From contig CP054936.1 of the NCBI GenBank assembly GCA_013364255.1, positions 1,178,001 to 1,242,000 of the forward strand: DNA of 64,000 bases, given 5' to 3'. Position numbers and translations under genes: made by a program. The DNA comes from Streptomyces seoulensis (GTDB lineage: Bacteria; Actinomycetota; Actinomycetes; Streptomycetales; Streptomycetaceae). Of this stretch, positions 1 through 64,000 are shown in pieces (position 1 is the first letter of the stretch; every line of letters begins with the position of its first letter). The notes under the pieces were generated by a model, which saw only the letters and a program-made list of their open reading frames with translations, ran no database searches and was not told the origin of the DNA.

Positions 1-56
1 ACATGAACTCCCTCATCGTCGGCCGCGCCGCCACCGGCATCAGCGCCTTCGTCTGA
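1..56 (+). CDS. 3' end of upstream gene (possible acyl-CoA dehydrogenase tail)
   Basis: An open frame enters from the left edge and stops at TGA 54-56. The last residues read IVGRAATGISAFV, which resembles the C-terminal end of acyl-CoA dehydrogenases (a GR-x-LTGI-x-AF type ending), but only about 17 residues are visible. An acyl-CoA dehydrogenase or oxidase would fit the lipid-tail genes at the other end of the window (the CDA cluster has the acyl-CoA oxidase HxcO beside its fabH/fabF/ACP genes). The family call is a guess from a very short stretch. Confidence 0.35.
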   Translation, partial: MNSLIVGRAATGISAFV

Positions 57-123
57 GCCCCGGCACCGCGCCACCGCGCCCGCCCCGCGTTCCGTACAGC
101 GCCGCACAGGGATGAGACCACCC

Positions 124-1395
124 ATGACCGAACCCACCACGCCCACGCCCGGCACCGGAACCGGTGCCACGCCCGGCACCCCCGCCGCCACGTCCGGCGC
201 CCGCCCCCTGGAAGGGCTGCGCGTCATCGATCTGGCGAGCGTCATCATGGGCCCGTACGCCTGCCAGATCCTCGGCGACCTCGGCGCCGACGTCATCAAG
301 ATCGAGTCGCCGACCGGTGACGTGATGCGCCACGTGCACAAACGGGACGCCGACACCATCGGAGCGCTGGCGCTGAACATCAACCGCAACAAGCGCGGCG
401 TCCGGCTGGACCTGAAGCGCCCCGAGGGCAGGCGGGCCGCCCTCGACCTCATCGCCACGGCCGACGCGCTGATCACCAACATGCGTCCGCGCGCCCTGCG
501 CAAGCTGGGCCTCACCTACGAGGACCTCGCCGCGGACAACCCGCGCCTGGTGTACTGCAACGCCCAGGGCTTCCGCTCCGACTCCCCGGCCGCCGACTAC
601 GCCGCCTACGACGAGGTCATCCAGGCGTCCTCCGGCATGGTCGACCTGATGCGGCGCGTCACCGGCAAGCCGTACTACATCCCCACGACCATGGCGGACA
701 AGGTGTGCGGTCTGACCATCGCCTACGCCGTGCTCGCCGCCCTGCTGGGACGCGAGCGCACCGGCGGCGGACAGCACGTCGAGGTGCCGATGGCGGACAC
801 GATGTTCGCCTTCACCCTCGTCGAGCACATCGGCGGCCAGGCCTACGAACCGCCCGCCGGGCCGGTCGGCTTCCCCCGCTCCCTGGAACCCGGGCACGCC
901 GCCTTCCCGACGAAGGACGGCTACGCCTGCATCCTGCCGTACAACTACCGTGACGCCGAAGCCTTCTTCGCCTTCGTCGGCCATCCCGAGGAGATCGAGG
1001 GTTTCACCCCGGAGAACTTCCAGTCGAAGATCGGCGAGCTGTACGAACTGCTCGCCCCGCACACCGACGGGCACACCACCGCCGAGTGGGAGGCGTTCTG
1101 CTCCCAGCACTCCATTCCGTTCGCCCCGGTCATGAACCTGGACCACGCGGGCGAACACCCCTACTGGTCCGGCGGACACATGCTCGACGTCCAGCAGCAC
1201 CCGCACGTCGGCGCCTACCGGGTGATCGGCGAGCCGGTCCGCTTCTCGGACTCCTCCTTCGCGGTACGCCGGCCCTGCCCCGAACTCGGCGAGGACACCG
1301 AATCCGTGCTGACGGAGATCGGTTACACCCCCGAGCAGGTGAACGCCGCGACCCAGGACACCGACGACGACGGCCGGGACCGGAAAGGCAGGTGA
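124..1395 (+). CDS. Class III CoA-transferase (CaiB/BaiF family)
   Basis: A 423-aa protein with a CaiB/BaiF fold: LEGLRVIDLASVIMGPYACQ near the N terminus, LGADVIKIE, and the active-site segment AYDEVIQASSG, where Asp163 aligns with the Asp that forms the acyl anhydride with CoA donors in formyl-CoA transferase. The family moves CoA between acyl-CoA and a free acid. Two in-frame ATGs exist (112 and 124). I chose 124 because the AGGG at 108-111 is well spaced for it and abuts the other. It lies 67 nt after the upstream stop and 470 nt before the hydroxylase operon, so it probably belongs to the preceding transcript. The substrate is unknown; a role in acyl-chain or arylacetyl-CoA handling is inferred only from the context. 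The first 28 residues are a low-complexity Pro/Thr/Gly/Ala extension. Confidence 0.85.
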   Translation: MTEPTTPTPGTGTGATPGTPAATSGARPLEGLRVIDLASVIMGPYACQILGDLGADVIKIESPTGDVMRHVHKRDADTIGALALNINRNKRGVRLDLKRPEGRRAALDLIATADALITNMRPRALRKLGLTYEDLAADNPRLVYCNAQGFRSDSPAADYAAYDEVIQASSGMVDLMRRVTGKPYYIPTTMADKVCGLTIAYAVLAALLGRERTGGGQHVEVPMADTMFAFTLVEHIGGQAYEPPAGPVGFPRSLEPGHAAFPTKDGYACILPYNYRDAEAFFAFVGHPEEIEGFTPENFQSKIGELYELLAPHTDGHTTAEWEAFCSQHSIPFAPVMNLDHAGEHPYWSGGHMLDVQQHPHVGAYRVIGEPVRFSDSSFAVRRPCPELGEDTESVLTEIGYTPEQVNAATQDTDDDGRDRKGR

Positions 1396-1487
1396 CCTCT
1401 CCCCGCGACGCCCGCCGCATTCCCGGCCGGAATACCGCGACATGCGCGATGCCGAAAAAAGCGGCGGTGCGCAGCCGGTGGAGCAAT

Positions 1488-1570
1488 GGGGAGTGAAGAG
1501 GATTGAAGGGGAGTGAAAGGGAATGAAGAGGAGCGAAGGGCAGTAATTGCGGAGAGGGGAATGAGGGGAG
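1488..1570 (+). repeat. Tandem 10-bp purine-rich repeats
   Basis: Consecutive 10-bp units run GGGGAGTGAA, GAGGATTGAA, GGGGAGTGAA, AGGGAATGAA, GAGGAGCGAA and GGGCAGTAAT at 1488-1547, with related purine-rich sequence to 1570. The period equals about one helical turn and the top strand is almost pyrimidine-free. It lies in the 470-nt gap between the CoA-transferase and the hydroxylase operon, just before two StrR-type boxes. The function is unknown. Confidence 0.7.
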
Positions 1571-1598
1571 CACATCACCCTAGCACCGCTCCCGGTGT

Positions 1599-1627
1599 GT
1601 TCAACTGCCGCAACGGCCCGGTTGGAC
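1599..1627. promoter_or_regulatory. StrR-type operator, box A
   Basis: GTTCAACTG-N11-CGGTTGGAC, an imperfect inverted repeat with the half-site length and 11-bp spacer of StrR-family operators (reference GTTCGACTG-N11-CAGTCGAAC). It is 97 bp upstream of the perfect box B and 238 nt before the hydroxylase start. I see no convincing promoter immediately after it. Confidence 0.65.
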
Positions 1628-1695
1628 ACGGGAATTGGCGTGGAGGGCCATGGCGGAATGGTCATGGGAGAAGTCGGGCGACGACATGCCCGGTC

Positions 1696-1724
1696 GTTCA
1701 ACTGCGGCGCCGAAGCAGTTGAAC
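1696..1724. promoter_or_regulatory. StrR-type operator, box B (perfect palindrome)
   Basis: GTTCAACTG-N11-CAGTTGAAC, both half-sites exact complements, with one further pair of matching bases on each side. It is placed upstream of the CmlA/HpgT/DpgA-D operon and ends 25 bp before a TTGATG -35 element. It is the likely binding site for one or both StrR-family regulators in this window. Confidence 0.85.
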
Positions 1725-1749
1725 GAAACACCGCGGGAACTGTGGGACG

Positions 1750-1777
1750 TTGATGGACCGCGCCCGGCCCGCATAGC
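1750..1777 (+). promoter_or_regulatory. Candidate promoter of the hydroxylase/Dpg operon
   Basis: TTGATG at 1750-1755 and CATAGC at 1772-1777 with a 16-bp spacer (or TAGCTT at 1774-1779 with 18). The same arrangement (box, about 24 bp, TTGAT, about 17 bp, CATAG) recurs before the NRPS genes at 13,583-13,611, which supports this reading. A start near 1785 would give a leader of about 80 nt. Confidence 0.55.
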
Positions 1778-1864
1778 TTGAGTACGCGTTCTTCGCGTGA
1801 CCGAAGCGGCGGGCGCCGCGCCCGCACCCTCTCCCGTTCGGTTATTCCAAGAGATGGGAATTTC

Positions 1865-3448
1865 ATGGCTGACCAGCAGCTGTTCCTGCGTTCGAAGGTC
1901 ATCGTCGAGCCACTGATCGACAGGTTCTTCGCGTGGCCGTACACGACGGCGCCGGTGCAGTCCGCGATGAACCTCGCGTTCCTCCAGGTACCGCTGCTGG
2001 AGTCCTACCTTCAGTCGCCCCAGGTGCACGTGGCGGCCAGCAACAACCCCGATCTGCGCGGCGGCTACTTCATCAACGTCCCCGAGGAGCGCGCCGACGA
2101 ACTCCGCGACCTGCTCGCCGAGATCAAGCGGGAGCGCGCGCACATCCTGCGCTTCGCCGACGCGATCGTCGCCGGACAGGAACTGCTGCGCGCCAACGCC
2201 ACCGGCTTCGACCTCACCCCGCTGTACCCGAAGCTGCCGGAGGAACTCGCCGGTCTGATCGAGCTCGCCTACGACACCGACAACCAGGCGCAGATGCGGT
2301 TCCTGGAGCCGGTCGTCTACAAGAGCGACATCTACCAGGAGTCGCGCCAGTCGGTGCAGCTGTCCTTCGAAACCGGCATCGAGCGCCCCTTCGTCCTCAG
2401 CACCCCGCGACTGACCTCCCCGGACGTCCTGGAACTCGACATCCCCTTCCGCCACGAGGGCCTGGCGGAGCTGTTCAAGACCCGGGTGCGGCCCACCACG
2501 CTCGGCCACCTGCGGGAGGCCCTCGGCCTCGACGACGCCCAGGCCGGACAGCTGTCGCACATGCTCACCGACGAGCCGGCCCTCTCCGAGGACCGCCACA
2601 TCGAGTCCGGCGGCCGCATCCGCTACTTCGGCCACGCCTGTCTGGTGCTCCAGACCCCGCAGGCGGCCATCGTCACCGACCCCTTCATCAGCGCCGACAG
2701 CACCGCCGGCGACCGCTACACCCTGGACGACCTGCCCGACTTCATCGACCTCGTGCTCATCACCCACGGGCACCAGGACCACATCGTGCTGGAGACCCTG
2801 CTGCAACTGCGCGGCCGGGTCGGGGCGATCGTGGTGCCGCGCTCCTCGCGCGGCAACCTCGCCGACCCGAACATGGCGCTGATGCTCAAGAGCCAGGGCT
2901 TCCCCGTCATCGAGGTCGACGACTTCGACGAGGTCGAGTTCCCCGGCGGCAAGGTCACCGCCACACCGTTCCTCGGCGAGCACTGCGACCTCGACATCCG
3001 CGCGAAGTCCACGTACTGGGTGCGGCTGGCCGGCAAGAACGTCTTCGCCGGCGCGGACTCCTCCGGCATCGCCCCCGCCCTGTACCGCTACATCAAGCAG
3101 GAACTGGGCACCGCCGACTACGCCTTCCTCGGCATGGAGTGCGACGGCGCCCCCCTCACCTGGCTCTACCAGGCGCTGCTCACCATCCCGATCACCAAGA
3201 AGATGAGCAACTCGCGCAAGCTGTCCGGCTCCAACGCCGAGCAGGCCGGCGCGATCATGACCGAGCTGGGCGCCAAGGAGGCGTACGTGTACGCCATGGG
3301 CGAGGAGCCCTGGCTCGGCCACGTCATGGCGACGACGTACACCCCCGACACCTACCAGATCAAGCAGATCGAGGAGTTCCTGACCTGGTGCGCGGACCGC
3401 GGCATCAAGGCCGGCCACCTCTACGGCCAGCAGGAATGGCGTTGGTAG
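1865..3448 (+). CDS. CmlA-type di-iron beta-hydroxylase of carrier-bound amino acids
   Basis: A 527-aa protein with an N-terminal mostly helical domain (about 1-235) and a C-terminal metallo-beta-lactamase fold. The metal motif HGHQDH has His301, His303, Asp305 and His306; Glu372 (in LGEHCD) and Asp398 (in GADSSG) complete a ligand set that matches CmlA of chloramphenicol biosynthesis (His305, His307, Asp309, Glu377, Asp403) with a constant 4-5 residue offset. CmlA is about 532 aa and hydroxylates the beta carbon of an aminoacyl group on an NRPS thiolation domain using a di-iron centre and O2. The start at 1865 aligns with the family start; an upstream in-frame extension to 1778 overlaps the promoter. 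First gene of the operon; the aminotransferase follows at once. The likely target is Tyr9 of the NRPS (specificity code seen in beta-hydroxytyrosine modules), but Asn4, Asp5/12 or residue 13 are possible. Confidence 0.88.
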   Translation: MADQQLFLRSKVIVEPLIDRFFAWPYTTAPVQSAMNLAFLQVPLLESYLQSPQVHVAASNNPDLRGGYFINVPEERADELRDLLAEIKRERAHILRFADAIVAGQELLRANATGFDLTPLYPKLPEELAGLIELAYDTDNQAQMRFLEPVVYKSDIYQESRQSVQLSFETGIERPFVLSTPRLTSPDVLELDIPFRHEGLAELFKTRVRPTTLGHLREALGLDDAQAGQLSHMLTDEPALSEDRHIESGGRIRYFGHACLVLQTPQAAIVTDPFISADSTAGDRYTLDDLPDFIDLVLITHGHQDHIVLETLLQLRGRVGAIVVPRSSRGNLADPNMALMLKSQGFPVIEVDDFDEVEFPGGKVTATPFLGEHCDLDIRAKSTYWVRLAGKNVFAGADSSGIAPALYRYIKQELGTADYAFLGMECDGAPLTWLYQALLTIPITKKMSNSRKLSGSNAEQAGAIMTELGAKEAYVYAMGEEPWLGHVMATTYTPDTYQIKQIEEFLTWCADRGIKAGHLYGQQEWRW

Positions 3449-3450
3449 AC

Positions 3451-4758
3451 ATGGCGCCCGCCACCCTGCGGAAAGCGGATCTGCACGCCAGCGTCGGCGA
3501 CCCGGTGCTCGACACCATGAATTTCCTGAACGAGATCACCCACCGCTACCCCCGGGCGGTCTCGTTCGCACCGGGCCGGCCGTACGACGGCTTCTTCGAC
3601 GTCGAGGACATCTTCCGGCACGTCCGCCGCTACCTGGACCACCTGGCGGAGCGCGGCGCCACACCGGCCGAGATCCGCGACACGCTGTTCCAGTACGGGC
3701 CCACCGGCGGACAGATCCGCGAACTCATCGCCGCGTCGCTGCGCGAGGACGAGGACACCGACGTGCGGCCCGAGGCCGTGGTGGTGACCGTGGGCTGCCA
3801 GGAAGCCATCTTCCTCACCCTGCGCGCGCTGCTGGCGGGCCCGCAGGACGCCCTGCTGGTCTCCAGCCCCTGCTACGTGGGCATCACCGGGGCCGCCCGG
3901 CTGCTCGGCGTCGAGCCGACCGCCGTGCCGGAGGGCCGGGACGGCTTCCGCTGCGCCGACCTCGAAGCCGCACTCGCCGCCGAGAAGGCGCGCGGCCGCC
4001 GGCCCCGCGCCTTCTACGTGGTGCCCGACCACTCCAACCCGTCGGGCGCCACGATGCCGACGGCGGAGCGGCACGCCCTGCTCGACCTGGCGGACCGCGA
4101 GGACTTCCTCGTCCTGGAGGACAGCCCCTACCGGCTGGTGAGCCCCGGCCGCCGGCTGCCCACCCTGAAGTCCCTGGACCGCGACCGGCGGGTCGTCCAC
4201 CTCGGCTCCTACTCCAAGACCCTGTTCCCCGGCGCCCGCGTCGGCTTCGCCGTCGCCGACCAGATCGTCGTGGCCGAGGACGGCCGCCAGGGCCTGCTGG
4301 CCGACGAACTCGTCAAGATCAAGAGCATGGTCACGGTGAACACCTCACCGCTGAGCCAGGCGGCGGTGGCGGGCATGCTGCTCGCCGCCGACGGACGCGC
4401 CTCGGAGTGGAACACCGAGACCGCGGCGTACTACGGCGAGGCGATGCGGGCCACCCTGAAGCGGCTCGACGAATGCTTCCCGCAACCCGGGCGCGAGGCA
4501 CTCGGCGTCCGCTGGAACGAGCCGGCCGGAGGGTTCTTCCTCACCCTGGACGTCCCCTTCCCCGCCGACAACACCGCCCTGGCGCGCTCGGCGGAGGACC
4601 ACGGCGTGATCTGGACGCCCATGTCCTACTTCTACCCCCAGGGCGGCGGCGAGCACAGCATGCGCCTGTCCGTCAGCTACCTGACGCAGGCCGACATCAC
4701 CGAAGGCATCGCCCGCCTCGCCCGGTTCATCACGGCGGAGGCGGCCCGGTCCCGCTGA
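3451..4758 (+). CDS. hpgT: HpgT-type aminotransferase (Dpg-forming, PLP-dependent)
   Basis: A 435-aa fold-type I aminotransferase. The PLP-binding lysine is Lys256 in GSYSKTLFPGARVGF; the YGPTGGQ segment, VPDHSNPSG and the C-terminal SMRLSVSY (substrate-carboxylate Arg) follow in normal order. In glycopeptide clusters HpgT makes both 4-hydroxyphenylglycine and Dpg from the corresponding arylglyoxylates. Here its substrate should be 3,5-dihydroxyphenylglyoxylate made by DpgC. The start is either ATG 3436 (13-nt overlap with the hydroxylase) or ATG 3451; neither has an ideally spaced ribosome site, and I chose 3451. The tight spacing implies translational coupling. Confidence 0.85.
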   Translation: MAPATLRKADLHASVGDPVLDTMNFLNEITHRYPRAVSFAPGRPYDGFFDVEDIFRHVRRYLDHLAERGATPAEIRDTLFQYGPTGGQIRELIAASLREDEDTDVRPEAVVVTVGCQEAIFLTLRALLAGPQDALLVSSPCYVGITGAARLLGVEPTAVPEGRDGFRCADLEAALAAEKARGRRPRAFYVVPDHSNPSGATMPTAERHALLDLADREDFLVLEDSPYRLVSPGRRLPTLKSLDRDRRVVHLGSYSKTLFPGARVGFAVADQIVVAEDGRQGLLADELVKIKSMVTVNTSPLSQAAVAGMLLAADGRASEWNTETAAYYGEAMRATLKRLDECFPQPGREALGVRWNEPAGGFFLTLDVPFPADNTALARSAEDHGVIWTPMSYFYPQGGGEHSMRLSVSYLTQADITEGIARLARFITAEAARSR

Positions 4759-4877
4759 CCCGCCGCGACTCCTTCCCTTCCCGTCTCCCGTCCCGCCACA
4801 CACAGAAAGCGAACCCGCGTGTCCACAGCACGACGTCTCATCCGCAGCAAGCCACGAATGTGGGGGTGGACCTTCCG

Positions 4878-8900
<4,023 letters not shown>

Positions 8901-8919
8901 CGGGGGCGGCCGGTGCGGT

Positions 8920-8948
8920 GTCCAACCGCGCGCACGTGGCGGTTGAAC
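8920..8948. promoter_or_regulatory. StrR-type operator, box C
   Basis: GTCCAACCG-N11-CGGTTGAAC, an inverted repeat with one mismatch, in the 266-nt gap between dpgD and the alpha/beta-hydrolase. A TTGATC at 8986-8991 is a possible -35 element, 37 bp after the box, about one helical turn farther than at boxes B, D and F. No clear -10 is visible. The rest of the gap shows nothing else I can name. Confidence 0.7.
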
Positions 8949-9166
8949 ACCCCACCGGCCCCCGGCCGTGAAACCCCGGCAACGCTTGATCGCCACCGAG
9001 GTGCGATGCGATCGTAAGCCGTGACGGAGCCCGAGCGGCTCCATCGAGCGCGACACCCGGCCCACGCGCCGGGACCGACGGGGGCCGGCGGTGGGGCGGC
9101 CACCCGCGACTCTCCGCGACGACCCGACGGAGAGGGCCAGTTGCCCCCAACGAGGACGGGCTCGAC

Positions 9167-9970
9167 ATGCCATTCGTGAACACCAACGGTGTCCGGCTCT
9201 CCTACCAGAGGTCGGGCAGCGGCACGCCCGTCCTGCTGATCATGGGATCCTCCGCGTCGGGCCGCGTCTGGACGATGCACCAGACACCGGCGCTCAACCG
9301 CGCCGGCTACGAGACCATCACCTTCGACAACCGGGGCATCGCCCCCTCGGACGCCCCCGACGGCGACTACACCCTCACCGACCTGGTCGCCGACACCCGC
9401 GGCCTCATCCAGCAACTCGGCCTCGGCCCCTGCCACCTCGTGGGAACCTCGCTCGGCGCGATGATCGCCCAGGAACTCGCCCTCGCCTCCCCCGAACTGG
9501 TCCGCTCGGCACTCCTGTTGGCGACCCGGGCCCGCTCGGACGCCTTCCGGCGCGCCCAGAGCGCCGCCGACCGCGTGCTGCGCGACAGCGGCGTACGACT
9601 GCCGCCCGGCTACAGCGCGGCGAAGACGGTCATGGAGATGTTCTCCCCGGCGACCCTCAACAACGACACCGCCGTCACCACCATGCTGGAACTCTTCGAA
9701 CTCACCGGCGGCGGCGACTCCGTGCCGGGACAGGCCGGGGCCGCCGACAGCCTCGGCGACCGGCGCGCCGCACTGCGCGGCGTCACCGTGCCCTGCCGGG
9801 CCGTCGCCTTCAGCGACGACCTCATCTGCCCGCCCCACCTGGTCGCCGAGGTGGCCGACGCCATCCCCGACTGCGACCTCGTCGAGATCGCCGACTGCGG
9901 CCACCTCGGCTACCTGGAACGCCCCGACGAGATCAACTCGGCCCTGGTCGAGTTCCTCGGCAAGTACTGA
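9167..9970 (+). CDS. Alpha/beta-hydrolase (Bhp-like or type II thioesterase-like)
   Basis: A 267-aa alpha/beta-hydrolase with a complete triad: Ser95 in GTSLGAM, Asp217 or Asp218 in FSDDLICPP and His246 in DCGHLGYLERP. The oxyanion strand LLIMGSSASG and the FDNRG motif place it in the haloperoxidase/ester hydrolase group. Glycopeptide clusters carry a similar protein (Bhp in balhimycin) that releases beta-hydroxytyrosine from a carrier domain. There is no free-standing A-T protein here, so it could instead edit mis-loaded thiolation domains or process another thioester. ATG 9167 has GAGGACGGG upstream. First gene of a separate unit behind box C. Confidence 0.8.
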   Translation: MPFVNTNGVRLSYQRSGSGTPVLLIMGSSASGRVWTMHQTPALNRAGYETITFDNRGIAPSDAPDGDYTLTDLVADTRGLIQQLGLGPCHLVGTSLGAMIAQELALASPELVRSALLLATRARSDAFRRAQSAADRVLRDSGVRLPPGYSAAKTVMEMFSPATLNNDTAVTTMLELFELTGGGDSVPGQAGAADSLGDRRAALRGVTVPCRAVAFSDDLICPPHLVAEVADAIPDCDLVEIADCGHLGYLERPDEINSALVEFLGKY

Positions 9971-10118
9971 CCACCCGGCGGCGTCCGCGACACGCGGTCA
10001 CGCGAGAGCCGGCACGGAACCCGTCGGCGCGAGCCCGATCCCGTGCCCCCTCCTGCCGCCGCGCGCACGCAGTCGCGCACCACGGCCACCGGACCACCTC
10101 GCGCAGGAAGGAACACCC

Positions 10119-11051
10119 ATGGCAGGGCACGACATCGCGTATGTCGAGGTGTACGCCAAGGACAAGCAGCGGACCGCCCAGTACCTCGTCTCGGCCCTGG
10201 GATTCGCCTGCCTGGCGGACTCCGTCGGCTCCGACCGCAGCTCCCTGCTGCTGCGCCGGGCGGCGACCCACCTCGTCGTCACCTCCGGTCCCGCCACCTG
10301 GAAGTTCCTGGACGCGCACGGCGACGGCGTCGCCGACATCGCCCTGCTCTGCACCGACGTCGACGCCACGGCGGAGGAGGCGCTGCGCGCGGGCGCCCGG
10401 GAGGTCGGCTCCGTACGGGGCAACCCGATCCTCACCGGCGCCGGCGGCGTGACGCACACCCTGCTGCCCGCCGAGCGCACCCCGGGGGACTGGCCGGCCG
10501 GCCACCGCTGGGCGGCACTGCCGCAGCGCCCCGCCCCCACGGGACACGTACGGCGGCTCGAAGGCGTCGCGATCGACATCGGGGCGACGGACCTGGAGGA
10601 GGCCGTCCGCCTCTACCGGGACGGCTTCGGACTGGCCCACCGCCGGTCGCGCGCCAGCGGGCCGCACCCGCACCGCACCGCGGACCTGGGCGGACTCCAG
10701 GGCGGCCCGACGCTCACCCTCCTGTCCGCGGGGCCCGCGACCGGCTTCGGCCCCACGGCCGCCCCGCACCCGTCGCCCGCCGACCGCGCCGTGCAGCGGC
10801 TCTCCTTCGAGGTGGACGACATCGCCCGCACCACCCGCGAACTCCTCGACTCCGGGGCCGAGTTCGACACTCCGGTCCGGTGGGAGGAGCCCGGCGGACA
10901 CCGCGGGCGGCTGTCCCTCGTGGGCCGCTCTCCCCACCTCGGCGCGACCCTCCTCCTCGAACTCGTCCAGCACGGCGACCCCGCAGACCTCGGGGCCGGC
11001 CTCCGCGACCTGTACCAGGCGGTGGACCGGCGCCGGCTCGCCGCCCGATGA
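10119..11051 (+). CDS. Hydroxymandelate synthase-like protein lacking two iron ligands
   Basis: A 310-aa two-domain VOC-superfamily protein whose N-terminal half reads like HmaS/HPPD (IAYVEVYAKDKQ, DRSSLLLRRA, FLDAHGDGVADIAL) and whose end matches the family tail (LRDLYQAVDRRRLA). HmaS converts 4-hydroxyphenylpyruvate to 4-hydroxymandelate for Hpg. The iron site is broken: the first His (family IDHFAI) is Gly149 in LEGVAI, the second (VQHIAF) is Arg227 in VQRLSF; only the Glu is kept (Glu281 in LLLELVQHG). It is also about 40-50 residues shorter than typical HmaS. It is therefore unlikely to be an Fe(II) dioxygenase. No hydroxymandelate oxidase gene is present and no NRPS module reads as Hpg, which fits a lost or altered function. 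It may bind a ligand or have a new role. It follows the hydrolase by 148 nt. Confidence 0.82.
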   Translation: MAGHDIAYVEVYAKDKQRTAQYLVSALGFACLADSVGSDRSSLLLRRAATHLVVTSGPATWKFLDAHGDGVADIALLCTDVDATAEEALRAGAREVGSVRGNPILTGAGGVTHTLLPAERTPGDWPAGHRWAALPQRPAPTGHVRRLEGVAIDIGATDLEEAVRLYRDGFGLAHRRSRASGPHPHRTADLGGLQGGPTLTLLSAGPATGFGPTAAPHPSPADRAVQRLSFEVDDIARTTRELLDSGAEFDTPVRWEEPGGHRGRLSLVGRSPHLGATLLLELVQHGDPADLGAGLRDLYQAVDRRRLAAR

Positions 11052-11129
11052 ACCGTGGCCGCACGCCCGCCCGCCGCGGTGCGCACGCCCGCGGCGTCGG
11101 GCACCGCCGCGCGGCGGGCTCAGCCCGGA

Positions 11130-11169
11130 GGCGTACGCCCAGGGGATGACACCCCCAGAGGCGTACGCC
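11130..11169. promoter_or_regulatory. Two copies of palindrome GGCGTACGCC
   Basis: GGCGTACGCC occurs at 11,130-11,139 and 11,160-11,169, 30 bp apart (about three helical turns), in the 281-nt gap before the FkbM-like gene. Spaced identical palindromes are typical of operators for dimeric regulators, but no binding protein can be named and it is not the StrR box. Confidence 0.35.
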
Positions 11170-11332
11170 TTCCGGAGGCGACGACCGGGGAACGTGCCCT
11201 CCGCAGAGGACACCGGCTTGTCACCGGGGAGGACGCGGCACGGCGGGCGAGGGCCTAGCCTCATACCGTCAGCGTGCCGTCCGCCCGACAACGGCGACGG
11301 CGCGGCCGTCCACCCGGAAGGACCGATGCGCA

Positions 11333-11998
11333 GTGGTAGACCACGGAGGGCCGGGGCGCGGGAGCGCCGGCGGACCGCCGACCGAGGCGCCCGTGAGCCG
11401 CACGGCGGGCGGCCCCCGCGGTCCCGTCGTCGTGTTTCCGGGACTCCGGTTCTCCCGGCAGCCCCGAGCCGCCCACCCGGTCGTCCAGGACCGGCCGCAC
11501 CGGCCGGTGCCGCACCCGGAGGCCGCGGGACTGGACCAGCTGGTCTCGCCCGGAGCCGTCTGTCTCGACGTGGGAGCCGGCTGCACGCGGTGCACCGAGG
11601 CGCTGCGGAACCTCGCCGGCCCGGACGGGCAGGTGCACCGTCTGGCGCCGGGCCGCCCGGGCCGCGCCCGCCGGGCGGACACGGTGGACGACCTCTGCCG
11701 ACGCGAGAACCTGGACCGGGTCGACTTCATGCGGGTCCAGTTCGGCGGAGACGAACGCGACGTACTGCTCGGGGCGTTCACCACCCTGCTGCGCGATCAG
11801 CCCACCCTGCTGCTGCGGTGGGGGCGCAGACGCCCGGACCGGCTGCGGACGGCCGAGACCGTCCGCAGCCTCACCGTGTCCCTGTCGTACACGATGCACG
11901 GATGGCAGGAGGGGAACTGGCGGCCGGTGACGGACTCCGTACGCGGCTGGGGCGGCTTCCTGTTCAGACCCCAGCCGCTGCCCCGCCGATTACCGTGA
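11333..11998 (+). CDS. Degenerate FkbM-like methyltransferase-fold protein
   Basis: A 221-aa protein (GTG 11,333, GGAAGGA 11 nt upstream). VCLDVGAGCTRCTEAL resembles SAM motif I, and DFMRVQFGGDERDVLLGAF with LLRDQPTLLLRWG mirrors the FkbM signature (DFIKIDVEGAE-x-VL-x-GA, RPVLLLE). In the signature the Lys, Asp and first Glu are replaced, the final acidic residue of LLLE is Arg, and the segment of about 60 residues between the two halves is mostly missing. Catalysis as an O-methyltransferase is doubtful. The third-last sense-side codons are CGA TTA CCG: a TTA at 11,990-11,992, rare in Streptomyces and dependent on bldA tRNA. A start at GTG 11,393 is possible. Low third-position specialisation and the reduced motifs leave open that it is a decaying gene. 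Confidence 0.55.
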   Translation: MVDHGGPGRGSAGGPPTEAPVSRTAGGPRGPVVVFPGLRFSRQPRAAHPVVQDRPHRPVPHPEAAGLDQLVSPGAVCLDVGAGCTRCTEALRNLAGPDGQVHRLAPGRPGRARRADTVDDLCRRENLDRVDFMRVQFGGDERDVLLGAFTTLLRDQPTLLLRWGRRRPDRLRTAETVRSLTVSLSYTMHGWQEGNWRPVTDSVRGWGGFLFRPQPLPRRLP

Positions 11999-12003
11999 CG
12001 GCG

Positions 12004-12026
12004 GCCGCCCGTTCCCGGTGGGCGGC
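12004..12026. terminator. Hairpin between convergent genes
   Basis: GCCGCCC (12,004-12,010), a 9-nt loop, then GGGCGGC (12,020-12,026), a perfect 7-bp stem lying between the stops of the convergent FkbM-like gene (11,998) and StrR-family regulator (12,035). It could serve both directions. No U-tract, as is normal in this group. Confidence 0.5.
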
Positions 12027-12034
12027 GGGGGAGA

Positions 12035-13075
12035 TCACCCGCTGGCGAGGAGACCGGCCTGCAGCCGCTCGTCCAGCTCCTTCGCGAAGCCGAGCCACGT
12101 CTTGGCGTACTCCCGGGCCAGACTCGCCACCGTCTCCCGGGAATCGGCGGACAGGGCGGTGCTCAGCGCGGGCCACTCCTGGGTGGCGATGGCGTGCTGC
12201 TGGAGCAGACGCAACAGCCGCCGGCCTTCCTCCCGGTGCCGCAGCGACGGGTCGCGCGCCAGCTTGTCGATCACGACCGTCGGCTCCTGCACCACCAGAC
12301 GTATCCTGCGGTGCGGCTTGCGCCCGGCCGGCTGGGGGCGCGCGGCGGGCCGATCGGCGACCGGGTCCTTGTCCGTCCGGCTCCTGGCGCCGGAGCGCGC
12401 CGGCGCGGGGGGTTCGCCGGAAGCGAGCCGTCTGCGGACGTCGCTGACGGTCGCCGGTGAGACGCAGGCGAGCCGCGCCAGTTCGCGCAGCGAGGCGTCC
12501 GGGCGCTCGGTCAGCAGCTCTGCGACACGGTGCCGGGCCTCCGAGCTGTCCAGCGGACGGACCTTGCCGTCCTGGCCGACGCGCGCGTTGAGCTGGGGAG
12601 TCTCGTCCATCCGACGGCGGATGGCGGCGACGGCCTTGGCGCCCAGCCCCGCCGCCTTGGCTATCGCACGGTCGGACATGTGGGGGAGGGACGCGATGAT
12701 CCTGGCGGCCGCGGCCTTGCGTTCGGCGGGCGAGAGCGGGAGTCCGTGGACCGAGTTGGCCTGCACGGCCCGGAGATACGCCTCTTCGGGGGTTCCGTCG
12801 AAGAATTCGACCTCGATCGTCTTCCGCCCGTTGGAGAGCGCCGCCAGATAGCGGTGCATTCCGTCGATGACCTGCATCGTCCGCCGGTCGACCAGCACGG
12901 CGGGCAGGGGCCCCTCGATTTCGGCGAGCCGGGCGATGTGCTGGGCGTTCACGCCTTCGGAGCGCGGGGAGTCGCCCGGCAGCAGTGAGGCGGTGGGGAC
13001 GGTGGTGATCTGGCTTCTGGAAGTCTTGGTGCAGTGTTCCGGTGAAGGAGTGACCCTTTCACTTCCGGATTGCAT
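12035..13075 (-). CDS. StrR-family (ParB-like) transcriptional activator 1
   Basis: A 346-aa regulator. The N-terminal ParB/sulfiredoxin-like domain (about 22-110) contains LVDRRTMQVIDGMHR (VIDGMHR at 69-75). Two helix-turn-helix segments follow: SDRAIAKAAGLGAKAVAAIRR (134-154) and ASLRELARLACVSPATVSDV (194-213). StrR, Bbr and NovG have this architecture and activate streptomycin, balhimycin and novobiocin genes by binding inverted repeats. ATG 13,075 is preceded by TGGGGGT at good spacing. The frame continues upstream without a stop, but the family start fits here. It is divergent from the NRPS genes across a 772-nt gap and probably activates the boxes found in this window. Confidence 0.9.
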   Translation of the reverse strand: MQSGSERVTPSPEHCTKTSRSQITTVPTASLLPGDSPRSEGVNAQHIARLAEIEGPLPAVLVDRRTMQVIDGMHRYLAALSNGRKTIEVEFFDGTPEEAYLRAVQANSVHGLPLSPAERKAAAARIIASLPHMSDRAIAKAAGLGAKAVAAIRRRMDETPQLNARVGQDGKVRPLDSSEARHRVAELLTERPDASLRELARLACVSPATVSDVRRRLASGEPPAPARSGARSRTDKDPVADRPAARPQPAGRKPHRRIRLVVQEPTVVIDKLARDPSLRHREEGRRLLRLLQQHAIATQEWPALSTALSADSRETVASLAREYAKTWLGFAKELDERLQAGLLASG

Positions 13076-13120
13076 CAAGATAACCCCCAATTTAATCAGT
13101 ATCTCGGATCTGCTGTGCGT

Positions 13121-13152
13121 GGGTCGTGCCGTGCATAGGGCCGGGTCGTGCC
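13121..13152. repeat. Direct repeat GGGTCGTGCC upstream of regulator 1
   Basis: GGGTCGTGCC occurs at 13,121-13,130 and again at 13,143-13,152, 22 bp apart (two helical turns), 45-75 bp upstream of the regulator start on its own strand side. It could be an operator controlling the regulator. In the rest of the 772-nt gap (13,076-13,847) I see only box D, the NRPS promoter and the NRPS leader; small open frames there have no recognisable product. Confidence 0.35.
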
Positions 13153-13529
13153 ACGTAGTTCTACGAGTACTTGAAGCAGCGGGGTGAGTCGGGCCGGTAT
13201 CCGTACGGACGTCAACGGCCACTGGGCGACCATCACGCGACCGTACGGCGATTGCCAGACGCTCTCCTGGCTCCACCCTACATTCACATCTCCACCGCGG
13301 CAGGTGAGTTTTTCCGGAACCGGCGGCTCCGATTCCCTGTCCTCACCTGGGGTGAGCACGGCCGCTGCCTGCGGAGAAGCCGAGGGGGCGAGCGACTCGA
13401 AACGGGTGTTTCCGGTGCTAAGCAGAAGATCCAGCTATGTCCGGCGCACGTCCCCTGAAAAAGCGGGAAACTCCTGACAAGGACGCTCGCCGGCCGGAGG
13501 GCAATGCCCCCGGGAGGCCGGCCGTCCCT

Positions 13530-13558
13530 GTTCAAGTGCGGTTGGGACACAGTTGAAC
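13530..13558. promoter_or_regulatory. StrR-type operator, box D (NRPS promoter)
   Basis: GTTCAAGTG-N11-CAGTTGAAC, one mismatch between half-sites. It ends 24 bp before a TTGATC -35 element, the same geometry as box B. It is the only box between regulator 1 and the NRPS genes, so it should govern the assembly-line transcript. Confidence 0.82.
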
Positions 13559-13582
13559 GGCCGGCGGTTTTGATCGCCGGGA

Positions 13583-13611
13583 TTGATCAGGCATGCGGCC
13601 TGGCTCATAGT
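13583..13611 (+). promoter_or_regulatory. Candidate NRPS operon promoter
   Basis: TTGATC at 13,583-13,588, a 17-bp spacer, CATAGT at 13,606-13,611. A second TTGATC lies 13 bp upstream at 13,570-13,575. The predicted transcript would have a leader of about 230 nt before the NRPS start. Confidence 0.6.
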
Positions 13612-13847
13612 GAACTGGCTCGGCCAAGGCTGCCCGTGGACGCGTCTCGTAAGGGATGACCTGATGACCGACACTCCCGGCGAGAATTCGTAAAAATCGA
13701 AACAACTACTGCACCCGACGAAACCGACAGTTGACTGACGAGCCGCCGCCGTCGCGGAGGCCGCGAAGGCGTGCCCCTCGGGATGCGACACCTTCGAACC
13801 GGGAGCAAGCTCCCCGCCGCGGTTATGCGTAAACAGGAGGAATCCCG

Positions 13848-16800
13848 ATGATCCCGTTGTCGTACGCGCAGCGCCGGCTGTGGTTCCTGACGCAGTTGGA
13901 GGGGCCGAGCGCGACGTACAACATCCCGATGGCCCTGCGGTTGTCGGGTGAGCTGAACCGGGATGCGCTGGAAGACGCGCTGCGGGACGTGGTGGAACGC
14001 CATGAGGTGCTGCGGACGGTGATCGCGGTGGCCGACGGGGAGCCGCACCAGCGGATCCTGCCGGTCGAGGAGACGGGCTTCGCCCTGACCGTCGCCGAGG
14101 TGAGCGCGGCGGACCTGGACGGCGCGGTGGCGGAGGCGGCACGCCACGTCTTCCCGCTGGACTCGGAGATCCCGCTGCGGGCCCGGCTGTTCGCCGTAGG
14201 CCCGGATGAGCACGTGCTGATGCTGGTGGTGCACCACATCGCGGGTGACGGCTGGTCGATGGGACCGCTGGCCCGGGACCTCTCCCTGGCGTACGCGGCG
14301 CGGTGTGCGGGCCGGGAGCCGGCGTGGGCGGAGCTGCCGGTGCAGTACGCGGATTATGTGCTGTGGCAGCAGGAGGTGTTCGGGTCGGAGGATGATCCGG
14401 AGAGTGTGCTGTCGCGGCAGGTGAACTTCTGGCGTGAGGCGCTGGCGGACGCGCCGGAGGAGCTGGCGCTGCCGTATGACCGGACGCGTCCGGCGGTGGC
14501 TTCGCACGAGGGGTATGCGGTCGGGCTTCAGCTGTCGGCGGATGTGCATGCGCGGTTGCGTGAGGTGGCGCGTGAGCGTGGCGTGACGGTGTTCATGGTG
14601 TTGCAGGCGGCGCTGGCGGTGACGTTGTCGCGGGTGGGTGCGGGGACGGACATCCCGATCGGTTCGGCGGTCGCGGGCCGTACCGACGAGGCGCTGGACG
14701 ATCTGGTCGGGTTCTTCGTGAACACGCTGGTGATGCGGACGGATCTGTCGGGTGATCCGACGTTCGGGCAGGTGCTGGAGCGGGTCCGGGAGACGAGTCT
14801 GGCCGCGTTCGCGCACCAGGACGTGCCCTTCGAGCGGCTGGTGGAGGAGCTGGCGCCGGTGCGTTCCCTGGCGCGGCACCCGCTGTTCCAGGTGATGCTG
14901 ACCCTCCAGAACAACGCCCAGGCCAGCGTCGACCTGCCGGGATTGCGGGTCGAAGGGATGGTCACCCAGCAGCTGACGGGCGCTCGGAACACCAAGTTCG
15001 ACCTGGACATCATGGCGACCGAGGTCTTCGACGCGGACGGCGCCCCGGCCGGCCTGACCGGCCGCATCGTTGTGTCCGCTGACGTGTTCGAGGCGGGGGC
15101 GGCTGGTCGGTTCGCGGAGTGGCTGACGCGGGTGGTCGAGGTGGCGGTGGGCGACCCGGGCGTTCGGGTGCGTGGAATCGATGTGGTGGGTTCGGTGGAG
15201 CGGTCGTTGGTGTTGGAGGGGTGGAACGGTGCGGGTGTGGGTGTGGGTGTGGTGGGTGGGTTGGTTCCGGAGCGGATTGCGGAGTGGGCGGTGGTGGATC
15301 CGGGTGCGGTGGCGGTGGTGTGTGAGGGGGTGGAGTTGTCGTATGGGGAGTTGGATGTGTGGGCGAATCGGTTTGCGTGGTTGTTGAGGGGGCGGGGTGT
15401 GGGTGTGGAGTCGGTGGTGGGTTTGTGTTTGCCGCGGGGTGTGGAGATGGTGGCTGCGGTGGTGGGTGTGTGGCGTGCGGGTGGGGCGTATGTGCCGTTG
15501 GATCCGGAGTATCCGGTGGAGCGGTTGGAGTTCATGGTGGGGGACAGTGGGGTTGGGGTTGTGGTGGGTCGGGGTGGTCGGTTGGGGGAGTTGTCGGTGG
15601 CGGGGGTGGGTGTGGTGGATTTGGGTGATGGTGGTGTGGTGGAGGAGTTGGCTGGTTTGTCGGGGGGTGTGGGTCCTGGGGTGGGGGTGTTGCCGGGGTC
15701 TGCGGCGTATGTGGTGTATACGTCGGGTTCGACGGGGCGGCCGAAGGGTGTGGTGGCGACGCATGGGGGGTTGCGGAATTTGGTGGGTGCGTTGGGTCCG
15801 GTGATGGGGGTGGGTCCGGGGGTTGGGGTGTTGCAGTTCGCGTCGTTCAGTTTTGATGCGTCGGTGTTGGATGTGGCGGTGACGTTGGCGTCGGGTGGGA
15901 CGTTGGTGGTGGCGTCGGGGGCGGAGCGGGCGGATGTGTCGTTGTTGGCGGGGTTGGTTCGGGGGCGTGGTGTGGTGTCGGCGAGTGTGGTGCCGTCGTT
16001 GTTGGGGGTGTTGGATCCGGGTGAGTTGGGTGGTTTGTCGACGGTTGTGGTGGGTGCGGAGCCGATTGGTGTGGCGCAGGCGGGTGTGTGGTCGCGGGGT
16101 CGTTCGTTGGTGAATACGTATGGTCCGACTGAGACGACGGTGATGGTGACGGCGGGTGGGGTTGATGGGTCGGGGTCGGTGGTGCCGATGGGTGCTCCGG
16201 TGGTGAATACGCGGGTGTATGTGTTGGATGAGTGGTTGCGTCCGGTGCCGGTGGGTGTGGTGGGTGAGTTGTATGTGGCGGGTGCGCAGGTGACGCGTGG
16301 GTATGTGGGTCGGCCTGGGTTGACGGGTGAGCGGTTTGTGGCGTGTCCGTTCGGTCCGGCCGGTGAGCGGATGTATCGGACGGGGGATCGTGTCCGGTGG
16401 TCGGGTGAGGGTCAGTTGGTGTTCGCGGGGCGTGCGGATGAGCAGGTGAAGATCCGTGGGTTCCGGATCGAGCCGGGTGAGGTGCAGGCGGTGTTGTCGG
16501 CGCATCCGGGGGTGGGTCAGGCGGCGGTCCTGGTGCATGAGGACACGGCCGGCGACAAACGCCTGGTCGCCTACGTCGTTCCGGTCCGCGGCGAAGGCGC
16601 CGCCGTGCCGCAGGATCTCGGTCGCGACGTACGGGAGTTCGTGGCGGGCCGGCTGCCGCAGTACATGGTGCCCTCGGCGGTGATGGTGCTGGAGGCGCTG
16701 CCGCTGACGGTGAACGGCAAGCTGGACCGCAAGGCGCTGCCGGCCCCGGAGTACGTGAGCGGCGGAGGCCGTGGTCCGGCGACGGTGCAGGAGGAGATCC

Positions 16801-19800
16801 TGTGCCAGGCGTTCGCTCAGGTTCTCGGTCGGGAGCGGGTCGGGGTCGATGACGACTTCTTCGTGCTGGGTGGGCATTCGCTGTTGGCGACGCGGTTGGT
16901 GAGTCGGGTGCGTGCGGTGCTGGGGGTGGAGGTGGCGCTGCGGACGTTGTTCGAGGCGTCGACGCCGGCTGCTCTCGCTGCGCGGTTGGGGCAGGCTGGT
17001 GTGGCGCGTCCGGCGTTGGTGGCGGGGGTGCGTCCGCAGCGGGTGCCGTTGTCGTACGCGCAGCGCCGGCTGTGGTTCCTGACGCAGTTGGAGGGGCCGA
17101 GCGCGACGTACAACATTCCGACGGCCCTGCGGTTGTCGGGTGGGTTGGACCGGGGTGCGCTGGAGGGTGCGCTGCGGGATGTGGTGGGGCGGCATGAGGT
17201 GCTGCGGACGGTGTTCGCGGTGGCTGACGGGGAGCCGTATCAGCGGATTCTGCCGGTGGAGGAGGCCGGGTTCGCGCTGTCTGTCGCCGAGGTGGGCGCG
17301 GAGGAGCTGGCCGGGGCGGTGGCGGAGGCGGCACGCTATGCGTTCGACTTCGCGGAGGAGATCCCTGTCCGGGCATGGCTGTTCTCGGTGGGTCCGGATG
17401 AGCATGTGCTGATGCTGGTGGTGCATCACATCGCGGGTGACGGGTGGTCGATGGGTCCGCTGGCGCGGGATGTGTCGGCGGCGTACGCGGCGCGGGTCGA
17501 GGGCCGGGAGCCGGTGTGGGCGCCGTTGCCGGTGCAGTACGCGGATTATGTGCTGTGGCAGCAGGAGGTGTTCGGGTCGGAGGATGATCCGGAGAGTGTG
17601 CTGTCGCGGCAGGTGAACTTCTGGCGTGAGGCGCTGGCCGACGCGCCGGAGGAGCTGGCGCTGCCGTATGACCGGACGCGTCCGGCGGTGGCTTCGCACG
17701 AGGGGTATGCGGTCGGGCTTCAGCTGTCGGCGGATGTGCATGCGCGGTTGCGTGAGGTGGCGCGTGAGCGTGGCGTGACGGTGTTCATGGTGTTGCAGGC
17801 GGCGCTGGCGGTGACGTTGTCGCGGGTGGGTGCGGGGACGGACATCCCGATCGGTTCGGCGGTCGCGGGCCGTACCGACGAGGCGCTGGACGATCTGGTC
17901 GGGTTCTTCGTGAACACGCTGGTGATGCGGACGGATCTGTCGGGTGATCCGACGTTCGGGCAGGTGCTGGAGCGGGTCCGGGAGACGAGTCTGGCCGCGT
18001 TCGCGCACCAGGACGTGCCCTTCGAGCGGCTGGTGGAGGAGCTGGCGCCGGTGCGTTCCCTGGCGCGGCACCCGCTGTTCCAGGTGATGCTGACCCTCCA
18101 GAACAACGCCCAGGCCAGCGTCGACCTGCCGGGACTGCGTGCGGGCGGAGTACCGGCCCCGACGGCCGGCCCGGCCGGCACGCCCCGGCCGGTGACGGCC
18201 AAGTTCGACCTGGACGTCACCGCCACCGAGGTCTTCGACACCGACGGCACGCCTGCTGGTCTGCGGGGTGTGGTGACTGTGGCTGCTGATGTGTTCGAGG
18301 CGCGGGCGGCTGGTCGGTTTGCGGAGTGGTTGACGCGGGTGGTTGAGGCGGTGGTGGAGGCTCCGGACGTCCGGATGAGTGCGGTGGAGGTACTGAGCCT
18401 GGATGAGCGGTCGTTGGTGTTGGAGGGGTGGAACGGTGCGGGTGCGGGTGTGGGTGTGGTGGGTGGGTTGGTTCCGGAGCGGATTGCGGAGTGGGCGGTG
18501 GTGGATCCGGGTGCGGTGGCGGTGGTGTGTGAGGGGGTGGAGTTGTCGTATGGGGAGTTGGATGTGTGGGCGAATCGGTTTGCGTGGTTGTTGAGGGGGC
18601 GGGGTGTGGGTGTGGAGTCGGTGGTGGGTTTGTGTTTGCCGCGGGGTGTGGAGATGGTGGCTGCGGTGGTGGGTGTGTGGCGTGCGGGTGGGGCGTATGT
18701 GCCGTTGGATCCGGAGTATCCGGTGGAGCGGTTGGAGTTCATGGTGGGGGACAGTGGGGTTGGGGTGGGGGTGGGTCGGGGTGGTCGGTTGGGGGAGTTG
18801 TCGGTGGCGGGGGTGGGTGTGGTGGATTTGGGTGATGGTGGTGTGGTGGAGGAGTTGGCTGGTTTGTCGGGGGGTGTGGGTCCTGGGGTGGGGGTGTTGC
18901 CGGGGTCTGCGGCGTATGTGGTGTATACGTCGGGTTCGACGGGGCGGCCGAAGGGTGTGGTGGCGACGCATGGGGGGTTGCGGAATTTGGTGGGTGCGTT
19001 GGGTCCGGTGATGGGGGTGGGTCCGGGGGTTGGGGTGTTGCAGTTCGCGTCGTTCAGTTTTGATGCGTCGGTGTTGGATGTGGCGGTGACGTTGGCGTCG
19101 GGTGGGACGTTGGTGGTGGCGTCGGGGGCGGAGCGGGCGGATGTGTCGTTGTTGGCGGGGTTGGTTCGGGGGCGTGGTGTGGTGTCGGCGAGTGTGGTGC
19201 CGTCGTTGTTGGGGGTGTTGGATCCGGGTGAGTTGGGTGGTTTGTCGACGGTTGTGGTGGGTGCGGAGCCGATTGGTGTGGCGCAGGCGGGTGTGTGGTC
19301 GCGGGGTCGTTCGTTGGTGAATACGTATGGTCCGACTGAGACGACGGTGATGGTGACGGCGGGTGGGGTTGATGGGTCGGGGTCGGTGGTGCCGATGGGT
19401 GCTCCGGTGGTGAATACGCGGGTGTATGTGTTGGATGAGTGGTTGCGTCCGGTGCCGGTGGGTGTGGTGGGTGAGTTGTATGTGGCGGGTGCGCAGGTGA
19501 CGCGTGGGTATGTGGGTCGGCCTGGGTTGACGGGTGAGCGGTTTGTGGCGTGTCCGTTCGGTCCGGCCGGTGAGCGGATGTATCGGACGGGGGATCGTGT
19601 CCGGTGGTCGGGTGAGGGTCAGTTGGTGTTCGCGGGGCGTGCGGATGAGCAGGTGAAGATCCGTGGGTTCCGGATCGAGCCGGGTGAGGTGCAGGCGGTG
19701 TTGTCGGCGCATCCGGGGGTGGGTCAGGCGGCGGTCCTGGTGCACGAGGACACAGCCGGCGACAAACGCCTGGTCGCCTACGTGGTCGGCGATGCCGGCG

Positions 19801-22800
19801 AGTCCGAGCTGCGTGACTTCGTCGCGGAAAGGGTGCCGCAGTACATGGTGCCGTCGGCGGTGATGGTGCTGGAGGCGCTGCCGCTGACGGTGAACGGCAA
19901 GCTGGACCGCAAGGCGCTGCCCGCTCCCGAGTTCACCGCGGGGGCCGGGCGGGCTCCGGTCACGGTGCAGGAGGAGATCCTGTGCCAGGCGTTCGCCCAG
20001 GTCCTCGGCCTGGACAAGGTCGGGGTCGACGACGACTTCTTTGCGCTCGGCGGTCATTCGCTGCTGGCGACGCGGTTGGTGAGCCGGGTGCGTGCGGTGC
20101 TGGGGGTGGAGGTGGCGCTGCGGACGTTGTTCGAGGCGTCGACGCCGGCTGCTCTCGCCGCACGGCTGGAGCAGGCGGGTGCGGCGCGTCCGGCGCTGGT
20201 GGCGGGGGAGCGGCCGCAGCGGGTGCCGCTGTCGTACGCCCAGCGCCGGCTGTGGTTCCTGGCACAGCTGGAAGGCCCGAGCGCGACGTACAACATTCCG
20301 ATCGGGGTGCGGCTGACCGGCGCGCTGGACCGACGGGCGCTGGAAGCGGCCCTGCGGGACGTGGTGGGGCGGCATGAGGTGCTGCGGACGGTGTTCGCGG
20401 TGGCCGACGGACAGCCGTACCAGCGGATACTGCCGGTGGAGGAGAGCGGCTTCGCGCTGTCCGTCGCCGAGGTGAGCGCGGACGACCTGGCCGGCGCTGT
20501 CGCGGAGGCGGCACGCTATGCGTTCGACTTCGCGGAGGAGATCCCTGTCCGGGCGTGGCTGTTCTCGGTGGGTCCGGATGAGCATGTGCTGATGCTGGTG
20601 GTGCACCACATCGCCGGTGACGGCTGGTCGTCCGCTCCGCTCGAACGCGACCTGGCCGCCGCCTACACGGCCCGGGTCGAGGGCCGGGCACCGGCGTGGG
20701 CGCCGTTGCCGGTGCAGTACGCGGACTACGCCTTGTGGCAGCGCGGGCTGCTGGGTGAGGAGAACGATCCGGAGAGCGTGCTGTCGCGGCAGGTGGGGTT
20801 CTGGCGTGAGGCGCTGGCGGACGCTCCGGAGGAGCTGGCGCTGCCGTACGACCGGTCGCGTCCGGCGGTGGCCTCGCACGAGGGTCATGCGGTGGCGCTG
20901 GAGCTGTCTGCGGACGTGCATGCGCGGTTGCGTGAGGTGGCGCGTGAGCGCGGCGTGACCGTGTTCATGGTGCTTCAGGCGGCGCTCGCGGTGACGTTGT
21001 CGCGGCTGGGTGCGGGCACGGACATCCCCATCGGTTCCGCGATCGCGGGCCGTACCGACGAGGCACTCGACGATCTGGTCGGGTTCTTCGTGAACACGCT
21101 GGTGATGCGCACGGATCTCTCGGGTGATCCGGCGTTCGGCGAGGTGCTGGAGCGGGTCCGGGAGACGAGCCTGGCCGCGTTCGCGCACCAGGACGTGCCC
21201 TTCGAGCGGCTGGTCGAGGAGCTGGCGCCGTCCCGGTCGGCCGCGCGGCATCCGCTGTTCCAGGTGATGCTGACGTTGCAGAACAACCTGCGCGCGGCAA
21301 CCGAGCTTCCGGGCCTGCGTACCGCAGGAGTGCCGGCCGGCCCGGCGGGGTCGGCGACGGCCAAGTTCGACCTGGACGTCATGGCGACCGAGGTCTTCGA
21401 CGGCGAAGGCGCCCCGGCCGGCCTGACCGGTCGGCTGATCGTGGCCGCCGATGTGTTCGATGCGGCGACGGCTGAGCGGTTGGTGGGTTGGTTCGGGCGG
21501 TTGTTGGGTGATTTGGTGGCGGATCCTGATGTGCGGGTGGGGGGTGTGGAGTTCCTTGGTGAGGGTGAGCGGTCGTTGGTGTTGGGTTGGGCTGGTGGGG
21601 TGGGTGAGGGGTTGGTGGGGCGTTCTTCGGTGGTGGAGTTGTTTGAGGCGCAGGTGGTGCGTGATCCGGGTGCGGTGGCGGTGGTGTGTGAGGGGCGGTC
21701 GTTGTCGTATGGGGAGTTGAATGCGTGGGCGAATCGTCTGGCGCGGTCGTTGGTGGCTCGGGGTGCGGGGCCTGAGCGGTTGGTGGCGTTGGTGTTGCCG
21801 CGGTCGGTGGAGTTGGTGGTGGCGGTGTTGGCGGTGTTGAAGTCGGGTGCGGCGTATGTGCCGGTGGATCCGGAGTATCCGGCGGAGCGGGTGGCGTTGG
21901 TGTTGGAGGAGGCGCGTCCGGTGGTGACGTTGGGTGTGGGTGAGGTGGATGTGGAGGAGGGGGTGTTCGGTGAGGGTGATTTGGGGGTGGGGGTGTTGCC
22001 GGAGTCTGCGGCGTATGTGATTTATACGTCGGGTTCGACGGGGCGGCCGAAGGGTGTGGTGGTGCCGCATCAGAATGTGGTGCGGTTGTTGGGGTCGACG
22101 CGGGAGTGGTTCGGGTTCGTTCCGGATGATGTGTGGACGTTGTTCCAATCGTATGCGTTCGATTTCTCGGTGTGGGAGTTGTGGGGTGCGTTGTTGCATG
22201 GTGGGCGGTTGGTGGTGGTGCCGTTCGGGGTGAGTCGGGAGCCGCGGGAGTTCGCGCGGTTGTTGGCGGAGGAGGGGGTGACGGTGCTGAATCAGACGCC
22301 GTCGGCGTTCTATCAGTTGATGGGGGTGGAGCGGGACGACTGGGTGTTGCGGTGTGTGGTGTTCGGTGGTGAGGCGTTGGATGTGGGTCGTCTGGAGGGG
22401 TGGTTCGAGCGGCATGGTGATGGGGGGCCGCGGTTGGTGAACATGTACGGGATCACGGAGACGACGGTGCATGTCTCGTACTTCCCGCTGGAGGGTGCGG
22501 ATGCGGGCGAGAGTGCTGGTGTGGTGGGTGTGGGTCTTCCGGATCTGCGGGTGTTCGTGCTGGATGAGTGGTTGCGTCCGGTGCCGGTGGGTGTTGCGGG
22601 TGAGGTGTATGTGGCGGGTGCGGGTCTGGCGCGGGGGTATGTGCGGCGTGCGGGGTTGACGTCGGAGCGGTTCGTGGCGTGTCCGTTCGGTCCGGCCGGT
22701 GAGCGGATGTACCGGACGGGGGATCGTGCGCACTGGAGGGCCGATGGCCGGCTGGTGTATGGGGGGCGTGGGGATGAGCAGGTGCAGTTGCGTGGGTTCC

Positions 22801-25800
22801 GGGTGGAGTTGGGTGAGGTGGGGGCGGTGTTGGCGCGTCATGGTGGGGTGCGGGATGTGGCGGTGGTGGTGCGGGATGAGCGGTTGGTGGCGTATGTGGT
22901 GGGTGAGGTGTCGGGGGCGGAGCTGCGGGCGTTCGCTGCGGGGTGGCTGCCGGAGTACATGGTGCCGTCGGCTGTGGTGGTGCTGGATGTGCTGCCGTTG
23001 ACGGTGAACGGGAAGCTGGACCGCAAGGCGCTGCCGGCCCCCGTGTTCACGGCCGGCGGCGGGCGTGGTCCGGCGACCGTGCAGGAGGAGATCCTGTGCC
23101 AGGTGTTCGCACAGGTGCTGGGTCTGCCTGCGGTGGGTGTGGACGACGACTTCTTCGCGCTGGGCGGGCATTCGCTGCTCGCGGTGTCGCTGGTGGAGCA
23201 GTTGCGTGCTCGGGGCGTTGGTGTCTCGGTGCGGGCGTTGTTCCAGACGGCGACGCCGGCGGGTCTGGCGGCGGCCGCTGGGCCGGCCGAGGTGGTGGTG
23301 CCGGAGAACCGGATCCCGGACGGCGCCGAGCGGATCACTCCGGACATGCTGCCGCTGGTGGATCTGTCGGAGGAGGAGGTCGGGCGGATCGTCGCGGCCG
23401 TCGAGGGGGGCGCGGCGAACATCGCCGACGTGTATCCCCTGGCGCCGTTGCAGGAGGGTCTGTTCTTCCACCACCTGTTGCAGGCGGACGGCGGTGTGGA
23501 CGCGTATGTGGTGCCACGGGTGCTGCGGTTCGACTCGCGCGAGCGGCTGGAGGCGTTCCTCGGGGCGTTGCAGCGGGTGGTGGACCGGCATGACATCTAC
23601 CGCACGGCGATCCTGTGGGAGCAGCTGCGCGAGCCGGTCCAGGTCGTCGTACGCCGGGCCGTACTGCCCGTCCACGAAGTCGCTCTCGACTCGCCTGGCC
23701 TCGATGCGCAGGAGCAGTTGAGTGCTGCGGCGGGGTCCGGGATGGACATCGGTCGTGCGCCGTTGATCGATGTGCACACGGCCGCTGAGCCGGGTGAGGG
23801 CGGTGGCTGGCTGGCGCTGCTGCGGATGCATCACCTGGTCCAGGACCACACCACGCAGGATGTGCTGCTGGACGAGTTGGGCGCGTTCCTGTCCGGGCGG
23901 GAGGACTCGCTGCCGGAGCCGCTGCCGTTCCGCAACTTCGTGGCGCAGGCGCGGCTGGGCGTGACGCGCGAGGAGCACGAGCGGTACTTCGCCGGCCTGC
24001 TGGCCGATGTGGAGGAGACGACCGCGCCCTACGGCCTGGTGGACGTGCACGGTGACGGCACCGGCGTGATCCGCTCCCATCTGCGGGTGGAGGACGGGAT
24101 CGGCCGACGGGTGCGGGACATCGCCCGGTCACTGGGCGTGAGCCCGGCCACCGTCTTCCATCTGGCGTGGGCGCGGGTGCTGGCGACGGTCAGCGGCCGC
24201 GACGACGTCGTGTTCGGCACGGTGCTGTTCGGGCGGATGAACGCCGGAACGGGCGCCGACCGGGTGCCGGGCCTGTTCATCAACACGCTGCCGGTCCGAG
24301 TCCGTGTCGATGCGGTGGGTGTCGGCCGGGCGCTGGAGGGGGTGCGTGATCAGCTGGCGGAGCTGCTGGTGCACGAGCACGCGCCGCTGACGCTGGCGCA
24401 GCAGGCCAGTGGTGTGCCGAACGGCAGTCCGCTGTTCACCTCGCTGTTCAACTACCGGCACGGCAAGCGTCCGCAGACGGACTCCGGGCCGGCCGACACC
24501 ACCTCGCCCAAGGGCATCAGCACGCTGACGATGCAAGAGGTGACGAACTATCCGGTGGCCGTCTCGGTGGACGACCTGGAGACGCGGTTCGGGCTGACCG
24601 TGGACGCGGTGGGTGCGGTCGACGGGGAGGCGCTCTGCCGGCTGCTGCACACCTGCCTCGACCACCTCGTGGCCACGCTGGAGGACGATCCCGACGGCCT
24701 TCTGTCGGCGGTGGACATCCTCGACGCGACCGAACGGAACCGGCTCATCGAGGAGTGGAACGACACCACGACGCAGGTGGAAACGACCACCGTCCCGGCG
24801 TTGTTCGCGGCCCAGGCGGCGCGCACGCCTGACGCCGTCGCGGTGGCCGTCGGGGACGTGGAGCTGACCTACGCGGAGCTGAACGCGCGCGCGAACCGGC
24901 TGGCGCGGCTCCTGGTGACCCATGGGGTCGGCCCCGAGACGTCGGTGGGGCTGGCGCTGTCGCGTTCGGCCGACCTGGTCGTCTCGATCCTCGCCGTGCT
25001 CAAGGCGGGAGCGGCCTATCTGCCGATCGACACTGACTACCCCGCGGACCGCATCGCCTTCATGGTGGAGGACGCGGCACTCGCCTGCGTGATCACCGCT
25101 CCCGCCGTCGCCGTGCCTGAACTGCCCGCGCCGCGCATCGTGCTGGGCGATCCCAGCACCGAGGGCGAGCTGGCCGAACGGTCCGCACAGGACCTCACGG
25201 ACGCCGACCGCACCTGCCCCCTCAGCCCGGACCACCCGGCCTACGTCATCTACACCTCGGGTTCCACGGGGCGCCCGAAGGGCGTGGTCATCACTCACCG
25301 GAGTGCGGTCGGCTACCTCTCATGGGCCGCCGAGACCTACGAGGGCTTGCGCGGAGTGGCGGGGCTTCACTCGTCGGTCGCGTTCGACCTGACGGTGACA
25401 TCGCTGCTGGGACCGCTGCTGGTCGGTGGGTGCGTGCGCGTGGTCGGGCTGACCGAAAGCACGGACATACACGAGGCGTTGTCGGGCGACAGAGCGTGCA
25501 CCTTCTTGAAGGTGACTCCCAGCCACCTGGCGCTGCTGGGTGACCTGGCACAGGAGCGCCGGCTCTCCGGCGACCTGGTGGTGGGCGGCGAAGCCCTGTC
25601 GGTCGAGGTGATGCGGCGCTGGCGTCGCGCCAACCCCGCTGCCACGGTGGTGAACGAGTACGGCCCCACCGAAGCGACCGTCGGCTGCATCACCTACTCC
25701 CTCAGCCCCACCGACACCCTGCCCGTCGGCACGACCGACGGCCCGCCCGCGGACAGCGGCGTGCCGATCGGCGTGCCGGTGGCGAACACACGGGTGTATG

Positions 25801-28800
25801 TGCTGGACGGTGCGCTACGTCCGGTGCCGGTGGGTGTGGCGGGTGAACTGTACCTGTCCGGCGTGCAGTTGGCGCGCGGGTACAAGGGCCGGCCGGGACT
25901 GACGGGTGAGCGGTTCGTGGCGTGCCCGTTCGGTGGTGCGGGTGAGCGGATGTATCGGACGGGGGATGTGGCGCGGTGGTCGGTGGAAGGCCGGCTGGAG
26001 TATCTGGGGCGTGCGGATGAGCAGGTGAAGATCCGTGGGTTCCGGATCGAGCCGGGTGAGGTCGAGGCGGTGTTGTCGGCGCATCCGGGGGTGGGGCAGG
26101 CGGCGGTCGTCGTGCGTGAGGACGTGGCCGGGGACAAGCGTCTGGTCGCCTATGTGGTCGGTGATGCGGGTGAGGCGGAGCTGCGTGGCTTTGTGGCCGA
26201 GAGGCTGCCGCAGTACATGGTGCCGTCGGCGGTGGTGGTGCTGGAGGCGCTGCCGCTGACGGTGAACGGGAAGCTGGATCGTAGGGCGCTGCCGGCTCCG
26301 GAGTACGTGAGCGGCGGGGGGCGTGGTCCGGCGACGGTGCAGGAGGAGATCCTGTGCCAGGCGTTCGCCCAGGTCCTCGGTCGGGAGCGGGTCGGGGTCG
26401 ACGACGACTTCTTCGCGCTGGGTGGGCATTCGCTGTTGGCGACGCGGTTGGTGAGTCGGGTGCGTGCGGTGCTGGGGGTGGAGGTGGCGCTGCGGACGTT
26501 GTTCGAGGCGTCGACGCCGGCCGGTCTCGCCGCACGGCTGGAGCAGGCGGGTGCGGCGCGTCCGGCGCTGGTGGCGGGGGAGCGGCCGCAGCGGGTACCG
26601 CTGTCGTACGCCCAGCGCCGACTGTGGTTCCTGGCGCAACTGGAAGGCCCGAGTTCCACCTACAACCAGCCGCTGGTGCTGCGGTTGTCGGGTGAGTTGG
26701 ACCGGGGCGCGCTGGAGGACGCGCTGCGGGATGTGATCGGGCGGCATGAGGTGCTGCGGACGGTGTTCGCGGTGGCCGACGGCGAGCCGTACCAGCGGAT
26801 CCTGCCGGTGGCGGAGACCGGGTTCGCGCTGACCGTCGCGGAGGTCGGTCCGGAGGAGGTGACCGAGGCGGTCGCGGAGACGGCACGGTACGCCTTCGAT
26901 CTGGGCTCGGAGATCCCGTTGCGGGCGTGGCTGTTCGCTGCGGGTCCGGATGAGCATGTGCTGACGGTGGTGGTGCATCACATCGCGAGTGATGGGTGGT
27001 CGTCTGCTCCGTTCGAGCGGGATCTGACGTCCGCGTATGCGGCGCGGGTCGAGGGGCGGGTGCCGGTGTGGGCGCCGTTGCCGGTGCAGTACGCGGATTA
27101 CGCTTTGTGGCAGCGGGAGTTGCTGGGTGAGGAGGGCGATCCGGGCAGTGTGCTGTCGCGGCAGGTGGGGTTCTGGCGTGAGGCGTTGGCGGGGGCTCCG
27201 GAGGAGCTGGCGTTGCCGTATGACCGGTCGCGTCCGGCGGTGGCCTCGCACGAGGGGCACGCGGTACCGGTGGATGTGCCGGCCGCGGTGCACGCGCGGT
27301 TGCGTGAGGTGGCGCGTGAGCGTGGCGTGACGGTGTTCATGGTGTTGCAGGCGGCGTTGGCGGTGACGTTGTCGCGGTTGGGTGCGGGGACGGACATCCC
27401 GATCGGTTCGGCGATCGCGGGCCGTACGGATGAGGCGTTGGACGAGTTGGTGGGCTGCTTCGTCAACTCGCTGGTGGTGCGGACGGATCTGTCGGGTGAT
27501 CCGTCGTTCGGGCAGGTGCTGGAGCGGGTCCGGGAGACGAGTCTTGCCGCGTTCGGGCATCAGGACGTGCCCTTCGAGCGGCTGGTGGAGGAGCTGGCGC
27601 CGTCGCGGTCGGCGGCGCGGCATCCGTTGTTCCAGGTCATTTTGACCATGCAGGACACGGTGTCGGTGGCGGGCGTGGGCGGTGCGGCCGAGACGGTGTC
27701 GGGTCTGCGGGGCAGCGCGCTGCCGTTGGGCCGGGTCGGGGCGAAGTTCGATGTGTCCGTGCTGGTGGGCGAGCGGTTCGGCGCGGATGGCGCGCCGGCG
27801 GGGATCGGCGGGGTGGTGACGGGGGCTGCTGACCTGTTCGACCCGGCGACGGTGGCCCGGCTGGCCGAGGGTCTGTCGCTGCTGCTGGCGCAGGTGGTCG
27901 GGGACCCGTCGACGCGGGTGAGCGCGGCCGATGTGCTGGGGGCGGAGGAGCGGGATCGGGTGGTGGTGGAGTGGAACGACACGGCGGTGCCGGTGGCGGC
28001 TTCCACGGTGTTGGGGCTGTTCGAGGAGCGGGTGGTGCGGTCGCCGGGTGCGGTGGCGGTGGTCGACGGGGACGGGCGGGTGTCGTTCGGGGAGTTGGAT
28101 GGGCGGGCGAATCGGCTGGCGCATTATCTGCGGGCGCAGGGTGTGGGTGCGGAGTCGGTGGTGGGGTTGTGTCTGCCGCGGGGTGTGGAGATGGTGGTGG
28201 GGATGCTCGCGGTGTGGAAGGCGGGCGCGGGCTATGTGCCGGTGGACGCGGGACTGCCCGCGGAGCGGGTGGCGTTGGTGCTGCGCGACAGCGGCGCGGT
28301 GCTGACCCTGACCACGGAGGAGATCCTGGACGATCTCCCGGCGGGACGGCACCGTCTCCTCGCGGTGGACGATCCGCTGACCGCGATGCAGCTCGGGGCC
28401 GCCTCTGAGACGGCGCCCGAGGTGGAGATACGTCCGGGGCAGGTGGCGTATGTGGTGTTCACGTCGGGTTCGACCGGGCGGCCGAAGGGTGTGGCCGTTA
28501 CGCATGGCGGGCTGGCGAATTACGTCGCGTCGGTGCCGGAGCGGGTCGGGTTCGATGGCGGTGGCCGGTTTGCTGTGTTGCAGGGTCAGGCGACGGACCT
28601 GGCGAATACGACGGTGTTCGCGAGTCTGACGGGCGGGGGTGAGCTGCACTTCCTGGACGAGGAACTCGTCACGGACCCGGCGGCGGTGGCCGCGTATTTG
28701 GCGGAACACGACATCGACTGCTTGAAGGCGGTGCCGTCGCATGTGGCGGCGCTGGGTGCCGAGTCGGTGGGGTCGGTGCGGTCTCTGGTTCTGGGTGGTG

Positions 28801-31800
28801 AGGCGGCCTCGTCTGGCCTGGTCGTGGAGTTGCTGGACGCGGTCGGTGACGGGTCGGTGTTCAATCATTACGGGCCGACGGAGACGACGGTCGGTGTGGC
28901 GACGGTGCGTCTGTCGCGGGAGTTGGTGGCTGGTGGGGTGGTGCCGGTGGGTGCTCCGGTGGCCAATACGCGGGTGTATGTGCTGGATGAGTGGTTGCGT
29001 CCGGTGCCGGTGGGTGTGGCGGGTGAGTTGTATGTGGCGGGCGCGCAGGTGGCGCGTGGCTATGTGGACCGGCCCGGGCTGACGTCGGAGCGGTTTGTGG
29101 CGTGTCCGTTCGGTGGTGCGGGTGAGCGGATGTATCGGACGGGGGACCGTGCCCGGTGGTCGGGTGAGGGGAACTTGGTGTTCGCGGGGCGTGCGGATGA
29201 GCAGGTGAAGATCCGTGGGTTCCGGGTGGAGCCGGGTGAGGTGCAGGCGGTCGTGGCCGCGCATCCGCTGGCCGAGGGGGCCGCGGTGGTCGCCCGGGAG
29301 GATGTGCCGGGGGATGTCCGCCTGGTCGCCTACGTCGTCACCGATGAGGTGGACGACGAGGTGGAGGCGGCCGAGTTCGCGGCGGCCGTGCGGGAGTTCG
29401 TGGCGGCTCGGTTGCCGGAGTACATGGTGCCGTCCGCGGTGGTCGTACTCCCGGAGCTGCCGCTGACCAGCAATGGGAAGCTGGATCGTAGGGGCTTGCC
29501 GGCGCCTGATTATGGTGCGGCTGCGACGGCGGACAGTGGGCGTGGTCCGGCGACGGTGCAGGAGGAGATTCTGTGCCAGGCGTTCGCAACGGTGCTGGGT
29601 CTGTCGGCGGTCGGGGTGGACGACGACTTCTTCACGCTGGGCGGTCATTCGCTGCTGGCGGTGGCCCTGGTGGAGCAGTTGCGGGGTCGAGGCGTCTCTG
29701 TCTCGGTGCGGGCGTTGTTCCAGACGCCGACGCCCGCGGGTCTGGCCGCGGCCGCCGGGCCGGCCGAGGTGGTGGTGCCGGAGAACCGCATCCCGGAGGA
29801 TGCCGAGCGGATCACCCCGGACATGCTGCCGCTGGTGGATCTGTCGGAGGACGAGGTCGCGCGGATCGTCGCGGCCGTCGAGGGGGGCGCGGCGAACGTC
29901 GCCGACGTGTATCCCCTGGCGCCCTTGCAGGAGGGTCTGTTCTTCCACCACCTGTTGCAGGCGGACGGCGGCGCGGACGTGTACGCGGCGCCGAGGGCCA
30001 TGGAGTTCGACTCGCGGGAGCGGCTGGACGCGTTCCTCAGGGCGTTGCAGGGAGTCGTGGACCGGCACGACATCTACCGCACCGCGTTCCTTTGGGAGCA
30101 GTTGCCTGAGCCGGTCCAGGTCGTGGTCCGCCGGGCCGTCCTGCCCGTGCGCGAAATCGCTCTCGACCCCGAAGGCCCCAGCGATGTCGAGCAGTTGATC
30201 GCGGCGGCCGGCCCGAGCATGGATATCGGTCGTGCGCCGCTGATCGACGTGCACCTGGCCGCACAGCCGGACGGTGGCTGGCTGGCGTTGCTGCGGATGC
30301 ATCACTTGGTCCAGGACCACACCGGACAGGACGTGCTCCTCCTGGAGATGGGCGCGTTCATGTCCGGGCGGGAGGACTCGCTGCCGGAGCCGCTGCCGTT
30401 CCGCAACTTCGTGGCGCAGGCGCGGCTGGGCGTGACGCGCGAGGAGCACGAGCGGTACTTCGCCGGTCTGCTGGCCGATGTGGAGGAGACGACCGCGCCG
30501 TACGGTCTGCTGGACGTGCACGGTGACGGCACCGGTGTGGTCCGCTCCCATCTGGGCGTGGATGACGAGGTGGGGCAGCGGGTGCGCGAGGTGGCGCGGT
30601 CGCTGGGCGTGAGTCCGGCGTCGGTGTTCCATCTGGCGTGGGCGCGGGTGCTGGCGACGGTCAGCGGCCGTGACGACGTCGTGTTCGGCACGGTGCTGTT
30701 CGGGCGGATGAACGCCGGTGCGGGCGCCGACCGGGTGCCGGGCCTGTTCATCAACACGCTGCCGGTTAGGGTGCGGGTCGATGCGGTGGGCGTGGGCCGG
30801 GCGCTGGAGGGGGTGCGTGATCAGCTGGCGGAGCTGCTGGTGCACGAGCACGCGCCGTTGACGCTGGCGCAGCAGGCCAGTGGTGTGCCGAACGGCAGTC
30901 CGCTGTTCACCTCGCTGTTCAACTACCGGCACGGCAAGCGTCGGCAGGAGGAGGACCGACCGGCCGACGGCGCCGCGCCGAAGGGCATCAGCACGGTGTT
31001 CACCCGCGATGCCACCAACTACCCGGTCGCCGTCTCGGTGGACGACCTGGAGACCCGGTTCGGGCTGACCGTGGACGCGGTGGGCCCGGTCGACGGAGAG
31101 GCGCTCTGCCGGCTGCTGCACACCTGCCTCGACCACCTCGTGACCACGCTGGAGGACGACCCCGCCGGCCTTCTGTCAGCGGTGGACATCCTCGACGCGA
31201 CCGAACAGAACCGGCTCCTCGTGGAGTGGAATGACACGGGGTTGGAGGTGGGTGGTTCGTCGTTGGTGGAGTTGTTTGCTGAGCAGGTGGTGCGTGATCC
31301 GGGTGCGGTGGCGTTGGTGTGTGAGGGGGTGGAGGTGTCGTATGGGGAGTTGGATGTGCGGGCGAATCGGTTGGCGCGTTGTTTGCGGGAGCGTGGTGTG
31401 GGTGTGGAGTCGGTGGTGGGGGTGTGTTTGGAGCGTGGTGTGGATTTGGTGGTGGGGTTGCTTGCGGTGTTGAAGGCGGGTGGGGCGTATGTGCCGGTGG
31501 ATCCGGAGTTGCCGGTGGAGCGTGTGGGTGTGATGTTGGGGGATGCGGGTGCGGTGTGTGTGGTGACGTCGGTGGGGTGTGCTGGGGTGTTGCCGGAGGG
31601 TGTGGTGCGGGTGGTGGTGGATGATCCGGTGGTGGTGGCTGAGGTGGCGGGTCGGTCGGGTGTGGCGCCGGAGGTTGTGGTGGGGGCGGGGCATCCGGCG
31701 TATGTGTTGTTCACTTCGGGGTCGACGGGGCGTCCGAAGGGTGTGGTGGTGGCGCATGGTGGGATTGTGAACCGGTTGGGGTGGATGCAGGCGCGGTATG

Positions 31801-33053
31801 GGTTGTCGTCGGGTGATCGGGTGTTGCAGAAGACGCCGTTTGGTTTTGATGTGTCGGTGTGGGAGTTTTTCTGGCCGTTGTTGAATGGTGCGGTGTTGGT
31901 GTTGGCGCGGCCGGGTGGGCATCGGGATCCGGCGTATGTGGCGGGTGTGATTCGGGAGGCGGGGGTGACGACGGTGCATTTCGTGCCGTCGATGTTGGAG
32001 GCGTTTTTGGCGGAGCCGTCGGCGGCGGGTTGTGTGGGGTTGCGGCGGGTGGTGTGTTCGGGTGAGGCGTTGTCGGTGGCGGCGCGGGACAGGTTCTTTG
32101 AGGTGTTCGAGGGGGTGGAGCTGCACAATTTGTATGGGCCGACGGAGGCTTCTGTCGATGTGACGTCGTGGGAGTGTGGGCCTGGGGATGTGGGTGGTTC
32201 GGTGCCGATCGGTGTGCCGGTGGCGAATACGCGGGTGTTTGTGCTGGATGGTGGGTTGCGTCCGGTGCCGGTGGGTGTGGCGGGTGAGTTGTATCTGGCG
32301 GGTGTGCAGTTGGCGCGGGGGTATGTGGGTCGGTCGGGGTTGACGGGTGAGCGGTTCGTGGCGTGTCCGTTCGGTGGTGCGGGTGAGCGGATGTATCGGA
32401 CGGGGGATGTGGTGCGGTGGTCGGCGGAGGGCCGGCTGGAGTATCTGGGGCGTGCGGATGAGCAGGTGAAGATCCGTGGGTTCCGCATCGAGCCGGGTGA
32501 AGTGCAGGCGGCGGTGGCCGCGCATCCCGGAGTGGACCAGGCGGCGGTCGTCGTCCGTGAGGACGTGGCCGGGGACAAGCGTCTGGTCGCCTATGTGGTC
32601 GGCGAGGCGGGCGAGTCGGAGCTGCGCGAGTTCGTGGCGGGCCGGCTGCCGCAGTACATGGTGCCGTCGGCGGTGGTGGTGCTGGAGGCGCTGCCGCTGA
32701 CGGTGAACGGCAAGCTCGACCGCAAGGCGTTGCCCGCCCCGGAGTACGTGAGCGGCGGGGGCCGCGGGCCGGCCACACCGCAGGAGGAGATCCTCTGCCG
32801 GGCGTTCGCCCGAGTGCTCGGCCTGGACCAGGTCGGAGTCGACGACGACTTCTTCGCACTCGGTGGACACTCCCTGCTCGCCACCAGGCTGAGCAGCGAG
32901 ATACGTGAGGAACTGGGGGCGGAACTGCCGATCCGGGCGGTTTTCGGCACCCCCACGCCGGCCGGACTCGCGGCCTGGCTCGTACAGCAAGGTGACAGTC
33001 GTCGGAAAGCTAGGCCCGCGCTGCGGCCGATGCGCAGCCAGGAGGAGTCCTGA
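13848..33053 (+). CDS. Non-ribosomal peptide synthetase 1 (modules 1-6)
   Basis: A 6401-aa six-module synthetase, order (C-A-T)x3, dual-C-A-T, C-A-T, dual-C-A-T. C domains begin at about residues 2, 1066, 2126, 3151, 4250 and 5310; A domains at about 465, 1541, 2595, 3649, 4720 and 5804; phosphopantetheine serines (LGGHS) at 1011, 2071, 3109, 4195, 5268 and 6342. The specificity codes read DALSVGTVMK, DALSVGTVMK, DFWNVGMVHK (Thr), DLTKVGEVGK (Asn), DLTKVGHVGK (Asp) and DVWHVSLVDK (Ser). There is no loading A-T; the first domain is a complete C domain (HHIAGDG), as in lipo-initiated synthetases. AGGAGG lies 7 nt before the ATG. The C terminus ends soon after T6 in a basic tail, with no recognisable docking domain. 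It overlaps NRPS2 by one nucleotide (TGATG), so synthesis of the two is coupled. Confidence 0.97.
13851..16988 (+). other. NRPS module 1: C-A(X)-T, probable Dpg
   Basis: The C domain has HHIAGDG and should accept the acyl starter. The A-domain code DALSVGTVMK has no proteinogenic match known to me. Gly301 and Thr322 are shared with the glycopeptide Dpg code as I recall it (DPYHGGTLCK), and the cluster makes Dpg, so Dpg is the best inference. The T domain is of the type seen before ordinary C domains ([16 protein letters not shown]). Confidence 0.6.
15198..16576 (+). repeat. Duplicated A-domain cassette X, copy 1
   Basis: About 1.38 kb almost identical to 18,405-19,783 (constant offset 3207, only a handful of mismatches seen). 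Wobble positions are rich in T and G (ttg for Leu, ggt/ggg for Gly, gtg for Val), unlike the flanking NRPS code. Confidence 0.85.
17043..20168 (+). other. NRPS module 2: C-A(X)-T, probable Dpg
   Basis: Same specificity code as module 1 (DALSVGTVMK); the A domains are near-identical in DNA. HHIAGDG is intact. It should add a second residue of the same kind in L form, since module 3 has an ordinary C domain. Confidence 0.6.
18405..19783 (+). repeat. Duplicated A-domain cassette X, copy 2
   Basis: Partner of 15,198-16,576; one visible coding change turns a Val of copy 1 into Gly near 18,770. The upstream C-domain DNA of modules 1 and 2 is also duplicated (14,349-14,938 and 17,546-18,135). Confidence 0.85.
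20223..23282 (+). other. NRPS module 3: C-A(Thr)-T
   Basis: Code DFWNVGMVHK is the standard threonine code with one conservative change (Ile to Val). The T domain is the variant ([17 protein letters not shown]) found in this cluster only before dual C domains, so the residue should be epimerized to D-allo-Thr by module 4. Confidence 0.85.
21450..23050 (+). repeat. Thr A-domain cassette, copy 1 (module 3)
   Basis: About 1.6 kb near-identical to 37,448-39,048 (offset 15,998) and, in its central 1.2 kb, to 43,914-45,090. It begins within the end of the C domain, at [14 protein letters not shown]. Confidence 0.85.
23298..26540 (+). other. NRPS module 4: dual E/C-A(Asn)-T
   Basis: The condensation domain begins with [13 protein letters not shown] and [16 protein letters not shown] and has MHHLVQDH. 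This long N-terminal signature (ITP-x-MLPL ... GGAAN ... [11 protein letters not shown]) is typical of dual epimerization/condensation domains in Pseudomonas and Burkholderia lipopeptide synthetases. Code DLTKVGEVGK reads Asn. Confidence 0.8.
26595..29759 (+). other. NRPS module 5: C-A(Asp)-T
   Basis: Ordinary C domain with HHIASDG. Code DLTKVGHVGK reads Asp (His at 322 separates it from the Asn code). The T domain is of the pre-dual type, predicting D-Asp. The whole C-A-T is nearly duplicated in module 12. Confidence 0.82.
26943..29700 (+). repeat. C-A(Asp)-T cassette, copy 1 (module 5)
   Basis: About 2.75 kb closely similar to 49,268-52,030; the first 1.4 kb is nearly exact, later parts carry scattered differences. 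Confidence 0.8.
29775..32981 (+). other. NRPS module 6: dual E/C-A(Ser)-T
   Basis: Dual-type C domain ([24 protein letters not shown]). Code DVWHVSLVDK reads Ser. The T domain differs from all others ([19 protein letters not shown]), consistent with its position at the end of a polypeptide. Confidence 0.85.
31221..32475 (+). repeat. Ser A-domain cassette, copy 1 (module 6)
   Basis: About 1.25 kb near-identical to 34,409-35,663 (offset 3188), across the boundary between the two NRPS genes. Confidence 0.85.
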
Positions 33054-36000
33054 TGATCCCGCTTTCGTTCGCCCAGCGTCGGTTGTGGTTCCTGGCCCAG
33101 CTGGAGGGACCGAGCACCACGTACACGAACCCCACAGTGCTGCGCTTCTCCGAGGCGCTCGACCGTGCCGCGCTGGAGGCGGCGCTGCGCGACGTGCTGG
33201 GGCGTCATGAGGTACTGCGCACGGTGTTCCCGGCGCCCGACGGCGAGCCGTACCAGCGGATCCTGCCGGTCGAGGAGACCGGGTTCGAACTGGCCGTCGC
33301 GGACGTGGCCCCGGAGCAGCTGACCGAGACGGTGGCGCGCGCCGTGCGGCACGTCTTCGACCTGGCCACGGAGATCCCTCTGCGGGCGAGCCTGTTCAGC
33401 GCGGGCCAGGACGAGCACGTACTCGTCCTGCTGGTGCATCACATCGCGTGGGACGCCTGGTCGGCCGGCCCGCTGGCACGTGACCTGTCCGCGGCGTACG
33501 CGGCGCGGTGCGGCGGACGGGCACCCGAGTGGGAGCCGCTGCCGGTGCAGTACGCCGACTACGCCATGTGGCAGCGGGAACTGCTCGGTGCCGAGGACGA
33601 CCCGGAGAGCGTGCTGTCGCGGCAGGTCGACTACTGGCGCGAGGCCCTGACGGGAGTTCCCGAGGAACTGTCGCTGCCGACCGACCGGCCGCGGCCGGCG
33701 GTGCCCACCTACCGCGGTCACCAGGCTGAGCTGGAGATCCCGGCCGCGGTGCACGAGCAGCTCGTCGTCATGGCACGTGAACGAGGCATGAGCCTGTTCA
33801 TGGTGCTGGAGGCGGCACTCGCGGTGACGCTGTCCCGGCTCGGCGCGGGCACCGACATCCCGATCGGTTCGGCCATCGCCGGCCGCACCGACAAGGCGCT
33901 GCACGACCTGGTCGGGTTCTTCGTCAACACGCTGGTCATCCGCACCGACCTGTCCGGTGACCCGACCTTCGCCGAGGTGCTGGAGCGGGTCCGGGAGACG
34001 AGCTTCGGCGCGTTCGAGCACCAGGACGTGCCCTTCGAGCGACTGGTGGAGGAACTGGCGCCGGTCCGCTCCCTGGCGCGGCACCCGCTGTTCCAGGTGA
34101 TGCTGACGCTGCAGAACGCCGGTCCGGCGCGGCTGGACCTGTCCGGCCTCAAGGCCTCCCGCATGGCGGGAGGAACCGCCACGGCCAAGTTCGACCTGGA
34201 GGTCACCGCCGCGGAGATCCTCGGCGCCGGGGGCGCGCCGGCCGGGGTGCGCGGCGTGGTGACGGTCGCGGCCGACGTGTTCGACGAGGAGACGGCCGCC
34301 CGGATCGCCCACCACTGGCTCCGTGTGCTGTCTGCGGTGGTCGCGGACCCGGCGACGCGGATCAGCGCGGTGGAGATCCTTGATGCCGACGAGCGCCAGA
34401 AGCTGCTGGTGGAGTGGAATGACACGGGGTTGGAGGTGGGTGGTTCGTCGTTGGTGGAGTTGTTTGCTGAGCAGGTGGTGCGTGATCCGGGTGCGGTGGC
34501 GTTGGTGTGTGAGGGGGTGGAGGTGTCGTATGGGGAGTTGGATGTGCGGGCGAATCGGTTGGCGCGTTGTTTGCGGGAGCGTGGTGTGGGTGTGGAGTCG
34601 GTGGTGGGGGTGTGTTTGGAGCGTGGTGTGGATTTGGTGGTGGGGTTGCTTGCGGTGTTGAAGGCGGGTGGGGCGTATGTGCCGGTGGATCCGGAGTTGC
34701 CGGTGGAGCGTGTGGGTGTGATGTTGGGGGATGCGGGTGCGGTGTGTGTGGTGACGTCGGTGGGGTGTGCTGGGGTGTTGCCGGAGGGTGTGGTGCGGGT
34801 GGTGGTGGATGATCCGGTGGTGGTGGCTGAGGTGGCGGGTCGGTCGGGTGTGGCGCCGGAGGTTGTGGTGGGGGCGGGGCATCCGGCGTATGTGTTGTTC
34901 ACTTCGGGGTCGACGGGGCGTCCGAAGGGTGTGGTGGTGGCGCATGGTGGGATTGTGAACCGGTTGGGGTGGATGCAGGCGCGGTATGGGTTGTCGTCGG
35001 GTGATCGGGTGTTGCAGAAGACGCCGTTTGGTTTTGATGTGTCGGTGTGGGAGTTTTTCTGGCCGTTGTTGAATGGTGCGGTGTTGGTGTTGGCGCGGCC
35101 GGGTGGGCATCGGGATCCGGCGTATGTGGCGGGTGTGATTCGGGAGGCGGGGGTGACGACGGTGCATTTCGTGCCGTCGATGTTGGAGGCGTTTTTGGCG
35201 GAGCCGTCGGCGGCGGGTTGTGTGGGGTTGCGGCGGGTGGTGTGTTCGGGTGAGGCGTTGTCGGTGACGGCGCGGGACAGGTTCTTTGAGGTGTTCGAGG
35301 GGGTGGAGCTGCACAATTTGTATGGGCCGACGGAGGCTTCTGTCGATGTGACGTCGTGGGAGTGTGGGCCTGGGGATGTGGGTGGTTCGGTGCCGATCGG
35401 TGTGCCGGTGGCGAATACGCGGGTGTTTGTGCTGGATGGTGGGTTGCGTCCGGTGCCGGTGGGTGTGGCGGGTGAGTTGTATCTGGCGGGTGTCCAGTTG
35501 GCGCGTGGGTATGTGGGTCGGTCGGGGTTGACGGGTGAGCGGTTCGTGGCGTGTCCGTTCGGTGGTGCGGGTGAGCGGATGTATCGGACGGGGGATGTGG
35601 TGCGGTGGTCGGCGGAAGGCCGGCTGGAGTATCTGGGGCGTGCGGATGAGCAGGTGAAGATCCGCGGGTTCCGGATCGAGCCGGGTGAGGTCGAGGCGGT
35701 TCTGTCGGCGCATCCGGGGGTGGGGCAGGCGGCGGTCGTCGTCCGTGAGGACGTGGCCGGGGACAAGCGCCTGGTCGGCTATGTCGTTCCGGTCCGGGAC
35801 GACAGTGCCGTGCCGCAGGACCTCGCCGCCGATGTGCGTGCCTTCTCGGCCGGACGGCTGCCGCAGTACATGGTCCCGTCGGCGGTGGTGGTGCTGGACG
35901 CGCTGCCGCTGACGGTGAACGGCAAGCTGGACCGCAAGGCGCTGCCCGCGCCCGCCTACACCTCGGACGGCGGGCGCCTGCCGGCCACGCCGCAGGAGGA

Positions 36001-39000
36001 GATCCTCTGCCAGGCGTTCGCCCAGGTCCTCGGCCTGGACAAGGTCGGGGTCGATGACGACTTCTTCGCGCTCGGCGGTCATTCGCTGCTGGCGACGCGG
36101 TTGGTGAGTCGGGTGCGTGCGGTGCTGGGGGTGGAGGTGGCGCTGCGGACGCTGTTCGAGACGCCCACACCGGCCGGACTCGCGACCAGGCTGGACCAGG
36201 CGGGCGCGGCGCGGCCGGCGCTGGTGGCGGGGGAGCGGCCGCAGCGGGTGCCGCTGTCGTACGCCCAGCGCCGGCTGTGGTTCATCGGGCAGCTGGAGGG
36301 CCCGAGCGCGACGTACAACCTTCCGATCGGGGTGCGGCTGACCGGCCCGCTGGACCGGCGGGCACTGGAGGGCGCCCTGCGGGACGTGCTGGGGCGTCAT
36401 GAGGTGCTGCGGACGGTGTTCGCGGTGGCCGACGGGGAGCCGTACCAGCGGATTCTGCCGGTCGAGGAGACCGGGTTCGCTCTGACCGTCACCGAGGTGA
36501 GCGCGGAGGAGCTGGCCGGGGCGGTGGCCGAGGCGGCGCGGTACGCCTTCGATCTCGCGGAGGAGATCCCTGTCCGGGCGCGGCTGTTCTCGGCTGGTCC
36601 GGATGAGCATGTGCTGATGCTGGTGGTGCACCACATCTCGGGTGACGGCTGGTCGATGGGACCGCTGGCGCGGGACGTGTCCGTGGCGTACGAGGCCAGG
36701 AGCGCGGGCCGGGCGCCCGAGTGGGCGCCGCTGCCGGTGCAGTACGCGGATTACGTGCTGTGGCAGCAGGAGGTGTTCGGGTCGGAGGACGATCCGGAGA
36801 GTGTGCTGTCGCGGCAGGTGGACTTCTGGCGCGAGGCGCTGGCGGACGCCCCGGAGGAGCTGACGCTGCCCTACGACCGGACACGCCCCGCCGTTGCCTC
36901 ACACCGCGGTGGCAGGGTGCGCTTTGTCCTGCCAGCCGACGTCCATGAGGGACTGACGCGGCTGGCGCGCGAGTCCGGTGCGAGTCCGTTCATGGTCGTG
37001 CAGGCGGCGTACGCGGCACTGCTCACGCGGTTGGGCGCGGGAACCGACGTACCGATCGGCTCACCGATCGCCGGCCGGACGGACCAGTCGCTGGACGATC
37101 TGGTCGGCATGTTCGTCAACATGCTGGTCCTGCGCACCGACACGTCAGGGGACCCGACCTTCCGTGAGCTCGTCGCGCGGGTCAAGGAGACCGACCTGGC
37201 CGCGTACGCGCACCAGGACGTGCCCTTCGAGCGACTGGTGGAGGTCCTCAACCCGACCCGCTCCATGGCGCGGCACCCGCTGTTCCAGGTCGTGCTGAGC
37301 TTCCAGAACAACCGCGGGGCCAGGCTTGAGATGGCCGGTCTCGGCGGTGCGCTGGAACACACGCAGTCCACCACGGCCAAGTACGACCTCTCGCTCTACA
37401 TGGAGGAGCGGGAGGAGGGCATGGCCGGCGCGCTGGAATACGCCCTCGATGTGTTCGATGCGGCGACGGCTGAGCGGTTGGTGGGTTGGTTCGGGCGGTT
37501 GTTGGGTGGTTTGGTGGCGGATCCTGATGTGCGGGTGGGGGGTGTGGAGTTCCTTGGTGAGGGTGAGCGGTCGTTGGTGTTGGGGTGGGCTGGTGGGGTG
37601 GGTGAGGGGTTGGTGGGTCGGTCGTCGGTGGTGGAGTTGTTTGAGGCGCAGGTGGTGCGTGATCCGGGTGCGGTGGCGGTGGTGTGTGAGGGGCGGTCGT
37701 TGTCGTATGGGGAGTTGAATGCGTGGGCGAATCGTCTGGCGCGGTCGTTGGTGGCTCGGGGTGCGGGGCCTGAGCGGTTGGTGGCGTTGGTGTTGCCGCG
37801 GTCGGTGGAGTTGGTGGTGGCGGTGTTGGCGGTGTTGAAGTCGGGTGCGGCGTATGTGCCGGTGGATCCGGAGTATCCGGCGGAGCGGGTGGCGTTGGTG
37901 TTGGAGGAGGCGCGTCCGGTGGTGACGTTGGGTGTGGGTGAGGTGGATGTGGAGGAGGGGGTGTTCGGTGAGGGTGATTTGGGGGTGGGGGTGTTGCCGG
38001 AGTCTGCGGCGTATGTGATTTATACGTCGGGTTCGACGGGGCGGCCGAAGGGTGTGGTGGTGCCGCATCAGAATGTGGTGCGGTTGTTGGGGTCGACGCG
38101 GGAGTGGTTCGGGTTCGGTCCGGATGATGTGTGGACGTTGTTCCATTCGTATGCGTTCGATTTCTCGGTGTGGGAGTTGTGGGGTGCGTTGTTGCATGGT
38201 GGGCGGTTGGTGGTGGTGCCGTTCGGGGTGAGTCGGGAGCCGCGGGAGTTCGCGCGGTTGTTGGCGGAGGAGGGGGTGACGGTGCTGAATCAGACGCCGT
38301 CGGCGTTCTATCAGTTGATGGGGGTGGAGCGGGACGACTGGGTGTTGCGGTGTGTGGTGTTCGGTGGTGAGGCGTTGGATGTGGGTCGTCTGGAGGGGTG
38401 GTTCGAGCGGCATGGTGATGGGGGGCCGCGGTTGGTGAACATGTACGGGATCACGGAGACGACGGTGCATGTCTCGTACTTCCCGCTGGAGGGTGCGGAT
38501 GCGGGCGAGAGTGCTGGTGTGGTGGGTGTGGGTCTTCCGGATCTGCGGGTGTTCGTGCTGGATGAGTGGTTGCGTCCGGTGCCGGTGGGTGTTGCGGGTG
38601 AGGTGTATGTGGCGGGTGCGGGTCTGGCGCGGGGGTATGTGCGGCGTGCGGGGTTGACGTCGGAGCGGTTCGTGGCGTGTCCGTTCGGTCCGGCCGGTGA
38701 GCGGATGTACCGGACGGGGGACCGCGCGCACTGGAGGGGTGATGGCCGGCTGGTGTATGGGGGGCGTGGGGATGAGCAGGTGCAGTTGCGTGGGTTCCGG
38801 GTGGAGTTGGGTGAGGTGGGGGCGGTGTTGGCGCGTCATGGTGGGGTGCGGGATGTGGCGGTGGTGGTGCGGGATGAGCGGTTGGTGGCGTATGTGGTGG
38901 GTGAGGTGTCGGGGGCGGAGCTGCGGGCGTTCGCTGCGGGGTGGCTGCCGGAGTACATGGTGCCGTCGGCTGTGGTGGTGCTGGATGTGCTGCCGCTGAC

Positions 39001-42000
39001 GGTGAACGGCAAGCTGGACCGTAAGGCGCTGCCGGCCCCCGTGTTCACGGCCGGCGGGGGTCGTGGTCCGGCTACGGTGCAGGAGGAGATTCTGTGCCAG
39101 GTGTTCGCGCAGGTGCTGGGTCTGCCTGCGGTGGGTGTGGACGACGACTTCTTCGCGCTGGGCGGGCATTCGCTGCTGGCGGTGTCGTTGGTGGAGCAGT
39201 TGCGTGCTCGGGGTGTTGGTGTCTCGGTGCGGGCGTTGTTCCAGACGGCGACGCCGGCGGGTCTGGCGGCGGCCGCTGGGCCGGCCGAGGTGGTGGTGCC
39301 GGAGAACCGGATCCCGGACGGCGCCGAGCGGATCACCCCGGACATGCTGCCGCTGGTGGACTTGGACGAGTCCGAGCTGACGCGGATCGTCGAGCAGATC
39401 CCGGGCGGCGCGGCCAACATCGCTGACGTCTACCCGCTCGCTCCCCTTCAGGAAGGCATCCTCTTCCACCACCTGTTGCAGGCGGATGGTGGTGTGGACG
39501 CGTATGTGGTGCCGCGGGTGCTGCGGTTCGACTCGCGGGAGCGGCTGGACGCGTTCCTCGGGGCGTTGCAGCGGGTGGTGGACCGGCATGACATCTACCG
39601 CACCGCGATCCTGTGGGAGCAGTTGCGCGAGCCGGTCCAGGTCGTCGTGCGCCAGGCCGTACTGCCGGTCACACAGGTGGAGTTGAGCGCTACCGAACAG
39701 CGCGAAGCGGCACAGCAGTTGGTCGCCGCAGCCGGTCCGAGCATGGACACCGGTCGTGCGCCGTTGATCGATGTGCACACGGCCGCTGAGCCGGGTGAGG
39801 GCGGTGGCTGGCTGGCGCTGCTGCGGATGCATCACCTGGTCCAGGACCACACCACGCAGGACGTGCTGCTGGCCGAGATGGGCGCGTTCATGTCGGGGCG
39901 GGAGGACTCGCTGCCGGAGCCGCTGCCGTTCCGCAACTTCGTGGCGCAGGCGCGGCTGGGCGTGACGCGCGAGGAGCACGAGCGGTACTTCGCCGGCCTG
40001 CTGGCCGATGTGGAGGAGACGACCGCGCCCTACGGCCTGGTGGACGTGCACGGTGACGGCACCGGTGTGGTCCGCTCCCATCTGCGGGTGGAGGACGGGA
40101 TCGGCCGACGGGTGCGGGACGTCGCCCGGTCATTGGGCGTGAGCCCGGCCACCGTCTTCCATCTGGCGTGGGCGCGGGTGCTGGCGACGGTCAGCGGCCG
40201 CGACGACGTCGTGTTCGGCACGGTGCTGTTCGGGCGGATGAACGCCGGAACGGGCGCCGACCGGGTGCCGGGCCTGTTCATCAACACGCTGCCGGTCCGA
40301 GTCCGTGTCGATGCGGTGGGTGTCGGCCGGGCGCTGGAGGCGGTGCGTGATCAGCTGGCGGAGCTGCTGGTGCACGAGCACGCGCCGCTGACGCTGGCGC
40401 AGCAGGCCAGTGGTGTGCCGAACGGCAGTCCGCTGTTCACCTCGCTGTTCAACTACCGGCACGGCGATCGCCGCCAGGCCGAATCGCGGCCGGAGTCGGG
40501 CACCGAGTCCCGGGGCATCGCCACGGTCGCGATGCGTGAAGTGACGAACTATCCGGTGACCGTGGCGGTCGATGACCTGGAGACGCGGTTCGGGCTGACC
40601 GTGGACGCGGTGGGTCCGGTCGACGGGGAAGCGCTCTGCCGGCTGCTGCACACCTGCCTCGACCACCTGGTGGCCACGCTGGAGGACGACCCCGCCGGCC
40701 TCCTGTCGACGGTGGACGTCCTCGACACCGCCGAACAGAAGCGACTGCTTGAGGAGTGGAACGACACCACCACGGAACTGCCCCGGCTCTCGGCGTCCGA
40801 GATGTTCCAGGCCCAGGTGGCGCGCACTCCGGATGCCGTGGCGGTGGTGTACGGCGCCACCGAGCTGTCGTACACGGAGCTGGACGCCAAGGCCAATCAG
40901 CTAGCGCACCACTTGCGCGGCCTCGGGGTCGGCGCCGAGTCGGTGGTCGGCGTGTCCCTGCCGCGTGGAGTGGACCTGGTCGTCGCACTGCTCGCGGTGC
41001 TGAAGACCGGCGCGGCATACGTGCCGCTGGATCCGCAATACCCAGCGGAACGGCTGGAGTTCATGCTCGCCGACAGCGGCGCGCAGGTCGTCGTCGGCCG
41101 CGGCGATGCGGCCACCGAGTTGTCGGCGTCGGCCGTGCACGTGGTGCGGCTGGACGACGCACAGGTGGCCGGTGAACTGGCCGCGGCGCCGGTCACCGCT
41201 CCCGAAGTGGCCTTCGAGGCCGACGGGCTGGCCTACATCATCTACACGTCTGGTTCGACGGGACGCCCCAAGGGTGTGGCCGTGTCGCATGGCGGCGTCG
41301 CCAGCCTCGTCGCGGCCCAGACGGAACGATTCGCGGTGGATGCGGCGAGCCGCATGCTGCAGTTCGCGTCGGTGAGCTTCGACGCGGCGGTGTCCGAGGT
41401 CCTGGTGACGCTGTCGAGCGGCGCCCGACTCGTGCTGTCCGACGCGCAGGAGCTCCTGCCGGGCGCCGGGCTGGTCGACGTCGTGGCGCGGCACCAGGTG
41501 ACGCACGTGACGCTGCCGCCGGCCGTGCTGGCCGTGCTGGCGCCCGAAGATCTGGCCTCGGTGTCGACACTGGTGTCAGCGGGCGAGGCACTCGGCGGTG
41601 ACCTGGTCGGCCGCTGGTCGCCCGGCCGCCGGTTCATCAACGCCTACGGGCCAACGGAGACCACCGTCTGCGCCACGATGTCCGCCCCGCTCGCGCCGGG
41701 TGACAGCGCCGGTATCGGCTCTCCGATCGTCAACACGCGGGTCTATGTGCTGGACGGTGCGCTGCGTCCGGCGCCGGTGGGGGTCGCGGGCGAGCTGTAT
41801 GTGGCGGGTGCGGGTCTGGCGCGCGGGTACGTGGGGCGCTCGGCTCTGACGGGCGAACGGTTCGTGGCGTCCCCGTTCGGTGGTTCCGGCGAGCGCATGT
41901 ATCGGACGGGGGATGTGGCGCGGTGGTCGGCGGAGGGCCGGCTGGAGTACTTGGGCCGTGCGGATGAGCAGGTGAAGATCCGTGGGTTCCGGATCGAGCC

Positions 42001-45000
42001 GGGTGAAGTGCAGGCGGCGGTGGCCGCGCATCCCGGAGTGGACCAGGCGGCGGTCGTCGTCCGTGAGGACGTGGCCGGGGACAAGCGTCTGGTCGCTTAC
42101 GTGGTCGGCGAGGCGGGCGAGTCCGAGCTGCGTGACTTCGTGGCCGAAAGGCTGCCGCAGTACATGGTGCCGTCGGCGGTGGTGGTGCTGGAGGCGCTGC
42201 CGTTGACGGTGAACGGCAAGCTGGACCGCAGGGCGCTGCCCGCGCCGGCCCACACGTCGGACGCTGCCCGCCTGCCGGTCACGGTGCAGGAGGAGATCCT
42301 GTGCCAGGCGTTCGCCCAGGTCCTCGGTCGGGAGCGGGTCGGGGTCGACGACGACTTCTTCGCGCTGGGTGGGCATTCGCTGTTGGCGACGCGGTTGGTG
42401 AGTCGGGTGCGTGCGGTGCTGGGGGTGGAGGTGGCGCTGCGGACGTTGTTCGAGGCGTCCACGCCGGCCGGTCTCGCCGCACGGCTGGAGCAGGCGGGTG
42501 CGGCGCGTCCGGCGCTGGTGGCGGGGGAGCGGCCGCAGCCGGTGCCGTTGTCGTATGCCCAGCGTCGGCTGTGGTTCCTGACGCAGTTGGAGGGGCCGAG
42601 CGCGACGTACAACATTCCGACGGCTCTGCGGTTGTCGGGTGGGTTGGACCGGGGTGCGCTGGAGGGTGCGCTGCGGGATGTGGTGGGGCGGCATGAGGTG
42701 CTGCGGACGGTGTTCGCGGTGGCCGACGGTGAGCCGTACCAGCGGATTCTGCCGGTCGAGGAGGCCGGGTTCGCGCTGTCCGTCGCCGAGGTGGGCGCGG
42801 AGGAGCTGGCCGGGGCGGTGGCGGAGGCGGCGCGGTATGCCTTCGATCTGGCGCAGGAGATCCCTGTCCGGGCGCGGTTGTTGTCGGTGGGTCCGGATGA
42901 GCATGTGCTGATGCTGGTGGTGCACCACATCGCGGGTGACGGCTGGTCGATGGGTCCGCTGGCGCGGGATGTGTCGGCGGCGTACGCGGCGCGGGTCGAG
43001 GGCCGGGAGCCGGTGTGGGCGCCGTTGCCGGTGCAGTACGCGGATTATGTGCTGTGGCAGCAGGAGGTGTTCGGGTCGGAGGACGATCCGGAGAGTGTGC
43101 TGTCGCGGCAGGTGGGGTTCTGGCGTGAGGCGTTGGAGGACGCGCCGGAGGAGCTGGCGCTGCCGTATGACCGCACGCGTCCCGCGGTGGCTTCGCACGA
43201 GGGGTATGCGGTCGGGCTTCAGCTGTCGGCCGACGTGCATGCGCGGTTGCGTGAGGTGGCGCGTGAGCGTGGCGTGACGGTGTTCATGGTGTTGCAGGCG
43301 GCGCTCGCGGTGACGTTGTCGCGGGTGGGTGCGGGCACGGACATCCCGATCGGTTCGGCGGTCGCGGGCCGCACCGACGAGGCACTGGACGACCTGGTCG
43401 GCTTCTTCGTGAACACGCTGGTGATGCGGACGGACCTTTCGGGTGATCCGACGTTCGGGCAGGTGCTGGAGCGGGTCCGGGAGACGAGTCTCGCCGCGTT
43501 CGCGCACCAGGACGTGCCCTTCGAGCGGCTGGTGGAGGAACTGGCGCCGGTGCGCTCCCTGGCGCGGCACCCGCTGTTCCAGGTCATGCTGACCCTCCAG
43601 AACAACGCCCAGGCCAGCGTCGACCTGCCGGGACTGCGCGCGGGCGCAGTACCGGCCCCGACGGCCGGCCCGGCCGGCACGCCCCGGCCGGTGACGGCCA
43701 AGTTCGACCTGGACGTCACCGCCACCGAGGTCTTCGGCGCCGACGGCACGCCTGCTGGTCTGCGGGGTGTGGTGACTGTGGCTGCTGATGTGTTCGAGGC
43801 GGGGGCGGCTGGTCGGTTCGCGGAGTGGCTGGCGCGGGTGGTCGAGGCGGTGGTGGAGGCTCCGGACGTTCGGATGAGTGCGGTGGAGGTACTGAGCCTG
43901 GATGAGCGGTCGTTGGTGTTGGGTTGGGCTGGTGGGGTTGGTGAGGGGTTGGTGGGTCGGTCGTCGGTGGTGGAGTTGTTTGAGGCGCAGGTGGTGCGTG
44001 ATCCGGGTGCGGTGGCGGTGGTGTGTGAGGGGCGGTCGTTGTCGTATGGGGAGTTGAATGCGTGGGCGAATCGTCTGGCGCGGTCGTTGGTGGCTCGGGG
44101 TGCGGGGCCTGAGCGGTTGGTGGCGTTGGTGTTGCCGCGGTCGGTGGAGTTGGTGGTGGCGGTGTTGGCGGTGTTGAAGTCGGGTGCGGCGTATGTGCCG
44201 GTGGATCCGGAGTATCCGGCGGATCGGGTGGCGTTGGTGTTGGAGGAGGCGCGTCCGGTGGTGACGTTGGGTGTGGGTGAGGTGGATGTGGAGGAGGGGT
44301 TGTTCGGTGAGGGTGATTTGGGGGTGGGGGTGTTGCCGGAGTCCGCGGCGTATGTGATTTATACGTCGGGTTCGACGGGGCGGCCGAAGGGTGTGGTGGT
44401 GCCGCATCAGAATGTGGTGCGGTTGTTGGGGTCGACGCGGGAGTGGTTCGGGTTCGGTCCGGATGATGTGTGGACGTTGTTCCATTCGTATGCGTTCGAT
44501 TTCTCGGTGTGGGAGTTGTGGGGTGCGTTGTTGCATGGTGGGCGGTTGGTGGTGGTGCCGTTCGGGGTGAGTCGGGAGCCGCGGGAGTTCGCGCGGTTGT
44601 TGGCGGAGGAGGGGGTGACGGTGCTGAATCAGACGCCGTCGGCGTTCTATCAGTTGATGGGGGTGGAGCGGGACGACTGGGTGTTGCGGTGTGTGGTGTT
44701 CGGTGGTGAGGCGTTGGATGTGGGTCGTCTGGAGGGGTGGTTCGAGCGGCACGGTGATGCGGGGCCGCGGTTGGTGAACATGTACGGGATCACGGAGACG
44801 ACGGTGCATGTCTCGTACTTCCCGCTGGAGGGTGCGGATGCGGGCGAGAGTGCTGGTGTGGTGGGTGTGGGTCTTCCGGATCTGCGGGTGTTCGTGCTGG
44901 ATGAGTGGTTGCGTCCGGTGCCGGTGGGTGTTGCGGGTGAGGTGTATGTGGCGGGTGCGGGTCTGGCGCGGGGGTATGTGCGGCGTGCGGGGTTGACGTC

Positions 45001-48000
45001 GGAGCGGTTCGTGGCGTGTCCGTTCGGTGCGGCCGGTGAGCGGATGTACCGGACGGGGGACCGCGCGCACTGGAGGGCCGATGGCCGGCTGGCGTTCGCC
45101 GGCCGTGCGGATGAGCAGGTGCAGTTGCGTGGGTTCCGGGTCGAGCCGGGCGAGATCGAGACGGTGGTGGCCGCGCATCCCCAGGTGGAGCGCGCGGCGG
45201 TGGTCGTGCGGGAGGACAATCCCGGCGATGTCCGCCTGGTCGCCTACCTCGTGCCGACCGACGATGACCGTCCCGAGGCCGAACTCGCCGCCGAGGTGCG
45301 GGCGTTCGCGGCCGACCGGCTGCCGGAGTACATGGTGCCCTCGGCCCTGGTGGTATTGGATGTGCTGCCGCTGACGGTGAACGGCAAGCTGGACCGCAAG
45401 GCGCTGCCGGCCCCCGTGTTCACAGCCGGCGGCGGTCGTGGTCCGGCGACCGTGCAGGAGGAGATCCTGTGCCAGGTGTTCGCGCAGGTGCTGGGTCTGC
45501 CCGCGGTCGGTGTGGACGACGACTTCTTCGCGCTCGGCGGCCACTCGCTGCTCGCGGTGTCGCTGGTGGAGCAGTTGCGTGCTCGGGGCGTCGCTGTCTC
45601 GGTGCGGGCGTTGTTCCAGACGCCGACGCCGGCGGGTCTGGCCGCGGTGGCGGCTCCGGACACGGTCGAGGTGCCGGAGAACCGGATCCCGGACGGCGCC
45701 GAGCGGATCACTCCGGACATGCTGCCGCTGGTGGATCTGTCGGAGGAGGAGGTCGGGCGGATCGTCGCGGCCGTCGAGGGGGGCGCGGCGAACATCGCCG
45801 ACGTGTATCCCCTGGCGCCGTTGCAGGAGGGTCTGTTCTTCCACCACCTGTTGCAGGCGGACGGCGGCGTGGACGCGTATGTGGTGCCGCGGGTGCTGCG
45901 GTTCGACTCGCGGGAGCGGCTGGACGCGTTCCTCGGGGCGTTGCAGCGGGTGGTGGACCGGCACGACATCTACCGCACCGCGATCCTGTGGGAGCAGCTG
46001 CGCGAGCCGGTCCAGGTCGTCGTACGCCGGGCCGTACTGCCGGTCACGCCCGTGGAGCTGACCGCTGACGGATCCGCTGCCGTGGAGCAGCTGATCGCGA
46101 CGGCGGGCTCGGGGATGGACATCGGCCGTGCGCCGTTGATCGATGTGCACACGGCTGTGGAGCCGGGTGAGGACGGTGGCTGGCTGGCGCTGCTGCGGAT
46201 GCATCACCTGGTCCAGGACCACACCACGCAGGACGTGCTGCTGGCCGAGATGGGTGCGTTCCTGTCCGGGCGGGAGGACTCACTGCCGGAGCCGCTGCCG
46301 TTCCGCAACTTCGTGGCGCAGGCGCGGCTGGGCGTGACGCGCGAGGAGCACGAGCGGTACTTCGCCGGCCTGCTGGCCGATGTGGAGGAGACGACCGCGC
46401 CGTACGGTCTGCTGGACGTGCACGGTGACGGCACGGGTGTGGTCCGCTCCCATCTGGGCGTGGATGACGAGGTGGGGCGTCGGGTGCGCGAGGTGGCGCG
46501 GTCGCTGGGCGTGAGTCCGGCGTCGGTGTTCCATCTGGCGTGGGCGCGGGTGCTGGCGACGGTCAGCGGCCGTGACGACGTCGTGTTCGGGACGGTGCTG
46601 TTCGGGCGGATGAACGCCGGTGCGGGCGCCGACCGGGTGCCGGGCCTGTTCATCAACACGCTGCCGGTTAGGGTGCGGGTCGATGCGGTGGGTGTCGGCC
46701 GGGCGCTGGAGGGGGTGCGTGATCAGCTGGCGGAGCTGCTGGTGCACGAGCACGCGCCGCTGACCCTGGCGCAGCAGGCCAGTGGTGTGCCGAACGGCAG
46801 TCCGCTGTTCACCTCGCTGTTCAACTACCGGCACGGCAAGTTGCGGCAGCCGGAACCGCGGCCGGAGGCGGGCGCGGAGTCCCGCGGCATCATCACGGTG
46901 GCGATGCGCGAGGCGACGAACTATCCGGTGACCGTGGCGGTCGATGACCTGGAGACGCGGTTCGGGCTGACCGTGGACGCGGTGGGTCCGGTCGACGGGG
47001 AAGCGCTCTGCCGGCTGCTGCACACCTGCCTCGACCACCTGGTGGCCACGCTGGAGGACGACCCCGCCGGCCTCCTGTCGACGGTGGACGTCCTCGACAC
47101 CACCGAACAGAACCGACTCCTTGAGGAGTGGAACGACACCACCACGGAACTGCCGGACCAGGGTGTTCACGCCCTGGTCGCCGGACAGGCGCGGCTGCGC
47201 CCGGACGCCGTGGCGCTGGAGTTCGGTGACGTGCGGCTCTCCTACCGCGAACTGAACGCCCGGGCCAACCGGATCGCGCATGCGCTCATGGCGGCCGGTG
47301 TGAGCAGGGGGTCGCTGGTGGGCGTGTGCCTTGAGCGCGGCCCCGAAGCGGTAGCCGCACTGTTGGGCGTGTGGAAGGCCGGCGCGGGCTATGTGCCGCT
47401 GGACACCGACTACCCCTCCGCCCGACTGGCGTCCATGATGCGCGACGCGGACGTACAGGTCGTCGTCACGCAGGGCGGACTGGGCGAGCTGCTGCCGGAC
47501 TTCGGCGGCGTGCTCGTACCGGTCGAGAGCGTGGATGATTCCCGCTCGGCCGAGGACCCGGCAGTGGAGGTCGCGCCGGATGACGCGGCCTACGTGATGT
47601 TCACCTCCGGATCGGCGGGGCTGCCCAAGGGCGTGATGGTGGAACACCGCGCCGTGGCACGACTGGTGTGGGGGCAGCGGTACGCCGAGTTCAGCGAGCG
47701 CAATGTGCACCTTCTGCTGGCGCCGCTGGCGTTCGACGCCTCCACGTTCGAGTTGTGGGGTGCGCTGGTGCACGGCGGCCGCCTGGTGATCGCACCCCCG
47801 GGGACAGTCGGCCTGCCGGAACTGCGGTCGCTGATCTCGGGCAAGGGCATCAGCGACCTGTGGCTGACCGCCGCACTGTTCAACGCGGTGGTCGATGAGG
47901 ACCCGGGCATCCTGACGGGACTGGAACGGGTGCTGGTCGGCGGCGAGGCCCTGTCGGTGCGGCACGTACGGGACGCCCAGACGGCACTGCCCGGACTCCA

Positions 48001-51000
48001 GGTGCTGAACGGGTACGGACCGACCGAGACCACCACGTTCGCCTGCACGTACGCCGTCCCGCGGATGGCCGCAGACGCGCAGTCCGTGCCGATCGGCTCA
48101 CCCATCGCGAACACGCGGGTGTATGTGCTGGACGGTGCGTTGCGTCCGGTGCCGGTGGGCGTCGCGGGTGAGCTGTATGTGGCGGGTGCCGGTCTGGCGC
48201 GTGGGTACGTGGGGCGCTCGGCTCTGACGGGTGAGCGGTTCGTGGCGTGCCCGTTCGGTGGTGCGGGTGAGCGGATGTATCGGACGGGGGATGTGGCGCG
48301 GTGGTCGGTGGAAGGCCGGCTGGAGTACTTGGGGCGTGCGGATGAGCAGGTGAAGATCCGTGGGTTCCGGATCGAGCCGGGTGAGGTCGAGGCGGTTCTG
48401 TCGGCGCATCCGGGGGTGGGTCAGGCGGCGGTCGTCGTGCGTGAGGACGTGGCCGGGGACAAGCGTCTGGTCGCCTATGTGGTCGGTGATGCGGGTGCGG
48501 CGGAGCTGCGTGGCTTTGTGGCCGAGAGGCTGCCGCAGTACATGGTGCCGTCGGCGGTGGTGGTGCTGGAGGTGCTGCCGTTGACGGTGAACGGGAAGCT
48601 GGATCGTAGGGCGCTGCCGGCTCCGGAGTACGTGAGTGGTGGGGGGCGTGGTCCGGCGACGGTGCAGGAGGAGATCCTGTGCCAGGCGTTCGCTCAGGTT
48701 CTCGGTCGGGAGCGGGTCGGGGTCGATGACGACTTCTTCGCGCTGGGTGGGCATTCGCTGTTGGCGACGCGGTTGGTGAGTCGGGTGCGTGCGGTGCTGG
48801 GGGTGGAGGTGGCGCTGCGGACGTTGTTCGAGGCGTCGACGCCGGCCGGTCTCGCCGCGCGGTTGGGGCAGGCGGGTGCGGCGCGTCCGGCGCTGGTGGC
48901 GGGGGAGCGGCCGCAGCGGGTGCCGCTGTCGTACGCCCAGCGCCGACTGTGGTTCATCGGGCAGCTGGAAGGACCGAGCGCGACGTACAACATCCCTCTC
49001 GGGATGCGGCTGACCGGCGCATTGGACCGGCAGGCGCTGGAAGCGGCCCTGCGGGATGTGATCGGGCGGCATGAGGTGCTGCGGACGGTGTTCGCGGTGG
49101 CCGACGGCGAGCCGTACCAGCGGATCCTGCCGGTCGAGGAGACCGGATTCGCGCTGTCCGTCACCGACGTGAGCGCGGACGACCTGGGCGAGGCGGTCGC
49201 GGAAGCGGCCGGCTATGCCTTCGACCTCGCCGAGGAGATCCCTGTCCAGGCGCGGCTGTTCACGGTCGGTCCGGATGAGCATGTGCTGACGGTGGTGGTG
49301 CATCACATCGCGAGTGATGGGTGGTCGTCTGCTCCGTTCGAGCGGGATCTGACGTCCGCGTATGCGGCGCGGGTGGAGGGGCGGGTACCGGTGTGGGCGC
49401 CGTTGCCGGTGCAGTACGCGGATTACGCTTTGTGGCAGCGGGAGTTGCTGGGTGAGGAGGGCGATCCGGGCAGTGTGCTGTCGCGGCAGGTGGGGTTCTG
49501 GCGTGAGGCGTTGGCGGGGGCTCCGGAGGAGCTGGCGTTGCCGTATGACCGGTCGCGTCCGGCGGTGGCCTCGCACGAGGGGCACGCGGTACCGGTGGAT
49601 GTGCCGGCCGCGGTGCACGCGCGGTTGCGTGAGGTGGCGCGTGAGCGTGGCGTGACGGTGTTCATGGTGTTGCAGGCGGCGTTGGCGGTGACGTTGTCGC
49701 GGTTGGGTGCGGGGACGGACATCCCGATCGGTTCGGCGATCGCGGGCCGTACGGATGAGGCGTTGGACGAGTTGGTGGGCTGCTTCGTCAACTCGCTGGT
49801 GGTGCGGACGGATCTGTCGGGTGATCCGTCGTTCGGGCAGGTGCTGGAGCGGGTCCGGGAGACGAGTCTTGCCGCGTTCGGGCATCAGGACGTGCCCTTC
49901 GAGCGGCTGGTGGAGGAGCTGGCGCCGTCGCGGTCGGCGGCGCGGCATCCGTTGTTCCAGGTCATTTTGACCATGCAGGACACGGTGTCGGTGGCGGGCG
50001 TGGGCGGTGCGGCCGAGACGGTGTCGGGTCTGCGGGGCAGCGCGCTGCCGTTGGGCCGGGTCGGGGCGAAGTTCGATGTGTCCGTGCTGGTGGGCGAGCG
50101 GTTCGGCGCGGATGGCGCGCCGGCGGGGATCGGCGGGGTGGTGACGGGGGCTGCTGACCTGTTCGACCCGGCGACGGTGGCCCGGCTGGCCGAGGGTCTG
50201 TCGCTGCTGCTGGCGCAGGTGGTCGGGGACCCGTCGACCCGGGTGAGCGCGGCCGATGTGCTGGGGGCGGAGGAGCGGGATCGGGTGGTGGTGGAGTGGA
50301 ACGCCACGGAGGTGCCGGTGGCGGCTTCCACGGTGTTGGGGCTGTTCGAGGAGCGGGTGGTGCGGTCGCCGGGTGCGGTGGCGGTGGTCGACGGGGACGG
50401 GGCGGTGTCGTTCGGGGAGCTGGATACGCGGGCGAATCGGCTGGCGCATTATCTGCGGGCGCAGGGTGTGGGTGCGGAGTCGGTGGTGGGGTTGTGTCTG
50501 CCGCGGGGTGTGGAGATGGTGGTGGGGATGCTCGCGGTGTGGAAGGCGGGCGCGGGCTATGTGCCGGTGGACGCGGGACTGCCCGCGGAGCGGGTGGCGT
50601 TGGTCCTGCGCGACAGCGGCGCGGTGCTTACCCTGACCACGGAGGAGATCCTGGACGATCTCCCGGCGGGACGGCACCGTCTCGTCGCGGTGGACGATCC
50701 GCTGACCGCGATGCAGCTCGCGGCCGCCTCTAAGGCGGCGCCGGAGGTGGAGATCCGGCCGGGGCAGGTGGCGTATGTGGTGTTCACGTCGGGTTCGACC
50801 GGGCGGCCGAAGGGTGTGGCCGTCACGCATGGCGGGCTGGCGAACTATGTGGCGTCGGTGCCGGAGCGGGTCGGGTTCGATGGCGGTGGCCGGTTTGCTG
50901 TGTTGCAGGGTCAGGCGACGGACCTGGCGAACACGACAGTGTTCGCGAGCCTGACGGGCGGGGGCGAGCTGCACTTCCTGGACGAGGAACTGGTCACGGA

Positions 51001-54000
51001 CCCGGCCGCCGTAGCCCAGTACCTGACCGAGCACCGGATTGACTGCCTCAAGGCGGTGCCGTCGCATGTGGCGGCGCTGGGTGCCGAGTCGGTGGGGTCG
51101 GTGCGGTCTCTGGTTCTGGGTGGTGAGGCGGCTTCGTCTGGCCTGGTCGTGGAGTTGCTGGACGCGGTCGGTGAGGGTTCGGCGGTGTTCAATCATTACG
51201 GGCCGACGGAGACGACGGTCGGTGTGGCGACGGTGCGTCTGTCGCGGGAGTTGGTGGCTGGTGGGGTGGTGCCGGTGGGTGCTCCGGTGGCGAATACGCG
51301 GGTGTATGTGCTGGATGAGTGGTTGCGTCCGGTGCCGGTGGGTGTGGTGGGGGAGCTGTATGTGGCGGGTGCGCAGGTGGCGCGTGGTTATGTGGGTCGG
51401 GCTGGGCTGACGGGTGAGCGGTTCGTTGCGTGTCCGTTCGGTGGTGTGGGTGAGCGGATGTATCGGACGGGGGACCGTGCCCGGTGGTCGGGTGAGGGCA
51501 ACCTCGTCTTCGCGGGGCGTGCGGATGAGCAGGTGAAGATCCGTGGGTTCCGGGTGGAGCCGGGTGAGGTGCAGGCGGTCGTGGCCGCGCATCCGCTGGC
51601 CGAGGCGGCTGCGGTGGTCGCCCGGGAGGATGTGCCCGGGGATGTCCGCCTGGTCGCCTACGTCGTCACCGATGAGGTGGACGACGAGGTGGAGGCGGCC
51701 GAGTTCGCGGCGGCCGTGCGGGAGTTCGTGGCGGGTCGGTTGCCGGAGTACATGGTGCCGTCCGCCGTGGTCGTGCTGCCGGAGCTGCCGTTGACCAGTA
51801 ATGGGAAGCTGGATCGTAGGGGCTTGCCGGCGCCTGATTATGGTGCGGCTGCGACGGCGGACAGTGGGCGTGGTCCGGCGACGGTGCAGGAGGAGATTCT
51901 GTGCCAGGCGTTCGCGCAGGTGCTGGGTCTGTCGGCGGTCGGGGTGGACGACGACTTCTTCACGCTGGGCGGTCATTCGCTGCTGGCGGTGGCCCTGGTG
52001 GAGCAGTTGCGGGGTCAGGGTGTGTCGGTGTCGGTGCGGGCGTTGTTCCAGACGCCGACGCCGGCGGGTCTGGCCGCGGTGGCGGCTCCGGACGCGGTCG
52101 AGGTGCCGGAGAACCGGATACCTGAGGGCGCCGAGCACCTCACTGCGCAGATGCTGCCGTTGGTGGACCTGGACGAGGCCGAGGTGGCGCACATCGTCGG
52201 ACGGATCCCGGGCGGCGCGGCCAACATCGCCGACGTCTACCCGCTCGCCCCCCTTCAGGAAGGCATCCTCTTCCACCACCTGTTGCAGGCGGACGGTGGC
52301 GCGGACGTGTACGCGGCGCCGCGGGTCATCCGCTTCGACTCGCGGGAGCGGCTGGACGCGTTCCTCGGAGCGTTGCAGCGCGTGGTGGACCGGCACGACA
52401 TCTACCGCACCGCGATCCTCTGGAAGGACCTGCGCGAGCCGGTCCAGGTCGTGGCCCGCCGGGCCGTACTGCCGGTGACGCCGGTGGAGCTGACCGCTGA
52501 CGGACCCGACGCGGTGCGGCAGTTGATCGCGGCGGCCGGTCCGAGCATGGACACCGGTCGTGCGCCGCTGATCGATGTGCACACCGCCGCGGAGCCCGGC
52601 GAGGGCGGCGGCTGGCTGGCGCTGCTGCGGATGCATCACCTCATCCAGGACCACACCACGCAGGACGTGCTGCTGGCCGAGATGGGCGCGTTCATGTCCG
52701 GGCGGGAGGACTCGCTGCCGGAGCCGCTGCCGTTCCGCAACTTCGTGGCGCAGGCGCGGCTGGGCGTGGCCCGTGAGGAGCACGAGCGGTACTTCGCCGG
52801 CCTGCTGGGCGACGTGGAGGAGACCACCGCGCCGTACGGTCTGCTCGACGTGCACGGTGACGGCAGCGGTGTGACGCGCTCCCACCAGGACGTCGAGGAC
52901 GAGGTGGGGCAGCGGGTGCGCGAGGTGGCGCGGTCGCTGGGCGTGAGTCCGGCCACCGTGTTCCACCTGGCCTGGGCGCGGGTCCTGGCGACGGTCAGCG
53001 GCCGTGACGACGTGGTGTTCGGCACGGTGCTGTTCGGGCGGATGAACGCCGGAACGGGCGCCGACCGGGTGCCGGGCCTGTTCCTGAACACCCTGCCCGT
53101 GCGGGTCCGTGTCGGCGCCACCGGCGTCGGACAGGCGCTGGAAGGGCTGCGCAACCAGCTGGCGGAACTCCTGGTGCACGAGCACGCGCCGCTGACCCTG
53201 GCGCAACAGGTCAGTGGGGTGCCCGGCGGCAGTCCGCTGTTCACCTCGATCTTCAACTTCCGGCACAGCCAGCGTCCGGACGCGGAGTCCCGCAAGGAGG
53301 CGGACCGCACCGCGCCCAGGAGCATCCAGATGGTGTTCACCCGGGAGGCCACCAACTACCCGGTCGCCGTTTCGGTGGACGATCTGGGCGCCGGGTTCGG
53401 GCTGACCGTGGACGCGGTGAACTCGGTGGACGGGCAGGCGCTGTGCCGGCTGCTGCACACCTGCCTGGACAGCCTGGTGACCGCGCTGGAGGACAGCCCG
53501 GAGCGCGGGCTCGCCGCGGTGACGGTCCTTGACGAGGCCGAGCAGCGGCGCATGCTGACGGAGTGGAGTGGCACCGACACATCCGTCGGGGCGGCCACGG
53601 TGCCGGAGCTGTTCGCGGCCCAACTGGCGCGTGATCCCGAAGCGGTGGCGGTCGTCTCGGACGGTACGGAGATCTCGTACGCGGAACTGGACGCCCGTGC
53701 CAACCGTCTCGCCCGCTACCTGACCGGTCTGGGCATCGGCCCCGAGGCGTGCGTCGGCGTGTGCCTCGAACGCGGCGCCGGCCTGCAGACGGCGCTGCTG
53801 GCGATCCTGAAGGCCGGTGGAGCGTATGTGCCGCTGGATCCCGACCACCCCGCCGAACGGATCGCCTACGTGGTGCGGGACGCCGGGATGGAGGTCGTGC
53901 TGACCTCCGCGGCGCTGGCCGGGATCCTGCCCGGCGACGTGCGCTCGCTGGTGCTGGACGACCCGGCCGTGGCAGCCGAGTTGGCCGCCCTCGACGGCTC

Positions 54001-56158
54001 GGCCACGTCGTGCGCCGAGCTGCGGCCCGAGCACCCCGCGTACGTGATCTACACCTCCGGATCGACCGGCCGGCCGAAGGGTGTGCTGGTCTCGCACGTG
54101 GGCGTGGCGAGTCTGGTGGCGGGACACGTCCAGCGTCTGGCCGTGGGGCCGGGGGCACGGGTGGCGCAGTTCGCGTCGGCCGCCTTCGACACCTTCGGCT
54201 GGGAGTGGATGATGGCCCTGCTGTCGGGAGCGGCCCTGGTGACGGTGCCGGCCGAACGGCGGCTGGGCACCGCGCTGCCGGAGTTCCTGACCGAGACCCG
54301 GGTCACGCACGCGACGCTGCCGCCGGCCGTGCTGGCCACCCTCGACGAGCGGTCGATCAGTGCGGACACCGTGCTGGTGGTGGCGGGCGAGGCGTGCCCG
54401 CCCGACGTGATGGCGCGCTGGGCGCGCGGGCGTGCCATGTTCAACTCGTACGGTCCGACGGAGACCACGGTGGACGCGACGCTGTGGCGGTGCGACGAGG
54501 AGGCCGCGACCGTCGCGATCGGTTCCCCGGTGGTGAACACCCGGGTGTACGTGCTGGACGAGCGGATGGCGCCGGTCCCGGTGGGCGTCGCGGGTGAGCT
54601 GTACGTGGCCGGCGCCGGGCTGGCACGCGGCTATGTGGGGCGCGCGGGGCTCACCGCGGAACGCTTCGTGGCCAATCCGTTCGCCGGCGGCGGGGCGCGG
54701 CTGTACCGCACCGGGGACCGGGCGCGGTGGACGCCGGACGGCCGACTCGTGTTCGCGGGCCGTACGGACGACCAGGTCAAGGTCCGCGGCTTCAGGATCG
54801 AGCCGGGCGAGATCGAGAAGGTGCTCGACCGGCATCCGCGACTGAGCCAGGTGGCCGTGGTCGTGCACGAGGACCCCCAGGGCGGCAAGCGTCTGGTCGC
54901 CTACGTCGTCCCCGACGCCGGCGACGCCGATCCGGGCGCGCTGGCCGGGTCGGTGCGGGAGTTCGCGGCCGAGTGGCTGCCGAACTACATGGTGCCGTCC
55001 TCGGTGACCGTCCTGGACGCCCTGCCGCTGACGGTGAACGGCAAGGTGGACCGCAGGGCCCTGCCCGCCCCGGACTTCGCGGCCGCGGCGGGCGGCGCCG
55101 GGGACCCGACGGCGGGCCGGGGCGCCGCAGGTGTGCTCGAAGCGGCGGTGTGCGAGACGTTCGCCGAGGTCCTGGGCGTGCCGGCGGTCGGGGTGGACGA
55201 CGACTTCTTCGCGCTCGGCGGCCACTCGCTGATGGCGGTCACCCTGGTGGAGCGGTTGCGGGGCAGGGGCGTCACCGTGTCGCTGCGCACCCTGATCACC
55301 AACCCGACGCCGACGCGGCTGATGCAGACGTTCAGCCTGACGTCGGTGCAGGACGCCCTCGGCGGAGTGCTGACGATCCGGTCCGGCGGAACCGAGCCGG
55401 CGTTCTTCTTCATCCACCCCGCGGGCGGACTGAGCTGGTGCTACATGCCGTTCGCCCGCTTCATCCCCGAGGAGTACCCGCTGTACGGCCTCCAGGCCCA
55501 GGGGCTCGAGGGCTCCGGGGAGCTGTCGGGCTCGGTCGCCGACATGGCCGCCGAGTACGTGCAGCGGATACGCGCGGTGCAGGCGTCGGGCCCCTACCAC
55601 CTGGTGGGCTGGTCCTTCGGTGGAACTCCCGCACACGAGGTCGCGGTGCGGCTGGAGGCCGAGGGCGAGGAGGTGTCGCTGATCCTCATGGACGCGTACC
55701 CGCCGATCCCGGCGCCCGACGCCGCGGCTGCCCGGAACGAAGGAGCCGACGGGCCGCGCGCGGCCGGCTCCGAGCGGCGTGCCGACGGCGCGCGCACCGC
55801 ACCGGCCGACGGCCCGGCGCGCCTGGCCCAGCGCGTGCGCGCCGAACTCGGCCCGGTGCTCGGTGGCGTCGACAACGACGAAGTCGCCCTGCTGGTCCGG
55901 GTGTTCGACAACAACGCGACGCTGAGGGACCGGCACGCCTACGGCACCTTCGGCGGGGACACGCTGATCCTCGTCGCGGAAGAAGGAAAACGGGCGGACT
56001 TCTCGCCCGAGGCGCTGTGGGAGCCGCACCTCACCCGGCGGGCCGCGACCGTCCGCATTCCCTGCGGGCACTCGGACATGGTGAGGCCCGAGATGCTGGG
56101 CCTGGCCTGGGACGCCGTCTCGCAGTGGCTGGCCGCACGGTCGGAGCGGGAGGAGTGA
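33053..56158 (+). CDS. Non-ribosomal peptide synthetase 2 (modules 7-13 plus thioesterase)
   Basis: A 7701-aa seven-module synthetase ending in a thioesterase: C-A-T, C-A-T, dual-C-A-T, C-A-T, dual-C-A-T, C-A-T, dual-C-A-T-TE. Phosphopantetheine serines are at 1011, 2040, 3109, 4165, 5235, 6309 and 7392. Codes: DVWHVSLVDK (Ser7), DFWNVGMVHK (Thr8), DASTVAAVCK (Tyr or beta-hydroxy-Tyr 9), DFWNVGMVHK (Thr10), DAFWLGGTFK (Val11), DLTKVGHVGK (Asp12) and DTWTVASVDK (aromatic 13, uncertain). The TE (about 7440-7701) has nucleophile Ser7521 in GWSFGGTP, Asp in LMDAYPP and His in [10 protein letters not shown]. The protein starts directly inside a C domain. AGGAG precedes the ATG. A strong hairpin follows 35 nt after the stop. 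The TE should release the 13-mer by hydrolysis or by cyclization onto a Thr or Ser side chain. Confidence 0.97.
33056..36193 (+). other. NRPS module 7: C-A(Ser)-T
   Basis: The C domain that receives the hexapeptide from NRPS1 has HHIAWDA in place of HHxxxDG; both His and the Asp are kept. Code DVWHVSLVDK reads Ser. The A domain is near-identical in DNA to that of module 6. Confidence 0.85.
34409..35663 (+). repeat. Ser A-domain cassette, copy 2 (module 7)
   Basis: Partner of 31,221-32,475; very few changes, one being Ala to Thr near 35,267. Confidence 0.85.
36248..39280 (+). other. NRPS module 8: C-A(Thr)-T
   Basis: Ordinary C domain (HHISGDG) and Thr code DFWNVGMVHK. The A-T part is near-identical to module 3. 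The T domain is pre-dual type, predicting D-allo-Thr. Confidence 0.85.
37448..39048 (+). repeat. Thr A-domain cassette, copy 2 (module 8)
   Basis: Partner of 21,450-23,050, with a few substitutions (for example Phe-His-Ser against Phe-Gln-Ser near 38,145). Confidence 0.85.
39296..42487 (+). other. NRPS module 9: dual E/C-A(Tyr or beta-hydroxy-Tyr)-T
   Basis: Dual-type C domain. Code DASTVAAVCK is the code reported for Tyr/beta-hydroxytyrosine modules of glycopeptide synthetases. It is the most attractive site for the CmlA-type hydroxylase. This A domain has the GC-rich wobble bases of ordinary Streptomyces genes. Confidence 0.72.
42542..45655 (+). other. NRPS module 10: C-A(Thr)-T, hybrid module
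   Basis: The C domain and linker match modules 1 and 2, but the A domain is the Thr type of modules 3 and 8 up to about 45,090 and then changes again ([19 protein letters not shown]). Code DFWNVGMVHK. The T domain is pre-dual type. Confidence 0.85.
43914..45090 (+). repeat. Thr A-domain cassette, copy 3 (module 10, shorter)
   Basis: Shares DNA with modules 3 and 8 only from the codons for [11 protein letters not shown] to about ADGRL; outside these points module 10 follows other parents. Confidence 0.85.
45671..48865 (+). other. NRPS module 11: dual E/C-A(Val)-T
   Basis: Dual-type C domain. Code DAFWLGGTFK reads Val (reference DAFWIGGTFK). The P-loop motif is [10 protein letters not shown] rather than TSGSTG, a common variant. 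The T domain is the ordinary type, so Val should stay L. Confidence 0.8.
48920..52087 (+). other. NRPS module 12: C-A(Asp)-T
   Basis: Near-copy of module 5 from the C-domain His motif (HHIASDG) through the T domain, with a diverged patch of about 60 nt near 51,000 and a one-codon insertion near 51,180. Code DLTKVGHVGK reads Asp; the pre-dual T domain predicts D-Asp. Confidence 0.82.
49268..52030 (+). repeat. C-A(Asp)-T cassette, copy 2 (module 12)
   Basis: Partner of 26,943-29,700 (offset 22,325 at the left end), with one extra codon near 51,180. Confidence 0.8.
52103..55336 (+). other. NRPS module 13: dual E/C-A(aromatic?)-T
   Basis: Dual-type C domain with MHHLIQDH. Code DTWTVASVDK shares W239, T278 and A301 with Phe/Trp-type pockets but has Thr236 and Asp331, so Trp, Phe, a substituted Phe or even Dpg remain possible. 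The T domain is a distinct type that precedes the thioesterase. Confidence 0.5.
55370..56155 (+). other. Terminal type I thioesterase domain
   Basis: About residues 7440-7701 of NRPS2. FFFIHPAGG forms the oxyanion region, Ser7521 in GWSFGG the nucleophile, Asp in LMDAYPP and His in CGHSDM the rest of the triad. An Ala/Arg-rich insert (about 55,735-55,815) forms the lid region. It releases the finished peptide; whether linear or cyclic cannot be told. Confidence 0.88.
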
Positions 56159-56192
56159 GCCGTCCCGCGTCGGTCTGACGCCGCTGTACCGC

Positions 56193-56241
56193 ACGGTGCC
56201 CGGGCCCGGTTCGTCGACGACGAGCCGGGCCCGGGCACCGT
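56193..56241 (+). terminator. Strong hairpin terminator after the NRPS operon
   Basis: A perfect 17-bp stem: ACGGTGCCCGGGCCCGG at 56,193-56,209 and its exact reverse complement at 56,225-56,241, with a self-complementary 15-nt loop. It begins 35 nt after the NRPS2 stop. Confidence 0.85.
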
Positions 56242-56468
56242 TCATGTGCGGTCCGGACGTCCGGAGGCCGCGAGGCCGGTCACTTCCGCCGGCTCAGCGG
56301 GTACCGCGCCACACCACGGTGCACCGCGCGGCACGGCAACCGGCCCGGCAGGCGGGCGGGTGTGCTCCTCCGGGCAAGTGCCGTGCCGGGTATCGGCGTC
56401 CACGGCCGGGGAGGCTCCCGGCCGCTCGCGGAGGGTGCGTCGGAGCGGGTGCGCGGCCGTGCACCGGC

Positions 56469-56541
56469 GTACGGCGGCGTGGCGCCGCCGTATGGCACCG
56501 TGGCACCGCCGTACGGCAGTGTGGCGGAGGCGTGCGGCAGC
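56469..56541. repeat. 21-bp tandem repeat, about 3.5 units
   Basis: Three 21-bp units beginning GTACGGC or GTATGGC (56,469-56,489, 56,490-56,510, 56,511-56,531) and a partial fourth. The period keeps frame and would read YGGVAPP-like heptads on the plus strand and PYGGATV-like on the minus strand, but no ribosome site or family supports a gene. It lies in the 448-nt gap after the NRPS operon; 56,242-56,468 shows nothing I can name. Confidence 0.7.
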
Positions 56542-56546
56542 AGCGC

Positions 56547-56590
56547 GAAGGCCGGTCCGGTCACCGCGTGCGGTGGCCGGACCGGCCTTC
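56547..56590 (-). terminator. Hairpin terminator of the ABC exporter
   Basis: A perfect 14-bp stem, GAAGGCCGGTCCGG at 56,547-56,560 and its complement at 56,577-56,590, 17 nt beyond the exporter stop on the minus strand. The loop contains a further short stem (CACCG/CGGTG). Confidence 0.85.
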
Positions 56591-56606
56591 GGTCGGACGG
56601 AGTCGG

Positions 56607-58580
56607 TCAGGAGCCGGGTCGTGCGCCCCCCGCGATCACCGCGGACGGCGCCGGACCGGGCCCGGCGGGCTTGCGTACCGTCGCCTGGTGGGAGAACTGG
56701 GTGTGGTAGAGATCGGCGTAGAGTCCTGCCGTCGCGAGCAGTTCCTCGTGGGTCCCGCTCTCGCGGATCCGGCCGTTCTCGACCACCAGGATCTGATCGG
56801 CTTCGCGGATGGTGGACAGCCGGTGGGCGATCACCAGCGAGGTGCGGCCGGCGAGGGCGGTCTTGAGCGCCTGCTGGATCGCGGCCTCCGACTCCGAGTC
56901 CAGGTGTGCGGTCGCCTCGTCGAGCACGACGATCGGCGGGGCCTTGAGCAGCAGGCGGGCCAGGGCGATCCGCTGCTTCTCACCGCCGGAGAGCCGGTAG
57001 CCGCGGTCGCCCACGACGGTGTCGAGACCCTCGGGGAGGGCGGCGATGGTGTCCCACATCAAGGCCGCCCTGCACGCCTCGATCAGCTCCTGCTCGTCGG
57101 CGCCGGGACGGGCGTACGACAGGTTGGCGCGCAGGGTGTCGTGGAAGAGGTGGGACTCCTGGGTGACGACACCGACGTTCTCGCGCAGGGAGGCGAGGGT
57201 CAGGTCACGGATGTCGTGCCCGCCGATGCGCACGGTGCCCGTGTTCGGATCGTACATACGGGGCACCAGCTGGGTGATGGTGGTCTTGCCGGCGCCCGAC
57301 GGCCCGACCAGCGCGGTGAGTTTGCCGGCCGGAGCGCGGAAACTCAGCTCGTGGAGGACGTCCTGGGCGGGGGCGTCGGACCGCTCGCGCTTGCGGCTGG
57401 GGATCGCCTCCAGCGACGCCATCGAGACCTCTTCGGCGCCGGGGTACCGGAAGGTGACCCCCGCGAACTCGATGTCCGGGGCGGCCGCGGCCGCACCCGC
57501 CGCGGGCAGCAGTTCCTTGGCGTCGGGGCGCTCGGTGATCAGGGGCTTGAGGTCGAGCACCTCGAAGACCCGGTCGAAGCTGACCAGGGCGACCGTGGCG
57601 GTGGCCTGCATGGTCGACAGTTCGTTGACGGGCCCGTACAGCCGCATCAGCAGGGCCACCATGGCCACCAGCGTGCCGAACTCGATGGTGCCGTCGATGG
57701 TGAGCGCGCCGCCCAGGCCGTACACCAGGGCGGTGGTGAAGGTCGTGAGGACGGTGACGACGATGGGCAGCAACCGGCCCCAGACGACCAACTTGATGGC
57801 CAGGTCGCGGACTTGGGCGGCCTTGCCGGCGAACAGCTCCTCCTCGTCCTGCGGGCGGCCGTAGAGCTTGGCCAGCAGGGCGCCCGAGACGTTGAACCGC
57901 TCGGTCATCATGGAGCTCATCTCGGCGTCCTGCTCCATGAGCGATCTGGTCATGCGCTGCATGCGGCGCGTCAGCAGACGCGCCGGGATCAGGAACAGCG
58001 GGATCATCACCAGGGCCGCGACGGTGATCTGCCACGAGAGGTAGAACATCGCGCCGAGGACCAGCACCAGGGTCAGGACCGTGGAGACGGCCTGGGTGAG
58101 CAGGGTGGTCACGGCCTGGCGGGCTCCGGCGACATCCGTGTTGAGCCGGCTGATCAGTTTGCCGGTCTGGGTACGGGTGAAGAACGCCACCGGCTGCTGC
58201 TGCACATGCGCGAACACCTGGGTGCGCAGTTCGTAGACGACCCCTTCGCCGACCCGGCCCGAGCACCAGCTCTGGAGGTAGACGACCCCGGCGTTCACCA
58301 CGGCCAGTCCCGCCAGCGCCAGACTGAGCCACACGACGACGCGGAGATGCCCGGGCAGAATGCCGTGATCGATGATGAACTTGAGGATCAGCGGGCTGGC
58401 GGCCGCGATACAGGCGTCCGCGGCGGTCACCGTCAGCAGCAGCACGACCTGCCAGCGGTACGGCCGGGCGTACGGCAGGATCCGCCGCACCGTTCCCGGT
58501 CTGACCTGCTGGCGCTGGAGCGACTCGTCGCCCGGTCGCAGCCGTATCGGGCCCATGGACGGGCGGTTTAGCACGGTCAC
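56607..58580 (-). CDS. ABC exporter, fused membrane and ATPase domains
   Basis: A 657-aa half-transporter of the type I exporter family. Six membrane segments lie in about 45-325 (for example VVLLLTVTAADACIAAA, VVWLSLALAGLAVV). The ATPase domain has Walker A GPSGAGKTT (about 426), signature LSGGEKQ (about 529), Walker B IVVLDEAT (about 551) and H-loop IAHRLST (about 580). A linker of about 60 residues (KELLPAAGAAAA ... SRKRERSDA) separates the parts. Similar single-gene exporters sit in glycopeptide and ramoplanin-type clusters and export the peptide; this role is inferred here. I chose GTG 58,580 because GAGG lies 8 nt upstream; a GTG at 58,610 lacks a ribosome site. It should act as a homodimer. 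Confidence 0.9.
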   Translation of the reverse strand: MTVLNRPSMGPIRLRPGDESLQRQQVRPGTVRRILPYARPYRWQVVLLLTVTAADACIAAASPLILKFIIDHGILPGHLRVVVWLSLALAGLAVVNAGVVYLQSWCSGRVGEGVVYELRTQVFAHVQQQPVAFFTRTQTGKLISRLNTDVAGARQAVTTLLTQAVSTVLTLVLVLGAMFYLSWQITVAALVMIPLFLIPARLLTRRMQRMTRSLMEQDAEMSSMMTERFNVSGALLAKLYGRPQDEEELFAGKAAQVRDLAIKLVVWGRLLPIVVTVLTTFTTALVYGLGGALTIDGTIEFGTLVAMVALLMRLYGPVNELSTMQATATVALVSFDRVFEVLDLKPLITERPDAKELLPAAGAAAAAPDIEFAGVTFRYPGAEEVSMASLEAIPSRKRERSDAPAQDVLHELSFRAPAGKLTALVGPSGAGKTTITQLVPRMYDPNTGTVRIGGHDIRDLTLASLRENVGVVTQESHLFHDTLRANLSYARPGADEQELIEACRAALMWDTIAALPEGLDTVVGDRGYRLSGGEKQRIALARLLLKAPPIVVLDEATAHLDSESEAAIQQALKTALAGRTSLVIAHRLSTIREADQILVVENGRIRESGTHEELLATAGLYADLYHTQFSHQATVRKPAGPGPAPSAVIAGGARPGS

Positions 58581-59034
58581 GGAAACTGCCTCGCTCTCTG
58601 TTCTTCTCACATCCGGTGAGAGCCGGTGAGAGGAGAAATCGGGTCAAAATCCGGTGACCAGGACCGGGATTCTGCGGCTTTTCGGCGTGCTGTCCTGAGA
58701 GGGGAGCTGCGGCGCTCGGCCAGCGGCGGAGAAAACCGTGGCGCACCCACGATGCATCGCGCGATCGCCCCCGATCAATATCGGCCGGATCATTCATCCG
58801 GCCATCTTCCGTTGTTCAACCGGCGTCCGGCCGGGAAGGGAACTCCGAGGCGGGGATCGCGGTAGTGCGCGGCATTGCGGAGTATTGTCCGCCGGGGGGA
58901 GGGACACAGCCGGAATTCCGCGACGCGCCCGCACGGTCACGCCGGACGGTCACGTCGGACGGCCCGCCCTCCGGTGCGCGGGCCGGTGCGAGGCTGCCGG
59001 AACGCGGATCACGGGTGGGCGGGCCGCCGCGGGG

Positions 59035-59060
59035 GGAGGGGGAGCCGCGGCTCCCCCTCC
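59035..59060 (-). terminator. Hairpin after the cold-shock gene
   Basis: GGAGGGGGAGCC (59,035-59,046) pairs perfectly with 59,049-59,060 around a 2-nt gap, 7 nt beyond the stop of the minus-strand cold-shock gene. It separates that gene from the exporter. The rest of 58,581-59,034 shows no gene I can support; it should hold the exporter promoter. Confidence 0.7.
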
Positions 59061-59067
59061 GGGCCGG

Positions 59068-59523
59068 TCAGCCCTCGGTCCAGCCGTGGTTCTTCGCGTT
59101 CTGCGCCAGACTCGCCCGGATCAGCACGATCTGATCCGCCGTCAGCGAGGGCGCGGCCGACAGGAGCAGCTCGGTCACCTCGTGCAGGTACTCGCTCGCG
59201 GCGAGCACGTCGCACAGGCTGTCGTCGCCGTCCGCCTGCCTGGCCGGAGCGGGGACCGGGGACGGGATCCGGACGGCGGCGGTGGCGGGCGTCTGGAAGG
59301 CCGGCGGCTTGACCTCGGCCCCCTCCGCCAGCCGGACCGCCGACGCCTTGAGTCCGCGATCGCCCTCCTCCACCTCGAACTGCACCGCGAGCCCCGAGCG
59401 CAGGTAGCTCTCGGGGATCAGGAGATCGTTCACGTGCAGGAAGACGTCGTCCCCACCGTGATCGGGAGCGATGAACCCGAAACCCCGCACGCTGTCGAAC
59501 CGCACCACACGACCGGTAACCAT
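59068..59523 (-). CDS. Cold-shock-domain protein with C-terminal extension
   Basis: A 151-aa protein. Residues 1-65 form a cold-shock domain: MVTGRVVRFDSVRGFGFIAP with the RNP1-like RGFGFI, then DVFLHVNDL (RNP2-like). A Pro/Ala-rich linker and a helical tail (about 105-151) follow. Such proteins bind single-stranded nucleic acid; this longer form is common in actinomycetes and its role is not known to me. ATG 59,523 has AAGGGG at correct spacing; the frame is open upstream but without family similarity. It may be a housekeeping gene caught in the cluster or a global regulator. Confidence 0.85.
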   Translation of the reverse strand: MVTGRVVRFDSVRGFGFIAPDHGGDDVFLHVNDLLIPESYLRSGLAVQFEVEEGDRGLKASAVRLAEGAEVKPPAFQTPATAAVRIPSPVPAPARQADGDDSLCDVLAASEYLHEVTELLLSAAPSLTADQIVLIRASLAQNAKNHGWTEG

Positions 59524-59654
59524 GCCATCAACCCCTTGCCACCATGCCCCTTGCCAACCGGGCCCCTTGCCCGGATGAGCGTCATGATTCAGAAGATAGG
59601 ACAGGGCCGTCCGTCCAGGCGAGCGCGCCGCCGGGATGCGCCGCCGATGCCGGT

Positions 59655-59683
59655 GTCCAACCGCTGCGGCGCCGCACTTGAAC
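59655..59683. promoter_or_regulatory. StrR-type operator, box E
   Basis: GTCCAACCG-N11-CACTTGAAC, the weakest of the six inverted repeats (7 of 9 positions pair). It lies between the divergent cold-shock gene (start 59,523) and regulator 2 (start 59,944), so it may mediate auto- or cross-regulation of regulator 2. No typical -35/-10 pair is evident after it. Confidence 0.6.
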
Positions 59684-59804
59684 GCCTTTCCCGGGGCGGC
59701 GGGCACAGGGCGGCGGGCAGCGGACTCGGGCGGTTGCCTGAACCGCATACTGGGGGTAAGTTCGAATGTGATTTCGGGCATTCTGAAGGAGTGGCGGTGA
59801 GTTG

Positions 59805-59849
59805 ATGAAGCCACTACCGCTGTACTGGTTGCGAGTTCGGCGCCATTGA
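59805..59849 (+). CDS. Possible 14-codon leader peptide
   Basis: ATG AAG CCA ... CAT TGA encodes MKPLPLYWLRVRRH, 13 nt after an AAGGAG (59,786-59,791), 94 nt before regulator 2. It could be a translated leader that influences the regulator transcript, or chance. There is no supporting hairpin that I can pick out with confidence. Confidence 0.2.
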   Translation: MKPLPLYWLRVRRH

Positions 59850-59943
59850 TGCCGCATTTCCCTCATTGCCCGGCGACCGCAGATTTATCTGCTGGAAGTC
59901 GTCGTACCGGAATTGAGACGTTTCGTCACTGGGGGAGCGGAAA

Positions 59944-61023
59944 ATGAAGCGTGGCGCTGTCGACTTGAGGCATCCAGCGGCTCCTGACGAGGGCGGCTGT
60001 TCGCCCTGGCCGGCCGCGGTTCCCGCGCCGGCCGTGCGCGGGGTCGTCTCCGTTCCGATCGCCTCGCTCCTGCCCGCCGACTCGCCCCGGCTGGAGGGCC
60101 AGGCCCCCGAGCACGTCGCCCGGCTGACGGCGGTCGAGACCCCCCTTCCGCCGATTCTCGTGGACCGGCGCAGCATGCGGGTGATCGACGGGATGCACCG
60201 GCTGGCGGCCGCCTTCCGCAAGGGCGAGGCGACCATCCTGGTCGAGTTCTTCGACGGCACCGCCGACGAGGCGTTCCTGCGGGCCGTGGAAGCGAACGTG
60301 ACCCATGGCCTTCCGCTGTCCAGGGAGGACCGGCGGGCCGCGACCGAGCGCATCATCGCCTCGCACCCCGAGATGTCGGACCGGGCGATCGCCCGGGTCG
60401 CGGGTCTGGGGGCCAAGACGGTGGCCGCGATCCGGCGCGGACTCGCGGGCGAGGCGACCCGGTTGAACGCGCGCGTCGGCAGGGACGGCAAGGTGCGCCC
60501 CCTCAACGGCGCGGAGGGCCGGGAGCGGGCCGCCGCACTGATCGCCGAGCGGCCGCGGGCGTCGCTGCGCGAGGTGGCGAGGCTCGCCGGGGTCTCGCCC
60601 GCGACCGTGAGCGACGTCCGCAGACGACTGCTGTCCGGCGAGCCGCCGGTGGCGGAGCAGACGCCCCGGCCGCAGACGTGCGCGAGCGGGCCCGCGGAGC
60701 CCGGCGCGGTGGCGGTGGAACGGACCTCACCGGAGCCCGTGCGGGCGGTGGAACCGCGGGCCTCTGTGCGGGACGGCCGGCTCCTGGAACCCGACCCCGT
60801 CACCCTGCTCGACAGGCTGCTCAACGATCCCTCGCTGCGGCACCGGGAAGAGGAACGGCGCCTGTTCCGGGTGCTCCAGCGCAACGCCATCGAGGAGCGG
60901 TGCTGGTCCAAGCTGGTCGCCGCGGTGCCCTCGCACTGCGGCGACCTGGTCGTGGACCTCGCCCGGCGCTACGCCGAGACGTGGCTGGAGGTCGCGCAGG
61001 AACTCGACGAGGCCGCCGAGTGA
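59944..61023 (+). CDS. StrR-family (ParB-like) transcriptional activator 2
   Basis: A 359-aa paralogue of regulator 1 with the same order: ParB-like domain (about 35-125, VIDGMHR at 80-86), HTH SDRAIARVAGLGAKTVAAIRR (about 145-165) and HTH ASLREVARLAGVSPATVSDV (about 206-225), then a variable Pro/Arg-rich linker and a conserved C-terminal helical part (DRLLNDPSLRHREEERRL). ATG 59,944 follows GGGGGAG by 7 nt. The second HTH is nearly identical between the paralogues, which suggests that they read the same or similar boxes. Box E lies 260 nt upstream. Confidence 0.9.
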   Translation: MKRGAVDLRHPAAPDEGGCSPWPAAVPAPAVRGVVSVPIASLLPADSPRLEGQAPEHVARLTAVETPLPPILVDRRSMRVIDGMHRLAAAFRKGEATILVEFFDGTADEAFLRAVEANVTHGLPLSREDRRAATERIIASHPEMSDRAIARVAGLGAKTVAAIRRGLAGEATRLNARVGRDGKVRPLNGAEGRERAAALIAERPRASLREVARLAGVSPATVSDVRRRLLSGEPPVAEQTPRPQTCASGPAEPGAVAVERTSPEPVRAVEPRASVRDGRLLEPDPVTLLDRLLNDPSLRHREEERRLFRVLQRNAIEERCWSKLVAAVPSHCGDLVVDLARRYAETWLEVAQELDEAAE

Positions 61024-61066
61024 GGGCCGCCGCGAAGGGCTGACGCGCACCACTCGGCGACGGGGT

Positions 61067-61099
61067 TCCGGTTCGCCCTCCTCAGCGGGGCGAACCGGA
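61067..61099. terminator. Bidirectional hairpin between convergent genes
   Basis: TCCGGTTCGCCC (61,067-61,078) and its exact complement GGGCGAACCGGA (61,088-61,099), a 12-bp stem between the stops of regulator 2 (61,023) and the minus-strand KASII gene (61,173). Confidence 0.85.
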
Positions 61100-61172
61100 C
61101 GGCCGTGCTCGCTCACCCCCTCCCGCGAGCCCGGCGTGATCCGTACGGAAGACTGTGGGTCCTCGGACCCGC

Positions 61173-62411
61173 TCAGGCGCGCCCGAGGACGACGACGGCG
61201 TTGTGGCCGCCGAAGCCGAACGAGTTGCTCACCGCCACGGGGACCGGAGCGGACCTGACGGCGCCGTGGACGATGTCGATGTCGGCGATGTCGGCCCCCG
61301 GTTCCTCGAAGTTCGCGGTGGGCGGGATGACGCCCTGGTCGATGGACAGGGCCGTGAACGCCGCCTCGGCGGCGCCGGCCGCGCCCAGCATGTGCCCCGT
61401 GACCCCCTTGGTGGAGGTGACCGCGGTGTGCGGGCCGAAGGCGCTGTGGATGAGGCGCGCTTCGACGGCGTCGCCCTGGGGGGTGCCCGTCGCGTGGGCG
61501 TTGACCAGCGCCACGTCCGACGCGTCCACCCCGGCGTCCGCCAGCGCCCTGCGCAGCGCGAGCCGCGCGCCGTTGCCGTCGGGGTCGGGCGAGGTGAGGT
61601 GGTACGCGTCGGAGGACTCGCCGTAGCCCAGGAGCGAGGCGTAGGGGCGCCGGCCGCGTGCCCGCGCGTCCGCCGCGCGCTCCAGTACGAGCACCGCCGC
61701 GCCCTCCGCCAGCACGAAGCCGTCGCGCTGCCGGTCGAACGGCCGGGACGCCGCCGACGGATCGGCACGGCGCCGGGACAGCGCCTTGAGCCGGTCGAAG
61801 GCGCCGGACAGGAGCGGGGTGACCGCGGCGTCGGCGCCACCGGCCAGCACGATGTCGCAGCGGCCGGCGCGCAACAGGTCGAGGGCGAGCCCCAGGGCCG
61901 TGGTGCCGGACGCGCACGCGGTGGAGACGGCGAGCGCGGGTCCGTTCAGACCGAGGTCCAGGGCGACCGTGGCCGCGGCCATGTTGCCGATGGCCTTCGG
62001 GACGGTCAGGGGATTGACGGCGCGCGCCCCGGTGTCCCGGAGCCGCCCCGCCTGTTCGAGCCAGGTTTCCAGGCCGCCGACGGCGGTGCCGATCAGCACC
62101 CCGACCCGGGCCGGGTCCCACGGCCCGCCGGCCGCCCCCGCGTCGGCCACGGCTTCGCGGGCCGCGGCGACGGCGTACTGCGTGAAGGGGTCCATCCGGC
62201 GCGCGTCGCTGCCCAGAACGCGGTGCGCGTCGAACGCCGAGGCGGCACACGTGAAGTCCACGGCCATGCCGTCGAGGCGGGCGTCGGGCGCCGCCGTGGG
62301 CAGCCCGGCGCAGGTCGCCTTCCACGCCGTGGCCGTGTCCGTGCCGGCCGGCGTCACCATGCCGATACCCGTGATCACCACATCCGGGTACTGCTGTCTG
62401 CGTCTGTTCAT
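61173..62411 (-). CDS. 3-Oxoacyl-ACP synthase II (FabF-like)
   Basis: A 412-aa condensing enzyme with Cys166 in STACASGTTALG, His306 in NAHATGTPQGD, Lys335 and His340 in TKGVTGHMLGAAG and the GFGGHN end motif, so it is catalytically complete. It elongates acyl-ACP with malonyl-ACP. It overlaps the ACP gene by 4 nt (ATGA). In the CDA cluster a FabH/FabF/ACP set makes the short fatty acyl group that starts the peptide, and the same role is inferred here. Confidence 0.9.
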   Translation of the reverse strand: MNRRRQQYPDVVITGIGMVTPAGTDTATAWKATCAGLPTAAPDARLDGMAVDFTCAASAFDAHRVLGSDARRMDPFTQYAVAAAREAVADAGAAGGPWDPARVGVLIGTAVGGLETWLEQAGRLRDTGARAVNPLTVPKAIGNMAAATVALDLGLNGPALAVSTACASGTTALGLALDLLRAGRCDIVLAGGADAAVTPLLSGAFDRLKALSRRRADPSAASRPFDRQRDGFVLAEGAAVLVLERAADARARGRRPYASLLGYGESSDAYHLTSPDPDGNGARLALRRALADAGVDASDVALVNAHATGTPQGDAVEARLIHSAFGPHTAVTSTKGVTGHMLGAAGAAEAAFTALSIDQGVIPPTANFEEPGADIADIDIVHGAVRSAPVPVAVSNSFGFGGHNAVVVLGRA

Positions 62412-62644
62412 GCTGGTATGTCCGCCCCGCGTGACTGCAGCAGTCCGGCCAGCTCGGTCACCGTGGTCTGGCCGGTCAGCTCGTCCTCGTCGACCGCGAT
62501 GCCGAACTCGTCCTCCAGCTGCGCGCCCAGCTCCGCCAGGGAGAGCGAGTCGACCTCCAGTTCGGTGAACGACTTGTCCGGGTCGATGACTCCGGGCACC
62601 TTGTAGACGGTGCTCAGGAGAGTGGTGAGGTATTCGACGAACAC
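62408..62644 (-). CDS. Acyl carrier protein
   Basis: A 78-aa ACP with phosphopantetheine Ser33 in LEVDSLSLAEL. GTG start with AAGGAG 7 nt upstream; 16 nt after the KASIII stop. It probably carries the growing acyl chain and presents it to the first C domain of NRPS1, since no fatty-acyl-AMP ligase is visible in this window. Confidence 0.92.
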   Translation of the reverse strand: MFVEYLTTLLSTVYKVPGVIDPDKSFTELEVDSLSLAELGAQLEDEFGIAVDEDELTGQTTVTELAGLLQSRGADIPA

Positions 62645-62660
62645 AGGTGGGCTCCTTCTT

Positions 62661-63695
62661 TCAGACCTCTGAGGTGACGGCGGTCAGCTGCGGCCAGATC
62701 AGTCCCGTTGACGCCCAGCTGAGACCGCCGCCGAAGGCGGTCAGCACGGTTCGGGCTCCGGGTGTCAGGCGACGGGTCGTCACCGCGCCGGCCAGCGCCA
62801 GAGGAATGGAGGCGGCCGCCGTGTTGCCGATCCGCGCGAGTTCGCAGACCGCTCGTTCGGGTGGGAGACCCAGCCGTTTGGCCAGGGCCTCGATGATGCG
62901 TGCGTTCGCTTGGTGCGGTACGAGCATGTCGAGCGTCTCGATGCTCCAGTCGCAGTCCTTCACGACCCGTCTGACCGAGTCCGCCATGCGGTCGACGGCC
63001 CGCAGGTACACCTTGCGCCCGGACATCGTGAACCAGCGCTCTCCAGACGGCTGTTCGCGGACGCCGGGAACGCGGATCAGGTCCGCGCCCGAGCCGTCGC
63101 TGCCCAGGTCGTGGGCGAGGAGTGCGCCGGGCTCGTCGGCCGGCCCCGCACGCAGCACCACCGCTCCCGCTCCGTCGCCGAACAGGACGGCCGTGGACCG
63201 GTCCCGCGGGTCGACGATGCGCGAGTAGGTCTCCGCCGCGACGACCAGGACACTGTCCGCGGTGCCGGCCGTGATCAGCGCGCCGGCCGTGGCCAGCGCG
63301 TACAGGAAGCCGCTGCAGACGGCCGATATGTCGAACGCGAGGATGTTTCCCTGGCCCGTTCGGTACGCGATCTCGGGCGCCGCGGCGGGACAGGGGCGCT
63401 CCGGTGTGGTGGTCGCGAAGACGAGGCCGTCGACCGTGTCGATCCCCGCGGACCGCAAGGCGTTCCGGGCGGCTTCGCAGGCCAGGTCGAGCGTCGAGGT
63501 CCCGGGGGTCACCCGTCGACGCGATTCGATTCCGGTACGGGTGCGAATCCATTCGTCACTGGTGTCCAGCACTTCCACCAGCGCGGCGTTGTCGACGCTG
63601 TGCGAGGGAAGACAGGTACCCAGTCCCGCGATGACGGCCGAGGCCCGTTCTCCCGAATTACTCCGGGCACTTTTGCCGAGGCATGACGCGCTCAT
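62661..63695 (-). CDS. 3-Oxoacyl-ACP synthase III (FabH-like)
   Basis: A 344-aa KASIII with catalytic Cys127 (ISAVCSGF), His261 (VPHQANARI) and Asn291 (RIGNTAAAS) and the C-terminal FGGGLSWAS loop. It starts fatty-acid synthesis by joining an acyl-CoA primer to malonyl-ACP. ATG 63,695 has GGAGG 8 nt upstream; the longer frame upstream lacks family similarity. First gene of a KASIII-ACP-KASII operon. Its primer would set the tail type (straight, branched or aromatic). Confidence 0.92.
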   Translation of the reverse strand: MSASCLGKSARSNSGERASAVIAGLGTCLPSHSVDNAALVEVLDTSDEWIRTRTGIESRRRVTPGTSTLDLACEAARNALRSAGIDTVDGLVFATTTPERPCPAAAPEIAYRTGQGNILAFDISAVCSGFLYALATAGALITAGTADSVLVVAAETYSRIVDPRDRSTAVLFGDGAGAVVLRAGPADEPGALLAHDLGSDGSGADLIRVPGVREQPSGERWFTMSGRKVYLRAVDRMADSVRRVVKDCDWSIETLDMLVPHQANARIIEALAKRLGLPPERAVCELARIGNTAAASIPLALAGAVTTRRLTPGARTVLTAFGGGLSWASTGLIWPQLTAVTSEV

Positions 63696-63897
63696 ACAGC
63701 CGCCTCCCGAAGTGCGTGCGTGATCCGCACAGCAGACCCGTGGCATGAGGTGATGCGATGGTGCGGCGACCGTACCCATTCCCGGATCAGGGCACAACCG
63801 TCCGGAGGCGACATCCCGGCAGCACCGGAACAGAATTGCCGTACCGTCTTCCACGACCCCTCCTGAGCTGTGTCGCCGCAGGTCAGGGAGCGGAGTT

Positions 63898-63926
63898 GTT
63901 CAACTGGTGCGACGACGCAGTTGAAC
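63898..63926. promoter_or_regulatory. StrR-type operator, box F (perfect palindrome)
   Basis: GTTCAACTG-N11-CAGTTGAAC, exact half-sites as in box B. It lies 203 nt upstream of the KASIII gene. A TTGATT at 63,951-63,956 on the plus strand starts 24 bp after it, the same geometry as boxes B and D, so it may drive a plus-strand gene beyond the window, the KASIII operon, or both. No gene is visible between 63,696 and 64,000. Confidence 0.85.
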
Positions 63927-64000
63927 GAAGGGTGTGGTGAGCGCCGCTGATTGATTAGCCTCCGATGACGTCGCTGATCGGGGGATGGCCCTGACCGACC

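Follow-up and report, generated by a model that had tools for sequence, protein, structure and literature searches.

What is made by the giant NRPS genes P1 and P2 of Streptomyces seoulensis, and do they form a complete assembly line? The window (a 64,000-nucleotide stretch of contig CP054936.1) contains both genes, which the initial annotation had read as a complete line for a lipidated 13-residue peptide with Dpg at its N terminus. The DNA around the window was extended by 20 kb leftward and 40 kb rightward, and genes were called in the extensions by a simple codon-based script. At a probability of roughly 0.75, the locus holds most of an NRPS cluster whose 18 modules build an N-acylated peptide, with a third protein, P3, acting before P1 and P2. 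Features are collected in Table 1.

Table 1. Features of the S. seoulensis locus. Positions above 64,000 are window-extended coordinates.
Feature	Coordinates	Strand	Evidence or remark
CmlA-type diiron beta-hydroxylase	1865..3448	+	PF18456 6.4e-83; best PDB matches 8a90, CmlA 4jo0
HpgT-like aminotransferase, predicted final step to Dpg	3436..4758	+	PF00155 2.5e-30; adjoins dpgA in many of 80 loci
DpgA, 3,5-dihydroxyphenylacetyl-CoA synthase	4878..6029	+	NF042429 651 bits, cut-off 425
DpgB	6053..6751	+	NF042431 327 bits, cut-off 140
DpgC dioxygenase	6748..8097	+	NF042432 740 bits, cut-off 530
DpgD	8094..8900	+	NF042430 454 bits, cut-off 400
Alpha/beta hydrolase	9167..9970	+	PF12697 7e-22; recurs in relatives
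HPPD/HmaS-like protein, two of three iron ligands lost	10119..11051	+	Ligand alignment with relatives
StrR-like regulator	12035..12952	-	Weak HTH match; homologues near dpgA in relatives
NRPS P1, modules 6-11 (Dpg-Dpg-Thr-Asn-Asp-Ser, predicted)	13848..33053	+	6401 aa; C types L L L dual L dual
NRPS P2, modules 12-18 (Ser-Thr-Tyr-Thr-Val-Asp-aromatic, predicted) and TE	33053..56158	+	7701 aa; C types L L dual L dual L dual
ABC transporter, probable exporter	56607..58580	-	PF00664, PF00005 (scan of ORF 56607-58610)
Second StrR-like regulator	60034..61023	+	Weak HTH matches; homologues near dpgA in relatives
FabF-like ketosynthase, proposed for acyl chain	61173..62411	-	PF00109, PF02801
Acyl carrier protein	62408..62644	-	PF00550 3.9e-15
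FabH-like ketosynthase III	62661..63512	-	PF08545, PF08541
MbtH	64031-64249		Gene call past right edge
Type II TE	64400-65116	-	Gene call past right edge
FkbM methyltransferase	65214-65981	-	Gene call past right edge
Stand-alone A-T protein	66327-68630		Thr code DFWNIGMVH
NRPS P3	70755-86513	same as P2	5252 aa, five modules, TE-less

P1 and P2 are intact ORFs, and base 33053 is common to the stop of P1 and the start of P2. P1 comprises six C-A-T modules; P2 comprises seven and a terminal TE (PF00975, 1.6e-24), and the GWSFG motif of the TE and the carrier serines are present. Pfam scans of the protein halves gave 13 Condensation, 13 carrier and 14 AMP-binding stretches and 1 thioesterase. The fourteenth AMP-binding stretch is one A domain divided by the halving, and 13 A domains were counted both by motif scan and by a module-derived profile. 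This organisation is far beyond chance, and agrees with the two-gene, 13-module line at 13848-56158 described earlier.

Modules were aligned, the nine variable code positions were extracted with the same profile, and substrates were named by comparison with Stachelhaus codes. The P1 codes are DALSVGTVM, DALSVGTVM, DFWNVGMVH, DLTKVGEVG, DLTKVGHVG and DVWHVSLVD, and those of P2 are DVWHVSLVD, DFWNVGMVH, DASTVAAVC, DFWNVGMVH, DAFWLGGTF, DLTKVGHVG and DTWTVASVD. By that comparison these are presumed to specify X-X-Thr-Asn-Asp-Ser and Ser-Thr-Tyr-Thr-Val-Asp-aromatic, which reproduces the 13 residues initially read by eye. The last code points to an aromatic residue, without firm assignment. C domains were typed by motifs and alignment. 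Those of window modules 4, 6, 9, 11 and 13 are of the dual C/E type, and the carrier domains directly before them belong to a separate subtype; D residues are therefore predicted at 3, 5, 8, 10 and 12 (window numbering), as had been proposed. E domains were rejected as the origin of these residues, since none is present: Pfam found no additional Condensation-type stretch for an epimerase in the halves of P1 or P2. The two A domains with code DALSVGTVM (15297-16736 and 18504-19916) are 96% alike, and two Asp modules (26526-29492 and 48851-51820) have long identical stretches; both observations suggest recent duplication or gene conversion.

The identity of X, at modules 6 and 7 of the predicted line, was approached through the supply of the residue and the distribution of the code. 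DpgA, DpgB, DpgC and DpgD all score above curated NCBIfam cut-offs, and are accompanied by an HpgT-like aminotransferase. A DpgA search found 23 of 150 same-genus genomes to be dpgA-positive, S. seoulensis included. At a threshold of E <= 1e-138 the module-6 A domain matched about 100 times, in 20 of these genomes, and codes were read in 30 of the matches, at least one per genome. The pattern DALS[VLI]GTV[MI], set after the codes were seen, was read in 14 genomes including our own, and all 14 are dpgA-positive against 23/150 overall (hypergeometric 4.6e-14), an association that holds per genome and not per cluster. A further dpgA-positive genome carries DALSRGSVI and stands outside the 14, and eight of the 23 dpgA-positive genomes gave no module-6 match at this threshold. 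Five dpgA-negative genomes with related A domains carry DALSVGAVI (two), DAMCVGTVI (two) or DLLSEGAID. Together, the DpgA-D set and the association of code with dpgA support Dpg as the predicted substrate of modules 6 and 7. The product would then contain twice a rare residue that is otherwise familiar from vancomycin-type antibiotics.

The main competing assignment is that X is Hpg or another aromatic amino acid, with Dpg used elsewhere. It would accommodate the codes DALSVGAVI and DAMCVGTVI in four genomes lacking dpgA, and the difference of the S. seoulensis code from DPYHGGTLCK, the code of glycopeptide Dpg modules; we nevertheless regard it as unlikely, given the 14 dpgA-positive genomes out of 14 and two further results. 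Firstly, no other Dpg-like code was found in the 17 readable modules of the line (module 1 is unreadable and module 18 unassigned). Secondly, the HPPD/HmaS-like protein has Gly, Arg and Glu in place of the iron ligands His, His and Glu, as does its S. indiaensis homologue (L018). The three ligands are kept in 34 of 37 aligned homologues from dpgA loci, an alignment from which relatives with a stop in the reading frame were left out; the other exceptions are L019 (one His lost) and L093 (altered). The only HPPD over cut-off in the S. seoulensis genome is 3 Mb away. The 10119-11051 protein is thus probably no active 4-hydroxymandelate synthase, and it was rejected as a sign of Hpg on account of the two lost ligands. 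No Hpg-type code occurs in the 17 readable modules. In three of the five dpgA-negative genomes with related codes (among L189, L190 and L204-L206) a TE 47-49% like that of S. seoulensis was seen, and these could be Dpg-free relatives.

P3 starts 14.6 kb beyond P2, with the MbtH, type II TE and A-T protein genes among those intervening. Module 1 of P3 combines a C domain with an A domain that lacks motifs A3, A4 and A5 as well as its C-terminal portion; the carrier motif is intact. Asp codes were read in modules 2-4 and a Tyr code in module 5, whose C domain is dual. The best structure matches of the first P3 C domain are starter C domains, namely RzmA 7c1k (1.1e-74; structure identified from an excerpt of PMC7804268) and CDA synthetase I 5du9/4jn3 (~1e-51). 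ObiF1 (1.3e-48) and EntF (2.7e-45) are further matches. The matches of the first P1 C domain are to ordinary elongation C domains, with none to RzmA or CDA C1 at E <= 1e-10. P3 would therefore precede P1, and P1 was ruled out as the initiating protein. The C-terminal tails of P3 and P1 are alike (KARPALR.MR), and variants of this tail occur on non-terminal NRPSs with a readable C-terminus in Actinomadura sp. DC4, A. madurae, S. coacervatus, Streptomyces sp. Ag109_O5-1 and S. indiaensis. Both P1 and P2 begin with MIPLS[YF]AQRRLWF. Both DC4 and A. madurae carry, one after another on a single strand, genes resembling P3 (its C-terminal part), P1 and P2; the order of C types in P1 and P2 is equal to that of S. 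seoulensis in 13 of 13 modules. The order P3-P1-P2 in S. seoulensis, where P3 stands 14.6 kb off in a separate operon and the docking termini are generic, would accordingly rest on strong comparative support.

A complete 13-module line of P1 and P2, with the acyl chain on its first module, an N-terminal Dpg in a lipidated 13-mer and P3 belonging to a second, neighbouring cluster, is improbable, and slightly more so than an X other than Dpg. P1 and P2 do overlap, P2 does carry a TE, and P3 is a distant, separate transcription unit; however, P1 begins with an elongation-type C domain, P3 has a starter-type C domain and no TE, and the three genes are contiguous in both Actinomadura strains. A window edge can make an 18-module line look like a complete one of 13 modules. 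Of the product first proposed, the Dpg supply stands, as does, in all likelihood, an acylated Thr/Ser/Asp-rich peptide. The 13-residue length is superseded by the five earlier modules of P3, and the lipidated N terminus is lost to Dpg, which P3 moves to positions 6-7 of about 18.

Because the first A domain of P3 is degenerate, Thr1 is probably loaded in trans by the A-T protein at 66327-68630. In S. indiaensis the first A domain is likewise degenerate (72% over 2-874), and an A-T protein with Thr code DFWSIGMVH, closely similar with a longer N-terminal region, is encoded just upstream on the same contig. In ramoplanin and enduracidin an inactive A domain is complemented by a stand-alone A-T protein, which in ramoplanin needs an N-terminal extension (excerpt of PMC8949500). 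A DC4 starter module lies on another contig (C88) and is presumably the start of the DC4 P3; its A domain is intact and has an aromatic code, and similar starter modules occur in other relatives. Residue 1 would thus vary across the family, and its trans loading seems to belong to one branch. A short acyl chain is likely, since FabH, ACP and FabF (61173-63512) resemble the CDA set, which makes hexanoyl-ACP according to passages of PMC9136287 and PMC7804268. The matches of the first P3 C domain to ObiF1 and EntF mean that the cap could be aryl and not fatty. The first C domains of those two proteins accept aryl groups.

The dual C domain of P3 module 5 (83187-84707, window-extended) has HQTVRDH instead of HHxxxD[GH]. 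S. indiaensis, DC4 and A. madurae have HQ at apparently the same place; in S. coacervatus and Kitasatospora humi HQ occurs elsewhere. The variant may change epimerisation or condensation at Asp4-Tyr5, and a D-configured Asp4 is doubtful. Decay into a non-producing cluster is very improbable: the degenerate first A domain, the degenerate HmaS homologue and the HQ variant would fit it, but the P1, P2 and P3 ORFs are all open, the degenerate A domain is found in S. indiaensis too, next to a stand-alone A-T protein, HQ is seen again in Actinomadura, and the Dpg enzymes, TE motif and carrier serines are as described above.

The following pathway is proposed. DpgA-D and the HpgT-like aminotransferase would produce Dpg, and FabH, ACP and FabF, together with the primary FAS, would supply a short acyl chain. 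The P3 starter-type C domain would acylate residue 1, Thr1 probably being supplied by the A-T protein. P3 would then add Asp2-Asp3-Asp4-Tyr5, P1 would add Dpg6-Dpg7-D-Thr8-Asn9-D-Asp10-Ser11, and P2 would add Ser12-D-Thr13-Tyr14-D-Thr15-Val16-D-Asp17-aromatic18. Release by the P2 TE would follow, and may close a macrolactone on Thr1. A residue bound to a carrier, perhaps Tyr, is probably beta-hydroxylated by the CmlA homologue. The predicted product is acyl-Thr-Asp-Asp-Asp-Tyr-Dpg-Dpg-Thr-Asn-Asp-Ser-Ser-Thr-Tyr-Thr-Val-Asp-aromatic. Modules, codes, C types, tails and gene content are read directly from the DNA; substrates, trans loading, the nature of the acyl group, the hydroxylation site and cyclisation are deduced from them.

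The CmlA homologue has an HGHQDH motif at residue 301, and CmlA-type hydroxylases occur in 21 of 80 dpgA loci (flanks up to 10 kb). A family III CoA-transferase (124-1395) was rejected as a cluster gene: it was not found in the 80 loci with flanks of <=10 kb, and in S. indiaensis no NRPS precedes CmlA on its contig. The left cluster end was therefore placed at the CmlA homologue, which is its likely position. The regulators at 12035..12952 and 60034..61023 are presumed to belong to the StrR family. An ABC transporter is located near the TE end in DC4 also. Past P3 lie an FtsX-type ABC transporter, a two-component system and then a third StrR-like gene, with possible roles in self-protection or regulation.

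The line is most likely of a known enzymatic kind for lipopeptides, with an undescribed predicted product. No product is known to us to have this residue order, and none was recognised in the open-access literature searched, in keeping with the first reading of the locus. Printed A-domain code strings in that literature gave no match, the glycopeptide code DPYHGGTLCK included, a result to which little weight is given. The A-deficient module of ramoplanin and enduracidin is internal, at position 8, whereas here it is the first. Both systems share with S. seoulensis a stand-alone Thr A-T protein (in S. seoulensis with code DFWNIGMVH) beside such a module, trans loading being a prediction here. 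Ramoplanin, enduracidin and chersinamycin are made by lipopeptide lines of similar size, with 17 modules, and the four enduracidin NRPSs include EndA with 2, EndB with 6 and EndC with 8 modules (excerpt of PMC8616955). StrR-type regulators are a further likeness to this family (excerpt of PMC10886168). The S. seoulensis line differs in its lack of an Hpg-type code in the 17 readable modules, its degenerate HmaS homologue, its residue order and D/L pattern, and its protein split of 5+6+7.

The comparison extends to four further systems. Feglymycin is a linear Hpg/Dpg-rich 13-mer without an acyl group; the Dpg pathway and Dpg modules are shared, but here Dpg is predicted at 2 of 18 positions, Hpg-type codes are lacking where readable, and a starter-type C domain is present. 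Glycopeptide antibiotics share DpgA-D and a Tyr code, that of their beta-hydroxytyrosine modules. They differ in having 7 modules against 18; the line here has a starter-type C domain, and its last module is C-A-T-TE with no extra C-like (X) stretch. No cytochrome P450 (Oxy) was matched among the proteins scanned, which cover part of the flanking genes. As in other starter-C lipopeptide NRPSs, the initial P3 module has a starter condensation domain, from which acylation is predicted. CDA has a similar FabH/ACP/FabF set and starter C domain (excerpts of PMC7804268 and PMC9136287), but another module order and length. A 73% antiSMASH match reported in 'Streptomyces ortus' is perhaps a feglymycin-like automatic label of a large Dpg cluster (excerpt of PMC10272871).

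The nearest DpgA is that of S. indiaensis (91%), where the gene order is as in S. seoulensis: CmlA, HpgT, DpgA-D, hydrolase, HPPD-like, StrR-like and the start of P1 at the contig end. The remaining line is split over small contigs. Its last-module code is DNSTEGTVD, and its product probably differs at position 18. With the last module and TE as query, identities were 73% in S. indiaensis, 72% in S. pseudovenezuelae GGS1, 64% in Kitasatospora CB01950, 63% in DC4 and 58% in A. madurae. A TE at 60% identity is rare, occurring in 2 of 150 same-genus genomes, our own included. Across P1 and P2, DC4 has the same residue by code at 4 of 13 positions (Dpg6, Asp10, Val16 and Asp17), and A. madurae keeps Dpg6 and Asp17. 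Several A. madurae codes are unreadable, and A-domain fragments of relatives without a readable code were left unassigned. S. coacervatus has a related line with another protein split.

We lean slightly towards an undescribed family of N-acyl lipopeptides with 18 residues, probably cyclic and spread over Streptomyces and Actinomadura, in which the D/L plan, early Dpg (position 6) and Asp17 would be fixed and most side chains swapped; one branch would have a starter module without adenylation and take Thr1 from a trans A-T protein. If so, the predictions cover the residue order, the starter chemistry and most stereocentres of a large lipopeptide undescribed in the literature found, and a set of relatives is available to help identify it. 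With the D/L pattern of the backbone fixed and the residues exchanged, one could test directly how backbone stereochemistry relates to target. An unusually large related line was observed in Ag109_O5-1, with about 33 modules in five proteins (9+6+10+4+4), a starter C domain, five DALSVGTVM modules and a TE.
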